NCBI RefSeq assembly: GCF_032484785.1
Contig: NZ_JAUETR010000001.1
Span: 3,847,501-3,911,500 of the forward strand
DNA: 64,000 nucleotides
Reading direction: 5' to 3'
Source of the DNA: Bradyrhizobium sp. SZCCHNS1050
GTDB lineage: Bacteria; Pseudomonadota; Alphaproteobacteria; Rhizobiales; Xanthobacteraceae
This document shows, piece by piece, positions 1 through 64,000 of the stretch. The notes beneath the pieces were generated by a model. The model made no database searches. It was not told where the DNA came from and saw only the letters and a list, made by a program, of their open reading frames with translations. Position 1 is the stretch's first letter, and every line of letters starts with the position of its first letter. The translations under genes were made by a program, and so were the position numbers.

Positions 1-361
1 CGAAGCCGTTCCATGCCGGCATCTGGGCGTCCGTGATCTTGAGCTCCGCCCGCAGGAACGCGATTCGTCCCTCCACATGATCGAGCACCTCCATGCCGCC
101 CATACAATCGTCGGACGGCCGCGTCATGCCGGACATCATCGGCATCATGTTGGACATCGGCATGCCGTCCATCATCTTCATCATGCCGCCGCCCATCATG
201 GTCTGTGACGAACTCGCCCCGCTGGTCGATTTGCCGGCATCCGTTGCTGGCGCTTCCTTCTGATCAGGATGATGGGCCGAATGGTCTGTGGAGGATTGAG
301 CGAAGGCGGGATGCGCCAAAGCCGAAAACGCCAACAGAAAAGCCAAGGGCAATCTTTGCAT
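1..361 (-). CDS. Spy/CpxP-like (LTXXQ-type) metal-stress periplasmic protein, partial
   Basis: The reading frame starts at ATG 359-361 behind a strong AAGGAGG site and runs off the left window edge, so the C-terminus is missing. The visible 120 residues begin with a Sec signal peptide (MQRLPLAFLLAFSALAHPAF), then a His-rich stretch (DHSAHHPDQ), a Met-rich run (MMGGGMMKMMDGMPMSNMMP) and the start of a helical segment (VEGRIAFLRAELKITDAQ) typical of the LTXXQ/Spy-CpxP chaperone family. The Met/His-rich part suggests periplasmic binding of Cu or Ag, which fits its place downstream of the CusA pump on the same strand. Family assignment is by motif style only; the diagnostic second helix lies outside the window. 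Confidence 0.7.
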   Translation of the reverse strand, partial: MQRLPLAFLLAFSALAHPAFAQSSTDHSAHHPDQKEAPATDAGKSTSGASSSQTMMGGGMMKMMDGMPMSNMMPMMSGMTRPSDDCMGGMEVLDHVEGRIAFLRAELKITDAQMPAWNGF

Positions 362-480
362 GACCAAGTCCTCCTTCAGGGGGCGATCAACAATGGCCAG
401 ACGTGGGCCATTCAGGTTGATCCACATCAACGGTCGGCGGGCTCAGGGGTGACGATCGTTCGTTGTCAGCGCCGGTACGG

Positions 481-555
481 CTAGTCGCTGACCTTGATCG
501 GGCGCCTTCGCCGCGCCGCCGCGACCACCGGAGCTCCTGTCGCGAAACTTCTCAT
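481..555 (-). CDS. possible 24-residue small ORF downstream of cusA
   Basis: A short frame, ATG at 553-555 to TAG at 481-483, is preceded by a good GGAGAG ribosome site 26 bases after the CusA stop. The product would be Arg/Ala-rich (contains AAARRRRPIK). It has no recognisable domain. It could be a real small protein, a leader, or the remnant of a longer lost gene between cusA and the Spy-like gene. Only the ribosome site and position support it. Confidence 0.25.
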   Translation of the reverse strand: MRSFATGAPVVAAARRRRPIKVSD

Positions 556-580
556 CGTCTCTCCTCTCGCTGTCGGTGGA

Positions 581-3500
581 TCAAGCTGCCCTTTGCACGT
601 CCTGCGACCCGCTCGAGGCATCTGCCGTCGTCCCTGTTCTGGTCGACAGGCTGCGTCCCTTGACCAGACCGAAGATGGCCGGAATCACGATCAGGGTGAG
701 CAGGGTCGACGAAATCATGCCGCCGATCATCGGCACGGCGATGCGCTGCATGATCTCTGACCCTGTGCCCGTACTCCACATGATCGGCAGCAGGCCCGCC
801 ATGATCGCGACAACGGTCATCATCTTCGGGCGCACGCGCTCGACCGCGCCCTCCATGATCGCGTCCTGGAGATCCTGCCGATTCACCGGACGGCCTTCGA
901 CGCTGCGCCTTGCCTTCACCGCGGCCAGCGCGTGATCGAGATAGATCAGCATCACGACGCCGGTCTCTGCGGCGACGCCGGCAAGCGCAATGAAGCCGAC
1001 GGCGACGGCGACCGACAGATTGAAGCCGAGCCACCACATCATCCAGATGCCGCCCACCAGCGCGAACGGCAGCGACAGCATCACGATCAGGGTTTCGGTC
1101 ATGGCCCTGAAGTTCAGATACAGCAGCAGGAAGATGATGGTGAGCGTCACCGGAATGACGATCTTGAGCCGGGCAGTCGCGCGTTGCAGATACTCATACT
1201 GGCCGCTCCAGAGTACATAGGTCCCGGCCGGAAACTGGATGCTCTCGGTGACGGCGCGCTCTGCGTCCGCGACGTAGCTGCCGATGTCGCGGTCGCGGAT
1301 GTCGACATAGATGTATGTCGCGAGCTGTCCATTCTCGGTCCGGATCGAAGTGGGGCCCCTGGCCGGCTCGACCTTCGCGACCTCGCCGAGCGGCACGGCG
1401 CCGCCTGAGGGCATCGGCACCAGGACATCGCTGGCGATGGCCTTCGGATTGTCGCGGAGATCGCGCGGATAGCGCATGTTCACGCTGAAGCGCTGCCGGC
1501 CCTCCACGGTCGTGGTGATCGTCTGGCCGCCGAGGGCGGCCGCGATCGTATCCTGGACGTCCTGGACCAGGAGTCCGTAGCGGGCGAGGGCCTCGCGGTC
1601 GGGCGTGATCTCGAGGTAATAGCCGCCGATGCCGCGCTCGGCATAGGCCGAGGAGGTTCCGGGGACGGTCTTGATCACCCGCTCGATCTGCTTGGCCAGA
1701 CGATCGATCTCGGTCAGGTCCGTGCCTATTACCTTGACGCCGATCGGCGTGCGGATGCCGGTCGAGAGCATGTCGATGCGCGCCTTGATCGGCATCGTCC
1801 AGGCGTTGGAGACGCCGGGGAATTGCAGCGCCTTGTCCATCTCGGCAACGAGGCTGTCGATCGTGACGCCGGGACGCCACTGCTCCCTGGGCTTGAGGTT
1901 GACGACCGTCTCGAACATCTCGGTCGGCGCAGGGTCGGTGGCGGTCGCCGCCCGCCCGGCCTTGCCGTAGACAGAGGCGACCTCGGGGAACGACTTGATG
2001 ATCCGATCCTGCATCTGCATCAGCTCGGCGGCCTTGGTCACGGAGATGCCGGGCAGGGTGGTCGGCATGTAGAGCAGCGTGCCCTCGTTCAGGCTCGGCA
2101 TGAATTCGGTGCCGAGCTGGCGTGCCGGCCAGACGGTGATGGCGAGCACGGCGGCCGCGGCGAGGATCACGAGCGTCTTGGCCCGCAGCACACCCTTGAT
2201 GACCGGCCGGTAGATCCAGATCAGCAAGCGGTTGATCGGATTGCGATGCTCGGGAACGATCCTGCCGCGCACGAAGATCACCATCAGCGCCGGCACCAGC
2301 GTCACCGAGAGTAGCGCCGCTGCCGCCATCGAGAACGTCTTGGTGAAGGCGAGCGGGCTGAACAGCCGGCCTTCCTGCGATTCCAACGTGAAGATCGGCA
2401 TGAACGACACGGTGATGATCAGCAGGCTGAAGAACAGGGCGGGACCGACCTCCGCCGCCGCGTCGATCAGGATCTGGACGCGTGATGCGTCGGGCTCGGC
2501 ACGCTCCAGATGCTTGTGGGCGTTCTCGATCATGACGATCGCGGCATCCACCATGGCGCCGATCGCGATCGCGATGCCCCCCAGGCTCATGATGTTCGAG
2601 CCGAGTCCGAGCAGCTTCATCGCGCCGAACGCCATCAGCACGCCGACCGGCAACATCAGGATGGCGACCAGGGCGCTGCGGACGTGCAGCAGGAACACGA
2701 TGCAGACGAAGGCGACGACGATGCTCTCCTCGAGCAGCGTGTGCTTCAGCGTGTCGATGGCGGCATAGATCAGGTTCGAGCGGTCGTAGACCGGAACGAT
2801 CTCGACCGATTTGGGCAGGCTGCTCGCGATCTCATGCAGGCGCTTCTTGACGTTCTCGATCACGTCGAGCGCGTTGACGCCGAAGCGCTGTAGTACGATG
2901 CCGCTGGCGACCTCGCCCTCGCCATTGAGCTCGGCGATGCCGCGCCGTTCGTCGGGGCCGAGCTCGACATTGGCGACGTCGCGCAGCAGCACGGGCGTGC
3001 CGCCTGAGCTCTTGAGCACGATGTTGCCGAGATCGTTGATGCTCTTCAGATAGCCCTTGCCGCGGATGACGTATTCGAACTCGGACAGCTCGACCGTCCG
3101 GCCGCCGACATCGGCATTGCTGGCGCGGATCGCGTCGCGGATCTTCTGCAGGCTGATGCCGCGGTCGCGCATGCGCTGCGGATCGAGCACGACGTTGTAC
3201 TGCTTGACGAAGCCGCCGATGCTCGCGACCTCGGCGACACCCTCGGCCTTGGCGAGCGCGAACTTCAGGTTCCAGTCCTGGATCGTGCGGGTGTCGGCGA
3301 GATTCAGCTCCTTCGACATGACGGCGTATTGGTAGACCCAGCCGACGCCGGTCGCGTCCGGGCCGATCGTCGGCGTGATCCCCGCCGGAAGCCGCGAGGC
3401 CGCGCTGTTCAGGAACTCCATCACGCGCGAGCGGGCCCAGTAGATGTCGGTGCCGTCCTCGAAGATGACGTAGACGAACGACACGCCGAAGAACGAGAAG

Positions 3501-3751
3501 CCGCGCACGACCTTCGACTTCGGCACCGTGAGCATGGCGGTCGTCAGGGGATAGGTGACCTGGTCTTCGATGACCTCAGGCGCCTGACCGGGATACTCGG
3601 TGTAGACGATCACCTGGGTGTCCGACAGATCGGGAATTGCGTCGAGCGGCAGGTGAATGAGTGCGTAGAGACCGGCTGCTGCGGCGAAGCCGGTCCCGAA
3701 CAGGACCAGCAGCAGGTTGCGCGCCGACCAGGCAATGATGCGGGCGATCAT
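581..3751 (-). CDS. cusA: CusA/CzcA-family heavy-metal efflux RND permease
   Basis: This 1056-residue protein is the inner-membrane proton-driven pump of a tripartite heavy-metal efflux system, exporting metal from periplasm or cytoplasm through an outer-membrane channel. Length and order match the HME-RND family: an N-terminal membrane helix (LLLVLFGTGFAAAAGLYALI), two large periplasmic loops, and TM4 with the family signature around AIGAMVDAAIVMIENAHK. The conserved IDMLSTGI segment in the second loop contains the Met equivalent to a copper-binding Met of E. coli CusA, which favours Cu(I)/Ag(I), although Co/Zn/Cd pumps are close relatives. Its ATG overlaps the adaptor stop by four bases (ATGA), so the two are translationally coupled. 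No outer-membrane channel gene (CusC/TolC-like) is visible in the window; it may lie to the left. Confidence 0.93.
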   Translation of the reverse strand: MIARIIAWSARNLLLVLFGTGFAAAAGLYALIHLPLDAIPDLSDTQVIVYTEYPGQAPEVIEDQVTYPLTTAMLTVPKSKVVRGFSFFGVSFVYVIFEDGTDIYWARSRVMEFLNSAASRLPAGITPTIGPDATGVGWVYQYAVMSKELNLADTRTIQDWNLKFALAKAEGVAEVASIGGFVKQYNVVLDPQRMRDRGISLQKIRDAIRASNADVGGRTVELSEFEYVIRGKGYLKSINDLGNIVLKSSGGTPVLLRDVANVELGPDERRGIAELNGEGEVASGIVLQRFGVNALDVIENVKKRLHEIASSLPKSVEIVPVYDRSNLIYAAIDTLKHTLLEESIVVAFVCIVFLLHVRSALVAILMLPVGVLMAFGAMKLLGLGSNIMSLGGIAIAIGAMVDAAIVMIENAHKHLERAEPDASRVQILIDAAAEVGPALFFSLLIITVSFMPIFTLESQEGRLFSPLAFTKTFSMAAAALLSVTLVPALMVIFVRGRIVPEHRNPINRLLIWIYRPVIKGVLRAKTLVILAAAAVLAITVWPARQLGTEFMPSLNEGTLLYMPTTLPGISVTKAAELMQMQDRIIKSFPEVASVYGKAGRAATATDPAPTEMFETVVNLKPREQWRPGVTIDSLVAEMDKALQFPGVSNAWTMPIKARIDMLSTGIRTPIGVKVIGTDLTEIDRLAKQIERVIKTVPGTSSAYAERGIGGYYLEITPDREALARYGLLVQDVQDTIAAALGGQTITTTVEGRQRFSVNMRYPRDLRDNPKAIASDVLVPMPSGGAVPLGEVAKVEPARGPTSIRTENGQLATYIYVDIRDRDIGSYVADAERAVTESIQFPAGTYVLWSGQYEYLQRATARLKIVIPVTLTIIFLLLYLNFRAMTETLIVMLSLPFALVGGIWMMWWLGFNLSVAVAVGFIALAGVAAETGVVMLIYLDHALAAVKARRSVEGRPVNRQDLQDAIMEGAVERVRPKMMTVVAIMAGLLPIMWSTGTGSEIMQRIAVPMIGGMISSTLLTLIVIPAIFGLVKGRSLSTRTGTTADASSGSQDVQRAA

Positions 3752-5172
3752 TTGTGGTCTCCCATGCCGGCGTGGTCGCTGCCGGCGGATTGCGCTTCGT
3801 CGGAGTCCGCGAAGCTCTTCAGCGCGGCCTTCAGGTTGCTTTCGGCGTCGATCAGGAAGTTGGCCGAGGTGACGACCGCCTCGCCATCCGACAGGCCATC
3901 GCGCACCTCGACATAGCCGGCGCCGCGCCGGCCGAGCGTCACGGCGCGCGGCTCGTAGCGGCCGCCGCCCTTGTCGATGAGGACCGCCTGGCGCCTGCCG
4001 GTGTCGAGCACGGCATCAGCGGGCACGGCCAAGAGCGGCGCCGGGTCCGCCGTGTCGATCTCTGCATCGACATACATGTCGGGGAGCAGCGCGAGGTCCG
4101 GATTGGCGAGCTCGATCCGTAGGCGCGCCGTCCGCGTGTCCTTGTTCACCTGGGGATAGACGACTGCGATCGTGCCGGCGAAGGTTCGGCCCGCGAAGCT
4201 GCGCGCATGGATCGTCACGGGCTGTCCGACGGCGATGCTGCCGAGGTCGCGTTCGGCGACATCGACCAAGGCCCAGACCGTCGAGATGTCGGCGATCCGG
4301 AACAGCACGTCGCCCGGATTGGCGCGCATGCCTTCGGTCGCATTGCGCTCCAGCACGACGCCATCGCGCGGCGCCGACCATTGAACCGTGATCGGTGCGA
4401 CGCGCGACCTCTCCATCGCCATGATCACCGGCTCCGGGACGTCCAGATTGGTCAAGCGCTGGCGCGCGCCGCGTCCGTAGGCTGCGTTGCCGCCGACGAT
4501 GTTGGAATTGATGGTGGAGAGATACTCGGCTGCGGCCGCGGCCATCGCCGAGCTGTAGATCTCCATCAGCGGCTGGCCCGCCTTCACGCGCGTGCCCGTG
4601 GTCACGTCGGCGACCTTCTGCACGAAGCTTTCGGCCCGCATCGCGATCACGGAGACTCGGCGCTCGTCGAGCTGGATCGTTCCCGGTGCCTTGACGGCGA
4701 TGCGGAGCGTGCGCCGCTCGACCGGCGTGGATCTCACGCCCGTCCGCTGGATCTTGCCGGGCGACAGCTTCACCACGCCATCCTCGGCATCGTCGCCCTC
4801 GTAGACGGGAACGTAGTCCATTCCCATCGGGTCCTTCTTCGGAGAAGGCGACGTGTCAGGTAGGCCCATGGGATGGCGGTAGTAGAGAATCCGGCGCGAG
4901 GAGTCCGCCTGCTGCTTCGGCTTGGCGGGGGCGGGCGCGGCTTGATCGTCGTCGTAGACCGGCAGGTAGTCCCGCCCGCGCTCGTCCTTCCTGGGGCCTG
5001 CCGACCAGGCAGGGGCGCCGCTGGGATCGCGATAATACAGCGGCATCCGCTCCGCCGCCGTGGCGGCAAGATGGGGGCGGAGCGACGGCGGCGATGTCTG
5101 GATCGACCAGAGACCACCCAAACCAAGGCCGGCGCCGAGCGTAACGGCCGCGAGCAGACGCAATGTGTTCAT
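3748..5172 (-). CDS. cusB: CusB-family periplasmic adaptor with two N-terminal heavy-metal-binding modules
   Basis: This is the membrane-fusion adaptor for the CusA pump, 474 residues from ATG 5170-5172 (MNTLRLLAAVTLGAGLGLGG). An upstream in-frame ATG at 5424 would add an Arg/Pro-rich, non-protein-like stretch and is rejected. After an N-terminal anchor there are two copies of a heavy-metal-binding module: LYYRDPSGAPAW...LPVYDD near residues 40-75 and LYYRHPMGLPDT...DYVPVYEGD near 95-130. Most CusB adaptors have none or one, so a tandem pair is unusual. The rest shows the HlyD/CusB order: barrel-sandwich half, hairpin, second half (ATEGMRANPGDVLFRIADIS), beta-barrel and membrane-proximal domain. 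It is coupled to cusA by a 4-bp overlap. Confidence 0.92.
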   Translation of the reverse strand: MNTLRLLAAVTLGAGLGLGGLWSIQTSPPSLRPHLAATAAERMPLYYRDPSGAPAWSAGPRKDERGRDYLPVYDDDQAAPAPAKPKQQADSSRRILYYRHPMGLPDTSPSPKKDPMGMDYVPVYEGDDAEDGVVKLSPGKIQRTGVRSTPVERRTLRIAVKAPGTIQLDERRVSVIAMRAESFVQKVADVTTGTRVKAGQPLMEIYSSAMAAAAAEYLSTINSNIVGGNAAYGRGARQRLTNLDVPEPVIMAMERSRVAPITVQWSAPRDGVVLERNATEGMRANPGDVLFRIADISTVWALVDVAERDLGSIAVGQPVTIHARSFAGRTFAGTIAVVYPQVNKDTRTARLRIELANPDLALLPDMYVDAEIDTADPAPLLAVPADAVLDTGRRQAVLIDKGGGRYEPRAVTLGRRGAGYVEVRDGLSDGEAVVTSANFLIDAESNLKAALKSFADSDEAQSAGSDHAGMGDHK

Positions 5173-5248
5173 GACATCACCGTGAGGCGCGCGACGCGCG
5201 CGATCCGTTGGGAAGGGCGGGGCGCTCGTCGGGGAGCGCCCCGCAGGC

Positions 5249-5641
5249 TCACTTCGTCGCCTTGACGACGACCTTGCCGGTGACCGTCTCCGGCTCGCCC
5301 TGCACCTTCGCGGAGAGTGTGACCTGGTAGCGCCCGGCCATCGGCAGGTCGGTCTTGAAGGCGTAGACGCCGGGCTCCTTGGACGGCAGCGGCGCCACCT
5401 CCGACACCATGTCGGCCATCCCATCCGGCGCCATGTCGACGCGTGTCTTGAAAATGACCGCGTCAGTTACGGCCTTGCCGGTCTGCTTATGGGTGAGACG
5501 AACGGCGACCGTGACGTCGTCGCCCTTCTTCATCTCGGCCGTGACGGGCTCGAAGCTGTAGTCGGCGGCGCCGGCGATGGCGGCCGGTGCGGCGAGCGAA
5601 AGGGTGGCGGCGAGGGCCGCGGTGCTGATTCTGGAAAGCAT
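5249..5641 (-). CDS. FixH/YtkA-like exported beta-sandwich protein
   Basis: This 130-residue protein has a Sec signal peptide (MLSRISTAALAATLSLAAPA) and a single beta-sandwich domain with the pattern VTVAVRLTHKQTGKAVTDAV, then GVYAFKTDLPMAGRYQVTLS. This resembles YtkA/FixH-type domains found in metal-handling and cytochrome-oxidase assembly loci. It sits 77 bp upstream of the adaptor gene on the same strand, so it is probably the second gene of the metal operon, acting in the periplasm. No Cys or clear metal site is visible apart from scattered Met (DMAPDGMADM). The domain-family call is fairly good; the role is inferred from context. Confidence 0.75.
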   Translation of the reverse strand: MLSRISTAALAATLSLAAPAAIAGAADYSFEPVTAEMKKGDDVTVAVRLTHKQTGKAVTDAVIFKTRVDMAPDGMADMVSEVAPLPSKEPGVYAFKTDLPMAGRYQVTLSAKVQGEPETVTGKVVVKATK

Positions 5642-5736
5642 GGTCCTGTCCTCATGAATGGATCTCGGCCGTGGCGCCCGCGGCGCGCACGTCAGTCATC
5701 GGCGCGCAGACATTGTGCGCGTCGGCTCGTGCGAGA

Positions 5737-6102
5737 TCAGACTCGAGGAGGTCGGAACGGAGGACTGCCGCTGTGAAGAGAAGCGACCTGATCGGCGGGA
5801 ATGGCGATCCTGGTCGCGCTCACGGCGAGGGGCGCGAAGGCAACGGCCCTGACATCGCCGAGCGCAACCGTCCCTCCCGCGCAGCAGAAACCCATGCTGC
5901 ATTTGGTGTTGTGCGACGGGGAGCCGGTGCCCTTCATGTCGTCGGGGCAGCATTCGTCCATCGACATGCCGGCCCCGTCGTCCATCTGCATGCTCGTCTG
6001 CATCTCGTCCGACGACGCCATCACAGCCGCCGATGCGCCGATCGGCAGCATCGCCACGGACAGGGCAATCGCGAACGCCAGGATGGTACGGACGAGCCGC
6101 AT
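5737..6102 (-). CDS. small Cys/Met-rich exported protein of the metal cluster
   Basis: The product is 121 residues from ATG 6100-6102, preceded by GGAAAGG; a longer frame to 6324 begins in unlikely sequence that crosses the tRNA-derived repeat. It has a signal peptide (MRLVRTILAFAIALSVAMLP) followed by a Met-rich segment (EMQTSMQMDDGAGMSMDE) and two Cys clusters (ECCPDD; KCSMGFCC). That composition suggests periplasmic binding of soft metals such as Cu or Ag. It is the first gene of the minus-strand metal cluster and the last gene before the island boundary. I do not recognise a named family; it resembles short copper-locus proteins of rhizobia. Confidence 0.6.
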   Translation of the reverse strand: MRLVRTILAFAIALSVAMLPIGASAAVMASSDEMQTSMQMDDGAGMSMDECCPDDMKGTGSPSHNTKCSMGFCCAGGTVALGDVRAVAFAPLAVSATRIAIPADQVASLHSGSPPFRPPRV

Positions 6103-6271
6103 CGAGATGGAGTTACCTTTCCGGTCGCAGAGCAAGACAGCTAACATAAGCCAGGCGCCGACGCAGTCGTTGATCCCGCTCAATCCTGCGTGACCATCGC
6201 GTCGCCGGAGGCATGACGACGGGCCAGACCAGCACAAGCGATCGCATGAAAGGAAAAGGATGGCGACGGCA

Positions 6272-6318
6272 AATGGTGGGCGCACAAGGGATCGAACCTT
6301 GGACCTCTCCCGTGTGAA
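6272..6318. repeat. island attachment-site repeat, tRNA-Val 3'-end fragment (left copy)
   Basis: These 47 bases are identical to 33580-33626. On the minus strand they read as the anticodon-loop end, variable loop, T arm, acceptor 3' strand and encoded CCA of tRNA-Val. Sequence beyond 6318 does not continue the tRNA, so no cloverleaf can form and this is not a functional tRNA gene. It marks one island end. Confidence 0.92.
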
Positions 6319-6441
6319 CCACAATCCCTAGATCACGATCAGCCCAATCCCGCCACAGTCGAAACCTAGAAAATGTACGTAATGGCAATGGCTTGTGTCC
6401 GTTTTGGCCACAGCAGGCCATAGCACGCCTTACTGCATTTT

Positions 6442-6485
6442 GTGTGCCCCTGTTGTGCCCCCGGCGGAATTTCCCCGGGGGCACA
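6442..6485. promoter_or_regulatory. island-end motif with perfect hairpin (left), likely integrase arm site
   Basis: The 20 bases at 6442-6461 (GTGTGCCCCTGTTGTGCCCC) match 33500-33519 at the other island end in 17 positions and in the same orientation. Positions 6454-6464 and 6475-6485 form a perfect 11-bp inverted repeat (tgtgcccccgg/ccgggggcaca). The site lies about 120 bp inside the left repeat and upstream of the integrase start. Presence of the same motif at both inner ends suggests binding sites for integrase or an excision factor; it could also regulate int. Confidence 0.55.
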
Positions 6486-6575
6486 CAAAAGAGGGAGAGT
6501 TTCAGACCCGGTTTGTTCTGGGGCTGTTTCGGCCTCGTCGCGGGGCACACGCGGGACATGGAAAGGACCGGGTTG

Positions 6576-7907
6576 ATGGCGAAAGCAGCGAGCCAGCTGA
6601 CACTCACGGATGCTCTCATTCGCACCGCCTCGTTGCCGGCGGGCAAGGCGCAGCATTATCTCCACGACGACAAACTGCCTGGCCTCGCCCTGCGCATGCG
6701 CGCCACTGGCGCCCGGACGTGGGTGTATCTTTTCACCAAGCCGGGTGTGAGGGGGACGCAGCGCAAGACGCTCGGTCCGTGGCCCAAGTTCAATGAGAAG
6801 GCCGCGCGCAAGGCGGCGACGATCGCCGCGGGCGAAGTCATCCGCGGTCTCGACCCGAACGACGACAAGCGTGAGGCGAGGCGGCTGCAGGCTGCTGAGA
6901 AGCAGCGGACCACTCTCGCAAACCTGATAGTCGAAGACGGACCCTACGAGACATCGTTGACTGGGCGGCAGGTCGTCAATTGGAGGCCGGCGATGTCCGC
7001 GCTGAGACGTGGGCTCAAGGATCATGTCGAGGGTAGCGCCGCGGATCTCACGCGCAGAAACATCATGGCGGCTGTCGACAAGATCGCCAAGACCGGGAAG
7101 CGTGGGGCCGCCAAGGACTTCCGTAAGCACGCGCACACCTTCCTCGAATGGTGCGTCGGCGAAGGCTATGTCGAGCATAATGTGCTGGCCGGCTATCGCG
7201 CGCCGAAGGAGACGCGAGCGCAACGGGTCGGAAGGCGAATGAAGGGGCGAGCTCTGACCGATGCCGAGATCGTCAAGGTCTGGCAAGCATGCGGCAATCT
7301 CGGGACTTTTGGACTCCTGACGCGCATGTGCCTCCTCGGCGGCGCGCGTCGCAGCGAGCCAACGATGATCGAGTGGAAGCGGCACGTTATGCAGGACCGC
7401 ATCACCTTCGATGGCGCCTGGACGAAGATGGGTCTGCACCACGATGTGCCGCGCACTCATCTCATCGACGAAGTGCTGGCAGCTGCCAAGCATTTTCAGC
7501 GGGCAACCTCAGACTATGTGTTTCCCTCGCCGAAGACAGGCGGGCAGATGTCGGGCTTCACCAAGATGGTGAAGCGCCTCGTCAAGGAAGCCGAGGTGGA
7601 TAAATTCACCATGCATGACCTGAGACGCAGCCTGCGCACCATCATGTCACGCTGCGGCTACGACAATGAGATCCAGCGGCTCTGTGTCGGTCAAAAGCCG
7701 GGCGGCATCGACCAAGTTTACAATCACGATGAGCAGTGGATCATCCGCAAGATGGCGTTCGAGGCTGCTCACGATTACATCGCGGAGCTCGTCGGCGCAG
7801 AACGTACCGGCAAGGTTGTACGTCTGCAGAGGACGAATCCGCTCGATCCCATCAAGACTGAGCTGCTCGGCCGTCTTCGTGAACATTTTGCGGCTGGGGG
7901 CGTTTAG
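6576..7907 (+). CDS. int: tyrosine-type site-specific integrase of the island
   Basis: This recombinase integrates and excises the island at the tRNA-Val 3' end. The start chosen is ATG 6576 (MAKAASQLTLTD), nine bases after AAAGGA; in-frame ATGs at 6393 and 6558 are possible, but the first would make the terminal hairpin motif coding. The product is 443 residues. The N-terminal part (LPGLALRMRATGARTWVYLF) is the DUF4102-type arm-binding domain of P4-like integrases. The catalytic domain shows Arg258 or Arg259 in GGARRSEP, His347 and Arg350 in HDLRRS, and the nucleophile Tyr382 in QVYNHDE. Reading direction is inward from the left repeat. Its 3' end overlaps the convergent HTH gene by 56 bp. 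All catalytic residues appear present, so it may be functional. Confidence 0.93.
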   Translation: MAKAASQLTLTDALIRTASLPAGKAQHYLHDDKLPGLALRMRATGARTWVYLFTKPGVRGTQRKTLGPWPKFNEKAARKAATIAAGEVIRGLDPNDDKREARRLQAAEKQRTTLANLIVEDGPYETSLTGRQVVNWRPAMSALRRGLKDHVEGSAADLTRRNIMAAVDKIAKTGKRGAAKDFRKHAHTFLEWCVGEGYVEHNVLAGYRAPKETRAQRVGRRMKGRALTDAEIVKVWQACGNLGTFGLLTRMCLLGGARRSEPTMIEWKRHVMQDRITFDGAWTKMGLHHDVPRTHLIDEVLAAAKHFQRATSDYVFPSPKTGGQMSGFTKMVKRLVKEAEVDKFTMHDLRRSLRTIMSRCGYDNEIQRLCVGQKPGGIDQVYNHDEQWIIRKMAFEAAHDYIAELVGAERTGKVVRLQRTNPLDPIKTELLGRLREHFAAGGV

Positions 7908-8217
7908 CCGCGCTGGAGCCAGATAGATACTCGCGCACCGCGTCCACCCGATAGAGTGGGCGGCCATCGACGTATCGCCATTTGAGCGGATGGTCCGGAT
8001 TGCGCCGCCACTGCTCAAGCGCGCCTGGCGTCCGCCGAATGACCGCCGCCGCCTCCAGCGCGGTCAGGTTCGAGCTGCCCGGTAAGGCATCGATGTCGAA
8101 TCTGGCCGGCGGGGGTACGCCACGGTGCTTGCGCTTACGCCTAGGGGCGGTCGCGCTTTGATCCGGTCCTGTCGATCCAGTTGCTTCGACTGTGGTCGTA
8201 TCGGTTTTGCCGCCCAT
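7852..8217 (-). CDS. small HTH DNA-binding protein, excisionase-like
   Basis: The product is 121 residues from ATG 8215-8217 (MGGKTDTTTV); an upstream in-frame ATG at 8319 adds sequence of uncertain reality. The N-terminal third is basic (APRRKRKHRG). The C-terminal part, LTALEAAAVIRRTPGALEQWRRNPDH followed by WRYVDGRPLYRVDAVREYL, has the layout of AlpA/excisionase-type winged-helix proteins: helix-turn-helix, then a wing, with the typical 'W-R..G..Y/R' pattern of a site-specific binder. It lies between integrase and relaxase on the strand opposite int, overlapping the int 3' end. The likely role is directionality factor or repressor of the island genes (inference). Confidence 0.65.
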   Translation of the reverse strand: MGGKTDTTTVEATGSTGPDQSATAPRRKRKHRGVPPPARFDIDALPGSSNLTALEAAAVIRRTPGALEQWRRNPDHPLKWRYVDGRPLYRVDAVREYLSGSSAAKRPQPQNVHEDGRAAQS

Positions 8218-8390
8218 ACCGGTTTCCACGGTTGCGTTACGGCCGATAAGATCGCAGGCGGCTTGGAGAGCAAAGCAGCTGGCAATTGACGTAGGGGTGG
8301 CGGCGGCCTTGGCGTGCAAACGGATGGATCGAGATGGCCGATGGTTGCATCAAACCAGCGCGCCCGGGAACCGGCGGCAAATAGGACGGG

Positions 8391-11300
8391 TCAAATTCCA
8401 AGGCCTCGGCCTCTGCCGAGATCGATGCCATGAGCGAAGGCCAGTTCCTGGCCGAGCCGGCGGCCTGTTTCGAATGCGATGCCGAGGTCTTTCTTGCGAC
8501 TGGCGAGGATAGATTCCAGTTGCGGATCGCGCTCGAGGCTTTTGGCCATATCGCACATCGCGGAGCGGGCGGCCTTATAGCCGGAGATGTCGCCAGCTTG
8601 ATACAGGCGCTGGCTGGCGTGGTCGAGCTTCTGCCAATGTTCCACGAACCCGTCGGCCCGACGGCTCGGATCGATGCGTAGTTCGGTTTCGATCTGGAGC
8701 GCGCGAACCGCGCGGCTGACCTGGCCCCCAGCCGCCTCGCGAGCCAGTTCTGGGCTTTGCTTGTACGCGGCCTCAGCATCATGCGAGCCATAGGGCCGCA
8801 CCGCCTCGAAGGCCTGGCGGGCCTTCTGTAGCTCTTTGACTTGGTCCGGACTTGCCACACCGCCTGTCTCCTTTGCCGTGAAGATCGCATCCACGGCGCG
8901 GGCATGGCGCACCAGCGCTCGGGTCCGCACGCGACGCAGTTCCTTGTCCGCCTCTTCGGCCACCTTCCTGTCCGCCGCTTCGGTGGCGCGTGGCTCGGCT
9001 CTTGCAACGCTGCTTTCCCTTTCCGGCGATCCGCGCTCGGGCCTCCGTCCGCCATCCCGGTCGCGCACCTCTCCAGGGACGCGAACGCCGTCGAACATCT
9101 CGCGCAGCTTCTCCGGCACAATCTTGCGCACGATCTCGGCCACGCGCTCGCGGAAGGTGATCCCACGCCGCTCGGCGTAACTCTGGACCGGATCGACGCG
9201 CTCGTAGTCCGAAGCCATGTCCTTGGCGCGATCGAGCGACAGGACTCGGCTGAGCCGGTCCTGACCCGCAAAATCGTCACGGCCATAATGCAGGTCTACG
9301 CCGTCGCGATGCCGCGACAGCGCGACATAGCTGCTGTGGGCGTCCATGCCCGGCGTCGCCAGCACATAGACGCGGTCCACCGTCATGCCCTGCGCCTTGT
9401 GGATCGTCGCCGCATAGCCATGGTCAATCCGGTTGTAATCCTTCAGGTCAAAGCGCACAGATCGGCCATCGTCGGTCTGCACGGTCAGGAACCGCGCGCT
9501 GACCTGTTCGACGGTCCCGAGGGTGCCGTTCTTCACGCCCAGGCCGCGCTCGTTCTGTAGGAACATGATGCGATCCCCGCAGGCGAAGGACCTCGCGCCG
9601 CGCTCGACCGCCACACGCACCTCGTCGCCGAGATCGCCGGCGGCCCGCATTCGCTCGCGCGCTGACTCGTTCAGCTCCCGCACTTCGTCGTTGGTGTGGG
9701 TGAGGATGATCCGACTCCGGTCCGGTGACGCCTGTCGGTCGCGGTCCCAGCGCGCGATCAGATCGTCGCGTGCCTGCTCGCGGGTCTGGACCTCATGCAC
9801 CATCCCGTGGGAGCGGTAAGCTCCGAGCGCTTCCCCCACTTTGCCGGTCGCCAGATCGCGCGTGGCATCGCGCTGCCAGTCCTCCCGCTGACGCCGCACT
9901 TCACTGATTTCCGCCCCGCTGTGACGCTCATGGATAGACCGGAACGACGCGCCCGCTTCGATCGCCTGCAGCTGCTGCGGATCGCCGACCAGCACCACCT
10001 TGGCGCCAGCTTCCGCCGCATGAGACAGCACGCGATCGAGCTGGCGCGCGCCGACCATGCCGGCTTCGTCGATGACCAGCACATCGCTCGATTTGAGCAG
10101 ATCACGGCCCTGTCTCCAGCCATGCTCCAGGCTGGCAATCGTGCGTGACGCAATGCCCGATCCGCTTTCGAGATTTTCCGCCGCAATGCCGGACAGCGCC
10201 ACGCCACGAACCTCGAAGCCGGCCGCTTCCCACGCCTCCCGCGCCACCCCCAGCATCGCGCTCTTTCCCGTCCCGGCATGGCCGACGACGATGCTGAGGT
10301 CGCGTCCGTCCGTGACATGCGCCAGCGCCTCGGCCTGCTCGGATGACAGGACCAGGCCGCGCGCTTCCGCATGCGCCAAAGCTATCCTGCGCTCCGCGTC
10401 GCGCACCTCATGAAGCTCCCGGTCAGCCATCCGTTCAGCGGCCCTGTGCAGGCGCTGTTCGGCCTCGATCATTCCGCGGGTGGTGAACCGATCCTCGCCG
10501 CGGGCGTCCTTACCGAGTTCGACCAGATCGGGCGCTCCCTGCATCGCGCCCATGACCTGGTTGAACTGGTCGATCCCGTCACTGTGACGGTGGGCGAACT
10601 TGGCCAGGTCGCGTCGCGTGAAGGTCGATTGCTGCTGGGTGATCGCGTCCAATCCAAGCGAGGGATCCGCGATAATCCGCGCGCCATTGCCGCGCGCGAT
10701 CTCCCGGTGCATCTCGGCCCGGTCCGCCTGACCGACTTCGCCCGCGGTGCCTCGGACCTCGATCCGTTGCGCCGGTGCGCCGATCTGAGTCTGTGGCTCC
10801 AGCGCGATGCCCTGGGCTTCCAGACTGCGATGGTCGATCCGCGCGTCGATGTCGAGCTCGGCCAGGCGTTCATTGGCAAGCTCAGCCCAACGCTTCCGCC
10901 AGCGCTCCACCATCTCGGTGCGGTTCCAGTCCCGGACCTTCTGACCAAACCCATTCCCGTCCACTGCGCGCATGGTCAGCATGACATGGGCATGGGGCTT
11001 GGGCATGCCGTCCTCGGCTCTGTCCCAATGCACATTGAGGTCGGCGATCATGCCAAGACCGACGAACTCGCTCCGAACGAAGTCCCGAGCCAGCTCGATC
11101 CCCTGCGCCTCAGTCAGCTCGCGAGGAAGGGCGAACTCGACCTCACGGGCCAGCTGCGCATCCTTCCGGACTTCGCACGCCTCGACATCGTTCCAGAGCC
11201 GAGCGCGGTTACTCCAGGCTTCCGGCGTGCCTTCAGGCAGCATCACCTCGGAATGGACGACGCCGTGCTTTCCGGAAAAGTCCTGCTCACGGCCCAACCG

Positions 11301-11402
11301 CTCGTCACGCAGCCGTGAAGCGGAGCGGTAGGCGGCCGACGCCACCGCGCTGCTCCCGGCCTTCCGGCCAATGATCTTGACGTGAAGATGATAGATCGCC
11401 AT
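8391..11402 (-). CDS. traA: Ti-type conjugative relaxase TraA (MobA/MobL relaxase plus helicase)
   Basis: TraA nicks oriT, stays covalently bound to the transferred strand and unwinds DNA. The 1003 residues show the N-terminal MobA/MobL relaxase domain (MAIYHLHVKIIGRKAG; AAYRSASRLRDERLG), with the metal-binding His motif PKPHAHVMLTMR near residue 137. A superfamily-I helicase follows, with Walker A VVGHAGTGKSAML near 375-385, Walker B VLVIDEAGMVGARQL near 440 and a UvrD/TraI-type C-terminal motif ATIHKAQGMTVDRVYVL. The C-terminal ~250 residues are charged and variable. This is MOBQ-type architecture, as in Ti and pSym plasmids, slightly shorter than the 1100-residue Ti TraA. It is transcribed away from the oriT-like sequence and from the TraD-like gene, the same divergent arrangement as on Ti plasmids. 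Confidence 0.93.
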   Translation of the reverse strand: MAIYHLHVKIIGRKAGSSAVASAAYRSASRLRDERLGREQDFSGKHGVVHSEVMLPEGTPEAWSNRARLWNDVEACEVRKDAQLAREVEFALPRELTEAQGIELARDFVRSEFVGLGMIADLNVHWDRAEDGMPKPHAHVMLTMRAVDGNGFGQKVRDWNRTEMVERWRKRWAELANERLAELDIDARIDHRSLEAQGIALEPQTQIGAPAQRIEVRGTAGEVGQADRAEMHREIARGNGARIIADPSLGLDAITQQQSTFTRRDLAKFAHRHSDGIDQFNQVMGAMQGAPDLVELGKDARGEDRFTTRGMIEAEQRLHRAAERMADRELHEVRDAERRIALAHAEARGLVLSSEQAEALAHVTDGRDLSIVVGHAGTGKSAMLGVAREAWEAAGFEVRGVALSGIAAENLESGSGIASRTIASLEHGWRQGRDLLKSSDVLVIDEAGMVGARQLDRVLSHAAEAGAKVVLVGDPQQLQAIEAGASFRSIHERHSGAEISEVRRQREDWQRDATRDLATGKVGEALGAYRSHGMVHEVQTREQARDDLIARWDRDRQASPDRSRIILTHTNDEVRELNESARERMRAAGDLGDEVRVAVERGARSFACGDRIMFLQNERGLGVKNGTLGTVEQVSARFLTVQTDDGRSVRFDLKDYNRIDHGYAATIHKAQGMTVDRVYVLATPGMDAHSSYVALSRHRDGVDLHYGRDDFAGQDRLSRVLSLDRAKDMASDYERVDPVQSYAERRGITFRERVAEIVRKIVPEKLREMFDGVRVPGEVRDRDGGRRPERGSPERESSVARAEPRATEAADRKVAEEADKELRRVRTRALVRHARAVDAIFTAKETGGVASPDQVKELQKARQAFEAVRPYGSHDAEAAYKQSPELAREAAGGQVSRAVRALQIETELRIDPSRRADGFVEHWQKLDHASQRLYQAGDISGYKAARSAMCDMAKSLERDPQLESILASRKKDLGIAFETGRRLGQELAFAHGIDLGRGRGLGI

Positions 11403-11431
11403 AGCGACCAGAGCATCTACACAGCGAAGCG

Positions 11432-11483
11432 TACGTCGGCACGACGTATAAGCGCGCCCTCCCTCGAAAAAATCTCGGGAGGG
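11432..11483. other. oriT: origin of transfer (oriT), Q/Ti-type nic region
   Basis: Between divergent traA and the TraD-like gene, a 7-bp inverted repeat (tacgtcg-gca-cgacgta, 11432-11448) is followed directly by TAAGCGCGCCCT (11449-11460). RSF1010/Q-type nic regions read TAAGTGCGCCCT after an inverted repeat (one mismatch here), and Ti-plasmid oriT reads CGACGTATAATTGCGCCCT, which also aligns well. A second hairpin (ccctccc/gggaggg, 11457-11463 and 11477-11483) follows. Position, orientation and sequence all fit an oriT cut by the neighbouring TraA. The comparison sequences are from memory. Confidence 0.78.
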
Positions 11484-11570
11484 ATTACCGCGTCCCAGGG
11501 TGTCCTGACGACCCTACAGCTTTGTGCTGGGTGTCGAGCTATCATTTCTCCATCAAAATTCACGGAGACT

Positions 11571-11882
11571 ATGATGCGCAAACCACGAGACTTCGATGCA
11601 GATCTCAAGGCACTCGAGGACAAGGCGCGAGGCATGAAAGCCAGCAAAGTGCGACAGCTCGGCGAATTGGTCATCGCGACTGGTGCTGATACGCTCAGCG
11701 TCGATGAACTGGCAGGCGCACTGATTGTACTGGCCGAGACGAAAGATGCCGGAAAGAGAGAGGCATGGTCCAAGCGCGGGGCCGCATTCTTTCAAAGCCG
11801 GTCGCGGCGAACTGCGCCAGCAATTGTTCGCAACATCGATGGTGCTCCTGTGTGCCACTTCGTTGGCGATCGGGAGATTTAG
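11571..11882 (+). CDS. traD: conjugal transfer accessory protein, TraD/TraC-like
   Basis: The product is 103 residues from the first of two adjacent ATGs at 11571, seven bases after GGAG. The sequence (DFDADLKALEDKARGMKAS, KVRQLGELVIATGADTLSV, DELAGALIVLAETKDAGKRE) matches the short TraD/TraC-type proteins encoded divergently from traA on rhizobial and sphingomonad mobile elements, which assist the relaxosome at oriT. It has a predicted helical, coiled-coil-like N-terminus and a basic C-terminus (AFFQSRSRRTAPA). It is divergent from traA with oriT between them. The symbol is provisional because usage of TraC/TraD differs among plasmids. Confidence 0.72.
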   Translation: MMRKPRDFDADLKALEDKARGMKASKVRQLGELVIATGADTLSVDELAGALIVLAETKDAGKREAWSKRGAAFFQSRSRRTAPAIVRNIDGAPVCHFVGDREI

Positions 11883-11998
11883 GAGGCAAGCCTTTGTCTG
11901 GGTAGGCGCTAGGAGCGCTAGCTGTATCGGCCTTGGTCACGTTTCTCGTCTGATCAAGGGCTTGCCAGTTACAACAAGTCCACTTCGGACTTTCTCTT

Positions 11999-14887
11999 TT
12001 ATGAGGCGTCGCCACTCGATGCGTCCTCTATCTGGTTCAACAATTTGGAGGCACGGACAAGGTCTTGCGTACCAAAACCTTCAGTAAATTCCCCAAAAAT
12101 TGGAGTGAGCAATTGGACTGCGTCCTTCTCGCGGCCTGTCGTCGCCCAATGAGCCGCGAGGTCAGTGGCGGTCCGAAGTGCGAAAGTCAACGCGCCGATA
12201 GCGCGGGCCTCGGCAATCGCCTGCTTGAACAGCTTTTCAGCGCGGACAGTTTCGCCTGCGTGGAGAAAGATCGATGCATTGACACGAAGGAGTTCCGAGC
12301 GGCACCAGCGTTCGCCTTGGCGTTCCTGATAAGCGATCGCTCGCCTGACGGCGTCTCGCGCTTCGGCGACCCGTCCCTGCCGAAGATAGGCGCGAGCGAG
12401 GAAAGCCAGATAGCTGCCGATCCGCATCAAGAAGCGGCATTCAATCAGTTCATCGATCGCGTCGCGAATATCCTCCACCGCCCGCCGATCGCCGCGCAAG
12501 TTGCGCAGGCAGGCGGAGAAATAGCGCTCGACTGAAACCCAGCGAGAGATGCGCTCTCGTTCCAGGTTACGACGCAAACGTTCTGTGAAGAACGCGAGCG
12601 CATCAAGATCGCCAATTTCCAGGGAGATGGGAAGAGCGGCCAGCCCGAGTGCGTTCGACTGTGATACCCAATGGCCGCCGCGGTCTGCAGCATCCACGGC
12701 GTCGCGCGCCAGCTTGGCGGCGTAGTCGGCCTGCCCCTGCATCCACGCGACGAAGGGCAGGTTGAAGCGGACGGTGATGAAGCGGTAGACCTCATTTGCA
12801 TCCTTGCGCGAACGTCCCTGGGCCAGCGAATGGGTGGACGCGAGACGATCGAGAACTGGGCGGCTTTTGCCTAATTCGCCTGCGAAGGCGTGGGCCCAGG
12901 CTAAGGCCCTGTCGGCTTCGGATGTGGCCGTTGAATCGGGGTCCCGGCCAGCCAGCGAGGTAGCCTGCTCAAGATAGGTTATGGCACGTGCGATTTCTCC
13001 GATCTGGAGCAGGTAAAACGCAAAACCTACCAGCGCGCGCTGCTGATAATCGACGTTGCCGGCGCGTGTCGCGAACGCGATGGCATCAAGCCAAGCGACC
13101 TCGTTCTCATTCGAACTCTTGCGGGCGTAGAACAGACTCCATCCGAGGGCACAGGCGAGCTTCGCTTTTGACAGATCGTCGCATGGGACGCACTTGGCCA
13201 AGGCGAGTGCGACCTCCAGCCGCGCCTGCGCCTCCGACAGGATGGAGGTTTCCGACCAGAGAGTGATAGCCGCAACCGCAAGCCTGATGCCGAGCGTGGG
13301 ATCGCCTTGATCGCCGAACGACCATGATAGTGCGCTTCTCAGATCGGCAATGCGGCCGAGGTAGCGCTCGGTCCAATCGGCCGGCTCGCGCCAATTCCAC
13401 TCCTCCTCGGACTGCTCGAACAGCGCTATCATGCGTTCCGCATGCCGGCGCATCGCCGAGCCGCACGCTGGATCGCCCCGACACCGCTCGGCAGCGTAGC
13501 GGCGTGTACTGTCGAGCAGCCGGTAGCGCAGGCTCGCGCCACGGGCCTGCGCGCTCAGCAGTGACTTGGCGACGAGGCTCCCGAGTGCGGTCACAACATC
13601 GATTGGCGTGAGCCCCGCCGCTTCTGCCACGAAGACCGCATCATCGTGCTCGAATCCGTCACTGAACACGGACAGTACGGCGAACAGCCTGGCTTCCTTC
13701 TGCGAGAGCAGCCGGTAGCTCCACTCAATCGTGGCCATCAAGGTTTCGTGACGGGGCAACGAGGTGGCGATCCCGGCCGCGGTAAAACCGAGCTTCTGAT
13801 CGAGATTGACCAATAACTCCCGTGGAGTAAACCTGCCGATCTGGGCTGCAGCCAACTCGATGGCCAATGGAAGTCCGTCCAACGAATGGCAGACCGCGGC
13901 GATTGCGTTGCAATCGTCGTCGACGAACTCGTAGTCCGACCATTCGGTGGCGCGCCGGACGAACAGCTCCACCGCCGGAAACCTCACAGCGTGATCGACC
14001 GACAGCCCGAGATCGGAGCTCGGAAATGGGAGAGAGCCAATCCGAACGACATGCTCAAGGGTGGTGCCGAGCGGCTCGCGGCTCGTGGCAAGCAGCCTCG
14101 ATGGCGATGTGTCCGTCATGAACTTGCTGGCAAAGATCGTGGTGGCGGGCAGCACATGCTCGCAATTGTCGAGGATGAGCAGCATTTGCCGCGGCCTCAG
14201 ATAGTCGAGGACAGCAGCCAGACCAATGTCCGTATTGCCTCGGATACCGAGCGCCGTCACCAGCGCCGCGCCGAACAGAGTAGGATCGGAGATCGTCGCG
14301 AGATCGACGAAGCAGACGCCGTCGCGATATCTTGAACCGTACGCCTGAGCAACGGCTAAGGCGACGGTTGTCTTCCCTATTCCCCCGGCGCCGGCCAGTG
14401 TTATGTGTCTGTCCTTGGCGAGTAGATCGGCGATGGCGGCGATATCGGCTTCCCGGCCCACGATTCCGCGCGGCAATGGCGGCTGCGTAGGCGGGAGCGG
14501 ATCGGCCAGCGTAGGCTCCTCCTCGATATCGCCGATCCCGACCCGGACATCGGCGATAAATTTGTACCCGCGCCGTGCAACGGTCGCGATGTAGATGGGC
14601 TCTATCTGGGTGTCTCCCAGCGAGCGCCGCAAGCTCCACATATTGACCTTGAGATTGCTGTCATGGACGAACGTGCCCGGCCAGGCGGCCGCCGTCAGGT
14701 CGTTCTTGCTGACGAGCTCGCCCCGGCGCTGCACCAGCAGCCGCAAGAGTTCGAAGGCCCGTCCGCCCAGTTTGACGGGGCGCTCGTCCAGTAAAAGGAG
14801 CTGACGGCCGGGGACAAGTCGAAAAGGACCGAAGCTGAACGTCAGCTCCTGTCGGGGGACGCCCAGTTTCTTTGTGGCGGTCCGCAT
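11999..14887 (-). CDS. winged-helix/NB-ARC (STAND) transcriptional regulator, copy 1
   Basis: This 962-residue regulator has an OmpR-type DNA-binding winged helix (residues ~17-110: FSFGPFRLVPGRQLLL, LGGRAFELLRLLVQRRGELV, SLGDTQIEPIYIATVARRGY) fused to an NB-ARC/AAA signal-transduction ATPase. Walker A is GAGGIGKTTVALAVA near 171, Walker B MLLILDNCEHVLPA near 239, and the Arg-sensor region LLATSREPL near 265. The C-terminal ~450 residues are helical TPR-like repeats that usually sense a ligand or partner. It closely resembles the second copy at 19521-22358 in domain order, length and motifs. It probably controls the neighbouring enzyme genes; the ligand is unknown. Start ATG 14887 has no strong ribosome site. 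It is followed, upstream on its own strand, by a decayed aldo/keto reductase. Confidence 0.85.
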   Translation of the reverse strand: MRTATKKLGVPRQELTFSFGPFRLVPGRQLLLLDERPVKLGGRAFELLRLLVQRRGELVSKNDLTAAAWPGTFVHDSNLKVNMWSLRRSLGDTQIEPIYIATVARRGYKFIADVRVGIGDIEEEPTLADPLPPTQPPLPRGIVGREADIAAIADLLAKDRHITLAGAGGIGKTTVALAVAQAYGSRYRDGVCFVDLATISDPTLFGAALVTALGIRGNTDIGLAAVLDYLRPRQMLLILDNCEHVLPATTIFASKFMTDTSPSRLLATSREPLGTTLEHVVRIGSLPFPSSDLGLSVDHAVRFPAVELFVRRATEWSDYEFVDDDCNAIAAVCHSLDGLPLAIELAAAQIGRFTPRELLVNLDQKLGFTAAGIATSLPRHETLMATIEWSYRLLSQKEARLFAVLSVFSDGFEHDDAVFVAEAAGLTPIDVVTALGSLVAKSLLSAQARGASLRYRLLDSTRRYAAERCRGDPACGSAMRRHAERMIALFEQSEEEWNWREPADWTERYLGRIADLRSALSWSFGDQGDPTLGIRLAVAAITLWSETSILSEAQARLEVALALAKCVPCDDLSKAKLACALGWSLFYARKSSNENEVAWLDAIAFATRAGNVDYQQRALVGFAFYLLQIGEIARAITYLEQATSLAGRDPDSTATSEADRALAWAHAFAGELGKSRPVLDRLASTHSLAQGRSRKDANEVYRFITVRFNLPFVAWMQGQADYAAKLARDAVDAADRGGHWVSQSNALGLAALPISLEIGDLDALAFFTERLRRNLERERISRWVSVERYFSACLRNLRGDRRAVEDIRDAIDELIECRFLMRIGSYLAFLARAYLRQGRVAEARDAVRRAIAYQERQGERWCRSELLRVNASIFLHAGETVRAEKLFKQAIAEARAIGALTFALRTATDLAAHWATTGREKDAVQLLTPIFGEFTEGFGTQDLVRASKLLNQIEDASSGDAS

Positions 14888-15125
14888 TGAGCAAAGCCAA
14901 TCGGTCGACGAGATCGACTGGTAATATCATGACCTGAAAAGTTGTTAAAGCGAACCATTTGCAATTGCACGAGTGCAGCGCAAAATTCCTCGTCCGAGGC
15001 CCAACTGGCTACTTTTTGGGCACACTGCGAACGGCCGTGCTTATCGGCCCGATGGCTCGTCATGGAGTTGCGGAAACTTGGCGGAGCACTCTTTCGAATT
15101 GCACTTCAGTGAGGAAGCGGAGCTG

Positions 15126-15295
15126 GGGGTTGAAGAGCGCTTCGGAGCGCAGCTCGCGCCAGATTCGGCGGGGATGACTTCCGCAAGCGCCGCGCCACCC
15201 TCGGCAAAGCGGCCTGGGCGGCTCGCGCGGGAATGACGGCTGCCACGACCGGGTTTGCCAGTGCGTACCGCAGACCCGACGCCTTGGCAGCAAAT
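15126..15295 (-). pseudogene. remnant of aldo/keto reductase 3' end
   Basis: The stretch aligns base by base with the 3' part of the intact aldo/keto reductase at 24030-25043. On minus it encodes GLRYALANPVVAAVIP, matching GLQFALANPAVAAVIPGASR of the intact gene, and in another frame AEGGAALAEVIPAE, matching ADHAALAEVIPTE. The frame is broken by at least one indel and everything upstream of the last ~60 codons is missing. It occupies the same position relative to the STAND and AraC genes as the intact gene does in module 2. Confidence 0.8.
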
Positions 15296-15637
15296 GAAAA
15301 CGTAAGCAGTTTCATAGCTGGTCCTGATCCTTGGCGACATTGCCGTTTGATACGCTCTTTAGCGCGCGTGATCAGTTCCGATATTTCTCAGTCCTGCGCG
15401 ACGATGATCGCATCTTCCTCATCTGCGGTGAGGGCAGCTTCCAGGCAGCGGCGCGCGAGTGCAACCTGTTGCTCGCCTTTAACCCCTTTTAACCGAGCCA
15501 CGTCTGGACTTCGCTGTCGCGCCTTGTGAGAATTTCAGCATCGGCGTCGCAGTGGCCCGGGGCTGCACTCATTGACCGGACGGGATGATCGCTCTTGCGG
15601 TAGGAGGCCGGAAATCACCTCGCTTGCGCAGGCCGTG
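15296..15637. other. non-coding stretch, relic of the divergent AKR/AraC promoter region
   Basis: No gene is visible. Segments at about 15375-15430 (cgatatttctcagtcctgcgcgac) and 15480-15520 (ccttttaaccgagccacg...tggactt) resemble 25175-25230 and 25290-25325 in the intact divergent region, so this is the homologous intergenic region with the reductase 5' end deleted. Confidence 0.6.
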
Positions 15638-16209
15638 ATGGCATTCGTGGCTCATGGAGATCAGAAGTACCGAAACAGCGAGAAACTCGCAGCGGCCGAC
15701 GACTGGCCAGGGCTGAGCATAGAACATCGTAAGTTTGCAGCAGGATGCCAGGCGACGCCGATTCCCTTCTGCACCGAGCTGGTGATGCTGCTGTCAGGCG
15801 GCGGAATTGTCTGTCGCACCGGAAATGGAGAAATCCAGAAGAGCCTAGCGCGGCGCGGCATGAGCTACCTCGTCCCAATCGGGACGCAAGAAAGTCATGT
15901 CGAGCTTTCGGACTGGCCTGTCTCAGCCCCTATCATTTCTGCAGGCTGTTTCGCGAAGCGATCGGATTGTCACCGCACCGATACGTAACTGACCGGCGCG
16001 TTCGGGCTGCGCAGCACGAACTCGCGCGTAGCCGACCCTCCCTGGTGGAAATCGGCCCTGGAATTCGGTTCTGGCTCGCAAGCGAACTTCACGCGTGTCT
16101 TCCGCAAGGCTGCAAACCTCGCTCCGAGGCAGTACGCGAATTGTGCTTCGGCCAGATCGAGGCAATTGCCGATAGGCCTGATCCGAATGACCGCAGGGAT
16201 TGCTCATGA
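15638..16209 (+). pseudogene. AraC-family regulator, pseudogene with internal deletion
   Basis: It is paralogous to the intact AraC gene at 25405-26340. From ATG 15638 it reads MAFVAHGDQKYRNSEKLAAA and continues colinear through YLVPIGTQESHVELSD. It then jumps at about 15915 to sequence equal to the HTH part of the intact gene (ACLSPYHFCRLFREA, in the next frame). About 360 bp, corresponding to 25684-26046, are missing, and the junction shifts the frame. A further single-base loss (near 16055) breaks the second helix-turn-helix. The translated frame stops at 15988. The product could not bind as a normal AraC dimer, so this copy is dead or makes only a truncated N-terminal protein. Confidence 0.85.
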
Positions 16210-16211
16210 TC

Positions 16212-16230
16212 CCGCAGGATTCGCAAATAC
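16212..16230. promoter_or_regulatory. 19-bp motif shared with the intact AraC locus (copy 1)
   Basis: ccgcaggattcgcaaatac differs at two positions from 26343-26361. Each copy sits just after the AraC frame and 65-140 bp before the first plus-strand enzyme gene. It may be an operator for AraC or the STAND protein in the promoter of the downstream genes. Confidence 0.4.
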
Positions 16231-16296
16231 GGTTCTGGGACCAGGCGATAGTGTCACTGCGAGATCTTTCTTTATGGGCCTTACAGGAAGCCGATC

Positions 16297-16974
16297 ATGA
16301 CCCAACACGTCCTGTTTATCGTCAGCAACGCAGCAGTGATCGGCCCACAGAACCGCAAGACGGGCTTCTTTTTCGCCGAGGTTGCGCATCCGTTCGATGT
16401 TCTTGACAAGGCAGGCATCGCGGTTGAGTTCGCTTCCTTGAGAGGCGGATGGACGCCCTATGACGCCTACGACGAGAAAGATCCTGCGCAAAAAGCCTTC
16501 CTTGAAAGCAAGGCTTTTCGCCGTCTCAATCGCAGCCGCAAGCTGGCCGAGGTGGATGCTGCGGATTTTGATGCGATACTGGTGCCAGGCGGACTTGGGC
16601 CGATGGTCGATATCCAGCGAAACCCTACCGTTCATGATGCGGTTGTGCGTGCGTGGAGCACGGGAAAATTCGTGACGGCCGTTTGTCACGGTCCATGCGC
16701 GCTTCTCGGAGTAGACCTTGGCGACGGCAAGCCGTTCGTGCGGGGAAGAAAGCTAACATCGTTCTCGAAGAAGGAAGAGTACGACTACGCACGTGAAGAT
16801 GTTCCTTACGAGCTTGAAGATGCTTTGAGGGCCGAGGGCGCTGAATATACGTCTGCGGAAAACTGGCAGCCCCACGTCGTCGTCGATGGGCGCCTCATCA
16901 CCGGGCAAAATCCTGCATCGGCCGGGCTCCTGGCAAAGGAGCTGCTGGCGGCACTCAGAAGCAGCCGCGCATAG
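16297..16974 (+). CDS. DJ-1/PfpI (Hsp31-like class I glutamine amidotransferase fold) protein
   Basis: This 225-residue cytoplasmic protein has the DJ-1/PfpI fold: MTQHVLFIVSNAAVIGPQN at the start, an acidic residue in the FFFAEVAHPFDVL region, FDAILVPGGLGPMVD, and the nucleophile Cys in FVTAVCHGPCALLGV. The length and the 'nucleophile elbow' AVCHGP match the Hsp31/YajL-like branch, described as glyoxalase III, deglycase or chaperone. It is the first plus-strand gene after the AraC pseudogene, followed after 45 bp by an ABM protein. That suggests an operon for dealing with reactive carbonyls or oxidised metabolites. The exact reaction is unknown. Confidence 0.82.
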   Translation: MTQHVLFIVSNAAVIGPQNRKTGFFFAEVAHPFDVLDKAGIAVEFASLRGGWTPYDAYDEKDPAQKAFLESKAFRRLNRSRKLAEVDAADFDAILVPGGLGPMVDIQRNPTVHDAVVRAWSTGKFVTAVCHGPCALLGVDLGDGKPFVRGRKLTSFSKKEEYDYAREDVPYELEDALRAEGAEYTSAENWQPHVVVDGRLITGQNPASAGLLAKELLAALRSSRA

Positions 16975-17019
16975 CTGGACCGCTGAGGTAGCAGTCTCAA
17001 AAAGAGGTCGGTTCAAACA

Positions 17020-17310
17020 ATGCCGTCAAAGATCACTGCCATTCTGGTTGCCCACCCTGGCAAGGGCCTCGAGCTTAGAGAGCTACTTGTCGGGATGGCG
17101 CCACATTGCAGAGCAGAGCCAGGAAATCTGCGTTGGGACATTTGGCGCGACAGTGTGGATGATCATCGTTACGTTCTAGACGAACTCTATCGAGACGGTG
17201 CTGCGGTCGAAGCGCATCGGAACTCGCAGCATTATCAAGAGTACCTGGCCAGGGTGCCAAAACTGGCCGAACGTACGGCAGTCGTCGCGGAGGCCGTGGA
17301 CGTCAGATAA
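17020..17310 (+). CDS. ABM-domain (antibiotic biosynthesis monooxygenase/YgiN-like) protein
   Basis: This compact 96-residue protein has one ABM domain: KITAILVAHPGKGLELREL, then CRAEPGNLRWDIWRDSVDDHRYVLDELYRD, and HRNSQHYQEYLA, with the typical conserved His. Family members are small dimeric ferredoxin-like enzymes that oxidise quinols or aromatic compounds without cofactor. It lies 45 bp after the DJ-1-like gene. Module 2 also carries an ABM gene (22561-22983), but that one has a signal peptide and is on the other strand. Substrate unknown. Confidence 0.8.
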   Translation: MPSKITAILVAHPGKGLELRELLVGMAPHCRAEPGNLRWDIWRDSVDDHRYVLDELYRDGAAVEAHRNSQHYQEYLARVPKLAERTAVVAEAVDVR

Positions 17311-17507
17311 TCGCTGTAATCCGCATGTCGGCAATGTCGCGGAGCTTCAGTTGCCACAACGCGAAGACAGCCGAGCCGGACAGATCACGCACGCAATCGC
17401 GCTTCCTTCACGGAGTTGAAGGTCGACCGATAAGCAGATTAACGAGGTGATGTCGCTCACACTCGGCTATCGCGAAAGAACCCGGGTGTACGACCGAAGG
17501 AGTTGCG

Positions 17508-18512
17508 ATGCGTCTGTCTTGCACGATTGTCATCGGCCTGATCATGGCGAGTGCACATCCATCGTTCGGGGAGTCCACAGCGTCCGAATGTGGGCCGGTT
17601 GCGTCTGCTCATCGCTGCACGTTGCCAATGCCGAGCTGCGCAGCCGGCGCTTCAACGGTTCACTACCACACGGCCGCTATCAACGGCGTGAACGTGTTCT
17701 ACCGGGAGGCTGGGCCGGCAGATGGGCCGGTCGCTCTCCTTTTGCATGGCTTTCCGACGTCGTCACATATGTTCCGCGATTTGATCCCGAAGCTGGCTCA
17801 CAGATACCATGTCATTGCGCCGGACTATCCTGGCTTCGGGCAGAGCGACGCTCCAGACCGCAGCCGGTTCTCGTATTCGTTTTCGAACTATGCCGAGATG
17901 ATCGATGCTTTGCTGGATCAACTCGGTGCAAAGCGCTACGCCATGTACGTCATGGATTACGGGGCGCCGGTCGGCTATCGGCTCGCTCTCAAACATCCTG
18001 AGCGTGTGACTGCCCTCATCGTTCAAAACGGCAACGCCTACGAAGAGGGTTTGCGAGACGCTTGGGATCCGATCAAGGCGTATTGGAAAGAAGGCACGGA
18101 GGAGCGGAGGAATGCGCTTTCGTTCCTCGTCTCGGCCCCGTCGACAAAATTCCTGTACACCGACGGCGTACGCGATCCGACCCGCATCAGTCCCGATAAT
18201 TGGGTCAATGACCAGGCACTCCTGGATCGTCCGGGCAACAAGGATATTCAGCTCGACCTGCTGTACGATCACGCGGCCAACGTCCCGCTCTATCCGGCCT
18301 TCCAGGCGTTTTTCCGCGAACGTAAACCTCCGACCCTGATCCTCTGGGGCAAGAATGACAAAGTCTTCGCTGAAGCAGGCGCGCACGCCTATCTGCGCGA
18401 TTTGCCAGCAGCCGAGCTGCACATGCTCGACACCGGCCACTTCGCACTCGAGGACCAAATCGACGTGATGGCGCCGTTGATCAACGACTTTCTCGACCGA
18501 GTCTACAATTGA
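17508..18512 (+). CDS. exported alpha/beta hydrolase (haloalkane dehalogenase/epoxide hydrolase-like)
   Basis: The protein is 334 residues with a Sec signal peptide ([20 protein letters not shown]) and a Cys-containing linker. The alpha/beta hydrolase core starts with the oxyanion motif [18 protein letters not shown] and YPGFGQSD. The nucleophile position reads [12 protein letters not shown], an Asp as in haloalkane dehalogenases and epoxide hydrolases, not the usual Ser. The acid follows [11 protein letters not shown] and the catalytic His lies in [10 protein letters not shown]. The nucleophile supports C-X or epoxide chemistry, but substrate is not predictable. It is exported to the periplasm, which is unusual for dehalogenases. 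It belongs to the plus-strand gene series of module 1. Confidence 0.82.
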
Positions 18513-18588
18513 TACCGATGCAAGGCGATCGCACGACGCCGACGTTAGCTGATTGTTTATGCCGCCCCAGAAGACGAAAGGAAAACAT

Positions 18589-19341
18589 ATGAAGTACCTG
18601 GCACCTTTGCTGGCCCTCTCCGCGCTTGCCATGACGTCGACCTCCTCGGGAGCTCAGCAGCAGAAAGCGACATCCGTCGTCCTCGTCCATGGAGCGTTCG
18701 TCGATGGCTCAGGCTGGCAGGCGGTCTACGATCTTCTCAAGAAGGACGGCTATGAAGTATTGGTGGTCCAGAATCCCACCATCACACTCGAAGGCGACGT
18801 CGCCGCCACAGAAGCGGTGATCGCAGCAGCCAAGTATCCCGTCGTGCTCGTGGGGCACTCCTATGGCGGCATGGTGATCACGCAGGCGGGCGAAAATCCG
18901 AAGGTCAAAAGCTTGGCTTACATCGCAGCTTTTGCGCCGGACACGGGCGAATCGGCCGCATCGCTAAATTCGTGGCCAGCAGAGCCTGGCGAAACGAAGG
19001 CGCCGCTGCTGCCCCCGCAGAACGGCTATCTACTGGTCGATCCCGCGAAGTTCCCGACCTCCTTTGCAGCGGATTCCCCCGTGGCGCTCACCGAGTTCAT
19101 GGCGGTAGCGCAAGTGCCGTGGGGATTACAAGCCGTTGAAGCGAAGGTCACGAAGGTGGGCTGGAAGGCAAAGCCGAGCGTCTTCCTGATCCCGTCTCAG
19201 GATCGCATGATAACCCCGAGTTCGCAAAGAAAGATGGCCAAGCGAAGCGGTGCGCGAGTGGAAGAGATAAGCAGCAGCCATGCGGTGATGCTGTCTCATC
19301 CGCGGGAGGTCGCCGCGTTCATCGAGTCTGCCGACCGATGA
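18589..19341 (+). CDS. exported alpha/beta hydrolase, esterase-like (Ser nucleophile)
   Basis: The product is 250 residues from ATG 18589 behind AAAGGA; an upstream in-frame ATG at 18553 is less likely because the signal peptide (MKYLAPLLALSALAMTST) starts at the chosen one. Core motifs are VVLVHGAFVDGSGWQAVYDLL, the nucleophile elbow VVLVGHSYGGMVI, and a late His in SSSHAVMLSHP. This is the typical 'alpha/beta fold hydrolase' of about 240 residues related to plant methylesterases and hydroxynitrile lyases. The neighbouring hydrolase has an Asp nucleophile, so the two are not recent duplicates. It is the last plus-strand gene of module 1, ending before a hairpin and the convergent STAND gene. 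Confidence 0.82.
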   Translation: MKYLAPLLALSALAMTSTSSGAQQQKATSVVLVHGAFVDGSGWQAVYDLLKKDGYEVLVVQNPTITLEGDVAATEAVIAAAKYPVVLVGHSYGGMVITQAGENPKVKSLAYIAAFAPDTGESAASLNSWPAEPGETKAPLLPPQNGYLLVDPAKFPTSFAADSPVALTEFMAVAQVPWGLQAVEAKVTKVGWKAKPSVFLIPSQDRMITPSSQRKMAKRSGARVEEISSSHAVMLSHPREVAAFIESADR

Positions 19342-19370
19342 TCGAAGCGGAACAGATCATCTTTCGTTGT

Positions 19371-19397
19371 GACCCGCAGTGACTTCCGCTGCGGGTC
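19371..19397. terminator. hairpin between convergent hydrolase and STAND genes
   Basis: A perfect 9-bp stem (gacccgcag/ctgcgggtc) with a 9-base loop lies 30 bp after the hydrolase stop and about 120 bp beyond the convergent STAND gene stop. There is no clear T-tract, so it may be a bidirectional or Rho-assisted terminator. Confidence 0.5.
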
Positions 19398-19520
19398 GTC
19401 GATTGCAGGAGCACGCAGCTAGGCCGTCAAGTGAGCGGACGATCTCCGAAATCTTGCCAAGGGCGTCGGAAAACACTTGCCGGGTCCTGGCAGCTGAGCG
19501 CAGTTTCGTGCTGGTCTTTC

Positions 19521-22358
19521 CTACGATGTCATCTCGCGGGCTTGCCGCAGGAGGTGCGACGCTCTCACGAGATCCCGCGTAGCGAAACCCTCCCGGAACT
19601 GCCGATAGACGGGTGACAGAATGGAATTGGCCTTCTCTGGATAGCCAGCCTCGAGATGATGCGCCGCAAGTTCGCTGGCCGCGCGCAGTTCGAACGACAG
19701 CGCCTCGATGCTGCGGGCCTCGTCGATCGCGTCTAGGAGGAGACGGTGGGCGCGATCAGGCTGCCCAGAGGCGCGATGGATAAGGGCCTGGATTCGCATC
19801 AGCTCGGAGCGGCACCAGCGCTCATCCTGTTGGGCCTCATAGCGTGCCGCCACTGCGATCGCATCGCTCGCGTGGGCCAACTCTCCGCGAAGGAGATGTC
19901 GCTCGGCCGCGACACCCATCATCGCGGGAATTCGCATGACGAATCGTGTTTGAATGAGATCATCGATCGCCTGCCTGATCCCGAGTGTGGCGCCGGGATC
20001 GCCGCGGGAGTCTGCGAGGACGGCCGTGTAGAACCGCTGGATCGGCAGCCAGATTCCGATGGTTTCCTGCTCGAGAATGCCGCCGAGCTTTCGCGTGTAG
20101 CGTTCGAGGTCCGCAAGATTTCCGTTCAGAAGGGAGACCGGACAGCAGGCGAGCGCGAGCACGTTCGACTGCGACGCCAGGTGCCCCTCGGACAGCTCCG
20201 CCGCCTCGCGAGCAAGAGCTGCGGCGAGATCGGGCCGCCCGCTCACCCAGGCAAACCTCACCGTGTAATTGCGAATGCCGATCGAGCGGTCGACCTGGAA
20301 GCCAGCCATGCGCGAGCCCTTGCCGATCCCCGGGAATTGCGCTGCCAGCCGTTCGAGCGTCGCGAGACTGTCGGTCAGCGCTCCCGTGTGCGCCCGCGCC
20401 CAGGCCAAGGTCCGCTCGCCCTCGGGCGACAACGACCAGTCCTGGTGCTCATCGCAAAGCGCACGAAATTGCTCAAGTCGTTCGATCGCCGCGTGGATGC
20501 GTCCGACGTCCATCAAATAGACCGAGAGGCCAAGCAGGGCAAGCAGCTCCGAGCGGAGGTCGGAGGCCTTGCGCGAATACGCAACGGCCTTGATCCAATA
20601 TTCTTCGGTCTCCGGCGGAAACTGGCGCGCATACATCATGCTCCAGGCATACGGGATCGTGAGTTTCGCTTTGGTGAGATCGTCGATCTGCAGCGCCTCG
20701 GCATGGTCGAGCGCCACTTTCACCCGCGCCTGCGTATCCGAGATGAGCGAGGTCTCGAACCACAATGGGATCGTCAACATAGTGAGGCGGACGCCGAGCG
20801 CGGTATCGCCACCGTCCGCGAAGGCCCAGGCCAAGGCCGCCTGCACGTCGGCGAGCCGGCCGCGATAGGTCTTCGTCCAATCATCGCTGTCACGCCAGCC
20901 CCATTCGGTCTCCGACTGCTCGAACAGAGCCGCGATGCGCTCGGCGTGCCAGCGGCGCGCCTGCGGCTGCAAGCCGGCGTCCTGCAGGCGCTTTGCGGCA
21001 TATCGCCGCGTGCTGTCGAGCAGGCGGTAGCGAAGATTGGCGCCCTCGACTTGGGCTGTCAGCAACGACTTGATAACGAGACCGCCAAGGCCGATGGTCA
21101 CATCGATGGGGGACAGGCCTCGTGGCGCCGCAATGGCGATCACGTCTTCCAGGTCGAACGCGTCGGCGAACACGGAGATCAGGCGGAACACCTCCACCTC
21201 GTGTGGCGACAGCAGGCCGTAGCTCCAGTCGATGGCCGCGAGCAGCGTGTCGTGGCGGCCCGGCGTCTTGGTGGTATCGTCGGCATGAAAGCCGAGATAA
21301 TCGCTCAGCCGCGCGGCCAGCTCCTGCACGGGATGATAATCGAGCTCGCCCGCCAGCAGCTCGATGGCGAGCGGAAGCCCGTCCACCGAGCGGCAGATCT
21401 GACTGACCGCATCGCGATCGGCTTCGATGATCTGATAGCCGGTCCATTCCGAGGCCCTGCGCGCAAACAGCTCGACGGCGGGAAATTTTAGGAGCTCGTC
21501 GAGCGTGGACAGGTCGTGCGCTGGAAAGGCGAGCGGATCCAGCCACATCACGTGCTCGCCGGGGACGCGCAGCGGCTCGCGGCTCGTCGCCAGGAGTCTG
21601 GACCGCCCCGGCTGACGCGCAAAGCTGCGCGCGAAGATGGCCACGGCGGGCAGCACGTGCTCGCAATTGTCGAGCAGCACCAGCATCGCCCTGTCCTTGA
21701 GATGGGCGACGGCGGCGTTGAGGGGGTCGCCCATGTCGCCGCGAAGTCCGAGCGCTGCGACGAAGGCCGAGGGCAGCAGCGCGGGATCATCGATCCTGGC
21801 GAGATCGACGAAACAGACGCCGTCGGGATAGTGGCCTTCCAGGCTGTGCGCCGCGGAGATGGCGATGGTGGTCTTGCCGACACCGGCGGGTCCGATCACC
21901 GTGACCTGGGGATGCGTCTGCAGCAGCTCGATCAGGCGGGCGATCTCGCGCTCGCGGGCGATGACGTCCTCCAGCACCGGCAGACGGCTCGGGCGTGCCG
22001 CGACGGGGGCGGCAGCGACTTCGGCGGTAGCAGCGTCAGTTCTCTGCACCTGCGCCACAAAACGATAGCCACGCCGGGCGACGGTTGCGATATAGGTCGA
22101 TTGCTCCTGCGTGTCGCCGAGCGAGCGACGCAGGCTATGCATGTTGACCTTGAGATTGCTCTCGTGGACGAACGTGCCAGGCCATGCATAGGCCATGAGC
22201 TCGTCCTTCGAGATCAGTTCGTTGCTGCGCTCGACGAGGAGGTGCAGCAGTTCGAATGCTCTCCCGCCGAGTTTGACGGTGGCGCCGTCACGCGTGAGCA
22301 GTTGCCGCTCCGGAAGCAGCCGGAACGGTCCGAACGAATACACGACCTTCTGACGCAT
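19521..22358 (-). CDS. winged-helix/NB-ARC (STAND) transcriptional regulator, copy 2
   Basis: The product is 945 residues from ATG 22356-22358 (MRQKVVYSFGPFRLLPERQL), preceded by AAAGGAG; an ATG at 22412 is in frame but lacks such a site. Domain order equals copy 1: OmpR-like winged helix (KLGGRAFELLHLLVERSNEL, SLGDTQEQSTYIATVARRGY), an Ala/Pro linker, NB-ARC ATPase with Walker A GPAGVGKTTIAISAA near 159 and Walker B AMLVLLDNCEHVLP near 228, LLATSREPL, then a long helical-repeat C-terminus. It differs from copy 1 mostly in the C-terminal sensor part, suggesting a different signal. It is adjacent, in the same direction, to the ABM, VOC and AKR genes, so it may be co-transcribed with them and regulate them. 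Confidence 0.86.
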   Translation of the reverse strand: MRQKVVYSFGPFRLLPERQLLTRDGATVKLGGRAFELLHLLVERSNELISKDELMAYAWPGTFVHESNLKVNMHSLRRSLGDTQEQSTYIATVARRGYRFVAQVQRTDAATAEVAAAPVAARPSRLPVLEDVIAREREIARLIELLQTHPQVTVIGPAGVGKTTIAISAAHSLEGHYPDGVCFVDLARIDDPALLPSAFVAALGLRGDMGDPLNAAVAHLKDRAMLVLLDNCEHVLPAVAIFARSFARQPGRSRLLATSREPLRVPGEHVMWLDPLAFPAHDLSTLDELLKFPAVELFARRASEWTGYQIIEADRDAVSQICRSVDGLPLAIELLAGELDYHPVQELAARLSDYLGFHADDTTKTPGRHDTLLAAIDWSYGLLSPHEVEVFRLISVFADAFDLEDVIAIAAPRGLSPIDVTIGLGGLVIKSLLTAQVEGANLRYRLLDSTRRYAAKRLQDAGLQPQARRWHAERIAALFEQSETEWGWRDSDDWTKTYRGRLADVQAALAWAFADGGDTALGVRLTMLTIPLWFETSLISDTQARVKVALDHAEALQIDDLTKAKLTIPYAWSMMYARQFPPETEEYWIKAVAYSRKASDLRSELLALLGLSVYLMDVGRIHAAIERLEQFRALCDEHQDWSLSPEGERTLAWARAHTGALTDSLATLERLAAQFPGIGKGSRMAGFQVDRSIGIRNYTVRFAWVSGRPDLAAALAREAAELSEGHLASQSNVLALACCPVSLLNGNLADLERYTRKLGGILEQETIGIWLPIQRFYTAVLADSRGDPGATLGIRQAIDDLIQTRFVMRIPAMMGVAAERHLLRGELAHASDAIAVAARYEAQQDERWCRSELMRIQALIHRASGQPDRAHRLLLDAIDEARSIEALSFELRAASELAAHHLEAGYPEKANSILSPVYRQFREGFATRDLVRASHLLRQAREMTS

Positions 22359-22560
22359 GAGCTCCTTTGAGGTCGAACCTTGGATCGAGGCTCGCGGCCT
22401 CCGTTCGACCATCTATCAATTGAGCCGGTTATGCGCCAGTCGCGGCCGCCCTGGAGGCCGTCGGCTGGTTCGACGTGACGTCCGTCTCGTACAATGGAAC
22501 CTCAGGCGATACAGGCGGCTGCCTTGCTTTGCCAAAGCTCGCCTTTCGCCGGGAATTCGA

Positions 22561-22983
22561 TCATTGCCGCGGCGCGGCTAAAACCGTCATCCGCATGACA
22601 TCGACGCCGCCATCGGCAAGCTCCGGCAGCTTGGCGAACCACGCCTTGACATAGGGCATGGCATTGTGGGCATCGAAATCGGCCTGGCTGGCAAAGACCT
22701 CGTAGAAGACGAAATGTCCCGGCTTGGCACGATCCTCCTGAAGGAAGTACACGAGGTTCTTCGGGTCGCCGCGGACCAGATCGATCAAGGGCAGGGTGGC
22801 CGCTCTCAATGCATCCTCCTTGCCTGGCTTTGCCCGCACCTGCGCCACCACGGAGTAGGCGCCGTTCGGAATGGCCGCATAGCTCGGCGACGAGGTCTGC
22901 TGGGCGGAAGCGGCCGAGCCCGTGAGCGTCGATGCAGCGACGAGGAGGGCAGTGAATAGCTGAGCGTGCAAGTAATTTGGCAT
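22561..22983 (-). CDS. exported ABM-domain (putative quinol monooxygenase) protein
   Basis: The product is 140 residues from ATG 22981-22983 after AAAAGGA. The signal peptide (LFTALLVAASTLTGSAASAQ) is followed by one ABM domain: YSVVAQVRAKPGKEDALRAA, NLVYFLQEDRAKPGHFVFYE, SQADFDAHNAMPYVKAWF. This fits the putative quinol monooxygenase family but is exported, which is uncommon. It lies between the VOC gene and the STAND regulator on the same strand. A periplasmic enzyme acting on quinone-like or aromatic compounds is a reasonable inference. Confidence 0.8.
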   Translation of the reverse strand: MPNYLHAQLFTALLVAASTLTGSAASAQQTSSPSYAAIPNGAYSVVAQVRAKPGKEDALRAATLPLIDLVRGDPKNLVYFLQEDRAKPGHFVFYEVFASQADFDAHNAMPYVKAWFAKLPELADGGVDVMRMTVLAAPRQ

Positions 22984-23083
22984 CGAATGTCCTTTTCGCG
23001 TGGGATGTCCGCGATGAGCCGGTGCAGGCCGAACGGCCGTCGAACGCACCAGCAACCGGGTGGCTGCTGGTGCCTTTGGCGGA

Positions 23084-23935
23084 TCAGCGCGTGATGGTCT
23101 GCTGGCGCTTGGCGAGCGCCTCGCTGAATCGCTGCTTGACCGGGCCGAGCGCCTTGACGAATTCGAGCTGCTCGCCCTCCGGTCCCTTGCAATAGATCAG
23201 CTCCCAGCCGTTCGACGGCTCCTCGGTCACCCGGTTGGTGTTGGCGCTGCGCGGCGCGGCCTTGCGCTCGGCCTCGGTCCGCACCCGCACGGTGCGGTTG
23301 GCCCTGACCTGCGTCATGCCGCGCTTGGCGGATTCTGCCTCGAGGTCGGCGATGAACTTGTTGAAGTCGACCTCGTCACGCACGTAGAAGCAGATGTGCA
23401 TCATGCGCGGGAAGGCGGGGCTCATGTGCTGCACCGGCTCGGCGAAGCTGACGGCGCTGCCCATCGGCTGGTCGGACTCGCGATACTGCAACAGTTCCAG
23501 CACCATGTTGTCGAACTGGATGAAACGGACGTCGAGCCGCTGGGCGCCGCTGCGCAGGTCCGGAACGCCGATCGTCCGCGGATTGACGCTACGGCTGTTC
23601 GCCTCGATCTCCTGATCGGCGAGCAGGGTGTTCTGCACGCCGTCGCCCTGGAAATCGCCGTGGCGAAAGACCTCCGTGCCGCCGAGAACCTGGGTGTAGA
23701 ACTCGTAGGCGCGCTCCATGTTCTGGACCGTCAGGCCGAAATGCTGCACGCCCTGCAGCCGCGCGCCCAGCGGAGCATCGTCCCGCGCACCGTCTGACGC
23801 GCCGGCGCCTTGAGCGGCGGTGGTGCTGACCGCAGCAACACTGCTCGCTGCAAGTCCGGTGATCACAGCAGCGCTGGCGGCACGAAGCATGGTCCGGCGT
23901 TCAATGTCGGCGGCATCGTTCAAATCGTTGGTCAT
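23084..23935 (-). CDS. exported VOC-superfamily (glyoxalase/dioxygenase fold) protein with Tat-like signal
   Basis: The product is 283 residues from ATG 23933-23935, seven bases after AGGAG. It begins with a twin-arginine-like signal (IERRTMLRAASAAVITGLAA), followed by a VOC domain: RLQGVQHFGLTVQNMERAYEFYTQ with a metal-ligand-type His, VLELLQYRES, and late MMHICFYVRDEVDFNKFI and GEQLEFVKAL with a Glu ligand. The pattern is of glyoxalase/bleomycin-resistance/extradiol-dioxygenase folds. Tat export would fit a metalloprotein folded before export. It lies between the ABM gene and the AKR gene. The chemistry cannot be assigned. Confidence 0.8.
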   Translation of the reverse strand: MTNDLNDAADIERRTMLRAASAAVITGLAASSVAAVSTTAAQGAGASDGARDDAPLGARLQGVQHFGLTVQNMERAYEFYTQVLGGTEVFRHGDFQGDGVQNTLLADQEIEANSRSVNPRTIGVPDLRSGAQRLDVRFIQFDNMVLELLQYRESDQPMGSAVSFAEPVQHMSPAFPRMMHICFYVRDEVDFNKFIADLEAESAKRGMTQVRANRTVRVRTEAERKAAPRSANTNRVTEEPSNGWELIYCKGPEGEQLEFVKALGPVKQRFSEALAKRQQTITR

Positions 23936-24029
23936 CTGCAATCTCCTGGCTGTCAACGGGCTGTGTTGCGGCCGTGTGGGCGAGAGTGGGGGGCCGGCCG
24001 CAGATCAATGCCCCCAACTCGGAAGCTGG

Positions 24030-25043
24030 TTAGTTCGTCTCCGGGAGCGGAGCATCCGGATGGATGAGGCAGGCGGCGCGCAGCTCGCTCCAGAACTCGG
24101 TAGGAATGACTTCCGCGAGCGCGGCATGATCGGCCGCGATACGGTCGGGGCGGCTTGCTCCGGGAATGACAGCCGCAACGGCGGGATTAGCGAGCGCGAA
24201 CTGCAGGCCGGCCGCCTTCATGCTGATGCGATGGCGATCGGCGATGGCCTTGATCCGTGCCACCTTCTCGATGATCTCAGCTGGAGCCGGCGCGTATTCG
24301 AAGTTCGGACCGCCAACGAGCGCCCCGGAACTATAGGGGCCGCCGACGATGAGTCCGAGCTCGTGCTCGGCCACCATCGGCATCAGCCGCTGCAACGCCT
24401 GGGTATGGTCGAGCAGCGTGTAGCGGCCCGCCAGCAGGCAGCCATTGGGGCGGGGCGCATCGAGGGCGAGCAGCAGTTCGATCGGCTCGACCCGGTTGAC
24501 GCCGAGCCCCCATGCCCTGATCACGCCCTCGTCGCGCAGCCGGTCGAGCGCCTTGAACGCCCCTTTGCGCGCGGTATCGAACACGCCGAGCCAATCGTCG
24601 CCGTAGAAGTCCTGCGCGACGTCGTGAACGAAGACGATATCGATACGGTCGAGGCGCAGCCGCTTCAGGCTGTCCTCGATCGAGCGCAGCGTTGCGTCGG
24701 CCGAGTAGTCGTTGACGATCCTGTTCGGACGTCCATGCTTGAACACGCCGCCCTTCTCGCCGAGGTCACGCGCGTTCACGTCCTCGATCTCGTCGAGGAT
24801 CAGACGGCCCACCTTGGTGCTGATGACATAGTCGGCCCGCGGTCGCCCAGCGAGCGCCGTGCCGAGGCGCAACTCGGCGAGGCCAGCGCCGTAGAACGGC
24901 GCGGTGTCGAAATAGCGGATGCCGCTGTCCCATGCGGCGCTCACCGTGGCCAGCGCTTCGTCTTCGGGAATGTCGCGGAACATGTTGCCGAGCGGTGCGG
25001 CGCCGAAGCCCAGTTTGCCGGGCAGGATGGTCTTGAGTGACAT
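24030..25043 (-). CDS. aldo/keto reductase (L-fucose/D-threo-aldose dehydrogenase-like)
   Basis: This 337-residue cytoplasmic NAD(P)-dependent oxidoreductase has the (beta/alpha)8 family motifs: GFGAAPLGNMF, the catalytic Asp/Tyr segment RYFDTAPFYGAGLAE, catalytic Lys in YVISTKVGRL, His in RIDIVFVHDV, and cofactor-binding GLQFALANPAVAAVIPGASR near the C-terminus. The long insertion RDLGEKGGVFKHGRP is typical of the D-threo-aldose 1-dehydrogenase/L-fucose dehydrogenase/pyridoxal dehydrogenase branch. It is divergent from the AraC regulator, with 361 bp between them, and a decayed copy sits in module 1. A role in aldehyde or lactol oxidation, coupled to the other enzymes, is inferred. Confidence 0.88.
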   Translation of the reverse strand: MSLKTILPGKLGFGAAPLGNMFRDIPEDEALATVSAAWDSGIRYFDTAPFYGAGLAELRLGTALAGRPRADYVISTKVGRLILDEIEDVNARDLGEKGGVFKHGRPNRIVNDYSADATLRSIEDSLKRLRLDRIDIVFVHDVAQDFYGDDWLGVFDTARKGAFKALDRLRDEGVIRAWGLGVNRVEPIELLLALDAPRPNGCLLAGRYTLLDHTQALQRLMPMVAEHELGLIVGGPYSSGALVGGPNFEYAPAPAEIIEKVARIKAIADRHRISMKAAGLQFALANPAVAAVIPGASRPDRIAADHAALAEVIPTEFWSELRAACLIHPDAPLPETN

Positions 25044-25404
25044 GCTCTCGTCTCCTTAGATTCCGGGCGACGCCGGCATGCGGCAAGGGGATTGACTGAG
25101 ACGCACGATGACCTCCGATCGCGATTGTGGACGTGGCTGATTGGCTCAGCCTTCACTACGGCGGATTGGCGCGGACATATTTTCGGATTCTGCGCGATGA
25201 CGGACCGATCTTGCTGATTGCAGCGCAGTTTCAACAATCGTCCGAGAAGAATGGGGTCGTCAGGAAGCCTTTGTGCTTATTGCGATTTACCTCTTTTAAC
25301 CGCGCGCCCGCTGGACTTTGCCGGCGCTGTCGCGAACAAGTGGCAAGTCAATGCAGACGACCGGCAGCGTTAGTCGGGATACCTCAGACCGAGCGGAGGC
25401 CACG
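25044..25404. promoter_or_regulatory. divergent promoter region between AKR and AraC genes
   Basis: This 361-bp gene-free segment serves both divergent genes. Parts of it, including 25175-25230 and 25290-25325, are conserved in the relic region of module 1, suggesting maintained control elements. No precise -35/-10 or operator could be assigned by eye. Confidence 0.5.
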
Positions 25405-26340
25405 ATGCCGCTCCCTACGCATGGGGATGAGAAATATCGGAACAGTGAGAAGCTCGCGGAAGCCAAGGATTGGCAACACCTCGGCATCGAGCATCGCAAG
25501 TTCGAGGCCGGTCGTCAGGAGACGCCCGTTCCGATCTGCAACGAACTCGTGCTGCTGCTTGCAGGTGGAGGCATCGTCTCGCGCACCGGCAATGGCGAAG
25601 CACAGACGAGTCTCGCCCGGCCGGGCATGACCTATCTCGTTCCGGTCGGCACGCAGGAGAGCCGTCTCGAGTTGTCGGACCGGATGGAGTGCCTGCATCT
25701 CTATCTTCCTCCAGCCCTCATTGATCACAGTGCGCTTGCCGATTTCGATGTCGATCCGGACAAGGTCGAGATCGTCTATGCCGACGGCCTCGCGGACCAA
25801 GTGATCTTCCAGATCTGCTCGCCGCTGCGCGATTTGTTGTATCGGCCGCGCCAGCCGACCGACGCGCTGTTTGTCGAGGGCATCCAGACTGCGCTTGCGG
25901 CCCATCTCATCGGCTGTTACACGATCGATCGCTGGCGGCCGCCCGAGAGATCGCCTTCGCTCGATCCGCGACGGCTGCAACGTGTGATCGACTTCATCGA
26001 AGCTTCGCTTGGCACCGATATCCGGCTCGACGAGCTTGCCGCGCAGGCCTGTCTCAGCCCGTTCCATTTCTCGCGCCTGTTTCGCGAGGCGACCGGCCTA
26101 TCGCCGCATCGCTACGTCACCGATCGCCGAGTCCAGGCGGCGCGGCATGAGCTGGCGCACAACGACGCACCGCTGGTCCAGATCGCGCTCGACTTCGGCT
26201 TCGGATCGCAAGCCAATTTCACGCGCGTCTTTCGCAAGGCCACCGGCTTGACGCCCGGACAATATCGCGAGTTGTGCTGCGGCTCCTCGCTAGCGAAGTC
26301 GGGTCGTCGCGCACTCGATCGGCGCACAGATTGTCCATAA
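25405..26340 (+). CDS. AraC-family transcriptional regulator
   Basis: The product is 311 residues from ATG 25405 (MPLPTHGDEKYRNSEKLAEA), five bases after GGAGG. The N-terminal ~190 residues form a cupin-like sensor (NELVLLLAGGGIVSRTGNGE, TYLVPVGTQESRLEL). The C-terminal ~100 residues hold the double helix-turn-helix: LDELAAQACLSPFHFSRLFR, then ATGLSPHRYVTDRRVQAARH, and second helix IALDFGFGSQANFTRVFRKA followed by TGLTPGQYRE. It is divergent from the AKR gene and immediately upstream of the molybdenum-oxidoreductase operon, so it likely controls both. It is the intact parent-type copy of the pseudogene in module 1. Confidence 0.92.
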   Translation: MPLPTHGDEKYRNSEKLAEAKDWQHLGIEHRKFEAGRQETPVPICNELVLLLAGGGIVSRTGNGEAQTSLARPGMTYLVPVGTQESRLELSDRMECLHLYLPPALIDHSALADFDVDPDKVEIVYADGLADQVIFQICSPLRDLLYRPRQPTDALFVEGIQTALAAHLIGCYTIDRWRPPERSPSLDPRRLQRVIDFIEASLGTDIRLDELAAQACLSPFHFSRLFREATGLSPHRYVTDRRVQAARHELAHNDAPLVQIALDFGFGSQANFTRVFRKATGLTPGQYRELCCGSSLAKSGRRALDRRTDCP

Positions 26341-26342
26341 TA

Positions 26343-26361
26343 CCGCAGGATTTGCCAATAC
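26343..26361. promoter_or_regulatory. 19-bp motif shared with the AraC pseudogene locus (copy 2)
   Basis: ccgcaggatttgccaatac lies just after the AraC stop and 139 bp before the oxidoreductase start. It matches 16212-16230 in 17 of 19 positions. The surrounding sequence is also related, so it may be conserved by common descent, by function, or both. Confidence 0.4.
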
Positions 26362-26499
26362 CGTCGCGTCCCCATGCGGCAGACTACATGCGTCAGCTTC
26401 GCCGAACTAACTGCCGGCCGCATCCCAATGCGGCTGCTTCTGTAACCGTCGGCTTCAGATCGCAAGTGCGGCAGGCATCTGAGAGGAGGAGTCATCGAC

Positions 26500-26964
26500 A
26501 TGATCGAGTTCACGGTCAATGGAACTAAGCGTCAGGTCGACGTCACTCCCGACATGCCTTTGCTTTGGGTGCTCAGGGATGAGCTTGGGATCACAAGTGC
26601 CAAATATGGCTGCGGCGTCGCGCAGTGCGGCGCGTGTACGGTTCACATCGACGGCTTGGCGGTCCGCTCCTGTCAGTCGCGGATCGGCGATCTCGCCGGC
26701 AAGTCGGTCGTCACGCTCGACGGCGTCGACGGACGCGATCAGCATCCGGTCGTGCAGGCCTGGATCGAGCATCAGGTGCCGCAATGCGGCTACTGCCAGA
26801 CCGGGCAGATCATGCAGGCGATTTCGCTGCTGGACCTGATCCCTAAGCCGACCGACGAACAGATCGACCAGGTCATGTCCGGCAATCTTTGCCGCTGCGG
26901 CACCTATCCTCGTATTCGCGCCGCGATTCACGCGGCGGCCGCAAAGAAGATGGCGGAGAAGTAA
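26500..26964 (+). CDS. (2Fe-2S) subunit of xanthine-dehydrogenase-family oxidoreductase (IorA-like)
   Basis: This 154-residue iron-sulfur electron-transfer subunit has a plant-type ferredoxin domain with Cys motif [14 protein letters not shown] plus RSCQS, then the helical second-cluster domain with [10 protein letters not shown] and [13 protein letters not shown]. All eight Cys are present. Family partners are isoquinoline 1-oxidoreductase alpha and aldehyde or nicotinate oxidoreductase small subunits. GAGAGGAGGAG stands upstream. The large molybdenum subunit starts one base after its stop, so the two are co-translated. No separate FAD subunit is present, as in IorAB-type enzymes. Confidence 0.92.
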
Positions 26965-26965
26965 C

Positions 26966-29221
26966 ATGGATATCGCGCAAGGTCTTTCCCGTCGGTCCTT
27001 CCTCATCGGGTCCGCGGCGCTGGCCGGCGGTGTTGCATTCGGCGGCTACGGCGCGGCCGTGCAGGCGGCTGAATCGGCCAGCGACAATCCGCTGGCCGCG
27101 GGCCTTGCGCCCGATGCGGTGACCTTCAACCCATGGGTCGAGATCAGTGCCGGCAAGATCACGCTGATTGCCCAGCATGCCGATATCGGCCAGGGCACCG
27201 GCTCGGTGCAACCGATGATGATCGCCGAGGAGATGGACCTCGATCCCGGTCAGTTCGAGATCCGGTTCGCCGGACCGCACCCCGCCTATTTCAATACGGG
27301 CTTCAAGGAAGAGCTCGCACCCTTCCTGGCTGCGGACCAGAGCCCTGCCGCCGAGAAGGCTCGCGCCGCCGCGCTCGAAGGTCTAAGGAAGTCCGGGCTG
27401 CAGATGACGGGTGGGTCGAGCACCATCCCTGACACTTATGAGAAGCTGCGGGTGGCCGGCGCCGTCGCGCGCGAGACGTTGAAGCTTGCGGCGGCCAAGC
27501 GCACGGGCGTGCCGCTGGCCGATCTCAGCACCCAGTCCGGTCATGTGGTGCTGCCGAACGCCACGCGGATCGCCTATGTCGATCTCGCAGCGGACGCGGC
27601 GCGCATTCCGCCGGTGCTCGACGCCAAGCCGCGCGATCCCTCGACGTGGAGGATTCTTGGCAAGCCGATGATGCGGCTCGACATCCGCTCGAAAGTGCTG
27701 GGCGAATTGAAGTTCGGCATCGACATGAGGATGGACGGGATGCTGTACGCCGCCGTCAAACTGAACCCCAACAAGGGGCAGCCGCTGAAATCCTACGATG
27801 CCTCCAAGGCACGGACAATGCCGGGCGTGAAGAAGATCCTGCGTTTGAAGAACGGCGTCGCTGCCGTCGCGACAAATAGCTGGTATGCCATGAAGGCGGT
27901 CGAGACGATCGACTGCGAATGGGCACCGTCGACCTATCCTGCCGAACAGGCCGATCATTGGAAGACGCTGGAGGCATCTTTCAAACCGGAGTTTCTCGGC
28001 AAGGAGTGGCGCAAGATCGGTGATGTCGAGGCCGGTCTCAAGCAAGGCAAGCGGGTCGAGGCCGAGTATCGCGCACCTTATGTCGGTCACCAGCCACTGG
28101 AGCCGCTCAACGGCGTCGCCGTCGTAACCGATGCGGGCATGGAGATCTGGGTCGGGCATCAGAGCCCGCAGGCGGTGCAGGCGATCGCGGCTGCCAATGC
28201 CGGCCTGAAGCCGGAGCAGGTGACGTTTCACAACCAGTGGACGGGCGGCAGCTTCGGGCATCGTTTGGAGTTCGAGAACGTCCGCGTGCTGGCGGAGATC
28301 GCCAGCCAGATGCGCGGCACGCCGATCAAGCTGGTGTTCTCGCGCGAGGAGGATTTCCGTCAGGATATCCCGCGCCAGATCTCGATCGCCCGCCACAAAG
28401 GCAGCGTGGCCAAGGGCAGGATCATTTCGGCCGACCTGAAGCTCGCGGGCACGATGCCCTATAACGGACTGCTCGAGCACATGGGCATGCCGACCAAGGA
28501 TCCCGATCCGCAACTCGCCGCCGGGCTGTGGAACGTCTACTACGATATCCCGCACTTTCGCGCTACGACCTTCGAGGCGCGCAACCTGTCGCCGTGCACG
28601 ACCTGGCGCTCGGTCGGTGCCTCCACGGCCGGCTTCTTCACCGAGAGTTTCATCGACGAGATGATTCATGCGGCGGGGCTCGACCCGATGAAAGCTCGCA
28701 TCGAGATGTGTGTCGTGCCGCACTATCGCAAGGTGCTCGAGACGGTTGCGGAGATGTCGGACTGGAAGGGACCTCTCGGTCAGGGCAGGGGCCGCGGCGT
28801 CGCCTTCGTCGAGTCGTTCGGAACGCCGGTCGCCGAGGTCGTCGACGTGACGGCGACGCCGCGCGGCATCCGCGTCGACAAGGTTTTCGTCGCCGTCGAT
28901 GTCGGCAAGATAATCGACCCCGTCAACTTCGAGAGCCAGGTGCAGGGCGGCGTCGTCTGGGGGCTCGGTCACGCAATGAACTGCGAACTGACCTACGCCA
29001 AGGGCGGGGTGCAGCAGACCAACTACAATCATCACGAAGCGATGCGAATGTACCAGTGTCCGGTGATCACCGTGCGCGGTCTCGAGAACGATCCGAAGGT
29101 GAGGGGCCTCGGTGAGCCGCCGGTGCCGCCCGTGGCGCCCGCCCTCGCCAACGCGATCTTCGCGGCCACGGGCAAGCGCATCCGCGAAATGCCCTTCAAC
29201 AAGTTCATCGAATTCGTGTGA
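26966..29221 (+). CDS. molybdopterin-binding subunit, isoquinoline 1-oxidoreductase (IorB)-like, Tat-exported
   Basis: This 751-residue catalytic subunit carries a twin-arginine signal (LSRRSFLIGSAALAGGVAFG), so the enzyme is exported folded with its cofactor and partner subunit. Family segments include WVEISAGKITLIAQHADIGQ, TGGSFGHRLEFENV, SPCTTWRSVGASTAGFFTES and VAVDVGKIIDPVNFESQVQG, typical of the xanthine dehydrogenase family. The IorB-type subset lacks an FAD subunit and passes electrons to a cytochrome. The downstream gene, 8 bp away, encodes a small haem-motif protein that could be that acceptor. The likely reaction is hydroxylation of an N-heterocycle or oxidation of an aldehyde; substrate not determined. 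Confidence 0.9.
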   Translation: MDIAQGLSRRSFLIGSAALAGGVAFGGYGAAVQAAESASDNPLAAGLAPDAVTFNPWVEISAGKITLIAQHADIGQGTGSVQPMMIAEEMDLDPGQFEIRFAGPHPAYFNTGFKEELAPFLAADQSPAAEKARAAALEGLRKSGLQMTGGSSTIPDTYEKLRVAGAVARETLKLAAAKRTGVPLADLSTQSGHVVLPNATRIAYVDLAADAARIPPVLDAKPRDPSTWRILGKPMMRLDIRSKVLGELKFGIDMRMDGMLYAAVKLNPNKGQPLKSYDASKARTMPGVKKILRLKNGVAAVATNSWYAMKAVETIDCEWAPSTYPAEQADHWKTLEASFKPEFLGKEWRKIGDVEAGLKQGKRVEAEYRAPYVGHQPLEPLNGVAVVTDAGMEIWVGHQSPQAVQAIAAANAGLKPEQVTFHNQWTGGSFGHRLEFENVRVLAEIASQMRGTPIKLVFSREEDFRQDIPRQISIARHKGSVAKGRIISADLKLAGTMPYNGLLEHMGMPTKDPDPQLAAGLWNVYYDIPHFRATTFEARNLSPCTTWRSVGASTAGFFTESFIDEMIHAAGLDPMKARIEMCVVPHYRKVLETVAEMSDWKGPLGQGRGRGVAFVESFGTPVAEVVDVTATPRGIRVDKVFVAVDVGKIIDPVNFESQVQGGVVWGLGHAMNCELTYAKGGVQQTNYNHHEAMRMYQCPVITVRGLENDPKVRGLGEPPVPPVAPALANAIFAATGKRIREMPFNKFIEFV

Positions 29222-29229
29222 GGCAGGCC

Positions 29230-29862
29230 ATGAAACGCTCTTTGACTGCGATGGTCGTCGCCACGTCAGCTATTGCGGCGCTCACTGGCATCGTTGCCGC
29301 CAAGGACGAGACCAACAAAGACGCGCTGCCGCCCGGCAGCGTCAGCCGCGCTGAAGGACTGAAGGCCTGGAGGCGGATCGAAGCGGTCATCACTCATCCG
29401 CGCTGCGCCAATTGTCACGTCGATGCCAGGGCGATTCCGATCTGGACGCCGGCGGGTGAAACCAAACCGCGCGTGCACGGCATGAACATCCATGGTGGCG
29501 ACAGCCGCATCGGTGCCGAGGCGGTGCCGTGCTCGACCTGTCACATGACCTCGGCTATGCCGAATGATCCGGCGCCTGCGCCGCCGCACGCGGGCATTGA
29601 CTGGCAACTCGCGCCAGTCGAGTTCATCTGGTTCGGCAAGAAAGGCGCCGAGATCTGCGCGCAACTCAAGGATCCCAAGCGCAACGGGGGCCGCGACGCC
29701 GTCGGTCTGCTCGAACATCTGCGCCATGACGCTTCGCAGAACGGCTTCATCCCGCGCGGCTGGGCGCCGGGCGCGGGACGCTCAACGCCGCCGGGCACGT
29801 TCGAGGATCACGTCAAGGATGTGGCCCTCTGGGGCGCGGCAGGACAGCCTTGTCCAAAGTGA
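29230..29862 (+). CDS. exported protein with two CXXCH haem c motifs
   Basis: The product is 210 residues from ATG 29230 after GAGGCAGG; a GTG at 29218 overlapping the previous stop is an alternative. It has a Sec signal peptide (SLTAMVVATSAIAALTGIVA), then CANCH at residues 59-63 and CSTCH at 101-105, so it may carry two c-type haems. Further His and Met residues could be axial ligands (RVHGMNIHGG). It resembles the small cytochromes seen next to isoquinoline-oxidoreductase-like genes. Position right after the Mo subunit suggests the periplasmic electron acceptor of that enzyme. I do not recognise a named family. Confidence 0.75.
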   Translation: MKRSLTAMVVATSAIAALTGIVAAKDETNKDALPPGSVSRAEGLKAWRRIEAVITHPRCANCHVDARAIPIWTPAGETKPRVHGMNIHGGDSRIGAEAVPCSTCHMTSAMPNDPAPAPPHAGIDWQLAPVEFIWFGKKGAEICAQLKDPKRNGGRDAVGLLEHLRHDASQNGFIPRGWAPGAGRSTPPGTFEDHVKDVALWGAAGQPCPK

Positions 29863-30010
29863 CACAGCCACGCGGCGGTTCCGAGGGCGTGAATAGCTGT
29901 GCGCCAGAGCTTCCGCAGCGCGGACGCGCTGACATCAACATGTGAACCGATTGCGAGATCGTCGCGCCGTGATCGCCGCGATCTGACCTTCCTTGTGAGT
30001 GGAGACAGTG

Positions 30011-31240
30011 ATGCTCGAGAGCGCCTACCGAGCGCAATGCGCAGCCGTTGAGGACCATTGCACGGATGATGCCCAGCAGCGCAGGCGCGGCCTGACGCTG
30101 TTTGCGCTCGCGTTCGGAAGCTTCTGCATCGGCACGTCCGAATTCGCGAGCATGGGAATCCTTCAGTTGCTCTCGACCGGGCTTGGCGTCGACATTCCGG
30201 CCGCGACCTACGCAATCACGGCTTACGCGTTCGGTGTGGTGGTCGGAGCGCCTCTCGTGACGCTGATGGCCGCGCGGCTAAACCGGCGGACGCTGCTGCT
30301 CTGCCTCATGGCGCTGTTCGTGCTCGGCAACGCGCTGTCGGCGATTGCCCTCAATCTGCTGCTTCTAGCCCTCGCGCGTTTCGTGAGCGGACTGCCGCAA
30401 GGTGCCTACTTCGGCGCGGGCGCCATGGTCGCGTCCTACATCGTCGGTCCCGGTCAATCCGGCAGGGCGTTCGCGCAGGTCATGGGCGGACTGACGATTG
30501 CAACCATCATTGGATCGCCGCTGGCGACCTTCCTGGGTCAGGCGATTGGCTGGCGGCGGACCTATGCCGTCGTCGCATGCGTGGGGCTGCTTGCGCTGCT
30601 GGCTCTTTGGGCTTGGGTGCCGGTTAGTCGGGCGCTTCGCGGCCGTCCCTTGATGCAGGAGCTCGGCGCGCTGCGCCGGCCCGCCGTGTGGGGCACCATG
30701 CTGGTCGCGGCGCTCGGTGTTGCCAGCATCTTCGCGATCTACACTTTCATCGGTCCGCTGGTGACTGACCAGGCCGCACTTGATCGCGCCTGGATCCCAT
30801 TCGCGTTGGCGCTGTTCGGGTTCGGCATGACCTTCGGCAACTTCATCGGCGGGCGACTCGCCGATGCCTATCCCGCGCGTGGCCTCGTCGTCGGATTCGG
30901 TTGCGCTCTCGTGGTGCTCGCTGTTCTGGCGATCGCAGGCAGCCATGTCTGGGTGCTCATGCCCGCCTTGTTCGGCGTGGGCGCCACGATGATGACCGCG
31001 ATCCCGACCATTCAGGTCCGGCTTACGCGCCTGGCCCCGGAAGCGCCCACTTTGATGGGCGCCATGAATCTCGCCGCGCTCAACTTGTCTAATGCGATCG
31101 GCGCATGGGCCGGCGGCCAGGTGATCGCGTCCGGTCACGGACTGCTGTCATGCGCATGGGCTGGTTTCGGTTTGACAATGCTCGGGCTCGCCGTCTTCGC
31201 GCTGACCCTGGCAAAGGTGCCGCAGCTCGCGCGGGCATGA
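30011..31240 (+). CDS. MFS transporter, DHA1-type (AraJ-like) efflux permease
   Basis: The product is 409 residues from ATG 30011, six bases after GGAG. About twelve membrane helices are visible, e.g. LFALAFGSFCIGTSEFASMG, LLLCLMALFVLGNALSAIAL, VVLAVLAIAGSHVWVLMPAL. The loop between TM2 and TM3 has the family motif-A-like MAARLNRRTLLL, and ALARFVSGLPQGAYFGAGAM is typical of the AraJ/sugar-efflux/chloramphenicol-resistance branch. It sits 148 bp after the cytochrome gene and 19 bp before the redox fusion gene. It could export a product or toxic substrate of the enzyme set (inference). Confidence 0.88.
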   Translation: MLESAYRAQCAAVEDHCTDDAQQRRRGLTLFALAFGSFCIGTSEFASMGILQLLSTGLGVDIPAATYAITAYAFGVVVGAPLVTLMAARLNRRTLLLCLMALFVLGNALSAIALNLLLLALARFVSGLPQGAYFGAGAMVASYIVGPGQSGRAFAQVMGGLTIATIIGSPLATFLGQAIGWRRTYAVVACVGLLALLALWAWVPVSRALRGRPLMQELGALRRPAVWGTMLVAALGVASIFAIYTFIGPLVTDQAALDRAWIPFALALFGFGMTFGNFIGGRLADAYPARGLVVGFGCALVVLAVLAIAGSHVWVLMPALFGVGATMMTAIPTIQVRLTRLAPEAPTLMGAMNLAALNLSNAIGAWAGGQVIASGHGLLSCAWAGFGLTMLGLAVFALTLAKVPQLARA

Positions 31241-31259
31241 ACGAAGCCGGCTTGGCTGC

Positions 31260-32942
31260 ATGGAACGGGTGTTTGACGCCATGGCTATCAGTGAGACTCG
31301 CCGCGAGCAGATCTTCCCGACGCTTTCGGAGTCGCAAATCAGCGTGGCCCGGCGCTTTGCAAGCGAGGATGCACGCCGCTTCGACGCTCATGAGACGATC
31401 TACGACATCGGTGCCCGCAACATTCCAGCCTGGATGATCCTGGAGGGATCAGCCGATGCGCGCATGCGCGGCGCGGCGGGCAAGTCGTCGCTGGTGACGA
31501 CCTACCGCCGCGGGCAGTTCACTGGCGAGACCAATCACCTGTCGGGCCGTCCAACGCTGATGTCGGTCGTCGCAGGCGAACAGGGGGCGCTGGCTGTTCC
31601 ATTCGATGCGCCGCATTTGCGCGCCCTCGTCATTGCCTCGGCCGAGGTCGGCGAGATCATCATGCGGGCGTACATTCTTCGTCGCATCATGCTGATCGAG
31701 GAGGGGCAGGGCGGCAGTGCCGGCTCGGTCCTGGTCGGTCGCAGCGATGCACCCGAAATCGTGCGCCTCGCGGGCTTTCTGGCACGCAACGGCTATCCGT
31801 TCACCACGATCGATGCGTCGGAATCGGAGGGACGTGAACTGGTGCAACGGCTCGGCATCGCGGCCGACGATCTGCCGTTGATGATCTGTCCCAACGGCAC
31901 GTTGCTGGCGAAGCCGAGCGATGCCGACGCGGCGTCCTGTCTTGGCATTTTGCCGGTGCTCGACCCGCAGACGGTGTACGATGTCGCCATCGTTGGCGCC
32001 GGGCCGGCGGGACTGGCGGCGGCGGTCTACGCCGCATCGGAAGGGCTCTCTGCCCTGGTGCTCGATTCCCGCGCCTTCGGCGGCCAGGCGGGTGCGTCCG
32101 CGCGGATCGAGAACTATCTCGGCTTCCCCACGGGCATTTCAGGTCAGGCCCTGGCCGGACGCGCGTTCAATCAAGCCGTCAAGTTCGGCGCCGAAGTCGC
32201 GATCCCGCTCACGGTCGACCGGCTTCACTGTCACGGGGATGAGTCGGGTGCCGACTTTACGCTGGAGCTCGGCGGCGGAAGCACGGCACGTGCGAAGACC
32301 GTCGTGATCGCGTCGGGAGCCCGGTATCGGCGGCCGGACATTGCCGGCTTGGGCGAGTTCGAAGGTGCCGGCGTTTCGTACTGGGCGTCGCCGATCGAGG
32401 CACGTCTCTGCGCGGATGCCAAGGTCACGCTGGTCGGCGGCGGCAACTCAGCGGGTCAGGCGGTTGCCTATCTCGCGCCCCTGGTCGAGCGGCTCGACCT
32501 CGTGGTTCGCCGGCCGCTGGCGCAGACGATGTCGCGTTATCTGATCGACCGGATTTCCGCGCTTCCAAATGTCGAGCTGCATCTTGGCTCGGAAGTCGTC
32601 GTCCTGCACGGTAACCGCGCGACGGGCGTGACCGCCGTGACGCTGCGCGACAACGGCAGCGGCACCACTCGGACGCAGGAGGCGCGCCATCTGTTCCTCT
32701 TCATCGGCGCCGATCCCAATTCGCAGTGGATCAACGGCTGCGTTGACATCGACGGCCGCGGCTTCGTGCTGACGGGCGAGCAAGCCGGACCGGGGCACAG
32801 ATTGCCGCTCGAGACGAGCAGGCCCGGGATCTTTGCGATCGGCGATGTCAGGGCAGGTTCGACCAAGCGCGTCGCAGCCGCCGTCGGCGAAGGCGCCACC
32901 GTCGTCTCGCAGATCCATTCGGTCCTGACGCGAAGGCGCTGA
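31260..32942 (+). CDS. fusion of CRP-like cyclic-nucleotide-binding domain and thioredoxin-reductase-like flavoprotein
   Basis: This 560-residue protein has an N-terminal ~140-residue cyclic-nucleotide-binding-like domain (RRFDAHETIYDIGARNIPAW, YRRGQFTGETNHLSGRPTLM). A ~90-residue thioredoxin-like spacer follows (PEIVRLAGFLARNGYPFTTI). From about 235 comes the FAD/NAD(P)H oxidoreductase: GxGxxG in YDVAIVGAGPAGLAAAVYAA near 245, GGQAGASARIENYLGFPTGI, second nucleotide fold VTLVGGGNSAGQAV near 391, and FAIGDVRAGSTKRVAAAVGE at the end. The redox CxxC of true thioredoxin reductases is missing: the segment after GVSYWA reads SPIEARLC. It is therefore unlikely to reduce thioredoxin in the standard way. 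It is the last gene of module 2. The start is supported by frame length only. Confidence 0.85.
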   Translation: MERVFDAMAISETRREQIFPTLSESQISVARRFASEDARRFDAHETIYDIGARNIPAWMILEGSADARMRGAAGKSSLVTTYRRGQFTGETNHLSGRPTLMSVVAGEQGALAVPFDAPHLRALVIASAEVGEIIMRAYILRRIMLIEEGQGGSAGSVLVGRSDAPEIVRLAGFLARNGYPFTTIDASESEGRELVQRLGIAADDLPLMICPNGTLLAKPSDADAASCLGILPVLDPQTVYDVAIVGAGPAGLAAAVYAASEGLSALVLDSRAFGGQAGASARIENYLGFPTGISGQALAGRAFNQAVKFGAEVAIPLTVDRLHCHGDESGADFTLELGGGSTARAKTVVIASGARYRRPDIAGLGEFEGAGVSYWASPIEARLCADAKVTLVGGGNSAGQAVAYLAPLVERLDLVVRRPLAQTMSRYLIDRISALPNVELHLGSEVVVLHGNRATGVTAVTLRDNGSGTTRTQEARHLFLFIGADPNSQWINGCVDIDGRGFVLTGEQAGPGHRLPLETSRPGIFAIGDVRAGSTKRVAAAVGEGATVVSQIHSVLTRRR

Positions 32943-33499
32943 CCCGGCGGGAGCGAGCAGGATGGCTGCTGCGCCTCACAGAACGACTCGGCCGGTGTCG
33001 ACACCGAGATCTACCGGCGCGAAGCCGCCCCGCATCGCCACGCGGCGCTCGAGGATTTCCGATTGCTTGCGCTCGCCAAGGCGATGTGAGCGCCTCGACG
33101 AGGCGACGGGCGGAGGCGTGGGGCTGAGGTCCGCCGGATCCGCTCGGCGAGCGCGTTGCCGGTGAGTTCGAGCAGGTTGAACAGCCGTTGATAGGCGATA
33201 TGCCTGTGCAGCCGCCGCGTTGCGCGCAGCGGGCCGATGACGAACTGACCGCGCGGCGGATCACGATTGGCACGGCTTGACCGCTCGCGGCGACGGGAGC
33301 CCTGAGGGACGAAAGCGAGCAGGTGAAACAGATTGTCCAGCTTGGTCTGATCGTCGCTGGTGGATGGCGGCGTCAGGCGCTTCCCCGGGGTGCCAACCCG
33401 GTTCCCGCCTCTTGCCGAGCGCTTCCGCCTGATTGTCCCACAGCAGGTGCGCTCTGAGGAACCGAGGTATATTAGACGGTGCCGATTGCTCAATTTCCG
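32943..33499. other. gene-poor tail of the island, possible gene fragments
   Basis: No complete gene is convincing. Plus-strand bases ~32985-33089 encode a protein-like end, DTEIYRREAAPHRHAALEDF followed by RLLALAKAM and stop. Minus-strand bases ~33110-33360 encode KLDNLFHLLAFVPQGSRRRE and HRHIAYQRLFNLLELTGNAL. Both look like relics of truncated genes whose family I do not recognise. Confidence 0.4.
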
Positions 33500-33536
33500 G
33501 TGTGCCCAGATTGTGCCCCGGAGCAATGGGGGCACA
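33500..33536. promoter_or_regulatory. island-end motif with hairpin (right), likely integrase arm site
   Basis: GTGTGCCCAGATTGTGCCCC at 33500-33519 matches the left-end motif (6442-6461) in 17 of 20 positions and the same orientation. An 8-bp inverted repeat (tgtgcccc/ggggcaca, 33512-33519 and 33529-33536) overlaps it, as at the left end. It ends about 45 bp inside the right repeat. Confidence 0.55.
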
Positions 33537-33579
33537 TCGTTAGGGAAAAGGCCTGCTAACCTGTTGGCATATCTTGCTT

Positions 33580-33626
33580 AATGGTGGGCGCACAAGGGAT
33601 CGAACCTTGGACCTCTCCCGTGTGAA
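33580..33626. repeat. island attachment-site repeat within tRNA-Val (right copy)
   Basis: This is identical over 47 bp to 6272-6318. It covers the tRNA 3' half from the anticodon loop through the encoded CCA and two bases beyond, which keeps the tRNA intact after integration. Confidence 0.92.
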
Positions 33627-33656
33627 GGGAACGCTCTCCCGCTGAGCTATGCGCCC
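33582..33656 (-). tRNA. tRNA-Val (anticodon CAC)
   Basis: On minus the sequence folds as a full cloverleaf: acceptor GGGCGCA pairing TGCGCCC, D arm GCTCAGCGGGAGAGC, anticodon arm TTCCC-TTCACAC-GGGAG, variable loop AGGTC, T arm CAAGG-TTCGATC-CCTTG, discriminator A and encoded CCA. The seven-base anticodon loop puts CAC at 34-36, so it reads GUG valine codons. It is the integration target of the island. Confidence 0.95.
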
Positions 33657-33894
33657 GGTTGCCGGTGGCGGTCGTGGCTGTGAGCCAGCGAGCCGCCGAA
33701 GCAGTCCGTCGGAGCCCGCGATTTACGAAGCGCGGGCAGGGGGTGTCAAGGATTTGCGGCGGAGATGGCGAGGAAAACTGCCGGGGTGCGGTGGCCCGTC
33801 CTCGATCGGGGCCGAAACCGGCCCTCTCGCGGGCCAGCCTCCATACTGAAGCGAGGGGCAGATATCCGCCGCACTCGGCTCCGATCCGGCGGCC

Positions 33895-35181
33895 TCAGGC
33901 CCCGAGCTGCCGTGCTCGCGAGGCATGAGACTGCAGCGCGCGGATGCGGTCGGCCAGGGTACCGCCCTGGGGCGCACCGCCGGCCGCAGCAGCCGGCGCC
34001 GCGGCAACGCCATTGGCGTTGGCAGGCTTGGCGGGGGCCGGCTCGGCGGCCAGCATGGCCTCGATCGTCGAGTTCGGGCCCTCGATCTGCATCGCGAGCT
34101 TGGCGACCTCGGCGGCGATGTCGTTGATACGTTCGCGCAACAGCGCGTTCTCCATCCGCTCCTGGGCCCAGGTGCTCTCGGCCTGCTGCTGGATGGCGTT
34201 CATCTCGCGCTGCAGCTTGGTGCGCTCGTCGCGGGCGGCCTGCAGCTGCTGTTCGAGGGCGGCCTTCTCGGATTTGAGCCGCTCGAACGCGGCCGACTTG
34301 CCGCTGCCCATGCCGGCCAGCTCCTCGCGCAGCTCCTTCAAGGCGCGGTCGGCGGCCACGTTGGCCTCGCGCAGCTGGTTGTTCTCGAAATCACGTTCGG
34401 CAAGCAGCTTGCCCTGGGTCGACAGCCGGCCCTCGAGGTCGGCGACGCGGCTCGCCAGCATCTCGGCTTCCTTGACCTGGACGATCAGCTGGCGGTCGAG
34501 CTCGGTGACGCGCTGGCTGAGATTCTCGACCCGCGCGCGGGCGTCGTTGAGCGCCTTGGTCGCGGTGTCGGATTCGTCGCGCTCCAGCGCGAGCCGCGTC
34601 TGGGTCGCGGAGAATTCCTTCTCGGCGTCGGCCACGCGGCTGCGCAGCTCCTCGACCTGGGTCCTGACCGACACCAGCTCGACCTGCCGGCTGTCGGCCA
34701 GCAAAGCCTTGTCGTTGAGCTCGGCAGTCAGGCGCACCTGCTCGGCCTGCTTCTCCTTCAGCGCCTGCTCGGCGGCGCGCAGCGCCTCCGTCTTGGCGGC
34801 GAATTCTTCCTCGGTGGCGCGCAGCTGATCCTTCAGCGCCTTCTCGCGCGCCTCCAGCGCAAAGATCGCGGCGTTCTTCTCGCCGAGCTCGATCTTCATG
34901 CGGTTGATGGCGTCGGTCTTCTTGCCGAGGTCGGCGAGCTGGCCGGTGGCCTTGTTCTTGAGCGCGTCGACGCTCATCTCCAGCCGCCGCGCCGACATCG
35001 CGAACTCCGCGCGCAGCTGGTCCTTGTCGGCCTGGATCTCGGCCATCGACAGCGGCGTCGCCGCCTCGAGCCGGCGCGTCGTCAGCCGCACCGCACGATT
35101 GTGCACCAGCGGCACGATCATCAGCGCACAGAGCATGGCGATCAGAAAACCGATCGCAAAATACATGATCGGCTCGACCAT
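33895..35181 (-). CDS. membrane-anchored coiled-coil protein
   Basis: The product is 428 residues from ATG 35179-35181 (MVEPIMYFAIGFLIAMLCAL) behind GGGAG. It has one N-terminal membrane helix and then about 320 residues of nearly uninterrupted heptad-rich coiled coil (e.g. LREANVAADRALKELREELA, TEEEFAAKTEALRAAEQALK). An Ala/Pro-rich spacer (AAEPAPAKPANANGVAAAPA) and a short conserved helix, LADRIRALQSHASRARQ, close the protein. No enzymatic motif is present. The pattern is common in bradyrhizobial genomes as a conserved hypothetical, possibly an envelope or division scaffold (inference). Confidence 0.75.
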   Translation of the reverse strand: MVEPIMYFAIGFLIAMLCALMIVPLVHNRAVRLTTRRLEAATPLSMAEIQADKDQLRAEFAMSARRLEMSVDALKNKATGQLADLGKKTDAINRMKIELGEKNAAIFALEAREKALKDQLRATEEEFAAKTEALRAAEQALKEKQAEQVRLTAELNDKALLADSRQVELVSVRTQVEELRSRVADAEKEFSATQTRLALERDESDTATKALNDARARVENLSQRVTELDRQLIVQVKEAEMLASRVADLEGRLSTQGKLLAERDFENNQLREANVAADRALKELREELAGMGSGKSAAFERLKSEKAALEQQLQAARDERTKLQREMNAIQQQAESTWAQERMENALLRERINDIAAEVAKLAMQIEGPNSTIEAMLAAEPAPAKPANANGVAAAPAAAAGGAPQGGTLADRIRALQSHASRARQLGA

Positions 35182-35325
35182 GACGCACAACTCCCGGTCA
35201 GAAATGATTAACGGAATCACAATGCACGGCGGGCTGATTCAACGCCAGCCCAATGCCGTGTTAACCTTGATCCGTCACGGGAGAACGTGTCCTCGCGGCA
35301 TCAATTGGCGGTATCGGCGGCGGCC

Positions 35326-35952
35326 TCAGAACGGGTTCCAGGTCGCGCTCGGCGTGAACTTGAGGTAGCCGACATTGGCGCCGAGCCGCAGGCCGATGCC
35401 GGACCTGATCGGGACCAGCACGATGTTGTTGGCGGTGAGCGCCGTCATGCCGAAGCCGCCGACGATATAGGCCGAGCCGTCGATGCCGACGAAGCGCTGG
35501 TAGATCGCGCTGGTGGCCGGCAGGTTGTAGACCAGCGTCATGGTGCGGGCGCCGTCGCCGCCCCAGTCGAAGCCGAGCGAGGGGCCCTGCCAATAGACGC
35601 GGAGGTCGCCGGCGTTCTTGGTGTAGAGCGTGCCTTCGCCGTAACGGAGACCGGCGACGAAGGCACCGGCGCCTTCCTCACCCAGGATGTAGCCATTCGG
35701 CAGGCCCCATTGGCTGACGGCGCGCTCGATCACCGAGGCGAGGCCGCGCGAGACGTTGCCGAAGAAGCGGTGGCCGGCATTGACGAGCTCGTCCGGGTTG
35801 AAGCTGTCCGGGCTCGGCGCAGGGCGCGGCGGGGGTGCGGGCTGCTGATACGGCGGCGCGGCAGGCGGGGGCGCCTGCTGCGCGGCGACCGACGCGGTCA
35901 TGGCCAGCACGGCCGCGAAAGTCGTGGCGGCAAGGCGGGATGCGAAACTCAT
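35326..35952 (-). CDS. eipA: EipA-family (DUF1134) envelope-integrity lipid/periplasmic protein
   Basis: The product is 208 residues with a Sec signal peptide (MSFASRLAATTFAAVLAMTA), a Pro/Ala/Gln-rich spacer (QQAPPPAAPPYQQPAPPPRP) and the DUF1134 domain: VNAGHRFFGNVSRGLASVIE, NGYILGEEGAGAFVAGLRYG, WQGPSLGFDWGGDGARTMTL, GIGLRLGANVGYLKFTP. The family includes Brucella EipA, a periplasmic beta-barrel protein needed for envelope integrity. Length and order are usual. It is the typical core gene of Hyphomicrobiales, which marks this side of the tRNA as chromosomal backbone. Confidence 0.88.
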   Translation of the reverse strand: MSFASRLAATTFAAVLAMTASVAAQQAPPPAAPPYQQPAPPPRPAPSPDSFNPDELVNAGHRFFGNVSRGLASVIERAVSQWGLPNGYILGEEGAGAFVAGLRYGEGTLYTKNAGDLRVYWQGPSLGFDWGGDGARTMTLVYNLPATSAIYQRFVGIDGSAYIVGGFGMTALTANNIVLVPIRSGIGLRLGANVGYLKFTPSATWNPF

Positions 35953-36071
35953 CGATGGAAATCCCCTGCTATCGGCTGCCCGAGCCTCGCCTTAACCTGA
36001 CGCCAACCACATCGGGCGATTGTCGGGCGAGGGGCGATGCCCCTGCGACTCCCATGTTATCGGCACCAACT

Positions 36072-36578
36072 ATGACCGCACAACGGCAACAACCGCCCCA
36101 GACCGGGTCAAAGTCGCTGTTTCGCCTTGTAATTGCCGCTATCGCGCTCGCTGGGCTGCCGCCGGTCGGCGCGCCGGCGGCCACGACGCAGCGCATCATC
36201 TCCGACCGCTTCAGCGGGCTGGCGATCGACGGCTTCGACCCTGTTTCCTATTTCGTGGATGGCAGGGCCATGCCGGGGCTGCCGGATTTCGAGGCGTCCC
36301 AGGGTGGAGTGGTCTGGCGGTTTCGCAACGAGGGCAATCGCGCCTCGTTCCTGGCCCATCCGGAGGTCTACGGCCCGCAATTCGGCGGCTACGACCCGAC
36401 CGATGTGGCTCGCGGCGTGACGGTGGCCGGCAACCCGCGCTTCTTCGTCGTGGTCGAGGAACGGCTGTTCCTGTTCAACCGAGAAGAGAGCCGCGACGCT
36501 TTCGCGGCCGACCCGAGCCGCTATCTGCCGGGTGCGGAGGCCCGTTGGCCGGCGCTCGAGGGCGACCTGCCGCAATAG
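36072..36578 (+). CDS. YHS-domain protein with N-terminal signal/anchor
   Basis: The product is about 168 residues from ATG 36072 (MTAQRQQPPQTGSKSLFRLV); ATG 36051 is an alternative, and neither has a strong ribosome site. A hydrophobic N-terminal segment (LFRLVIAAIALAGLPPVGAP) is followed by a YHS-like domain: GLAIDGFDPVSYFVDGRAMP, VVWRFRNEGNRASFLAHPEV and VVVEERLFLFNREESRDAFA. YHS proteins are suspected metal or haem binders, often seen in the envelope. It lies between convergently placed core genes. Function unknown. Confidence 0.78.
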   Translation: MTAQRQQPPQTGSKSLFRLVIAAIALAGLPPVGAPAATTQRIISDRFSGLAIDGFDPVSYFVDGRAMPGLPDFEASQGGVVWRFRNEGNRASFLAHPEVYGPQFGGYDPTDVARGVTVAGNPRFFVVVEERLFLFNREESRDAFAADPSRYLPGAEARWPALEGDLPQ

Positions 36579-36593
36579 CGCGGCAGCGCTGTC

Positions 36594-37427
36594 TCAAACC
36601 TTCACCGCAGCCGGGTCGCCCCAGGCGATGAAGGACGGCACGATGAAGCCGTCGGGGCGCTCGCCATAGCGCAACGGCGCGCCGGTCTCGCTGGTGACGG
36701 TGCCGCCGGCGGCTGCGACCACGGCATGGCCTGCCGCCACGTCCCATTCCGAGGTCGGGCCGAGCCGCGGATAGATGTCGGCCAGACCTTCGGCGAGCCG
36801 CCCGAACTTCACGGCCGAGCCGAGCGGCAGGCGCACCGCGCCCGGACGCGCCGCAATGAAGGCTTCGGTGCGGGCATCGCCATGCGACCGGCTGACCGCG
36901 GCGACCCATGCCGCGCCTTGCGGCGGCATCGGCCGGGTGCGGATCGGCTCGGCGGCCGCCAGACCCGCCTCCGTGAACGACAGCCGCTCGGCGCCACGGC
37001 CGACCAGGCCGCGCCAGATCTGGCCGATGGCCGGCGCGCAGACGATGCCGAGCAGCGGGCTGCCGTCGGTAACCAGCGCCAGATTGACCGTGAACTCGCC
37101 GCGCCCGGCGACGAACTCCTTGGTGCCGTCGAGCGGATCGATCAGGAAGAAGCTGCCCTCGAACGGTCCTGCGCTCGTTCCGACCCGCTCCTCCGACAGC
37201 GCGGGGATCGCGGGCGCCAGCCGCGCCAGCCCCTCGGCAATGACCCGGTCGGCGGCAAGATCGGCCTCGGTGACCGGCGAGCCGTCGGATTTGTCGGTGA
37301 CGGCCATGGCGCGCCGGTTGACGGCGAGGATCGCGTAGGCCGCCTCGACGACGAGTTCCGTCAGAGGCGTCATCAGCGCCGCGGCGGCCTCGACCCCGAC
37401 GGTTCCTGCAGTCGGTGCCGTCGTCAT
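36594..37427 (-). CDS. cysQ: 3'(2'),5'-bisphosphate nucleotidase CysQ (inositol-monophosphatase family)
   Basis: The product is 277 residues from ATG 37425-37427, preceded by AAGGAG; the longer in-frame start at 37499 is unlikely. CysQ removes the 3' phosphate from PAP, a by-product of sulfate assimilation, using Mg or Li-sensitive metal sites. Motifs: DKSDGSPVTEADLAADRVI, SEERVG, the metal site FFLIDPLDGTKEFVAGRGEF, and the C-terminal SEWDVAAGHAVVAAAGG. The KEF after DPLDGT is typical of CysQ rather than of inositol phosphatase. The gene is convergent with the YHS gene and divergent from chpT. Confidence 0.92.
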   Translation of the reverse strand: MTTAPTAGTVGVEAAAALMTPLTELVVEAAYAILAVNRRAMAVTDKSDGSPVTEADLAADRVIAEGLARLAPAIPALSEERVGTSAGPFEGSFFLIDPLDGTKEFVAGRGEFTVNLALVTDGSPLLGIVCAPAIGQIWRGLVGRGAERLSFTEAGLAAAEPIRTRPMPPQGAAWVAAVSRSHGDARTEAFIAARPGAVRLPLGSAVKFGRLAEGLADIYPRLGPTSEWDVAAGHAVVAAAGGTVTSETGAPLRYGERPDGFIVPSFIAWGDPAAVKV

Positions 37428-37659
37428 TGCGCGGTGCTCCTTCCGGCCATTCCGTACGCAGCTGGCATCATCGTATCCCTGTTCTGGCGCCCGGCGCATC
37501 CGGGTACGGCCGTTCGCACGTTCATTGCGGCTGCCGGGAAAACCGCTACGTACTTTCCCGTGTGCCGCTCTCAGTTCGGTGGCGGTCCATGCTTTCGCAG
37601 TGTATCAAGCGTTAACGCAAGCATGATTCGCCCAGGTTCGCGGATTTCAGGAACATCGA

Positions 37660-38322
37660 ATGTCCGGCACGTCCTCTCCCGAGATCGCCAATCCGATACC
37701 CGCTCCCGATACGCTCGAACTTGCCGCTCTGCTCTGCTCGAAGGTCTGCCACGACCTGATTAGTCCGGTCGGGGCCATCGTCAATGGGCTCGAGGTGCTC
37801 GACGACAATCCGAAGCCGGAGGATCGCGACTTCGCGCTGGAGCTGATCCGCAAGAGCGCCAAGACGGCGTCGGCCCGGCTGCAATTCTGCCGCCTCGCCT
37901 TTGGTGCGGCCGGCTCTGCGGGCGCGCAGATCGATCTCGGCGACGCCCAGACCATGGCGCGCGGCCACATCGAGGACGCCAAGACCTCGATCACCTGGAA
38001 TCTGCCGCGGCTGCTGTTGCCCAAGAACCGGGTCAAGCTGCTGCTCAACATGATGGTGGTGGCGCAGCAGACGATCCCGCGCGGCGGCATGCTGACCGTC
38101 GACCCGATCGGCGATGGCGAGACCATGAGCTTCCGCGTCGCCGCCACCGGGCTCAATGCCCGGCTGCCGCAGAACATCGTCAATCTGCTCGGTGGCGACT
38201 TGCAATCGACCATCGATGCCCACGCGGTGCAGCCCTACTACACCCGTCTGCTCGCCGATGCCTGCGGCCTCAAGGTGACGCTCACCGCCGACGGCAATGC
38301 GATGGTCGTGCAGGCGGCCTGA
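37660..38322 (+). CDS. chpT: histidine phosphotransferase ChpT
   Basis: This 220-residue cytoplasmic phosphotransferase links the CckA kinase to CtrA and CpdR in alphaproteobacterial cell-cycle control. The dimerization helix holds the phosphorylated His31 in LCSKVCHDLISPVGAIVNGL. The C-terminal part is a degenerate HATPase fold (NRVKLLLNMMVVAQQTIPRG, MSFRVAATGLNARLP) that no longer needs ATP. Length is as in Caulobacter and Brucella ChpT. It stands 244 bp upstream of cheA and has its own promoter region. Confidence 0.93.
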   Translation: MSGTSSPEIANPIPAPDTLELAALLCSKVCHDLISPVGAIVNGLEVLDDNPKPEDRDFALELIRKSAKTASARLQFCRLAFGAAGSAGAQIDLGDAQTMARGHIEDAKTSITWNLPRLLLPKNRVKLLLNMMVVAQQTIPRGGMLTVDPIGDGETMSFRVAATGLNARLPQNIVNLLGGDLQSTIDAHAVQPYYTRLLADACGLKVTLTADGNAMVVQAA

Positions 38323-38565
38323 TCGGGCGGACGTCCTGCCGCGTCAGTCCCTGCGACCTCGTGTCGTGGGACAGACGCAACAATCCCTTCACCATGGTTA
38401 ATCAAGCCTTGCCGATGTGTCCGAACTTGTCCGGATGCATCTTATCTCTTTGTTGAGTCCGTTCATTTGCGCTTACTCAACTAATATTAAACGCTTTGCA
38501 CCGAAACTGGCCACGGTTTGAAGGGCGCGTCATGTCGCGTTCCGTTGCGTGCGAAGGCCAGTTTC

Positions 38566-41334
38566 ATGGATGACCTGTTGCGTGAGTTCCTGACGGAGAC
38601 CAGCGAGAGCCTGGACACCGTCGATAATCAATTGGTGCGGTTCGAGCAGGAGCCGAACAACGCCAAGATCCTCGATAACATCTTCCGGCTGGTGCACACG
38701 ATCAAGGGGACCTGCGGCTTCCTCGGCCTGCCGCGGCTCGAAGCACTGGCGCATGCCGCCGAAACATTGATGGGCAAATTCCGCGACGGCATGCCGGTGA
38801 CCGGCGAGGCCGTCACGCTGATCCTGACCACGATCGACCGCATCAAGGACATCCTGGGACAGCTCGAGGCCAACGAGGCCGAGCCCGAGGGCGAGGACCG
38901 CGACCTCATCAGCGAGCTCGAGGCCATGGTCGAGCGCGGCATGGCGGCCATGGCCGCCGGCGAAGCGGCCCCGCCGCTGGTGCCGGCCGCGCCGCCCGCC
39001 CCCGCGGTGACGCACGGCTCGCTGATCGACCAGACGCTGGAGCGTCCGCTGCGTCCGGGCGAAGTGTCGCTCGACGAGCTCGAGCGGGCCTTCCGCGAGA
39101 CCGCGATCGAGTTGCCGCCCGCGCATGAGAAGGCGCCTGAGCCCAAGGCCGCTGCCCCGGCGCCGGTCGCCAAGGCCGGGCCTGCCAAGGCGGAAGCAGA
39201 GGCCAAGGCCGAGCCGAAGAAGGCGGCGCGGCCGAAGGTCAATGCCGACGGCGAGGTGCACGAGAACGACAAGGTCGCCAACCAGTCGATCCGCGTCAAC
39301 GTCGACACGCTCGAACATCTGATGACGATGGTCTCGGAGCTGGTGCTGACGCGCAACCAGCTCCTGGAGATCGCCCGCCGCAACGAGGACACCGAGTTCA
39401 AGGTGCCGCTGCAGCGGCTGTCCAACGTCACCGCCGAGCTGCAGGAGGGCGTCATGAAGACGCGCATGCAGCCGATCGGCAATGCCTGGCAGAAGCTGCC
39501 GCGCATCGTCCGCGACCTCGCCACCGAACTCGGCAAGCAGATCGAGCTCGAGATGCACGGCGCCGACACCGAGCTCGACCGCCAGGTGCTCGACCTGATC
39601 AAGGACCCGCTCACCCACATGGTGCGCAACTCCGCCGATCACGGCCTGGAGACGATGGCCGAGCGCGCCGCGGCCGGCAAGGCCGAGCAGGGCACCATCC
39701 GGCTGTCCGCCTATCACGAAGGCGGCCATATCATCATCTGCATCGCCGACAACGGCCGCGGCCTCAACACCGAGCGCATCAAGGCCAAGGCCTTGGCGAA
39801 CGGCCTCGTCACCGAGGCCGAGCTCGAGAAGATGACGGAAGCGCAGATCCACAAGTTCATCTTCGAGCCGGGCTTCTCGACCGCGGCCGCCGTCACCTCG
39901 GTCTCGGGCCGCGGCGTCGGCATGGACGTGGTGCGCACCAACATCGACCAGATCGGCGGCACCATCGACATCAAGTCGGTGCTCGGCGAGGGCACCTCGG
40001 TCACCATCAAGATCCCGCTGACGCTCGCGATCGTCTCGGCGCTGATCGTCGAAGCCGGCGGCGACCGCTTCGCGATCCCGCAATTGTCGGTCGTCGAGTT
40101 GGTGCGTGCGCGCGCCAACTCCGAGCATCGCATCGAGCGCATCAAGGACACCGCGGTCTTGCGCTTGCGCAACAAGCTGCTGCCGCTGATGCATCTGAAG
40201 AAGCTCCTGAAGATCGACGACGGCTCGTCGACCGATCCGGAGAACGGCTTCATCGTGGTGACGCAGGTCGGCAACCAGACCTTCGGCATCGTGGTCGACT
40301 GCGTGTTCCACACCGAGGAAATCGTGGTCAAGCCGATGTCGACCAAGCTGCGTCACATCGACATGTTCTCGGGCAACACCATCCTGGGCGACGGCGCCGT
40401 GATCATGATCATCGATCCGAACGGCATTGCGAAAGCGCTCGGCGCCGCCGGCTCGGCCTCGCAGGCGGTGTCCGACGAGCACGCCGCGCATCACGCCATC
40501 GGCGGCGAGCAGCTCACCTCGCTGCTGGTGTTCCGCGCCGGCACGGCGCAGCCCAAGGCGGTGCCGCTGGCGCTGGTCACGCGCCTGGAGGAGATCGCGG
40601 CCGACAAGATCGAGATCTCCAACGGCCGCTACATGGTGCAGTACCGCGACCAGCTGATGCCCCTGGTGCAGATGGAAGGCGTGTCGGTGCAGACGTCGGG
40701 CTCGCAGCCGATCCTGGTGTTCGCCGACGAGACCCGCGCGATGGGCCTCGTGGTCGACGAGATCATCGACATCGTCGAGGAGCGGCTCAACATCCAGGTC
40801 TCCGGCGCCAAGGACGGCATCCTCGGCTCGGCGGTGATCAAGGGCCAGGCGACCGAGGTGATCGACGTCGGCCACTTCCTGCCGATGGCCTTCGCCGACT
40901 GGTTCATCCGCAAGGAGATGCACACCGACGCGCAGACGCAGTCGGTGCTGCTGGTCGACGACTCGCCGTTCTTCCGCAACATGCTGGCGCCGGTGTTGAA
41001 GTCGGCCGGCTACAAGGTGCGCACGGCGGCCTCGGCGATCGAGGGCCTGGCCACGCTGCGCTCCGGGCACAGCTTCGACATCGTCGTCACCGACATCGAG
41101 ATGCCGGAGATGAACGGCTTCGAGTTCACCGAGGCGATCCGCGCCGACCAGAACCTGAGCCAGATGCCGGTCATCGCGGTGTCGTCGCTGGTGTCGCCGG
41201 CGGCGATCGAGCGCGGCCGCCAGGCGGGCCTCTACGACTACATCGCCAAGTTCGACCGGCCAGGCCTGATCGCGGCGCTGAAGGAACAGATCGAGGAACG
41301 GGCCCGCGCCGAAGCCAACCGGCGGGCCGCGTGA
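38566..41334 (+). CDS. cheA: hybrid chemotaxis kinase CheA with two CheW-like domains and a receiver
   Basis: The product is 922 residues from ATG 38566 (MDDLLREFLTETSESLDTVD). Domains in order: HPt with phosphoacceptor His44 in RLVHTIKGTCGFLG; an Ala/Pro/Lys-rich linker ~130-230 in place of the P2 domain; dimerization helices (VDTLEHLMTMVSELVLTRNQ); HATPase with N box THMVRNSADHGLE, G1 IADNGRGLN and GRGVGMDVVRTN; a CheW domain; a second CheW-like domain (LLVFRAGTAQPKAVPLALVT ... GLVVDEIIDIVEERL); and a C-terminal receiver with Asp843 in VVTDIEMPEMNGFE. A hybrid CheA with a receiver and without P2 is typical of alternative chemosensory systems rather than the simple flagellar one. First gene of cheA-W-Y-B-R. 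Confidence 0.95.
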   Translation: MDDLLREFLTETSESLDTVDNQLVRFEQEPNNAKILDNIFRLVHTIKGTCGFLGLPRLEALAHAAETLMGKFRDGMPVTGEAVTLILTTIDRIKDILGQLEANEAEPEGEDRDLISELEAMVERGMAAMAAGEAAPPLVPAAPPAPAVTHGSLIDQTLERPLRPGEVSLDELERAFRETAIELPPAHEKAPEPKAAAPAPVAKAGPAKAEAEAKAEPKKAARPKVNADGEVHENDKVANQSIRVNVDTLEHLMTMVSELVLTRNQLLEIARRNEDTEFKVPLQRLSNVTAELQEGVMKTRMQPIGNAWQKLPRIVRDLATELGKQIELEMHGADTELDRQVLDLIKDPLTHMVRNSADHGLETMAERAAAGKAEQGTIRLSAYHEGGHIIICIADNGRGLNTERIKAKALANGLVTEAELEKMTEAQIHKFIFEPGFSTAAAVTSVSGRGVGMDVVRTNIDQIGGTIDIKSVLGEGTSVTIKIPLTLAIVSALIVEAGGDRFAIPQLSVVELVRARANSEHRIERIKDTAVLRLRNKLLPLMHLKKLLKIDDGSSTDPENGFIVVTQVGNQTFGIVVDCVFHTEEIVVKPMSTKLRHIDMFSGNTILGDGAVIMIIDPNGIAKALGAAGSASQAVSDEHAAHHAIGGEQLTSLLVFRAGTAQPKAVPLALVTRLEEIAADKIEISNGRYMVQYRDQLMPLVQMEGVSVQTSGSQPILVFADETRAMGLVVDEIIDIVEERLNIQVSGAKDGILGSAVIKGQATEVIDVGHFLPMAFADWFIRKEMHTDAQTQSVLLVDDSPFFRNMLAPVLKSAGYKVRTAASAIEGLATLRSGHSFDIVVTDIEMPEMNGFEFTEAIRADQNLSQMPVIAVSSLVSPAAIERGRQAGLYDYIAKFDRPGLIAALKEQIEERARAEANRRAA

Positions 41335-41360
41335 CAGCAAGCGGACAGGAGTAGCGTGCG

Positions 41361-41831
41361 ATGAGCAGCAAGATCGAAACCACCGAGGGCGCCGCCGTCG
41401 AATACGTCACTGCGATGATCGGCGGCCAGCTGTTCGGCCTGCCGATCTCCCGGGTACAGGACGTGTTCATGCCGGAGCGGGTGACGCGGGTGCCGCTGTC
41501 ATCGGCGGAGATCGCCGGGGTCCTGAACCTGCGCGGCCGCATCGTGACCGTCGTCGACATGCGGGCGCGGCTCGGCCTTGCCCGCGCCGAGGACGGCAAG
41601 CCGCCGATGGCGGTCGGCGTCGATCTGCGCGGCGAGTCCTACGGTCTCCTGATCGACCAGATCGGCGAGGTGCTGCGGCTGCCCGAGGAGGGCCGGGAGG
41701 AGAACCCCGTCAATCTCGACCCGCGCATGGCGAAGCTTGCCGGCGGCGTGCACCGCCTCGACGGCCAGCTGATGGTCATTCTCGACGTCGATCGCGTGCT
41801 CGAGCTCGCCGCCGACAAGATGGCGGCCTGA
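41361..41831 (+). CDS. cheW: chemotaxis coupling protein CheW
   Basis: This 156-residue SH3-like coupling protein bridges receptors and CheA. It begins AVEYVTAMIGGQLFGLPISR, VQDVFMPERVTRVPLSSAEI, then AGVLNLRGRIVTVVDMRARL, the conserved CheW core, and YGLLIDQIGEVLRLP. It lies 26 bp after cheA with AGGAG before the ATG. No chemoreceptor gene is in the cluster, so its receptor partners must be encoded elsewhere. Confidence 0.95.
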   Translation: MSSKIETTEGAAVEYVTAMIGGQLFGLPISRVQDVFMPERVTRVPLSSAEIAGVLNLRGRIVTVVDMRARLGLARAEDGKPPMAVGVDLRGESYGLLIDQIGEVLRLPEEGREENPVNLDPRMAKLAGGVHRLDGQLMVILDVDRVLELAADKMAA

Positions 41832-41899
41832 ACACTGCAACGTGCGGGCAGCGGCGCATCATGCGTCGTTGCATTGGATCCTGATCTCGTGAGGCTGAT

Positions 41900-42265
41900 A
41901 TGAGAACGTGTCTGGTAGTTGACGATTCCAGCGTCATTCGAAAGGTGGCGCGACGCATTCTGGAAGGTCTGGATTTCCAGATCGTGGAAGCGGAGGACGG
42001 CGAGCAGGCGCTGGAGATCTGCAAGCGGGGCCTCCCGGATGCGGTGCTGCTCGACTGGAACATGCCCGTCATGGACGGCTACGAGTTCCTCGGCAATCTC
42101 CGGCGCATGCCCGGCGGCGACGCGCCGAAGGTGGTGTTCTGCACGACCGAGAACGATGTCGCGCACATCGCGCGCGCGCTGCACGCCGGCGCCAACGAGT
42201 ACATCATGAAGCCCTTCGACAAGGACATCGTGACGGCGAAGTTTCAGGAAGTCGGGCTGATCTGA
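41900..42265 (+). CDS. cheY: CheY-like single-domain response regulator
   Basis: This 121-residue receiver has the acidic pair VVDDSS (Asp8, Asp9), phosphoacceptor Asp52 in AVLLDWNMPVMDGYEFL, Thr82/Thr83 in VVFCTTEND and Lys104 in YIMKPFDKD. It is a free-standing receiver and likely output or phosphate sink of the hybrid CheA. It lies 68 bp after cheW and before cheB in the same operon. Confidence 0.95.
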   Translation: MRTCLVVDDSSVIRKVARRILEGLDFQIVEAEDGEQALEICKRGLPDAVLLDWNMPVMDGYEFLGNLRRMPGGDAPKVVFCTTENDVAHIARALHAGANEYIMKPFDKDIVTAKFQEVGLI

Positions 42266-42339
42266 TCTCCGTCGCGTGCGTCGGTCCCGTGGTCGTCCGG
42301 GCTTGCCGTCACCCCGTGCCTCTGTCCTGTTGGTGAACT

Positions 42340-43530
42340 ATGAGCGTCGCGTTGGCCAGTTCTTCGATCCCAAGTTCGACCAGGCAGGAACCTCTCCGCG
42401 TGATGGTCGTGGACGATTCCGTGGTCATTCGCGGCATGATCTCGCGCTGGATCGCGTCTGAGCCCGACATGGTCGTGGCGGCGTCGCTGCGCACGGGCCT
42501 CGAAGCCGTGAACCAGATCGATCGCGTCAATCCCGACGTCGCCGTGCTCGACATCGAGATGCCCGAGCTCGACGGCATCGCCGCCCTGCCGAAGCTGCTT
42601 GCCAAGAAGAAGAACCTCGCCGTCATCATGGCGTCGACGCTGACCCGCCGCAACGCGGAGATCAGCTTCAAGGCGCTGTCGCTCGGCGCGGCCGACTACA
42701 TTCCGAAACCCGAGAGCACGCGCGAGGCGTCGGCGGCCGACAATTTCCACTACGATTTGATTCAGAAGATCCGCAATCTCGGCGCCAAGGCGCGCCGCGC
42801 CGCTCCCGCCCCGCATGCGCCGGCCGCCTCGCCGATCGTCCCGCAAGTCCAGGGGCTCCGGCCTGCGTCAACGGCGCGGCCGATGGTCGCTCCCGTGGCG
42901 CCCGCCGCGCCGACCCAGCTGGCGCGCCGCTCCTTCAGCACGCAGATGCCGAAGGTGCTGCTGATCGGATCGTCGACCGGCGGCCCGCAGGCGCTGATGT
43001 CGCTGGTGACCGAGCTCGGTCCCGTGATCGACCGCTTTCCGGTGCTGATCACCCAGCATATGCCGCCGACCTTCACCACCATCCTCGCCGAGCATCTGGC
43101 GCGCTCGAGCCGCAGGCCGGCCCATGAGGCCGTCGACGGTGAAGTGGTGAAGCCGGGTCAGATCTACCTTGCCCCCGGCGGCCGCCACATGCGTGTGGCG
43201 CGCCATGGCGCCGATGTGGTGATCGCGCTGGACAACGGTCCTCCGGTCAATTTCTGCAAGCCCGCCGTCGATCCCTTGTTCATGTCGGCGATCGAGGTCT
43301 GGCAGGGCTCGACCCTGGCCGTGATCCTGACCGGCATGGGATCCGACGGCATGCGCGGCGGCAAGGACATCGTCGCCGCCGGCGGCAGCGTGATCGCGCA
43401 GGACGAGGCGACCAGCGTGGTCTGGGGCATGCCGGGCGCAGCAGCCAATGCCGGCATCTGCGCGGCCGTCCTTCCCTTGAATCAGATTGGACCGAAGCTG
43501 GTTCGTCTGTTTGCTGGAGACCGTTCGTGA
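42340..43530 (+). CDS. cheB: protein-glutamate methylesterase CheB
   Basis: This 396-residue protein has an N-terminal receiver ([20 protein letters not shown], phosphoacceptor Asp71 in [13 protein letters not shown]), an Ala/Pro linker, and the C-terminal methylesterase: catalytic Ser in [17 protein letters not shown], His in [20 protein letters not shown] and Asp in [16 protein letters not shown]. It removes receptor methyl groups for adaptation when phosphorylated by CheA. The stop overlaps the cheR start by four bases (GTGA), so the antagonist pair is translationally coupled. Confidence 0.95.
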
Positions 43531-44396
43531 CACCCCTGGACTATGAGTTCTTGCGTAAGGTCCTGAAGGATCGCTCCGGCCTCGATCTGTCGGCCGATAA
43601 GCAGTACCTGGTCGAAAGCCGGTTGCTGCCGCTGGCCCGCCGCTCCAACCTGCCGGGCATCACGGAGCTGGTGCAGAAGATCAAGAGCGGCGCGGAGCAG
43701 CTCACGACGCAGGTGGTCGAGGCGATGACCACCAACGAGACGTTCTTCTTTCGCGACAAGATTCCGTTCGATCATCTCCGTGAGGGCATCCTGCCGGCGC
43801 TGATCCAGTCGCGCGCCAATCGTCGTTCCCTGCGCATCTGGTCGGCCGCCTGCTCGACCGGACAGGAGCCGTATTCGATCGCGATGTGCCTGCGCGAATT
43901 CGGTCCCGCTCTGGCGGGCTGGCGCATCGAGATCGTTGCCACCGACCTGTCGCAGGAGGTGCTGGAGAAATCGAAGGCCGGCCTCTACAGCCAGTTCGAG
44001 GTGCAGCGTGGATTGCCGATCCAGCTGCTGGTGAAATATTTCACGCAGCTCGGCGAGCTCTGGCAGCTCAGTGCCGACATCCGCGGCATGGTCCAGCATC
44101 GCCAGCTCAATCTGCTGCAGGACTTCTCGCATCTCGGCAAGTTCGACATCATCTTCTGCCGCAACGTGCTGATCTATTTCGATCAGGAGACCAAGGCCTC
44201 GATCTTCGAGCGAATGGCCAAGGTGATGGAGCCGGACGGCACGCTGTTGCTGGGAGCCGCCGAATCGGTCGTCGGCATCACCGACGCGTTCCGGCCCAAC
44301 CAGGAGCGGCGGGGTCTGTACCAGATCAATCCGGTGCGCAGCCCGCGCGGCGGCGCGGCGCTGCTGCCCGGCCTCAAGGTGGTCGCGGCGCGCTGA
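43527..44396 (+). CDS. cheR: chemoreceptor methyltransferase CheR
   Basis: This 289-residue SAM-dependent methyltransferase adds methyl groups to receptor Glu residues. GTG start at 43527. It has the N-terminal helical domain ([20 protein letters not shown]), [20 protein letters not shown], the SAM-binding [36 protein letters not shown] and [20 protein letters not shown]. It is the last gene of the operon; GC-rich sequence with no gene (44397-44612) follows before kaiC. Confidence 0.95.
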
Positions 44397-44612
44397 CGCC
44401 GGCCGGAGCCGTCTGTGACCGGGGGGCGCCGGTCGGGCGGTCGGCCGTTCCGTCCCGCGTGCGTCCGTCCCGCGTGGGCGGCCGGTCCTTTCTGCGCCCG
44501 CAGCCTCCTTCCGAAGCAAATCTCGCCGACCCATGGAACTTTTCGGTTCCTGACGCGTCTATTCACGCCTTGGTGTGGACTCACGCGTGTTGAATTGGTG
44601 GCGGGGGATTGG

Positions 44613-46367
44613 ATGAAAACGAGTGTGCGTCCTCGAATCGTGACGCGGGATCTCCCTGTCATCGCCAAATCGCCGACCGGGATCGACGGCCTCGACGAGG
44701 TCACCTTCGGTGGCCTGCCGCAAGGGCGGCCGACGCTGCTGTGCGGCGCGGCCGGTTGCGGCAAGACGTTGTTTGCGATGACGTTTCTCTACAATGGCGC
44801 GGTCGCCTACGACGAGCCGGGCGTGTTCATCGCGTTCGAGGAGCAGCCCGAGGACCTGATCAAGAACGTCGGCTCGCTCAGCTACGACATCGATAGGCTG
44901 ATCGAGCAGAAGAAGATCGTGGTCGATCACATCCATCTCGATCGCAACGAGATCGAGGAGGCCGGCGACTACGATCTCGACGGCCTGTTCATCCGCATCG
45001 GCTTCGCGATCGATTCGATCGGCGCCAAGCGCGTCGTGATCGATACGATCGAGACCCTGTTCGGCGGCCTCGACAATCAGGCGGTGCTGCGCTCCGAGTT
45101 GCGCCGGCTGTTCGAATGGCTGAAGAGCAAGGGCGTCACCGCCATCATCACCGGCGAGCGCGGTGATGGTACGCTGACGCGCTACGGCCTCGAGGAATAC
45201 GTCGCCGACTGCGTCATCCTGCTCGACAACCGCGTGCACGATCAGCTCTCGACCCGCCGGCTGCGCGTCGTGAAGTATCGCGGCACGGCGCATGGCACCA
45301 ACGAATACCCCTTCATCATCGACCAGGAAGGCATCACGGTGATGCCGATCACCTCGTCGGGGCTCGCGCATGATGCGTGGACGGAGCGGGTCTCCACCGG
45401 CATTGCCGATCTCGACGACATGCTCGAAGGCCAGGGCTACTACAAAGGGTCGAGCATCCTGATCTCGGGCATGGCCGGCTCGGGCAAGTCGACGGTGTCG
45501 GCACACTTCGCCAATTCGATCTGCAAGAGCGGGCAACGCTGCATCTATTTCGCGCTGGAGGAATCCCCGCAGCAGATCATCCGCAACATGAAGTCGGTCG
45601 GTCTCGACCTGCAGCAATGGGTCGATCGCGGCCTGCTGCGGTTCTCGGCGCGGCGCCCCAATCTGTACGGACTGGAAACGCATCTCGCCGCCATGCATCG
45701 CGAGGTCAAGGAGTTCGATCCCGCCGCCGTCGTGGTCGATCCCATCTCGGCGCTCATGGGCGCCGGCATTGCCGGCGACGTGCATTCGATGACGTTGCGC
45801 CTCATCGATTTCCTGAAGGCGCGCGGCGTCACGGCGCTGTTCACCAATCTCGGCGCCGGCAGCGCGGAGACGGCGACCACGGAGATGCAGATCTCGTCGC
45901 TCACCGACACCTGGCTGCTGCTCTACAATCGCGAGAGCAACGGCGAGCACAACCGCCAGCTCTATCTGCTGAAGTCGCGCGGCATGGCGCATTCCAACCA
46001 GGTCCGCGAATTCCTGATGAGTGCCGACGGCATCTCGCTGCGCGAGGTCTATGTCGGCCCGGAGGGCGTGCTCACGGGATCGGCCAGGGTGGCGCAGGAG
46101 GCGAGAGATCGCGTCGAGCGCCTGCTGCGCACGCAGGATACGGAACGACGCGCGCGCGAGATCGAACGTCGCCGCCGCGACCTCGCGGCTCAGATCGAAA
46201 CGCTCAAGGCTCAGCTGGCCAACGAGGAGAGCGAGATGGAGCTCATCAATCTGGAAGGCGCTGCCCGCGAGGATCAGCGCGCAGCCGCTCGCCTCGCGCA
46301 GATCGAGAGCCGCTCGTCCAGGCCTCGTCCGAGCTCCCCAGCCAACCCGCTGACATCCAGAAAATGA
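44613..46367 (+). CDS. kaiC: KaiC-family double-ATPase clock protein
   Basis: The product is 584 residues from ATG 44613 ([20 protein letters not shown]), preceded by GGGGG. Two RecA-like domains are visible: CI with Walker [19 protein letters not shown], and CII with [20 protein letters not shown]. In CII the segment [16 protein letters not shown] aligns with the cyanobacterial phosphorylation site ISTITDT; Ser428-Ser429 stand for Ser431-Thr432. After CII there is a ~90-residue Arg/Glu-rich coiled coil ([20 protein letters not shown]) that cyanobacterial KaiC (about 519 residues) lacks. Together with kaiB and no kaiA this matches the KaiC-type timers of Rhodopseudomonas and relatives. The stop overlaps kaiB (ATGA). 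Confidence 0.94.
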
Positions 46368-46660
46368 CGGCGGCTCCGATGGAACAGGATGGCTACAATC
46401 TCCGGCTCTATGTCGCCGGTCAGACGCCGAAATCGCTGGCGGCGCTCGCCAACCTCAAGAAGCTGTGCGAGACGCATCTGCCGGGCCGCTACACGATCGA
46501 GGTGATCGACCTGATGAAGGATCCGGCCCTCGCACAACGAGATCAGATCGTCGCAATCCCGACCTTGATCCGTCAACTGCCCGAGCCCCTCAAGCGAATC
46601 ATCGGCGATCTCTCCAATGCGGAGAAGGTGCTGGTTGGTCTGGACATCGCACCGAGCTGA
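46364..46660 (+). CDS. kaiB: KaiB clock protein
   Basis: This 98-residue thioredoxin-like protein binds KaiC and sets its phosphorylation state. ATG 46364 overlaps the kaiC stop. Motifs: [76 protein letters not shown], with the conserved IPTL and [11 protein letters not shown] pattern. It is slightly shorter than many KaiB but complete. The HWE kinase gene starts 12 bases after it. Confidence 0.94.
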
Positions 46661-46671
46661 ACGGAGGACGC

Positions 46672-48159
46672 GTGGCATCAACAGACGCGATGCAGGCGGG
46701 ACGGCCGCGTAACGAGGCGGAGGAGACGGTCGAGGCCATTCATCGCGGCAACGTCGATGCCGTGGTGGTGCAGGGCCCGACCGGACCCCAGGTCATCATG
46801 CTGCAGGGCGCGGACGCGCCCTATCATGTTCTGGTCGAGCGCATGAGCGACGGCGCTCTGACGCTCGATGCCGACGGCTGCATCGTCTATGTCAATTCCA
46901 GGCTGTGCGCGCTGACCGGCCTCGGCGTACAGCAATTGGTGGGACGCAGCTTTGCCTCGCTGTTTGCGGGAGCGGTGCCCGAGCAGCGCGCCGACGATGC
47001 GGCAACCGACGCTCAACTGTGCCGCGCTGACGGCGGCCAGCTGCCGGTGTCGGTGTGGATGCGCCAGATGGCGATGGGCGGCGTGGTGGCCACGCTCGTG
47101 ACGCTGACCGACATGTCGATTCAGCGGCGCGCCGAGGAGGTCGCCAATGCCGAGCGCTTTGCGCGCTCGATCCTGGAGCAGGCGACCGATGCGGTCGTGG
47201 TGCTGGCGCTCGACGGCCGGATCACCCATGCGAGCTGGGTCGCGGAGCAGCTCGCGGAACGACCGCCGGTCGGCCAGTTGTTTTCTGAGGCGTTCCCGCT
47301 CGATGGGCAGAGCGCCAGCCAGCGAGGCACGTTGACGCGCTTCTCGCGCGAGAGCCTTGATCAGGCGCTGGCGACCAAGCCCTTCCATGGCGTCGAGGTC
47401 GCCTTGCGCAACGCGCAGGCGTCGGGGCGGTCGTTCCTGCTGTCCGGCGGGCCCCTGGTGAACGATCTCAAGGAGACGGTCGGCTCGATCGTCACCCTGA
47501 CCGACATCACCGAACGCAAGCGCGCGGAAGAGCAGCAGACCGTGCTGGTCGCCGAGCTCAATCACCGGGTGAAGAACATCCTGGCGATCGTGCAGTCGGT
47601 GGCGGGGCAGACCTTGCGGACCTCACCGTCGCTGCCGGCCTTCAACAAGGCGTTCTCCGGGCGCATCCAGGCGGTCTCGATCGCGCATGACATCCTGACG
47701 CAGACCCGTTGGATCGGCATCGGACTGAACGAACTGCTCACCACCGTGCTGGCGCCCTACGGCATCGGCGAAGGGCGGATCGCCATCGACGGCCCTCCGG
47801 TGCTGCTGGAGGCACGGCTGGTGCTGCCGCTTTCGATGGTGCTGCACGAGCTTGCGACCAACGCCTCCAAATATGGCGCGTTGTCCGCCTCCCACGGCCA
47901 GGTCACGATCTCCTGGCGCCTGCGCGACGATGGCCGCCGGCTGGAGCTGGTCTGGCTCGAGCGCGGCGGACCGCTGATCGAAGGCGGCGGCGGGCGCGGC
48001 TTCGGCACCACGCTGATCGACCGCGTCGTCCGCTTCGATCTCGAGGGCGAAGCCCTGCTCGACTTCGAGCCCGCGGGCATTCGCTGCTCGCTGACCTTTG
48101 CGCTGACCGCGGAGACGACCCCCGAGCATCTGCCGGCATCGGCCGTGCAGCCGGACTGA
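46672..48159 (+). CDS. PAS-containing HWE-family histidine kinase linked to KaiBC
   Basis: The product is 495 residues from GTG 46672, four bases after GGAGG. An N-terminal segment, EAEETVEAIHRGNVDAVVVQ, is the conserved leader of KaiC-associated kinases. Two PAS domains follow (MSDGALTLDADGCIVYVNSR; ILEQATDAVVVLALDGRITH), then an HWE/HisKA_2 core with phosphoacceptor His298 in VAELNHRVKNILAIVQSVAG, and an HATPase with MVLHELATNASKYGALS and GRGFGTTLIDRVVRF. It is co-transcribed with kaiCB, so it likely reads KaiC/KaiB state and signals to a receiver. No receptor membrane helix is visible, so it is cytoplasmic. Confidence 0.93.
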   Translation: MASTDAMQAGRPRNEAEETVEAIHRGNVDAVVVQGPTGPQVIMLQGADAPYHVLVERMSDGALTLDADGCIVYVNSRLCALTGLGVQQLVGRSFASLFAGAVPEQRADDAATDAQLCRADGGQLPVSVWMRQMAMGGVVATLVTLTDMSIQRRAEEVANAERFARSILEQATDAVVVLALDGRITHASWVAEQLAERPPVGQLFSEAFPLDGQSASQRGTLTRFSRESLDQALATKPFHGVEVALRNAQASGRSFLLSGGPLVNDLKETVGSIVTLTDITERKRAEEQQTVLVAELNHRVKNILAIVQSVAGQTLRTSPSLPAFNKAFSGRIQAVSIAHDILTQTRWIGIGLNELLTTVLAPYGIGEGRIAIDGPPVLLEARLVLPLSMVLHELATNASKYGALSASHGQVTISWRLRDDGRRLELVWLERGGPLIEGGGGRGFGTTLIDRVVRFDLEGEALLDFEPAGIRCSLTFALTAETTPEHLPASAVQPD

Positions 48160-48172
48160 TCGGATGCCCGCC

Positions 48173-49294
48173 TCAGCGCGCGATCGGAACGGAGCGTGCC
48201 GCCTTGCGGCGCCAGACGTCGTGGTCCCTTTCCGTCGCCTCACGCGCGGCGCGCGCTGCTCGGCGCAGCCAGCCTGAACCGCGCTGCTTCAGGTCCGCCG
48301 CGATCCCGGCGCCGGCGCGGCGGTCGGCGGCATGGATGGAGGCGAGGTCGGTGCCCATGCCGCGCAGAAGCTCCAGCTTGAGATCGGCGCCGGCTTCCTC
48401 GCCGAGATCGATCTTGCGTGAATCCGCCGACAGGCGTCGGACCACGTAGTCCCCGTCATTGGTTCTGTGAACGTGCAGGAATGGATCGGGCGCGCGATAG
48501 GTCCCGGTCGACAGCTCGACGAATCTGTGCGGCGGCGCCGGCTTTGGTTGCATCCTGCCCTTCGTCCTGTTCTTGGCCCAGGTCCAGGCCGAAGGGACCA
48601 GCGCCTTGGCCTCGCGGACGACGCGGCCGCCGCGCCATGTCGCGACGACGACGTAGCGCGGACGTCCGCGGCTGCCGCCGCCGGCGAAGCGATGGAAGAA
48701 TGCGGCATTCTTCGCCTGCTCCGGAAGGCTGGCGGTGAGCAGCTTCCGCACCGCGGATGGAATCGCATCGGCGGCCGCGAGGCCGTTGATCTCCTCCCAG
48801 AACGCGCGGCGGCAATCATCCGAGCATTTGACGTAGGGCCTGATCCAGATCTCGTGTTCGTCGAGCAGCGCCGGCCGCGGGTGTTTGAGACCGTCGCGAT
48901 AGCCTTGGAGGATCGCGTCTGCGGCGTCGCGGCTGTCGATTGCCATGTCGGGCGCGAGCTCGATGCTGGTCGTGAGCCGGACCAGATCGAAGGCGTAGGG
49001 CATCCTCGCAGCCTCGTCGAAATCGTTGACGCCCCACACCCAGCGCCCGTCGGCATCACGCCACGTGCCGAAATTCTCCAGATGGATGTCGCCGACGCAC
49101 AGCGCGACCGGCGCCTCGGCCAGCTCCGGGCAGATCTCCTCGATGCGCCGCGCCCAGCGATAATAGGTGGCGCGCAGCAGGGCGAACGGAGACTTTCGCA
49201 TCCGCTGGTGCTTGGCGAGAAGGTCGTCCTCGACCACTTTGCATTGGCTGCGAAGCCAGGCCTCGTAGGCCGCGGTATCTTCGATGATGGACAC
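48173..49294 (-). CDS. DUF2252-family protein
   Basis: This 373-residue cytoplasmic protein has the DUF2252 pattern: MRKSPFALLRATYYRWARRI, VALCVGDIHLENFGTWRDAD, WGVNDFDEAARMPYAFDLVR, with kinase-like D.H.EN and NDFDEA segments recalling aminoglycoside-phosphotransferase folds. FHRFAGGGSRGRPRYVVVAT and the end GAGIAADLKQRGSGWLRRAA are also family-like. The biochemical role of the family is unknown. It is convergent with the HWE kinase (13 bp apart), with its start near the receiver gene upstream. Confidence 0.85.
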   Translation of the reverse strand: MSIIEDTAAYEAWLRSQCKVVEDDLLAKHQRMRKSPFALLRATYYRWARRIEEICPELAEAPVALCVGDIHLENFGTWRDADGRWVWGVNDFDEAARMPYAFDLVRLTTSIELAPDMAIDSRDAADAILQGYRDGLKHPRPALLDEHEIWIRPYVKCSDDCRRAFWEEINGLAAADAIPSAVRKLLTASLPEQAKNAAFFHRFAGGGSRGRPRYVVVATWRGGRVVREAKALVPSAWTWAKNRTKGRMQPKPAPPHRFVELSTGTYRAPDPFLHVHRTNDGDYVVRRLSADSRKIDLGEEAGADLKLELLRGMGTDLASIHAADRRAGAGIAADLKQRGSGWLRRAARAAREATERDHDVWRRKAARSVPIAR

Positions 49295-49330
49295 GCGATG
49301 CCTCCCGATGCGCCGGGCGTGAGCGAGGCG

Positions 49331-49723
49331 TTATGAGTTGCGTTGACGCCGAACGAACGTGGCCTCGCACATCGCGCGCAGCGCGCGCTCGTCGAACGGC
49401 TTGGCGAGCCGGGCCAGGCTGCGGAACTCCGGCGGAAACAGCGTCGCATCGTCATAGCCGGAGGTGATCACGATCTTGAGCTCGCGCGCGATCAGCTGCG
49501 GCAGGACGGCGAAGATCTGCTCGCCGCGCAGGTTGACGTCGAGCAGCGCGCCGTCCAGGCCGCCGCGCTCGGCCTCGCGCAGCACGTCGCCGACGCGCGA
49601 GACGGGACCAACCACCTCGCAGCCGAATCCCTGCAACACCGTTTCCAGCTCGAGCGCGATCAGGCCCTCGTCCTCGGCGACCAGGATACGCAAGCCTTCG
49701 AGTTCGGGTTTGTCCGTCGCCAT
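49331..49723 (-). CDS. single-domain response regulator
   Basis: This 130-residue receiver has no output domain: acidic pocket LRILVAEDEGLIALELETVL, phosphoacceptor Asp62 in DGALLDVNLRGEQIFAVLP, Thr/Ser in IVITSGYDD, Lys in ARLAKPFDERALR. Single receivers of this 'VAEDEG...LDVNL' type commonly accompany HWE/HisKA_2 kinases in rhizobia. It is the nearest receiver to the KaiBC-linked HWE kinase, 1.2 kb away on the other strand, and may be its partner (inference). It is expressed with or before the DUF2252 gene. Confidence 0.9.
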   Translation of the reverse strand: MATDKPELEGLRILVAEDEGLIALELETVLQGFGCEVVGPVSRVGDVLREAERGGLDGALLDVNLRGEQIFAVLPQLIARELKIVITSGYDDATLFPPEFRSLARLAKPFDERALRAMCEATFVRRQRNS

Positions 49724-49829
49724 GCCTCGTCCCGGTCATGCGCGCCCATCGCGCAGGGAGTTCACCCTCGGTCTATCTAATCCTCTCGACCGGCGTGTCG
49801 AGGCGTTTTCGTCGGCGGTCGTTAATATC

Positions 49830-50990
49830 CTACAGGATTGCGTGCGGCAAAAAGCGCGAGCGGTTGCCCGTGATCGGGCTCGTGTCTTCGCGGATCGACA
49901 GGCCGCAGGGCTGATGGTCGACGAGCCAGCTGCCGATCACCGGGAACACACCGCCGAAATCCGGCAGCGGCGCCGGCGCCTGGCGGATGAAGCCTTCGGC
50001 GCCGTAGGGACCCTCCTGCGTAGAGACGGCGACGCCGTCGGACACCAGGCTGACATTGGCGCCCTCGCGCGAGTAGATCGGCTTGCGCACGAAGCTCGGG
50101 CCGAGGCCGGCGGCCTTCGGATCGTCCTCGAAATAGGCCGGCAGCAGGTTCGGATGGCCTTCGTGCATCTGCCAGAGCAGGGGCAGGATGCCCTTGTTGG
50201 ACAGGATGGCCTTCCACGGCGGCTCGATCCATTGCGTCGGCGCCTGCGCGAGCTTGACGCCGAACGCATCGCGAAACATCCACTCCCAGGGATACAACTT
50301 GAAGGCGAGCGCGATGTCGCCGTTCTCGAGATCGACGAAGCCGCCGCCGCTCTCGCGCCAGCCGATGTCGGCGACGTCAAGGATGGTTGTCGACAGGCCC
50401 GCTTGGGCTGCCGTGTCGGCCAGATAGGCCAGGGTCGTGGCGTCCTCGGCGTTGGCGGTCAGCCCGGCCAGATGCACGCGGCGCCGCTTGCCGAGGGCGC
50501 GCCAGCGTTCGATCAGGCGCTCATGGATTGAGTTGTACTGGTCCGCGCGCCCCGGCAGGATGCGGCGCTCGATCGCTTGCTCGAGCCACGTCCATTGGAA
50601 GACGGCGGCCTCGAAGATCGACGTCGGCGTGTCGGCGTTGTATTCGAGCAGCTTCGCCGGCGTACGGCCGCCCTGATAGCTGAGGTCGAACCGCCCATAG
50701 AGGCTGCCGTCCCTCCGGCGCCAGCTCTCCGCCAGCAGCGGCCAGACCGCTTGCGGGATCTTCAGCTGGCGCAGCAGCGCCTCGTCACCGACGACGCGCG
50801 CGACCAGCGCGAGGCACATCTGCTCGAGCTCGGCCGTCGGCTCCTCGATGCCGAGCTCGATCTCGGCGATCGTGAATGCGTAGTAGGCGCGCTCGTCCCA
50901 ATAGCGCTCGCCGTCGAGTTCGTAGAAGTCGAATCCGCATCGTGCCGCGGTCTCGCGCCAGTCGTCACGTTCGGGACAGGGGATGCGCTG
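49830..50990 (-). CDS. glutathionylspermidine-synthase-like ATP-grasp protein (YgiC/YjfC family)
   Basis: The product is 386 residues from ATG 50988-50990 (MQRIPCPERDDWRETAARCG), the same length as E. coli YgiC as I recall it. It is the ATP-grasp synthetase part of glutathionylspermidine synthase without the amidase. Motifs: GRFDLSYQGGRTPAKLLEYN, ADTPTSIFEAAVFQWTWLEQ, LSNKGILPLLWQMHEGHPNL, FVRKPIYSREGANVSLV, VIGSWLVDHQPCGLSIREDT. In vivo product is unknown; family members may ligate a peptide or amine. It lies downstream of a DUF1190-like and a DUF350 gene on the same strand, as in E. coli yjfL-M-C. Confidence 0.9.
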   Translation of the reverse strand, partial: QRIPCPERDDWRETAARCGFDFYELDGERYWDERAYYAFTIAEIELGIEEPTAELEQMCLALVARVVGDEALLRQLKIPQAVWPLLAESWRRRDGSLYGRFDLSYQGGRTPAKLLEYNADTPTSIFEAAVFQWTWLEQAIERRILPGRADQYNSIHERLIERWRALGKRRRVHLAGLTANAEDATTLAYLADTAAQAGLSTTILDVADIGWRESGGGFVDLENGDIALAFKLYPWEWMFRDAFGVKLAQAPTQWIEPPWKAILSNKGILPLLWQMHEGHPNLLPAYFEDDPKAAGLGPSFVRKPIYSREGANVSLVSDGVAVSTQEGPYGAEGFIRQAPAPLPDFGGVFPVIGSWLVDHQPCGLSIREDTSPITGNRSRFLPHAIL

Positions 50991-51332
50991 CATCGGCGTC
51001 AGCCCAAGGCAGCAGCGAACAAGCCGTGCCCGTGGCAACAGGGCGCAGCACGACCGCGGCCGCCATCAATGATGCGGCCATGATCACGTCCGCGCGGTCC
51101 CGGCGCCATCCCGCGCCGGCGACCACGCGATCGCCTGCCAGCAGATTGCTGCGAGGCGGCGGCGGTCGCCGCAGCCCTCATCGTCGCCGGCACCATCAGG
51201 TGCCGACATTGCATCGGATCGCTTCCGATCAGTAGGTAGGCCAGTTTTTTATGATTTTGAGTCTGTGTCAAAGATCCGAATCCGAGATAACAGCATGAAC
51301 GCGGTGTTTTCACGGCGCCGGCGCGACGAAAA
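50991..51332. other. gene-poor gap within the DUF350 operon
   Basis: This 342-bp segment separates the DUF1190-like gene from the ATP-grasp gene. On minus an open stretch reads RADVIMAASLMAAAVVLRPV with no good start codon or ribosome site. I see no convincing gene, terminator or repeat in it. Confidence 0.4.
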
Positions 51333-51728
51333 TCAGCCGCCGCCTCCGAAGCCGTGTCCGAACGAGCCAAAGCCGCCGCGCGAGACATGTGCGGAGGAGG
51401 CCTCGGCGACATGGCTCGATCCGCTGCTTCTGGAATCGCTGTCGCCGCTGGAAAATCCCCAGCGGCCGGAGCCGCTGCCGCCGCCACCACCGCCGCTCGA
51501 GCGGCGCGTCGTGCATTCGCTCGTCTGCGGCTGGCCGGCGATGGTCGGCGTCTCGGCGCCTGGCTGCGGGCAGCTCTGCTGCCGCGGCATCAGCGCATAG
51601 GCAGTGCTGCCGACGGCGAGCGTGCCCATCAAGAGCAGCGCGACATGGCCGGAGCGCTTCACCGGCGGCGTCGCGGGCGGGGGCGGCATCGGCCAGCGCT
51701 TGCCGAATTCGCGGCGTTTCTCGGCCAT
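51333..51728 (-). CDS. DUF1190-like Gly/Ser-rich membrane-anchored protein
   Basis: This 131-residue protein has one membrane helix (HVALLLMGTLAVGSTAYALM) followed by a low-complexity periplasmic part: SECTTRRSSGGGGGGSGSG, then a tail HVSRGGFGSFGHGFGGGG. The 'ECTT' segment and RGGFG ending recall E. coli YgiB/YjfM (DUF1190), and gene order supports that. Start at 51726-51728 is two bases after the DUF350 stop. Similarity is short, so the family call is moderate. Role unknown. Confidence 0.6.
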   Translation of the reverse strand: MAEKRREFGKRWPMPPPPATPPVKRSGHVALLLMGTLAVGSTAYALMPRQQSCPQPGAETPTIAGQPQTSECTTRRSSGGGGGGSGSGRWGFSSGDSDSRSSGSSHVAEASSAHVSRGGFGSFGHGFGGGG

Positions 51729-51730
51729 GG

Positions 51731-52135
51731 TCAGATGATCATCGAGGCGGCGTTCAGCGCGCCGGCGGAGAGCGACGCGAGACCGAGCCAGATCGCCGAA
51801 GCCAGCTCGCCGGCGACGATGCGCTGGGCGAGATCCGGCACCGGAATGCGGACGAGGTAATAGACGATCACCTGGACGATCAGCGCGACCAGCGCCCAGA
51901 TCAGGCAGTCCAGCACGTTGGCGGAATGGGCGATGGCGCTGACCAGCGGCAGGGTGAAGCCGAGCAGACTGAGGCCGAGCGCGATCGCGGCCGAGGGGTG
52001 ATTGTCCCGGATCAGCTGGAATTCATTGTAGGGCGTGACGCGGGTGTAGACGAACAGGTAGGCCGTCACCGCGGCCAGCGCGGTACAGAAGTACACCAGA
52101 AAGGCCGGCAGGCCGGCGAGCGATTGCAGGATCAT
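51731..52135 (-). CDS. DUF350 (YjfL-like) inner-membrane protein
   Basis: This 134-residue protein has four membrane helices: LPAFLVYFCTALAAVTAYLF, AAIALGLSLLGFTLPLVSAI, VLDCLIWALVALIVQVIVYY and LASAIWLGLASLSAGALNAA. The DUF350 signature VTPYNEFQLIRDNHPSAAIA and the charged Arg/Pro loop VRIPVPDLAQRIVAGEL are present. It is the first gene of the three-gene set DUF350/DUF1190-like/ATP-grasp. The family is proposed to act at the membrane with the ATP-grasp enzyme, but function is unknown. Confidence 0.9.
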   Translation of the reverse strand: MILQSLAGLPAFLVYFCTALAAVTAYLFVYTRVTPYNEFQLIRDNHPSAAIALGLSLLGFTLPLVSAIAHSANVLDCLIWALVALIVQVIVYYLVRIPVPDLAQRIVAGELASAIWLGLASLSAGALNAASMII

Positions 52136-52204
52136 GATCAGGCCAAGCGTGTGGAGCTCTCATCTGTCGCGATGCCAGCATGCCCGGTTCGACGTGAACA
52201 AAGT

Positions 52205-52960
52205 CTATCCGCCCTTCGCCAGATCCCGCCTGGCCTGGTCCAGCATCTGCAGCACCGAATCCCCGGTCTTGCGGGTGTGCTCGGAGAGCGCCTGCGCGAA
52301 GCCGTCGCCGTCTCGGGCCCGCAGCAACGCCATGAAGGCCTCGTGCTCCCGGATCGACTCGTCCCAGCGCCGCGCATCGTAATTGGCCACGGCGCGGGCG
52401 CGGAAGACGCTCGCGTGCAGCGTGCCCCACATGCTGAGCAGCACGGCGTTGCCGGCGAGCTTGGTGATCTCGGCATGGATCTGCTGGTTGAGCCGGAAAT
52501 AGGCGGCGCGCTCGGCGGCATGATGCAGCGCCACCAGCTCGGCATGCATGGCGTCGAGCCTGGCAAGGTCGTCCGCCGTCGCACGCGCGGCCGCGGCGCG
52601 GCCCGCGGCGGCATCGAGCGACACCATCACGTCGAAGATCTCGGCGATCTCGCGGGCGTCGATCGGCGTCACCACGGGCGTGCGATGCGGCCGCAGCTCG
52701 ATGAGGCCCTCGGCGGCGAGGATCTTGAAGGCCTCGCGCAGCGGCGTGCGCGACACGCCGAAAGTCTCGCATAGCATGCGCTCGGGCAAGGCAGCGCCGG
52801 CGGCGAGCTCGCCGTCCACGATCATCTCGCGCACCCTGGCGACGACCTGATCGTGCAGCGACAGCCGCTCGAGCGGCCGCTTGGAGTGGTCGGACGACAG
52901 CTTCAGCCGCGCCGGCTTGAAGCGCGTCTTCAGTCTGGGCCGGGGTGCTGGTGGGGTCAT
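52205..52960 (-). CDS. GntR/FadR-family transcriptional regulator (FCD type)
   Basis: This 251-residue protein has an N-terminal winged helix (LHDQVVARVREMIVDGELAA, PERMLCETFGVSRTPLREAF, KILAAEGLIELRPHRTPVV) and an all-helical FCD ligand domain with candidate metal ligands Asp, His and His (FRLNQQIHAEITKLAGN, HASVF, HEAFMALL). It is divergent from the ABC transporter/hydantoinase operon, so it is its probable local regulator, perhaps sensing a hydantoin, ureido or dicarboxylate compound. Confidence 0.9.
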   Translation of the reverse strand: MTPPAPRPRLKTRFKPARLKLSSDHSKRPLERLSLHDQVVARVREMIVDGELAAGAALPERMLCETFGVSRTPLREAFKILAAEGLIELRPHRTPVVTPIDAREIAEIFDVMVSLDAAAGRAAAARATADDLARLDAMHAELVALHHAAERAAYFRLNQQIHAEITKLAGNAVLLSMWGTLHASVFRARAVANYDARRWDESIREHEAFMALLRARDGDGFAQALSEHTRKTGDSVLQMLDQARRDLAKGG

Positions 52961-53170
52961 GTGGGCGCGGCTGCTCCGCTGCGAGATGCCTGAAATTCGG
53001 GCGATGCGCCCGCGGATCAGGCAGGTTCTTCAAAGTTGTTTGGTTATTACATATTGATTTTATTGTATAAAAGCAACGTCGCATATCGCATCCAGTTGGC
53101 ATGTCGCTTGCTGATGAGAGCACAAGCCATGAGAGACAAGCCCGTGGATCGACCTGCCCTGGAGATGGAT
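52961..53170. promoter_or_regulatory. divergent promoter/operator region, GntR to ABC operon
   Basis: This segment contains a markedly AT-rich patch at 53036-53078 (ttattacatattgatttt; attgtataaaag) in otherwise GC-rich DNA. TTGTATA-type half-sites are usual in operators of FCD GntR regulators. The operon promoter is probably here, but exact boxes cannot be set by eye. Confidence 0.5.
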
Positions 53171-54166
53171 GTGAAACGTTTCATGCTGCTCATTCTCGCC
53201 CTGCTCGCGCTGCCCTCGCTCAGCTTCGCCGACGACGCGCCCAAGATCAAACTCGGCTACGCCAAATGCGCGCATTGCACGCCGATGTCGCTGACGCCGC
53301 AGTTCGCCGAAGGCGTCGCGATCGATGCCGTCAGCTTCAACACCGGCACGGACGCGCTGACCGCGCTGGTCTCGAAGAACATCGACGTCGCGCAGGTGAC
53401 CTATCTGCATTACGCCATCGCGCTCGACAAAGGCTTCGACGTGGTCGCGATCTCCGGCCAGGTCAATGGCGGCTCGGCGATCCTGCTCGGCAACGATCTC
53501 GAGGTCGCGCCGGGCGATTGGAGCGCGCTGAAGGCGCTCATCGCCAAATACAAGGCCGACGGAAAGCCGTTCCGCGTCGCCGCCTCGCGCGGCAATGCGC
53601 AGGACATCCACATGCGCGGCGCCTTCGCCAAGCAGGGCATCGACATCAACAAGGACGTGCAGTTCGTCAACATCCCCAATCCGTCCGACCATCTGCAGGC
53701 GCTGCGCCGCGGCGAGGTCGAGCTGATCTGCACCGTCGAGCCGTTCGCGACCCAGATCATGCAGGCCAAGGCGGCGAAGTTCTTCGGTTTCCCTTACGAC
53801 CAGGCCGCCGGCAAGCTGACCAACCTGATCCTGACCCGCTCCGACGTCATCGCGTCGAACCCGAAGGCGCTGGAGGGCGTGGTGCGCGCGGTCGTCAAGG
53901 TCGATGCGCACATCGCCGCCGACAAGCCGGCGCTGATCGAGGTCATCTCCAAGATCACCGGCCTCGACAAGGCGATCGCGACCGGCGCGGTCGAGAATCT
54001 CGATCCCGACCCGAAGATGTACCGCGCCTCGGCGCTCGCCATCGCCGCGATGATGCGCGACCTGAAATACATCAACTCGGACGTCACGGCCGCCGTCGAG
54101 AAGAACCTCGACTACCGCTTCCTGGAAGCGGCCACGGGCAAGCCGAAGACCGAGCTCGGCTACTGA
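53171..54166 (+). CDS. ABC transporter substrate-binding protein (NMT1/SsuA-like)
   Basis: The product is about 331 residues from GTG 53171, six bases after GGAG; ATG at 53129 or 53165 are alternatives. Signal peptide: KRFMLLILALLALPSLSFAD. The mature domain is a type-II periplasmic binding fold: GVAIDAVSFNTGTDALTALV, SKNIDVAQVTYLHYAIALDK, FRVAASRGNAQDIHMRGAFA, ALRRGEVELICTVEPFATQI. A CxxC pair at residues 33 and 36 (GYAKCAHCTPM) near the ligand cleft is unusual for this family. It is followed one base later by the permease. Ligand inferred as a hydantoin- or ureido-like compound from the downstream enzymes. Confidence 0.9.
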   Translation: MKRFMLLILALLALPSLSFADDAPKIKLGYAKCAHCTPMSLTPQFAEGVAIDAVSFNTGTDALTALVSKNIDVAQVTYLHYAIALDKGFDVVAISGQVNGGSAILLGNDLEVAPGDWSALKALIAKYKADGKPFRVAASRGNAQDIHMRGAFAKQGIDINKDVQFVNIPNPSDHLQALRRGEVELICTVEPFATQIMQAKAAKFFGFPYDQAAGKLTNLILTRSDVIASNPKALEGVVRAVVKVDAHIAADKPALIEVISKITGLDKAIATGAVENLDPDPKMYRASALAIAAMMRDLKYINSDVTAAVEKNLDYRFLEAATGKPKTELGY

Positions 54167-54167
54167 G

Positions 54168-54977
54168 ATGACGGCGCTCGCCCAGCTCAGGAAGCTCGAT
54201 CGCTATATCGTGCCGGTGCTCGTGCTCGCCGGCTGGGAGGCGTTCTCGCGCTCCGGGGCGCTGCCGGCAGCGCTGCTGCCGGCGCCGTCGACGGTCGTGT
54301 GGGCGTGGGCGGACTGGCTGGTCGGCACCGACGGCAACACCCAGACCTACAGCGGCCATTGGCTCGCCGACATGCTGGCGAGCCTGTCGCGCGTTGCCGC
54401 CGGTTTTGCGATTGCCACCGTGCTCGGCGTCTCGCTCGGAGTCGCCATCGGGTGGTCGCGCAAGATAGAGATCGTGATCGAGCCGACGCTTCAGATGCTG
54501 CGGCCGATCCCGCCGGTGTCGTGGATCCCGCTCGCCATCATCTGGTTCGGCATCGCCAACAAGCCGGCGATCTTCCTGGTGTTCCTCGGCGCGTTCTTTC
54601 CGATCCTGCTCAACACCATCCACGGCGTGAAGACCTGCGACCGCAATCTGATCCGCGCCGGCGCCATGGTCGGCGGCAGCGAGCGCAAGCTGCTGCGCTA
54701 CATCGTCGTGCCCGCGGCGATGCCGAGCATCTTTGCAGGGCTTCGCATCGGCATCGGCTCGGCGTGGATGCTGACGGTGACGGCCGAAATGGTCGCGGTG
54801 AAGAGCGGGCTCGGCTACGTGCTGTGGGATTCCTACTACTTCCTGCGCTACGATCTGGTGCTGGCGGCGATGGCGAGTATCGGCCTGCTCGGCTTCTGCA
54901 GCGATCTCGCCATCCGCTTCGTGATGGCGCGCGTGCTGCACTGGCAGCGCAACACCACGCTTCGTGGCGGAGAATGA
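54168..54977 (+). CDS. ABC transporter permease (SsuC/TauC-like)
   Basis: This 269-residue inner-membrane permease has about six helices (IVPVLVLAGWEAFSRSGALP, VAAGFAIATVLGVSLGVAIG, FLVFLGAFFPILLNTIHGVK). The coupling-loop EAA-type motif is in GAMVGGSERKLLRYIVVPAA followed by MPSIFAGLRIGIGSAWM. It has the BPD_transp_1 layout of nitrate/taurine/sulfonate/pyrimidine-precursor importers. The stop overlaps the ATPase start (ATGA), so the subunits are co-translated. Confidence 0.92.
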   Translation: MTALAQLRKLDRYIVPVLVLAGWEAFSRSGALPAALLPAPSTVVWAWADWLVGTDGNTQTYSGHWLADMLASLSRVAAGFAIATVLGVSLGVAIGWSRKIEIVIEPTLQMLRPIPPVSWIPLAIIWFGIANKPAIFLVFLGAFFPILLNTIHGVKTCDRNLIRAGAMVGGSERKLLRYIVVPAAMPSIFAGLRIGIGSAWMLTVTAEMVAVKSGLGYVLWDSYYFLRYDLVLAAMASIGLLGFCSDLAIRFVMARVLHWQRNTTLRGGE

Positions 54978-55756
54978 CGATGGCCACGATCGAGATCTCC
55001 GGCGTCTCCAAGATCTTCACCGACAAGAAGCGCAACGCCGACGTCACCGCGCTCGCCGACATCAATCTGTCCATTGCCCGCAACGAGCTCGTCTGCCTGC
55101 TCGGTCCCTCCGGCTGCGGCAAGTCGACATTGCTCAACATGATTGCCGGCTTCGAGAAGCCGAGCGCCGGCAACATCACCGTCGACGGCCGGCCGGTGAC
55201 CGCGCCCGGCGCCGATCGCGGCGTCGTGTTCCAGCATGCCAATCTGATGCCGTGGCTGCCGGTGTGGGAGAACGTCGCCTTCCATCTCCTGCTCGGCGGC
55301 GGCCAGAAGGCCGAGCGCCGGGCGAAGGCGCAGATCTATATCGACATGGTCGGGCTGACCGGCTTCGAGAACCACTATCCGTCGGAGCTGTCGGGCGGCA
55401 TGAACCAGCGCGTCGGCATCGCCCGGGCGCTGCTGATGAATCCGCAGGTGATCCTGATGGACGAGCCGTTCGGCGCGCTCGACGAGCAGACCCGCATGGA
55501 CATGCAGACCGAGCTGGTGCGGATCTGGCAGCAGCACCAGGGCACGATCGTGTTCGTCACCCATGGCATCGACGAGGCGCTGACCTTGGGCACGCATGTT
55601 GCGGTGATGAGCGCACGGCCGGGGCGCATCGTCGAGATCATCCCGATCGATCTGTCGCGGCCGCGTGATATCACGTCACCGCAGTTCAATGAGTTGAAGC
55701 GGCATATCCTGGCGTTGTTGCGTGGCGAGCGGGCGGAGCAGGGGGCGAGTGCATGA
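54974..55756 (+). CDS. ABC transporter ATP-binding protein (SsuB/TauB-like)
   Basis: This 260-residue cytoplasmic ATPase has Walker A LLGPSGCGKSTLLNMIAGFE, Q-loop VVFQHANLMPWLPVWENVAF, signature ELSGGMNQRVGIARAL, Walker B VILMDEPFGALDEQTR and H-loop IVFVTHGIDEAL. ATG 54974 overlaps the permease stop; ATG 54980 is two codons later and possible. It completes a three-part importer and is followed by a repeat element and the enzyme genes. Confidence 0.94.
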   Translation: MTMATIEISGVSKIFTDKKRNADVTALADINLSIARNELVCLLGPSGCGKSTLLNMIAGFEKPSAGNITVDGRPVTAPGADRGVVFQHANLMPWLPVWENVAFHLLLGGGQKAERRAKAQIYIDMVGLTGFENHYPSELSGGMNQRVGIARALLMNPQVILMDEPFGALDEQTRMDMQTELVRIWQQHQGTIVFVTHGIDEALTLGTHVAVMSARPGRIVEIIPIDLSRPRDITSPQFNELKRHILALLRGERAEQGASA

Positions 55757-55826
55757 TTGCTGCTCAATCGCGCCCGCCCAAGCGCTGCATGTTCAGGTCA
55801 AGCCCTCGCCACAACGGCAGTGCGCC

Positions 55827-55952
55827 CCCTCTCCCGCTTGCGGGGGAGGGCTGGGGTGGGGGCGCCGCACGGCGCGCTGCCCGAGCGGATAGAGTTCCCC
55901 CATCCGGATCGCATCTGCGATGCGATCCGGCCTCCCCCGCAAGCGGGGGAGG
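55827..55952. repeat. composite palindromic intergenic repeat
   Basis: Arms ccctctcccgcttgcggggg at the left and cctcccccgcaagcggggga at the right flank a perfect 12-bp inverted repeat (ccggatcgcatc/gatgcgatccgg, 55904-55930). It lies between the ATPase and racemase genes. It is of the type dispersed in bradyrhizobial genomes (REP/BIME-like) and could form a stable RNA stem within the operon. Confidence 0.75.
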
Positions 55953-55994
55953 CTTTCCCGCTCGCCATCCGCGATCGAACGAGGTCGTTCACCC

Positions 55995-56723
55995 ATGACC
56001 AAACGCACGCTGCTCGGTATGCTCACGCCGTCGTCCAACACCGCGCTGGAGCCGATCACCTCGGCGATGGTCGCGAGCCTGCCCAACGTCTCCGCGCATT
56101 TCTCGCGCTTCAAGGTCACCGAGATCGCGCTCTCGTCCGACGCGCTCGCGCAGTTCGACATTTCCAACATCCTGCGCGCCGCCGAGCTGCTGGCGCATGC
56201 CAAGGTCGACGTCATCGGCTGGAACGGCACCTCGTCCGGCTGGCTCGGCTTCGAGGCCGACATCAAGCTGTGCGAGCAGATCACGGCCGCGACCGGCATC
56301 CCTGCGACCACCTCGATGCTGGCGCTGAACGAGATCCTGGCGGCGGCGAAGGTCACCTCGCTTGGCCTCGTCACGCCCTACCGCGACGACGTCCAGGCGC
56401 GCATCATCGCCAACTACGACAAGCTCGGCATCGCCTGCCGCGGCGACCGGCACCTCAACCTGCAGGACAATTTCTCCTTCGCGGAGGTGACGCCGTCCGA
56501 GATCGAGACCATGATCCGCGAGGTCGCGCGCGAGAAGCCGGATGCGATCGCGGTGGTCTGCACCAACATGCGCGCCGCGCCGCTGGTCGCGCGGCTCGAG
56601 CTGGAGACCGGCATTCCGATTCTCGATACCATCGCCACCGTGGTATGGAAATCGCTGAAACTGGCGGGCGTCGATGTCAGCGGCGTCAGCGGGTGGGGAT
56701 CGCTGTTTCAGAAATTCGCTTGA
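55995..56723 (+). CDS. Asp/Glu racemase-superfamily enzyme (maleate isomerase/arylmalonate decarboxylase-like)
   Basis: The product is 242 residues from ATG 55995. The fold motifs are LLGMLTPSSNTALEPITSAM, DVIGWNGTSSGWLGFEADIK and AIAVVCTNMRAAPLVARLEL. In maleate isomerases and racemases the first site is a Cys (ACTS-like). Here Gly78 (NGTS) stands in that place, and only the second, Cys189, is kept. Arylmalonate decarboxylase shows this same single-Cys pattern. So two-base racemisation is doubtful; a decarboxylase or other one-Cys reaction is possible. Length (242) also matches that family. It sits between the ABC importer and the hydantoinase. Confidence 0.82.
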   Translation: MTKRTLLGMLTPSSNTALEPITSAMVASLPNVSAHFSRFKVTEIALSSDALAQFDISNILRAAELLAHAKVDVIGWNGTSSGWLGFEADIKLCEQITAATGIPATTSMLALNEILAAAKVTSLGLVTPYRDDVQARIIANYDKLGIACRGDRHLNLQDNFSFAEVTPSEIETMIREVAREKPDAIAVVCTNMRAAPLVARLELETGIPILDTIATVVWKSLKLAGVDVSGVSGWGSLFQKFA

Positions 56724-56748
56724 ATCTGGACTAGGGAGAGCGCGTCAC

Positions 56749-58152
56749 ATGGCTGCCTTCGACACCATCATCCGCAACGGCACCGTCGCCACCGCGAGCG
56801 ATACGTTCAAGGCCGATGTCGCCATCAAGAGCGGCCGCATCGTCGCGATCGGCGAGGCCATCACCGATGCCGACGAGATCGTCGATGCCACGGGCCTGCT
56901 GGTGCTGCCGGGCGGCATCGACAGCCATGTCCATATCAGCCAGCCCTCCGGCCCCGGCATCGTCATGGCCGACGATTTCGAGAGCGCGACGCGCGCCGCC
57001 GCCTTCGGCGGCAACACGTTCGTCATGCCCTACTGCCTGCAGGAGAAGGGCCAGCCCTTGCGATCAGCGCTGAAGGACTATCACGCGCTCGCCGACAACG
57101 CCTGCTACGTCGACCACTCCTTCCATCTCATCATCGCCGATCCCACCGACGCCGTGCTCGGCCAGGAGCTGCCGGCGCTGGTCGCCGACGGCTATTCGTC
57201 GCTGAAGATCTTCATGACCTATGAGGGGCTCGCGCTGAACGACTACGAGATCCTCGGCGTGCTGCAGGTCGCGCGCGAGCAAGGCGCGCTAGTGCAGATC
57301 CACGCCGAGAACTATGACGCGATCCGCTTCCTCACCGACCGCCTCGAGCGTGCCGGCCACATCGCGCCGTACTATCACGGCAAGTCGCGCCCGATTCCGG
57401 TCGAGCGCGAGGCAACGCATCGCGCGATCTCGCTGGCCGAGCTGATCGACGTGCCGATCGTCATCGTTCACGTCTCCAACCGCGAGGCGATGGAAGAGAT
57501 CCGCCGCGCGCAGGCTCGGGGCCTGAAGATCCATGGCGAGACCTGCCCGCAATATCTGGTGCTGACGGAGGAGGACATGCAGGGCCTCAACATGGAAGGC
57601 GCCAAATATGTCTGCTCGCCGCCGCCGCGCGACAAGGCCAGCCAGGAGGCCTGCTGGGAGGGCCTGCAGCAGGGCGTGTTCTCGCTGTTCTCCAGCGACC
57701 ACTGCCCGTTCCGCTACGACGACGAGGCCGGCAAGCTGACGCCGAAGGGCCGCACCAGCTTTCGCTGGGTACCGAACGGCATCCCCGGCGTGGAGACCCG
57801 GCTGCCGATCCTGTTCTCCGAAGGCGTCAGCAAGGGCCGCATCACCCTGAACCAGTTCGTCGCCTTCACCGCCACCAACCATGCCAAGACCTACGGCCTG
57901 AAGGGCAAGGGCTCCATCGCCATCGGCTACGACGCCGACATCGCGCTGTGGGACCCGGCGAAGACCGCGAAGATCAGCCAGTCCGGCCTGCACCACGGCT
58001 CCGACTACACGCCCTATGAAGGCATCGAGATCACCGGCTGGCCGGTGGCGACCATGCTGCGCGGAAAATTCGTCGTGCGCGACGGCGAGTTGATCGGCGC
58101 CAAGGGCAGTGGCCGCTACGTCACCCGCGGCAAGCCGGGCGGCCTGGCCTGA
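56749..58152 (+). CDS. dihydropyrimidinase/hydantoinase-family cyclic amidohydrolase
   Basis: The product is 467 residues from ATG 56749 after GGGAGAG. The binuclear metal site is GIDSHVHISQPSGPGIVMAD (HxH), a carboxylated-Lys segment SSLKIFMTYEGLALND, His in VQIHAENYDAI and VIVHVSNREAMEEI, and Asp in LFSSDHCPFRYDDEAG. Length and motifs fit D-hydantoinase/dihydropyrimidinase; allantoinases and phenylhydantoinases are close. It hydrolyses a cyclic imide or hydantoin ring. It is the last gene of the operon with importer and racemase-fold enzyme. No carbamoylase gene is seen next to it. Confidence 0.92.
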   Translation: MAAFDTIIRNGTVATASDTFKADVAIKSGRIVAIGEAITDADEIVDATGLLVLPGGIDSHVHISQPSGPGIVMADDFESATRAAAFGGNTFVMPYCLQEKGQPLRSALKDYHALADNACYVDHSFHLIIADPTDAVLGQELPALVADGYSSLKIFMTYEGLALNDYEILGVLQVAREQGALVQIHAENYDAIRFLTDRLERAGHIAPYYHGKSRPIPVEREATHRAISLAELIDVPIVIVHVSNREAMEEIRRAQARGLKIHGETCPQYLVLTEEDMQGLNMEGAKYVCSPPPRDKASQEACWEGLQQGVFSLFSSDHCPFRYDDEAGKLTPKGRTSFRWVPNGIPGVETRLPILFSEGVSKGRITLNQFVAFTATNHAKTYGLKGKGSIAIGYDADIALWDPAKTAKISQSGLHHGSDYTPYEGIEITGWPVATMLRGKFVVRDGELIGAKGSGRYVTRGKPGGLA

Positions 58153-58177
58153 GCGGCCTGAGCGCGCTCTCTCGACG

Positions 58178-58259
58178 CGTCATTGCGAGCGAAGCGAAGC
58201 AATCCAGAGTCGTGAACGGGACTCTGGATTGCTTCGTCGCTGCGCTCATCGCAATGACG
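58178..58259. repeat. palindromic intergenic repeat, 'GTCATTGCGAGCGAAGCGAA' type
   Basis: The arms cgtcattgcgagcgaagcga..aatccagagtc and gactctggattgc..gcaatgacg are inverted around a short loop (58212-58219). This is a well-known dispersed repeat of alphaproteobacterial genomes. It lies 26 bp after the hydantoinase stop and may end transcription. Confidence 0.85.
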
Positions 58260-58292
58260 AGTTGGACACAGGTGCCCACCCTCCCCTGGACG

Positions 58293-58493
58293 GCAGGGCG
58301 ATCGCATATGACGAATGCGACAATCGCGGCAGCGACGCCTGCCGGCTAGTTACTCCGTCATGCCCGGGCTTGTCCCGGGCATCCACGTTGCTCCCAGGGC
58401 GCCGGACGACGTGGATGGCCGGGACGAGCCCGGCCATGACGACGTGGAAACAGACGAGAGCAATCCGTAGGGGGCCATATGCGATCGCTCTGC
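58293..58493. repeat. nested palindromic repeat, two inverted-repeat layers
   Basis: An outer 18-bp inverted repeat (gcagggcgatcgcatatg / catatgcgatcgctctgc, one mismatch) encloses another palindrome of about 33-bp arms, ccgtcatgcccgggcttgtc.. (58355-58388) and ..gagcccggccatgacg (58409-58442). The inner form is a dispersed repeat of rhizobia. The stretch from 58153 to 58748 holds only these repeats and no gene. Confidence 0.75.
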
Positions 58494-58748
58494 CCGGGAA
58501 GTTGAGGCTACGCGCGTCGTCCATCCGGAAGGCTTCCTCGCCAATCCATCTCATTCACCTCATGTGTGGGTAGTCTGTCCCCCACCCCGGCTCTCCGGAG
58601 GAGGGTGAGCAGCGATCCGGTCGAGCCACTGCCCTCCCGCACCGCACCATCTTCCCTCGCGACCTCCGACTAGCCACTTCTTGTTCCGGATGTGTCGAAC
58701 CCTTGTCACAACCGCACGACATATCCTTGTCAGACAAGGAGTGCCGCC

Positions 58749-60896
58749 ATGCCCGCGCTTGCCTTTTCCAACAATGATATTGCCGTCATCGCCTGGACCT
58801 TCGATCGCCGTCTCGACGGCTGTCTCGGCTTCGCCATTCATCGCATCGATCTCGCCGATCACACCGACACCGTGCTGCCGGCGCTGGCACGGTTTGCCGG
58901 GCAGACCGCGGACAAGCTCACCACCGAGCAGGCGCCGATCCAGAAGTTCTGGTGGAAGGATCTGTTCGCCAAGCGCGGCGGCACCTACAAATATCGCATC
59001 GTGCCGATGGCCGGCACGCCCGGCCAGGCGCTGACGCCGCTCGAAGGCGTCGCGCCGCTGGAGAGCAATCCGGTCACGCTGACGCCGGAGCGGCCGCCGT
59101 TCCACGTCTATTTCAACCGCGGCATCACCGCGACCCAGGCGCTCAGCCATGCGCTGAACGACAAGCCGAGCGTGTCGGCGCTGGCCCCGCACATCCTCGA
59201 TCCTGCCGATCCCATTCGCATCCGCCTGATGGGCCAGCTTCAAGACGGCCTGACCTCGCTGCTGGCGCGCGCCGATGCCGGCGGCGGCGCCATCCATGCC
59301 GCCCTCTACGAGCTGAACGATCCCGACGGCCTCGAGAAGCAGCTGCACCAGAACCCGAACAGCCGCACGGTCATCCTCGGCAACGAGCAGGGCAAGGACA
59401 CCGACGACGCCGACGCCGAGAACCGCGCCGACCTCAAGTCCGCCGGCGTCACCGTGATCGACCGCATCCTCGGTAAGGGCAGCATCCCGCACAACAAGTT
59501 CATGGTGCTCACCGAGAACGGCAAGCCGAGCGCGGTGCTGTCCGGCTCGACCAACTGGACCTCGACCGGCCTGTGCACCCAGACCAACAACGCGCTGGTG
59601 GTGGAGAGCCCAGTGTTGGCGCAGCGCTATCTCGGCTATTGGAACGCGCTGAAGGCCGACGTCGACGCCGCCGCCGGCGACAAGTCGGCGCTGCAGTCGA
59701 AGACCTTGCGCGACTTCGCCCGCGCCAACAATGCCGACGCGATCCAGGCGCCGGTCGACCTGGGCCACGGCGTCACCGTCGAGCCGATGTTCTCGCCGAA
59801 CACCCACGGCAAGCTCGGCAAGAATCCCGATACGCCCGGTGACATGGGCCGCGTGTTCGAGCTGATGCGATCGGCCAAGCACGCCGTGCTGTTCCTGGCC
59901 TTCGATCCCGGCAACAACTCGATCCTCGACGTCGCCGGCCGGTTGCTCAAGGACAAGCCCGATCTGTTCGTGCGGGGCGCGCTGACCAGCCCGGTGCGCG
60001 CGACGAATTTCTCCGCCGCGCTGCATTCCGGCGGCCATTCGGAGGTGCCGGCGGAGGAGGGAGCGGACGACACCGCGCCCCAGGTGACGGTGGTCGGCGA
60101 GGCCGGCAAGCCGAAGAAGCCGGGCGCCAAGGGCAGCATCGATTTCCGCGCCGTGCCGGCCGGCGCGGTGCAGGACGCGTTCGGCAAGTGGGAGAGGGAG
60201 CTCGGCAAATACGGCTTCGCCATCATCCACAGCAAGATCGTGGTGATCGATCCGTTCAGCGACGACTGCGTCGTCGTCACCGGCTCGCACAATCTCGGCT
60301 TCCGCGCCTCGCACAACAACGACGAGAACATGCTGATCATCCGCGGTCACCGCGGTCTCGCCGAGGCCTATGCCTGCCACGTCCTCGACCTCTACGACCA
60401 CTACGCCTGGCGCTTCCTCTTGCAGCAGCACCCGGAGATCTTCGGCAAGCCGCTGCAATCCGACGACACCTGGCAGGACCGTTACATCAAGGGCGCGGAT
60501 GAGAAGTCGCCGGAGCTGCGGTTCTGGCTGTCGGCGGCGGGTGGCGGCGGGGCGGTCGAAACGCCACCGACGCCGAAGAAGCCCGCCAAGCCAACCGGCA
60601 CCACCAAGCCGGCCAAGACACCGGCTGCGACGACGAAGCCCGCGAGGCCGTCGACCAAGCCGGCCAAGAAGGCCCAAAAGAAGACCGCCGCTGCAGCCAA
60701 GACCTCGGCCGGCCGCAAGACAAGCACGACAAAGAAGGTCGCGAAGAAGGCGTCGAAAACGGCAAGCCAGCGTGCCGCCTCAGCGAAGAAGGCGAAGGCC
60801 AAGGCGACCAAGACGGCGGCCAAGCGTCCGGCGAAGAAGACCGCGACCAAGACCGCCAGGCGAGCCAAGACGAGCGCCAAGAGGAAAGGGCGCTGA
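58749..60896 (+). CDS. phospholipase D-superfamily protein with histone H1-like C-terminal tail
   Basis: The product is 715 residues from ATG 58749 (MPALAFSNNDIAVIAWTFDR) behind AAGGAG. Two PLD-type half-sites are visible: HNKFMVLTENGKPSAVLSGS near residue 248, where the Asp of HxK(x4)D is replaced by Thr, and HSKIVVIDPFSDDCVVVTGS near 494 with a full HKD. From about residue 605 to the end the protein is a Lys/Ala/Pro/Thr repeat tail (AKKAQKKTAAAAKTS, KKAKAKATKTAAKRPAKKTA) like histone H1 or HU-extension tails. A DNA-binding nuclease or phosphodiesterase is an attractive inference. There is no signal peptide. It is monocistronic. Confidence 0.85.
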   Translation: MPALAFSNNDIAVIAWTFDRRLDGCLGFAIHRIDLADHTDTVLPALARFAGQTADKLTTEQAPIQKFWWKDLFAKRGGTYKYRIVPMAGTPGQALTPLEGVAPLESNPVTLTPERPPFHVYFNRGITATQALSHALNDKPSVSALAPHILDPADPIRIRLMGQLQDGLTSLLARADAGGGAIHAALYELNDPDGLEKQLHQNPNSRTVILGNEQGKDTDDADAENRADLKSAGVTVIDRILGKGSIPHNKFMVLTENGKPSAVLSGSTNWTSTGLCTQTNNALVVESPVLAQRYLGYWNALKADVDAAAGDKSALQSKTLRDFARANNADAIQAPVDLGHGVTVEPMFSPNTHGKLGKNPDTPGDMGRVFELMRSAKHAVLFLAFDPGNNSILDVAGRLLKDKPDLFVRGALTSPVRATNFSAALHSGGHSEVPAEEGADDTAPQVTVVGEAGKPKKPGAKGSIDFRAVPAGAVQDAFGKWERELGKYGFAIIHSKIVVIDPFSDDCVVVTGSHNLGFRASHNNDENMLIIRGHRGLAEAYACHVLDLYDHYAWRFLLQQHPEIFGKPLQSDDTWQDRYIKGADEKSPELRFWLSAAGGGGAVETPPTPKKPAKPTGTTKPAKTPAATTKPARPSTKPAKKAQKKTAAAAKTSAGRKTSTTKKVAKKASKTASQRAASAKKAKAKATKTAAKRPAKKTATKTARRAKTSAKRKGR

Positions 60897-60941
60897 GCGT
60901 TGCGCCCGCGCTGAACCGTCGCCGCGCAGACGAGGCCATGG

Positions 60942-60977
60942 GATCGTGATGCGAGTCCGCGGGATCGCATCATGATC
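60942..60977. terminator. inverted repeat after the PLD gene
   Basis: gatcgtgatgcga and tcgcatcatgatc form a 13-bp stem with one mismatch 45 bp after the PLD stop. There is no T-tract. It may stop transcription or belong to the repeat family next to it. Confidence 0.45.
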
Positions 60978-61026
60978 TCGTCTCTTGCCCGAAGCGGATC
61001 GCGGGCACACGAGCGTTCCAGTCCTC

Positions 61027-61077
61027 AGAGCATGATCCAAAAAAATGGAAACCGGTTTTCCGAAAAGATCATGCTCT
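61027..61077. repeat. palindromic repeat 'AGAGCATGATC...GATCATGCTCT'
   Basis: An 11-bp perfect outer stem (agagcatgatc/gatcatgctct) encloses a core ggaaaccggttttcc. It is a known dispersed element of rhizobial genomes. It starts 19 bp after the SDR stop on minus, between convergent genes, so it may act as a terminator for both. Confidence 0.8.
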
Positions 61078-61095
61078 AGCCGTCTTGAAGCGGGC

Positions 61096-62103
61096 TCAGT
61101 AGGCCGTCCATCCGCCATCCGTCGCGTAGAACGCGCCGGTCAGGTTCGACGCCTCGGGCGACAGCAGGAACAGCATCACCGCGACCTGCTCCCACACGGT
61201 GGCCGGACGATGCCTGGGATCGGCATAGCTGAGGATCGAGTTTGTCTTCAGCCGTCCCATGCCGCCGTCGGCCGGCGACCGCTGCATCTTGGCCGCGACG
61301 GCCTGCGCGGCCCGCGCGATCATCGGCGTGTCCGTCGCCGCCATGTTGACCGAGTTGATGCGAATGCCGTGGGGCGCGTAGTCGACCGCGGCGTTGGCGG
61401 TCAATCCGTTGACGGCGTGCTTGCTGGCGACATAGGCCGGATTGCCGGCCAGTCCGGTCAGGCCGGCGATCGAGGCGACGTTGACGATCGCCCCGCCGCG
61501 CTTCTGCGCGACCATCTGCCGCAGCTCGGCCCGCATGGCGCGGAACACGCCGGTGGCGTTGGTGGCGAGGACATTGTCCCAATAGGCATCGGAGGCTTCG
61601 TGGATCGGCGCGAACAGCAGGTCCTTCTGCTTGTCGTAGTCGAACGCCTCGCCGGAAAATACGCCGTCCATGACGCCGGCATTGTTGATGGCAAAATCCA
61701 GTCCGCCGAATTTCTCGACCGCCCGCCTGACCATCATGTCGCAGGTGTCGCCCTTCGCGACATCGCCGACGAGAAATTCGATCGCGCCACCCTCGCGCTG
61801 GATCATGGCCGCCGTCTCGCGCGCCGTGTCCGGCAGCCAGTCGATCCCGACGATGTTGGCGCCCTCGCGCGCCGCCCGCAGCGCGGCGGCGCGGCCCATG
61901 CCGCGGGCAAATCCGGTGATGGCGATCGTCCGTGACTTGAAGCGATCCTTGATGAAGTAGTCCGGATCGATCGGGCTGATCGCGAGGTTGGCCGGGCCGA
62001 CGGGCTCAGCCGCCTCAGCGCCTCCCGGAAGCAGTTGCGCCAGCGGAATCGTCACGGCCCCCGAACCCAGGCTCTGCAACATGCTGCGGCGATCCATCGA
62101 CAT
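61096..62103 (-). CDS. short-chain dehydrogenase/reductase with Tat-like signal
   Basis: This 335-residue protein is longer than the usual ~250 because of an N-terminal twin-arginine-like signal ([20 protein letters not shown]) and ~50-residue leader. The SDR domain has the cofactor motif [28 protein letters not shown], catalytic Ser in [14 protein letters not shown] and YxxxK in [17 protein letters not shown], ending [13 protein letters not shown]. All catalytic residues are present. Export of an NAD(P)-dependent enzyme is odd, because free cofactor is scarce outside; Tat transport could carry it with bound cofactor. It starts 7 bp after the OMP stop, so both are one operon. Confidence 0.87.
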
Positions 62104-62109
62104 CTCCCC

Positions 62110-63825
62110 TCAGAAGCTGATCCGGGCCAGCGACATCGCGCTGAACCACGGGCGGGTGTTGCCGGCAACGGCCTGGCTGACGCCGGACAGCGGCGCCGTC
62201 AGCGCGACGCTCGACTGGAACATCACGTTGCGGCTCATGAAATACTTCACCGTCAAATTGACCTCGTAGCCGAGCAGATGCCCGGCCAGCGTCGAGGTGG
62301 TGCCGCCGATATTGTTGAGCTGCTGCGCCTGGAACAGCCAGGCCTGCGGCACGAGCTCCCATTGCGGCGCCGGCCGCAGGATCGCCTGCAGGCGATGGGC
62401 GATCAGGTTGGTGTCCTGAAACAGCTTGTAGTGGTTCAGCCCCTGCACCCATTCCTCGCCGGTGCCGCCCGACAACAGCGGATCCCAGCGCTCATAGGTC
62501 CGCGTCGCCGGATTGTCGCCGCTGAATCCGGACAGCCGATAGCTCAAAGTGGGGCGCCACAGCGCCTCGTTGAAGGTGTAGCCCGCCTCGACATAGCCGC
62601 CCCAGGCGCGCATCGGAAACGCGTTGCGGTCGTTCCATTGCAACGCCAGCTCCGTCTTCGCATAGGGACCGGACGCGCCGATGGCCGGCGTCCAGTAATA
62701 GCGCACGTCGGCGACCTGCAGCCCCTGGCGCGTGCCCTGCGCCGTCGCCGTGTACCAGCCGTAGTCGGAGCGCGGCACGGTCAGATAGGTCAGTCCGAGC
62801 TGATGCGGCGTGCCCAGGCCCGTCTCGAGGTTCGCACCGGCGATGACGGTGTGGGTATCGATCGCCGGCAGCTCGTCGGGGGCGAGACGGAAGGCCTCGA
62901 ATTTCGTGGTGTTGTAGCGAGCCTGCGCGAGGAACAAACTGTCGGCAGCCCAGCGCGGATTGAGCTGCAGCGCGGCGCGGTCAAAACCGTTGGCTGCCGT
63001 GATCCTGATCAGCATGCCGTCGGCAATCTGGAACGGCTGCCGTCCGCCGGACAGGTTGATCACCAGCCGCGAGCCGTCGTCGCCCGTGATCCCCGTGACG
63101 AGGCCCGCATAGGCGTCCTCGATCGCGCCATGGCGGCGCGGGCCGGTGACGAACAGGTCCGTGCCGGTCGAGCCGCTGGCCAGATAGGAGAGGCTGCCAT
63201 AGGCATAGATGTTGTTGCCGACCGGTCCGATGCCCTGCAGCCCGCCCTCCAGCGCGGCTTCGCCGAACGACGACCAGCCGGCGCCGGCCGGTCCCTTGGC
63301 GAGTGGATTGGCGCCGACGAAGGCCTGCGGCCGGCCATACCAGGCATCGTGATTGGCGTAGCCGAGCGTCGCGGCCGTCAGCTTGAGCTTCAGCAGGCTG
63401 TCGTCGCCCTGATGAAGATAGGGGAAATCGACGCGGCCCGGATCCGCCTGCAGCCGGTCGCCGACGACGACGCTGAGCTCGACCGCAACGCCGCCGGTGT
63501 TGCCGTCGACGTAGTTGATCGAGGCCGTGGCCACGCCGGGGATGCGCTTCACCTTGCCGAGCCCGAAATCGACCATCAGGTCGTGAAGCTGCGACCCCGG
63601 ATAGATGTTGAGTGCCCGCCGAATGCGATCCTCGAACGCGACCCGCTGCGCCCCACTGGGCACCACGCCCGACAGCACCAGACGCACCGACTCGATCGGC
63701 CGGTTCTCGAACGTGGGCCCCAGTGCCTGGGCGCCGGCGGCAGAAACGAGCAGCAGCGAGAACAGCCACGCCGCCAGGTGCGGACCGAGGCCTCCGCGCA
63801 TTGGGAGACGTCTGCCGTCCGGCAT
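62110..63825 (-). CDS. outer-membrane beta-barrel protein with N-terminal POTRA-like domain
   Basis: This 571-residue protein has a signal peptide (LAAWLFSLLLVSAAGAQALG) and then a ~90-residue alpha/beta domain resembling a POTRA: IESVRLVLSGVVPSGAQRVA, FEDRIRRALNIYPGSQLHDL, KVKRIPGVATASINYVD. The rest alternates aromatic and polar residues as in beta strands (YVEAGYTFNEALWRPTLSYR, EVNLTVKYFMSRNVMFQSSV) and ends in Phe (SLARISF), the outer-membrane signature. It may be a two-partner-secretion-like or alginate-export-like barrel; neither is certain. ATG 63825 is chosen, 63801 is possible. It is followed by the SDR gene. Confidence 0.7.
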   Translation of the reverse strand: MPDGRRLPMRGGLGPHLAAWLFSLLLVSAAGAQALGPTFENRPIESVRLVLSGVVPSGAQRVAFEDRIRRALNIYPGSQLHDLMVDFGLGKVKRIPGVATASINYVDGNTGGVAVELSVVVGDRLQADPGRVDFPYLHQGDDSLLKLKLTAATLGYANHDAWYGRPQAFVGANPLAKGPAGAGWSSFGEAALEGGLQGIGPVGNNIYAYGSLSYLASGSTGTDLFVTGPRRHGAIEDAYAGLVTGITGDDGSRLVINLSGGRQPFQIADGMLIRITAANGFDRAALQLNPRWAADSLFLAQARYNTTKFEAFRLAPDELPAIDTHTVIAGANLETGLGTPHQLGLTYLTVPRSDYGWYTATAQGTRQGLQVADVRYYWTPAIGASGPYAKTELALQWNDRNAFPMRAWGGYVEAGYTFNEALWRPTLSYRLSGFSGDNPATRTYERWDPLLSGGTGEEWVQGLNHYKLFQDTNLIAHRLQAILRPAPQWELVPQAWLFQAQQLNNIGGTTSTLAGHLLGYEVNLTVKYFMSRNVMFQSSVALTAPLSGVSQAVAGNTRPWFSAMSLARISF

Positions 63826-63966
63826 GGCTCTGCCACCAGCTCATTGCGTGGTCCGATGATCGGCGAGGCCAAGGTAGCGCGATTGATCTTGATCAACCAG
63901 AGCGAAATGTGCCGCAGGCCACCCATCCGGTCCGCGCCGCTGCAGCGAGAGCGACCGGACGGACTC

Positions 63967-64000
63967 ATGGACGTGCTTTTGGCGAGGCTCGCCGTTGGAG
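63967..64000 (+). CDS. possible start of a gene cut by the window edge
   Basis: An ATG at 63967 opens a frame (MDVLLARLAVG) that runs to the window end. There is no strong ribosome site and only eleven codons are visible, so it may be chance. The rest of 63826-64000 shows no feature. Confidence 0.15.
   Translation, partial: MDVLLARLAVG

Follow-up and report, generated by a model that had tools for sequence, protein, structure and literature searches.

A predicted mobilizable island at a tRNA-Val gene of Bradyrhizobium carries two versions of one widespread locus, each combining a STAND ATPase regulator, an aldo/keto reductase (AKR) and an AraC-family regulator with variable enzymes, within the window that we analyzed, a stretch of 64,000 nucleotides from Bradyrhizobium sp. 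SZCCHNS1050 (Table 1). With moderate confidence we favor a joint explanation in which the two versions were derived independently, the STAND regulator would act on araC and AraC in turn on two enzyme arms, and the enzymes most likely counter reactive aldehydes or other electrophiles. Gene content, gene decay, phylogenies and the co-occurrence of two DNA footprints with the regulators are observed here. The footprints are what is new: a 21-bp AraC-type site (site 1) and a 16-bp candidate STAND site (site 2), for one STAND clade they yield predictions of a concrete binding site and a target promoter, together with a partner regulator that has two sites of its own.

Table 1. Features of the island, by position in the window.
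Feature	Position	Strand	Basis or remark
Left attachment repeat, copy of tRNA-Val 3' end	6272..6318	.	47-bp perfect direct repeat with 33580-33626
Tyrosine integrase	6393..7907	+	Pfam Phage_integrase and Arm-DNA-bind_3; PHROG integrase
TraA/MobQ relaxase-helicase	8391..11402	-	NCBIfam NF010464, 1774 bits, over cut-off
TraD accessory protein	11382..11882	+	Pfam TraD
STAND1 (winged-helix, P-loop ATPase, TPR-like regulator), module 1	11999..14887	-	intact frame
AKR remnant, module 1	15109..15285	-	C-terminal part only; tblastn 43% to AKR 276-335
Left AraC-type site, module 1	15378..15398	-	5 mismatches; flanks resemble consensus
Candidate STAND site, module 1	15479..15494	-	2 mismatches
AraC pseudogene, module 1	15557..16209 (about)	+	frame broken; lacks about 360 bp internally compared with L120
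Right AraC-type site, module 1, before DJ-1	16213..16233	+	3 mismatches
DJ-1/PfpI family protein, glyoxalase III-like	16297..16974	+	family matches; Cys-His motif
Alpha/beta hydrolase	17508..18512	+	nearest named families are haloalkane dehalogenases
Alpha/beta hydrolase 2	18553..19341	+	true start probably later
STAND2 regulator, module 2	19521..22412	-	Pfam, relatives, tree
Antibiotic-biosynthesis-monooxygenase (ABM) domain protein	22561..23055	-	
VOC/glyoxalase family protein	23084..23956	-	
Aldo/keto reductase (AKR)	24030..25043	-	D-threo-aldose 1-dehydrogenase-like by source names
Left AraC-type site, module 2, before AKR	25174..25194	-	weak; 6 mismatches to genus consensus; known by place
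Candidate STAND site, module 2, before araC	25286..25301	-	0 mismatches
AraC-family regulator	25318..26340	+	start probably near 25405 (cf. 311-aa database version)
Right AraC-type site, module 2, before Fer2	26344..26364	+	4 mismatches
2Fe-2S subunit (Fer2) of molybdenum hydroxylase	26500..26964	+	
Molybdopterin large subunit	26966..29221	+	nearest solved chain: aldehyde dehydrogenase large subunit
Cytochrome c-like subunit	29218..29862	+	CxxCH motif present twice; Pfam and NCBIfam gave no match
MFS transporter, Cmx/AraJ-like	29999..31240	+	
Thioredoxin-reductase-like protein	31260..32942	+	N-terminus cyclic-nucleotide-binding-like, below Pfam cut-off
Right attachment repeat within tRNA-Val(cac)	33580..33656	-	repeat copy 33580-33626; tRNA-Val 33582-33656

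The island and the origin of its two modules

A tyrosine integrase, direct repeats at a tRNA 3' end and a TraA/MobQ relaxase, the set that marks an integrative mobilizable element, are all present; the island has these in common with other tRNA-borne elements of the kind and differs in its cargo of two STAND/AraC modules. Scanning 20 proteins turned up no secretion genes. A near-identical island with other cargo at its right end occurs in a second genome (G515), which offers indirect support for transfer. The island nature of the whole stretch had been overlooked in the initial annotation.

Module 2 is intact, as first described, with STAND2 and AKR on the minus strand, AraC on the plus strand and enzyme genes around them. 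The claim that both modules share one order, STAND(-), AKR(-), AraC(+), holds once the remnants in module 1 are counted, and because these are pieces of AKR and AraC, both modules must formerly have had that order. Module 1 has lost its intact AKR and AraC, as had been proposed, but this was not a simple loss: the tail of the AKR gene and a frame-broken, internally deleted araC remain. The AKR remnant lies inside a 3344-bp match at 84% identity to another Bradyrhizobium locus (L120), reaching into the AKR gene of L120. Module 1 is thus a copy, now decaying, of a locus known elsewhere in Bradyrhizobium; its AKR and AraC are broken, and its DJ-1 and hydrolase genes are still under constraint: dN/dS against G515 ranged from 0.07 to 0.19 across STAND1 (0.17), DJ-1 and the two hydrolases (ABH1, ABH2).

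The identical gene order led the initial annotation to regard the modules as tandem copies, produced by a single duplication of the whole chassis and followed by loss in module 1. The AKRs of the two module types are indeed sisters in the tree, as are the AraC proteins, but the STANDs are not: STAND1 lies within the usual Bradyrhizobium clade, grouped with G380 and G515, STAND2 falls in another clade with proteins of Bradyrhizobium oligotrophicum and Reyranella, and a tree forcing the two STAND types together was rejected (p-AU 1.97e-5). Such disagreement among the three phylogenies is what the initial annotation had itself named as evidence against joint duplication. The DNA points the same way, module 1 being 81-84% identical to L120, with deletions, against only about 73% between its AKR and AraC pieces and module 2. 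We regard a single tandem duplication as highly improbable and correct that reading of the island; independent derivation of the two modules is part of our best explanation. A domain-chimera origin of STAND2 was also considered; of 11 relatives compared, the same ones were nearest to its DNA-binding domain and to its remainder, which gives no sign of a chimera.

Recurrence of the locus in other genomes

The neighborhood is common, and its absence elsewhere, the other outcome named as adverse to the initial annotation, was not what we found: AraC of this type occurs at 39 of 49 fetched same-genus loci and AKR at 36 of the 49. Since dozens of related genomes show the same STAND/AKR/AraC order, it reflects more than chance, and, as had been predicted, the neighboring enzymes vary around it. 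Behind the left AraC-type site of the 39 loci lies ABH' (30), AKR (6) or VOC (3), and behind the right one Fer2 (35) or DJ-1 (4), so that site 1 stays while the gene changes. The earlier idea of a swappable unit is borne out for the enzymes and not for a constant whole chassis, as the STAND slot changes too, with another or a truncated STAND at 6 of 39 AraC loci. AraC and its sites thus look like the constant core, with the STAND slot probably among the changing parts, and the regulator sites have persisted through replacement of the regulator ahead of them as well as of the genes that follow.

Of 8000 candidates scored, 1309 were STAND relatives at E<=1e-100, and such proteins occur in 182 of 265 same-genus genomes; a scan of named genomes with the STAND alignment, useful as background only, gave relatives of 28-41% among the matches listed. 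Outside the family, a STAND/AraC pair occurs at 5 of 16 fetched araC loci, in another gene order and with AKR nearby in 4 of the 5. Searching for AraC across the class gave matches in 2 of 337 genomes, one of them the window's own. AKR alone was rejected as a marker of the locus, having homologs above 80% in Azospirillum, Caulobacter and others; the incomplete gene table of two annotated plasmids listed no STAND within 10 kb of AKR. Literature searches covering titles and abstract openings, with few subscription papers, returned no description of this locus.

Site 1 and the predicted reach of AraC

Each of the 39 AraC loci has a single left and a single right copy of site 1, correctly oriented and ahead of the first gene of its arm, and none was found at the 10 AraC-less same-genus loci; in-genus counts for both sites come from related loci on which the consensus was itself drawn. 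The 18-bp core of site 1 has 19 zero-mismatch matches in 12 chosen genomes, all inside the locus. Outside the genus, the coding strand after araC gave 72 mismatches summed over 12 loci, compared with 100.1 ± 3.7 for shuffles of the pattern (2000 in all, the lowest at 82), 96 on the opposite strand and 94 and 100 upstream; in three of the 12 (L220, L263, L265) even the best match has at least 8 mismatches, and among the other loci several are closely related. At the level of the weak left site of module 2, the island holds 5 matches where 1.15 are expected. Because the DJ-1 and hydrolase genes of module 1 keep an AraC-type site and constraint, the AraC of module 2 may now drive this orphaned arm as well as its own.

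Site 2 and the proposed circuit

Site 2, GGTTAAANNAGGTAAA, is a GGTTAA/GGTAAA direct repeat that goes with the STAND gene. It was first noticed in AraC-less loci, in a search upstream of usual-clade STAND genes, where the DNA is conserved and promoter-like. One copy precedes araC in 39/39 same-genus loci (31 perfect), and the site stands before STAND or enzyme genes in 6 of 10 AraC-less loci. Its score is 14 in five STAND/araC spacers from other families, where shuffles give 27.3 ± 1.9 (0/2000 as low); before ten araC genes without STAND, some of them at near-copy loci, it is missing (score 57, shuffles 51.3). Exactly one perfect match, at the locus, was found in 11 of 15 chosen genomes. At up to one mismatch, the site and its reversed control each gave 17 matches genome-wide over the 15, so the evidence lies in the perfect matches and their location alone.

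The association has exceptions. Site 2 is missing from L112, although the STAND and recognition helix there are of the usual kind, and from L124; in L094 and L123 it is not upstream of STAND; and of 85 sequences upstream of distant STAND genes, 81 have no match within two mismatches. A slightly changed site persists at five loci whose STAND is clearly different, and the G515 island end has a perfect copy beside another AraC, with no STAND match there. The recognition-helix letters NLKVNM-x-xLRR were rejected as a marker of site 2: they accompany it in most loci but also occur without it (L112; L012 is close), and so do not discriminate.

AraC might alternatively be the sole switch, with site 2 a conserved araC core promoter and STAND a neighbor with unrelated targets, as the site's persistence before araC at loci with a substituted or truncated STAND (6/39), the ten loci with araC homologs and no STAND, and the cases of L112 and the G515 island end would suggest. 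The occurrence of site 2 at loci without any araC, its recurrence in STAND/araC spacers of other families together with its absence before STAND-less araC genes, and its direct-repeat form, which suits winged-helix DNA-binding domains, argue against this reading, which we consider unlikely. In the circuit that we prefer, the STAND winged-helix ATPase would bind the repeat before araC and appears to switch araC on, and AraC would activate the two arms through the copy of site 1 that heads each arm; binding, activation, the order of the cascade, its effector and its substrates are what we infer from sequence patterns. Two footprints, each co-occurring with its regulator, fit the earlier suggestion of a unit under two regulators. 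A more specific proposal, which we put forward tentatively and at somewhat less than even confidence, is a two-tier circuit with exchangeable ends, in which STAND would gate AraC through the repeat, STAND could be replaced by distant relatives, and the arms by others, while the sites persist, and the AraC of module 2 would have taken over the orphaned arm of module 1. Sites 1 and 2 could point experimenters to the targets of a little-studied regulator class.

Architecture of the STAND regulators

Both regulators are large, winged-helix proteins on the minus strand, as the initial annotation stated, but its NB-ARC assignment exceeds the Pfam cut-off only in STAND2, and AAA_22 exceeds its own only in STAND1. 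Both have Trans_reg_C, an N-terminal DNA-binding domain of OmpR/CadC-type winged-helix form, and the Walker motifs of the STAND nucleotide-binding core: Walker A reads GAGGIGKT and GPAGVGKT, and Walker B matches as LLILDNCEH in STAND1 and was read as LLDNCEH in the translation of STAND2, outside the pattern used. TPR matches fall below the Pfam cut-off in STAND1 and are absent from STAND2. Overall the two are 48% identical, with 71% in the DNA-binding domain and 46% in the remainder, a split that is not special because this domain is better conserved in the other compared STANDs too (L260_x4799 excepted). The STAND transcription regulators MalT, AfsR and GutR likewise pair a P-loop ATPase core with a DNA-binding domain; similarity to AfsR is weak, far below cut-off. 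MalT has a LuxR-type DNA-binding domain in place of the OmpR/CadC-type winged helix, and the predicted target here, unlike in all three, is another regulator gene. In the literature searched, no target of this kind of winged-helix STAND ATPase is known to us.

Predicted function and related systems

AKR, VOC, ABM, DJ-1, the hydrolases, the molybdenum hydroxylase with its cytochrome-like subunit and the efflux-type transporter most likely remove or oxidize reactive aldehydes or other electrophiles. A catabolic cassette, in which for example an N-heterocycle or aromatic aldehyde is oxidized as a nutrient, would account for the molybdenum hydroxylase with its 2Fe-2S subunit and cytochrome-like protein, for AKR homologs often named D-threo-aldose 1-dehydrogenase and for one hydrolase weakly matching aromatic-pathway hydrolases, far below cut-off. 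We find it rather unlikely, given that DJ-1, VOC, ABM and AKR together with an efflux-type MFS transporter are a typical detoxification set, and that AKR and DJ-1 proteins are described as acting on glyoxals (PMC5297802).

Detoxification also has a parallel in Escherichia coli, where the yqhD promoter answers glyoxal and furfural and YqhC, an AraC/XylS activator, is divergent from the reductase genes yqhDE, one an aldo-keto reductase; the available part of that paper mentions neither a STAND regulator nor a second arm across the regulator gene, both of which are present here (PMC5297802). In our locus araC is divergent from the AKR-holding operon and a conserved site precedes that operon, the arrangement of a YqhC-type divergon, and no YqhC-named model appeared for this AraC among the best 25 of 30 NCBIfam families. 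CmrA of Pseudomonas aeruginosa, for which the passage available in PMC7819972 mentions no STAND partner, is said there to act via mexS and mexT on the mexEF-oprN pump and, as an AraC-type regulator in a toxic-electrophile response involving efflux, parallels the predicted role of the regulator described here.

A recurrent STAND/AKR/AraC module

The module that joins a STAND regulator, an aldo/keto reductase (AKR) and an AraC regulator is real and recurrent. STAND2, the module 2 regulator, has a match at E ≤ 1e-100 in 182 of 265 same-genus genomes (three candidates scored per genome), and counting from this survey yields 43 places in 41 genomes with at least 48% identity to it. AKR occurs at ≥80% in 38 of the 265 genomes (one copy partial, one in two pieces), 32 of which, as counted from coordinates, have a STAND of at least 48% within a few kb. 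We compared 49 loci, comprising 39 from other genomes with such a STAND, 6 with AKR alone and 4 whose STANDs are more distant; two loci of G515, a second genome with a near-identical island, and nine overlapping extension loci stand outside these counts. Among the 49, with gene pieces above 30% of length counted and many fetched stretches stopping within the right arm, AraC is found in 39, the molybdenum hydroxylase subunits Fer2 and Moco in 38, ABM and VOC in 37 and AKR in 36, which bears out the recurring chassis proposed in the initial annotation. The usual order is STAND, ABM, VOC, AKR and ABH' on one strand and AraC followed by Fer2-Moco-cytochrome on the other, with DJ-1 after the latter in at least 10 loci. 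Module 2 resembles the usual locus at a median of 73-86% for its other genes and 49% for STAND2. The literature searched, at the level of titles and abstract openings, yielded no description of the module, which is a new form of the AraC/AKR divergon, one to which a STAND tier has been added.

A divergent STAND also lies beside araC in 5 of 16 fetched out-of-family araC loci (L217, L258, L262, L263, L264), and none lies there in the other 11. After araC, L217, L258, L263 and L264 carry a hydrolase 39-41% like the alpha/beta hydrolase ABH2, an MFS protein 51-62% like that of the window and an AKR at 73-76%, with DJ-1 additionally present in L263 and L264. As STAND and araC remain associated in out-of-family loci of differing gene order, we conclude that the association is older than the gene order.

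Other arrangements occur as well. A shorter 31-34% relative replaces the usual STAND in L128, L129, L130, L131, L233 and L260, each of which also has a second STAND relative (29-32%) in the opposite orientation. AKR, VOC or ABM is truncated or split over two frames in L225, L230, L224 and L231, reflecting either sequencing errors or early decay. STAND pairs lie side by side on one strand, <100 bp apart, at G460:C68:100012-105724, G485:C1:3877938-3883650 and G501:C54:187193-192870. In Microvirga, Rhizobium, Nitrospirillum and Pseudoduganella, loci with a distant STAND (L137, L140, L138, L175) have, within 10 kb of it, hydrolases, DJ-1 or a TrxR-like protein that resemble the window's at 59-87%, and in seven Pseudomonas loci (L142, L144, L156, L163, L176, L182, L206) two STAND genes face to face come after an AraC gene.

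Candidate regulatory sites

Spacer alignment of the AraC loci revealed a 21-bp block before both enzyme arms, CGCAGGAWTCGGAAATACSGC (site 1, a candidate AraC site), which presumably resembles XylS-type sites. Exactly one copy on the left and one on the right, each directed at its own arm, are present in 39/39 AraC loci, and none of the 10 AraC-less loci contains one at ≤5 mismatches. The left site is followed first by ABH' in 30 loci, by AKR in 6 and by VOC in 3, and the right site by Fer2 in 35 and by DJ-1 in 4, in agreement with the variable cargo of the initial annotation. Across 12 hand-chosen genomes the 18-bp core has 66 matches at ≤2 mismatches versus 2 for a reversed control, and all 19 perfect matches lie in the locus; the many two-mismatch matches elsewhere could be weak sites or could have arisen by chance. 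Outside the genus we scored 12 loci, a set that still contains some near relatives after removal of copies (L222, L255, L256, L259) and of a same-family typical locus (L260). Mismatches summed over the stretch after araC reach 72 in these loci, versus 100.1 ± 3.7 for 2000 shuffled patterns (minimum 82), and neither the opposite strand nor the upstream side of araC is distinctive. The best site per locus has 5 or 6 mismatches in nine of them and 8 in three (L220, L263, L265).

Gene arms and site 1 copies of the two modules
Feature	Position	Content or match
Module 1, minus strand		STAND1, AKR tail
Module 1, broken gene		AraC
Module 1, plus strand		DJ-1, two hydrolases
Module 2, minus arm		STAND2, ABM, VOC, AKR
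Module 2, plus arm		AraC, then 2Fe-2S, molybdopterin and cytochrome-like subunits, MFS, thioredoxin-reductase-like protein
Site 1, module 1 left	15378-15398	5 mismatches
Site 1, module 1 right	16213-16233	3 mismatches
Site 1, module 2 left	25174-25194	6 mismatches
Site 1, module 2 right	26344-26364	4 mismatches

The island holds 3 matches to site 1 at ≤5 mismatches versus 0.18 expected from 40 simulated sequences; as it holds 5 at ≤6 versus 1.15 expected, position rather than score identifies the site at 25174.

Comparison of STAND and araC upstream regions brought out a second motif, GGTTAAANNAGGTAAA (site 2, a candidate STAND site). A single copy lies in the 350 bp upstream of araC in 39/39 loci, without mismatch in 31, with one mismatch in 7 and with two in 1. 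Of the 10 AraC-less loci searched, L100, L102, L114 and L226 have a perfect copy in the spacer that separates STAND from a divergent enzyme gene, L125 and L126 a one-mismatch copy before Fer2, and L094 and L123 a two-mismatch copy away from the STAND start, which in L094 precedes a distant DJ-1-like gene by 189 bp; none was found in L112 and L124. Five STAND/araC spacers outside the genus sum to 14 mismatches versus 27.3 ± 1.9, with 0 of 2000 shuffles as low, and site 2 occurs at ≤2 mismatches in 4 of 85 distant STAND upstream regions, in three loci, where 0.1 would be expected. Ten araC loci whose fetched stretch gave no STAND hit at E ≤ 1e-3, near copies among them, show no enrichment (57 versus 51.3 for shuffles). 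Genome-wide, in 15 hand-chosen genomes, matches at ≤1 mismatch number 17, as in the reversed control, and in 11 of the 15 the sole perfect match is at the locus; G326 and G331, which are without this STAND, have zero perfect matches. As separate observations, five of the six loci with a replaced STAND (L128-L131, L233) have a change at the first base of site 2, and AGTTAAACGTTGTTAA, four mismatches from site 2, lies upstream of STAND in Pseudomonas loci L142, L163 and L182.

A proposed regulatory circuit

Gene order, decay, phylogeny and sites form the observed part of our account. On these grounds STAND would bind site 2 and control araC, and AraC would bind site 1 and activate both enzyme arms; we lean towards this circuit as the best explanation of the whole. 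OmpR-type winged helices are suited to direct repeats about 10 bases apart.

Three results count against the circuit. L112 has the usual recognition helix but no site 2, and the letters of this helix fail to distinguish STANDs that have the site from those that do not. G515, outside the 15 genomes, has a further perfect site 2 (L093:8545-8560) beside a 37% AraC relative at the longer island end, with no STAND hit by it, which is either an additional target or an exception. Finally, identity between STAND1 and STAND2 is 71% in the DNA-binding domain and 46% elsewhere, but this domain is better conserved than the rest in 11/11 compared STAND2 relatives and in nearly all STANDs of a second comparison, so the pair is not special.

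The predicted activation of the arms by AraC can be likened to that of a reductase operon by YqhC, an AraC-type activator (PMC5297802). The enzyme set suggests that reactive carbonyls or some other electrophiles are processed; that the locus serves catabolism, rather than defence against reactive compounds, we consider less likely.

Origin and decay of the two modules

A tree constrained to unite both STAND types is worse by 199.5 log units (p-AU 1.97e-5; the constrained grouping was defined after sight of a first tree), and the window's and usual types are sisters in the trees of AraC (53 rows, support 99/98) and AKR (47 rows, 100/96). The STAND phylogeny thus disagrees with the other two, the very test named in the initial annotation, and we reject the one joint tandem duplication proposed there. 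STAND1 nests with G380 and G515 in a quick tree of 107 rows, and a careful tree of 34 hand-chosen rows, with G515 left out, repeats its placement with G380. STAND2 clusters with B. oligotrophicum, with Reyranella and others further off. Matches in B. oligotrophicum reach 76% for STAND, 86% for AraC and 89% for AKR, and the longest contig given for each is 407,860 bases, which suggests that the three genes may be linked there.

Module 1 had been described as having lost AKR and AraC, but an AKR tail and a broken AraC persist. Relative to L120 of genome G380, which aligns to it at 81-84% DNA identity, module 1 is without about 1.6 kb, comprising the AKR body and a hydrolase, and some 360 bp within AraC; an open AraC frame, judged by eye, is absent from module 1 of G515 too. 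Its remaining genes are under constraint despite this decay, with dN/dS between the window and G515 of 0.17 for STAND1, 0.19 for DJ-1, 0.08 for ABH1 and 0.07 for ABH2.

Both modules lie on an island in this 7.6-Mb Bradyrhizobium genome, between copies of a 47-bp perfect repeat of the tRNA-Val 3' end (6272-6318 and 33580-33626), where they follow an integrase, a TraA relaxase and TraD. G515 carries this island too, matching at 97% across the left 8.9 kb, but its right end is longer and has its own repeat. DNA to the right of the tRNA has a match in 25/25 same-genus genomes, the window's own counted, among 41 genomes searched. The longer G515 end also carries another AraC (37%) and a 39% AKR (L093:8545-12234), and to the left of the window's island, at 581-5424, lie a putative metal-efflux adaptor, as read in translation, and a possible pump judged by ORF size.
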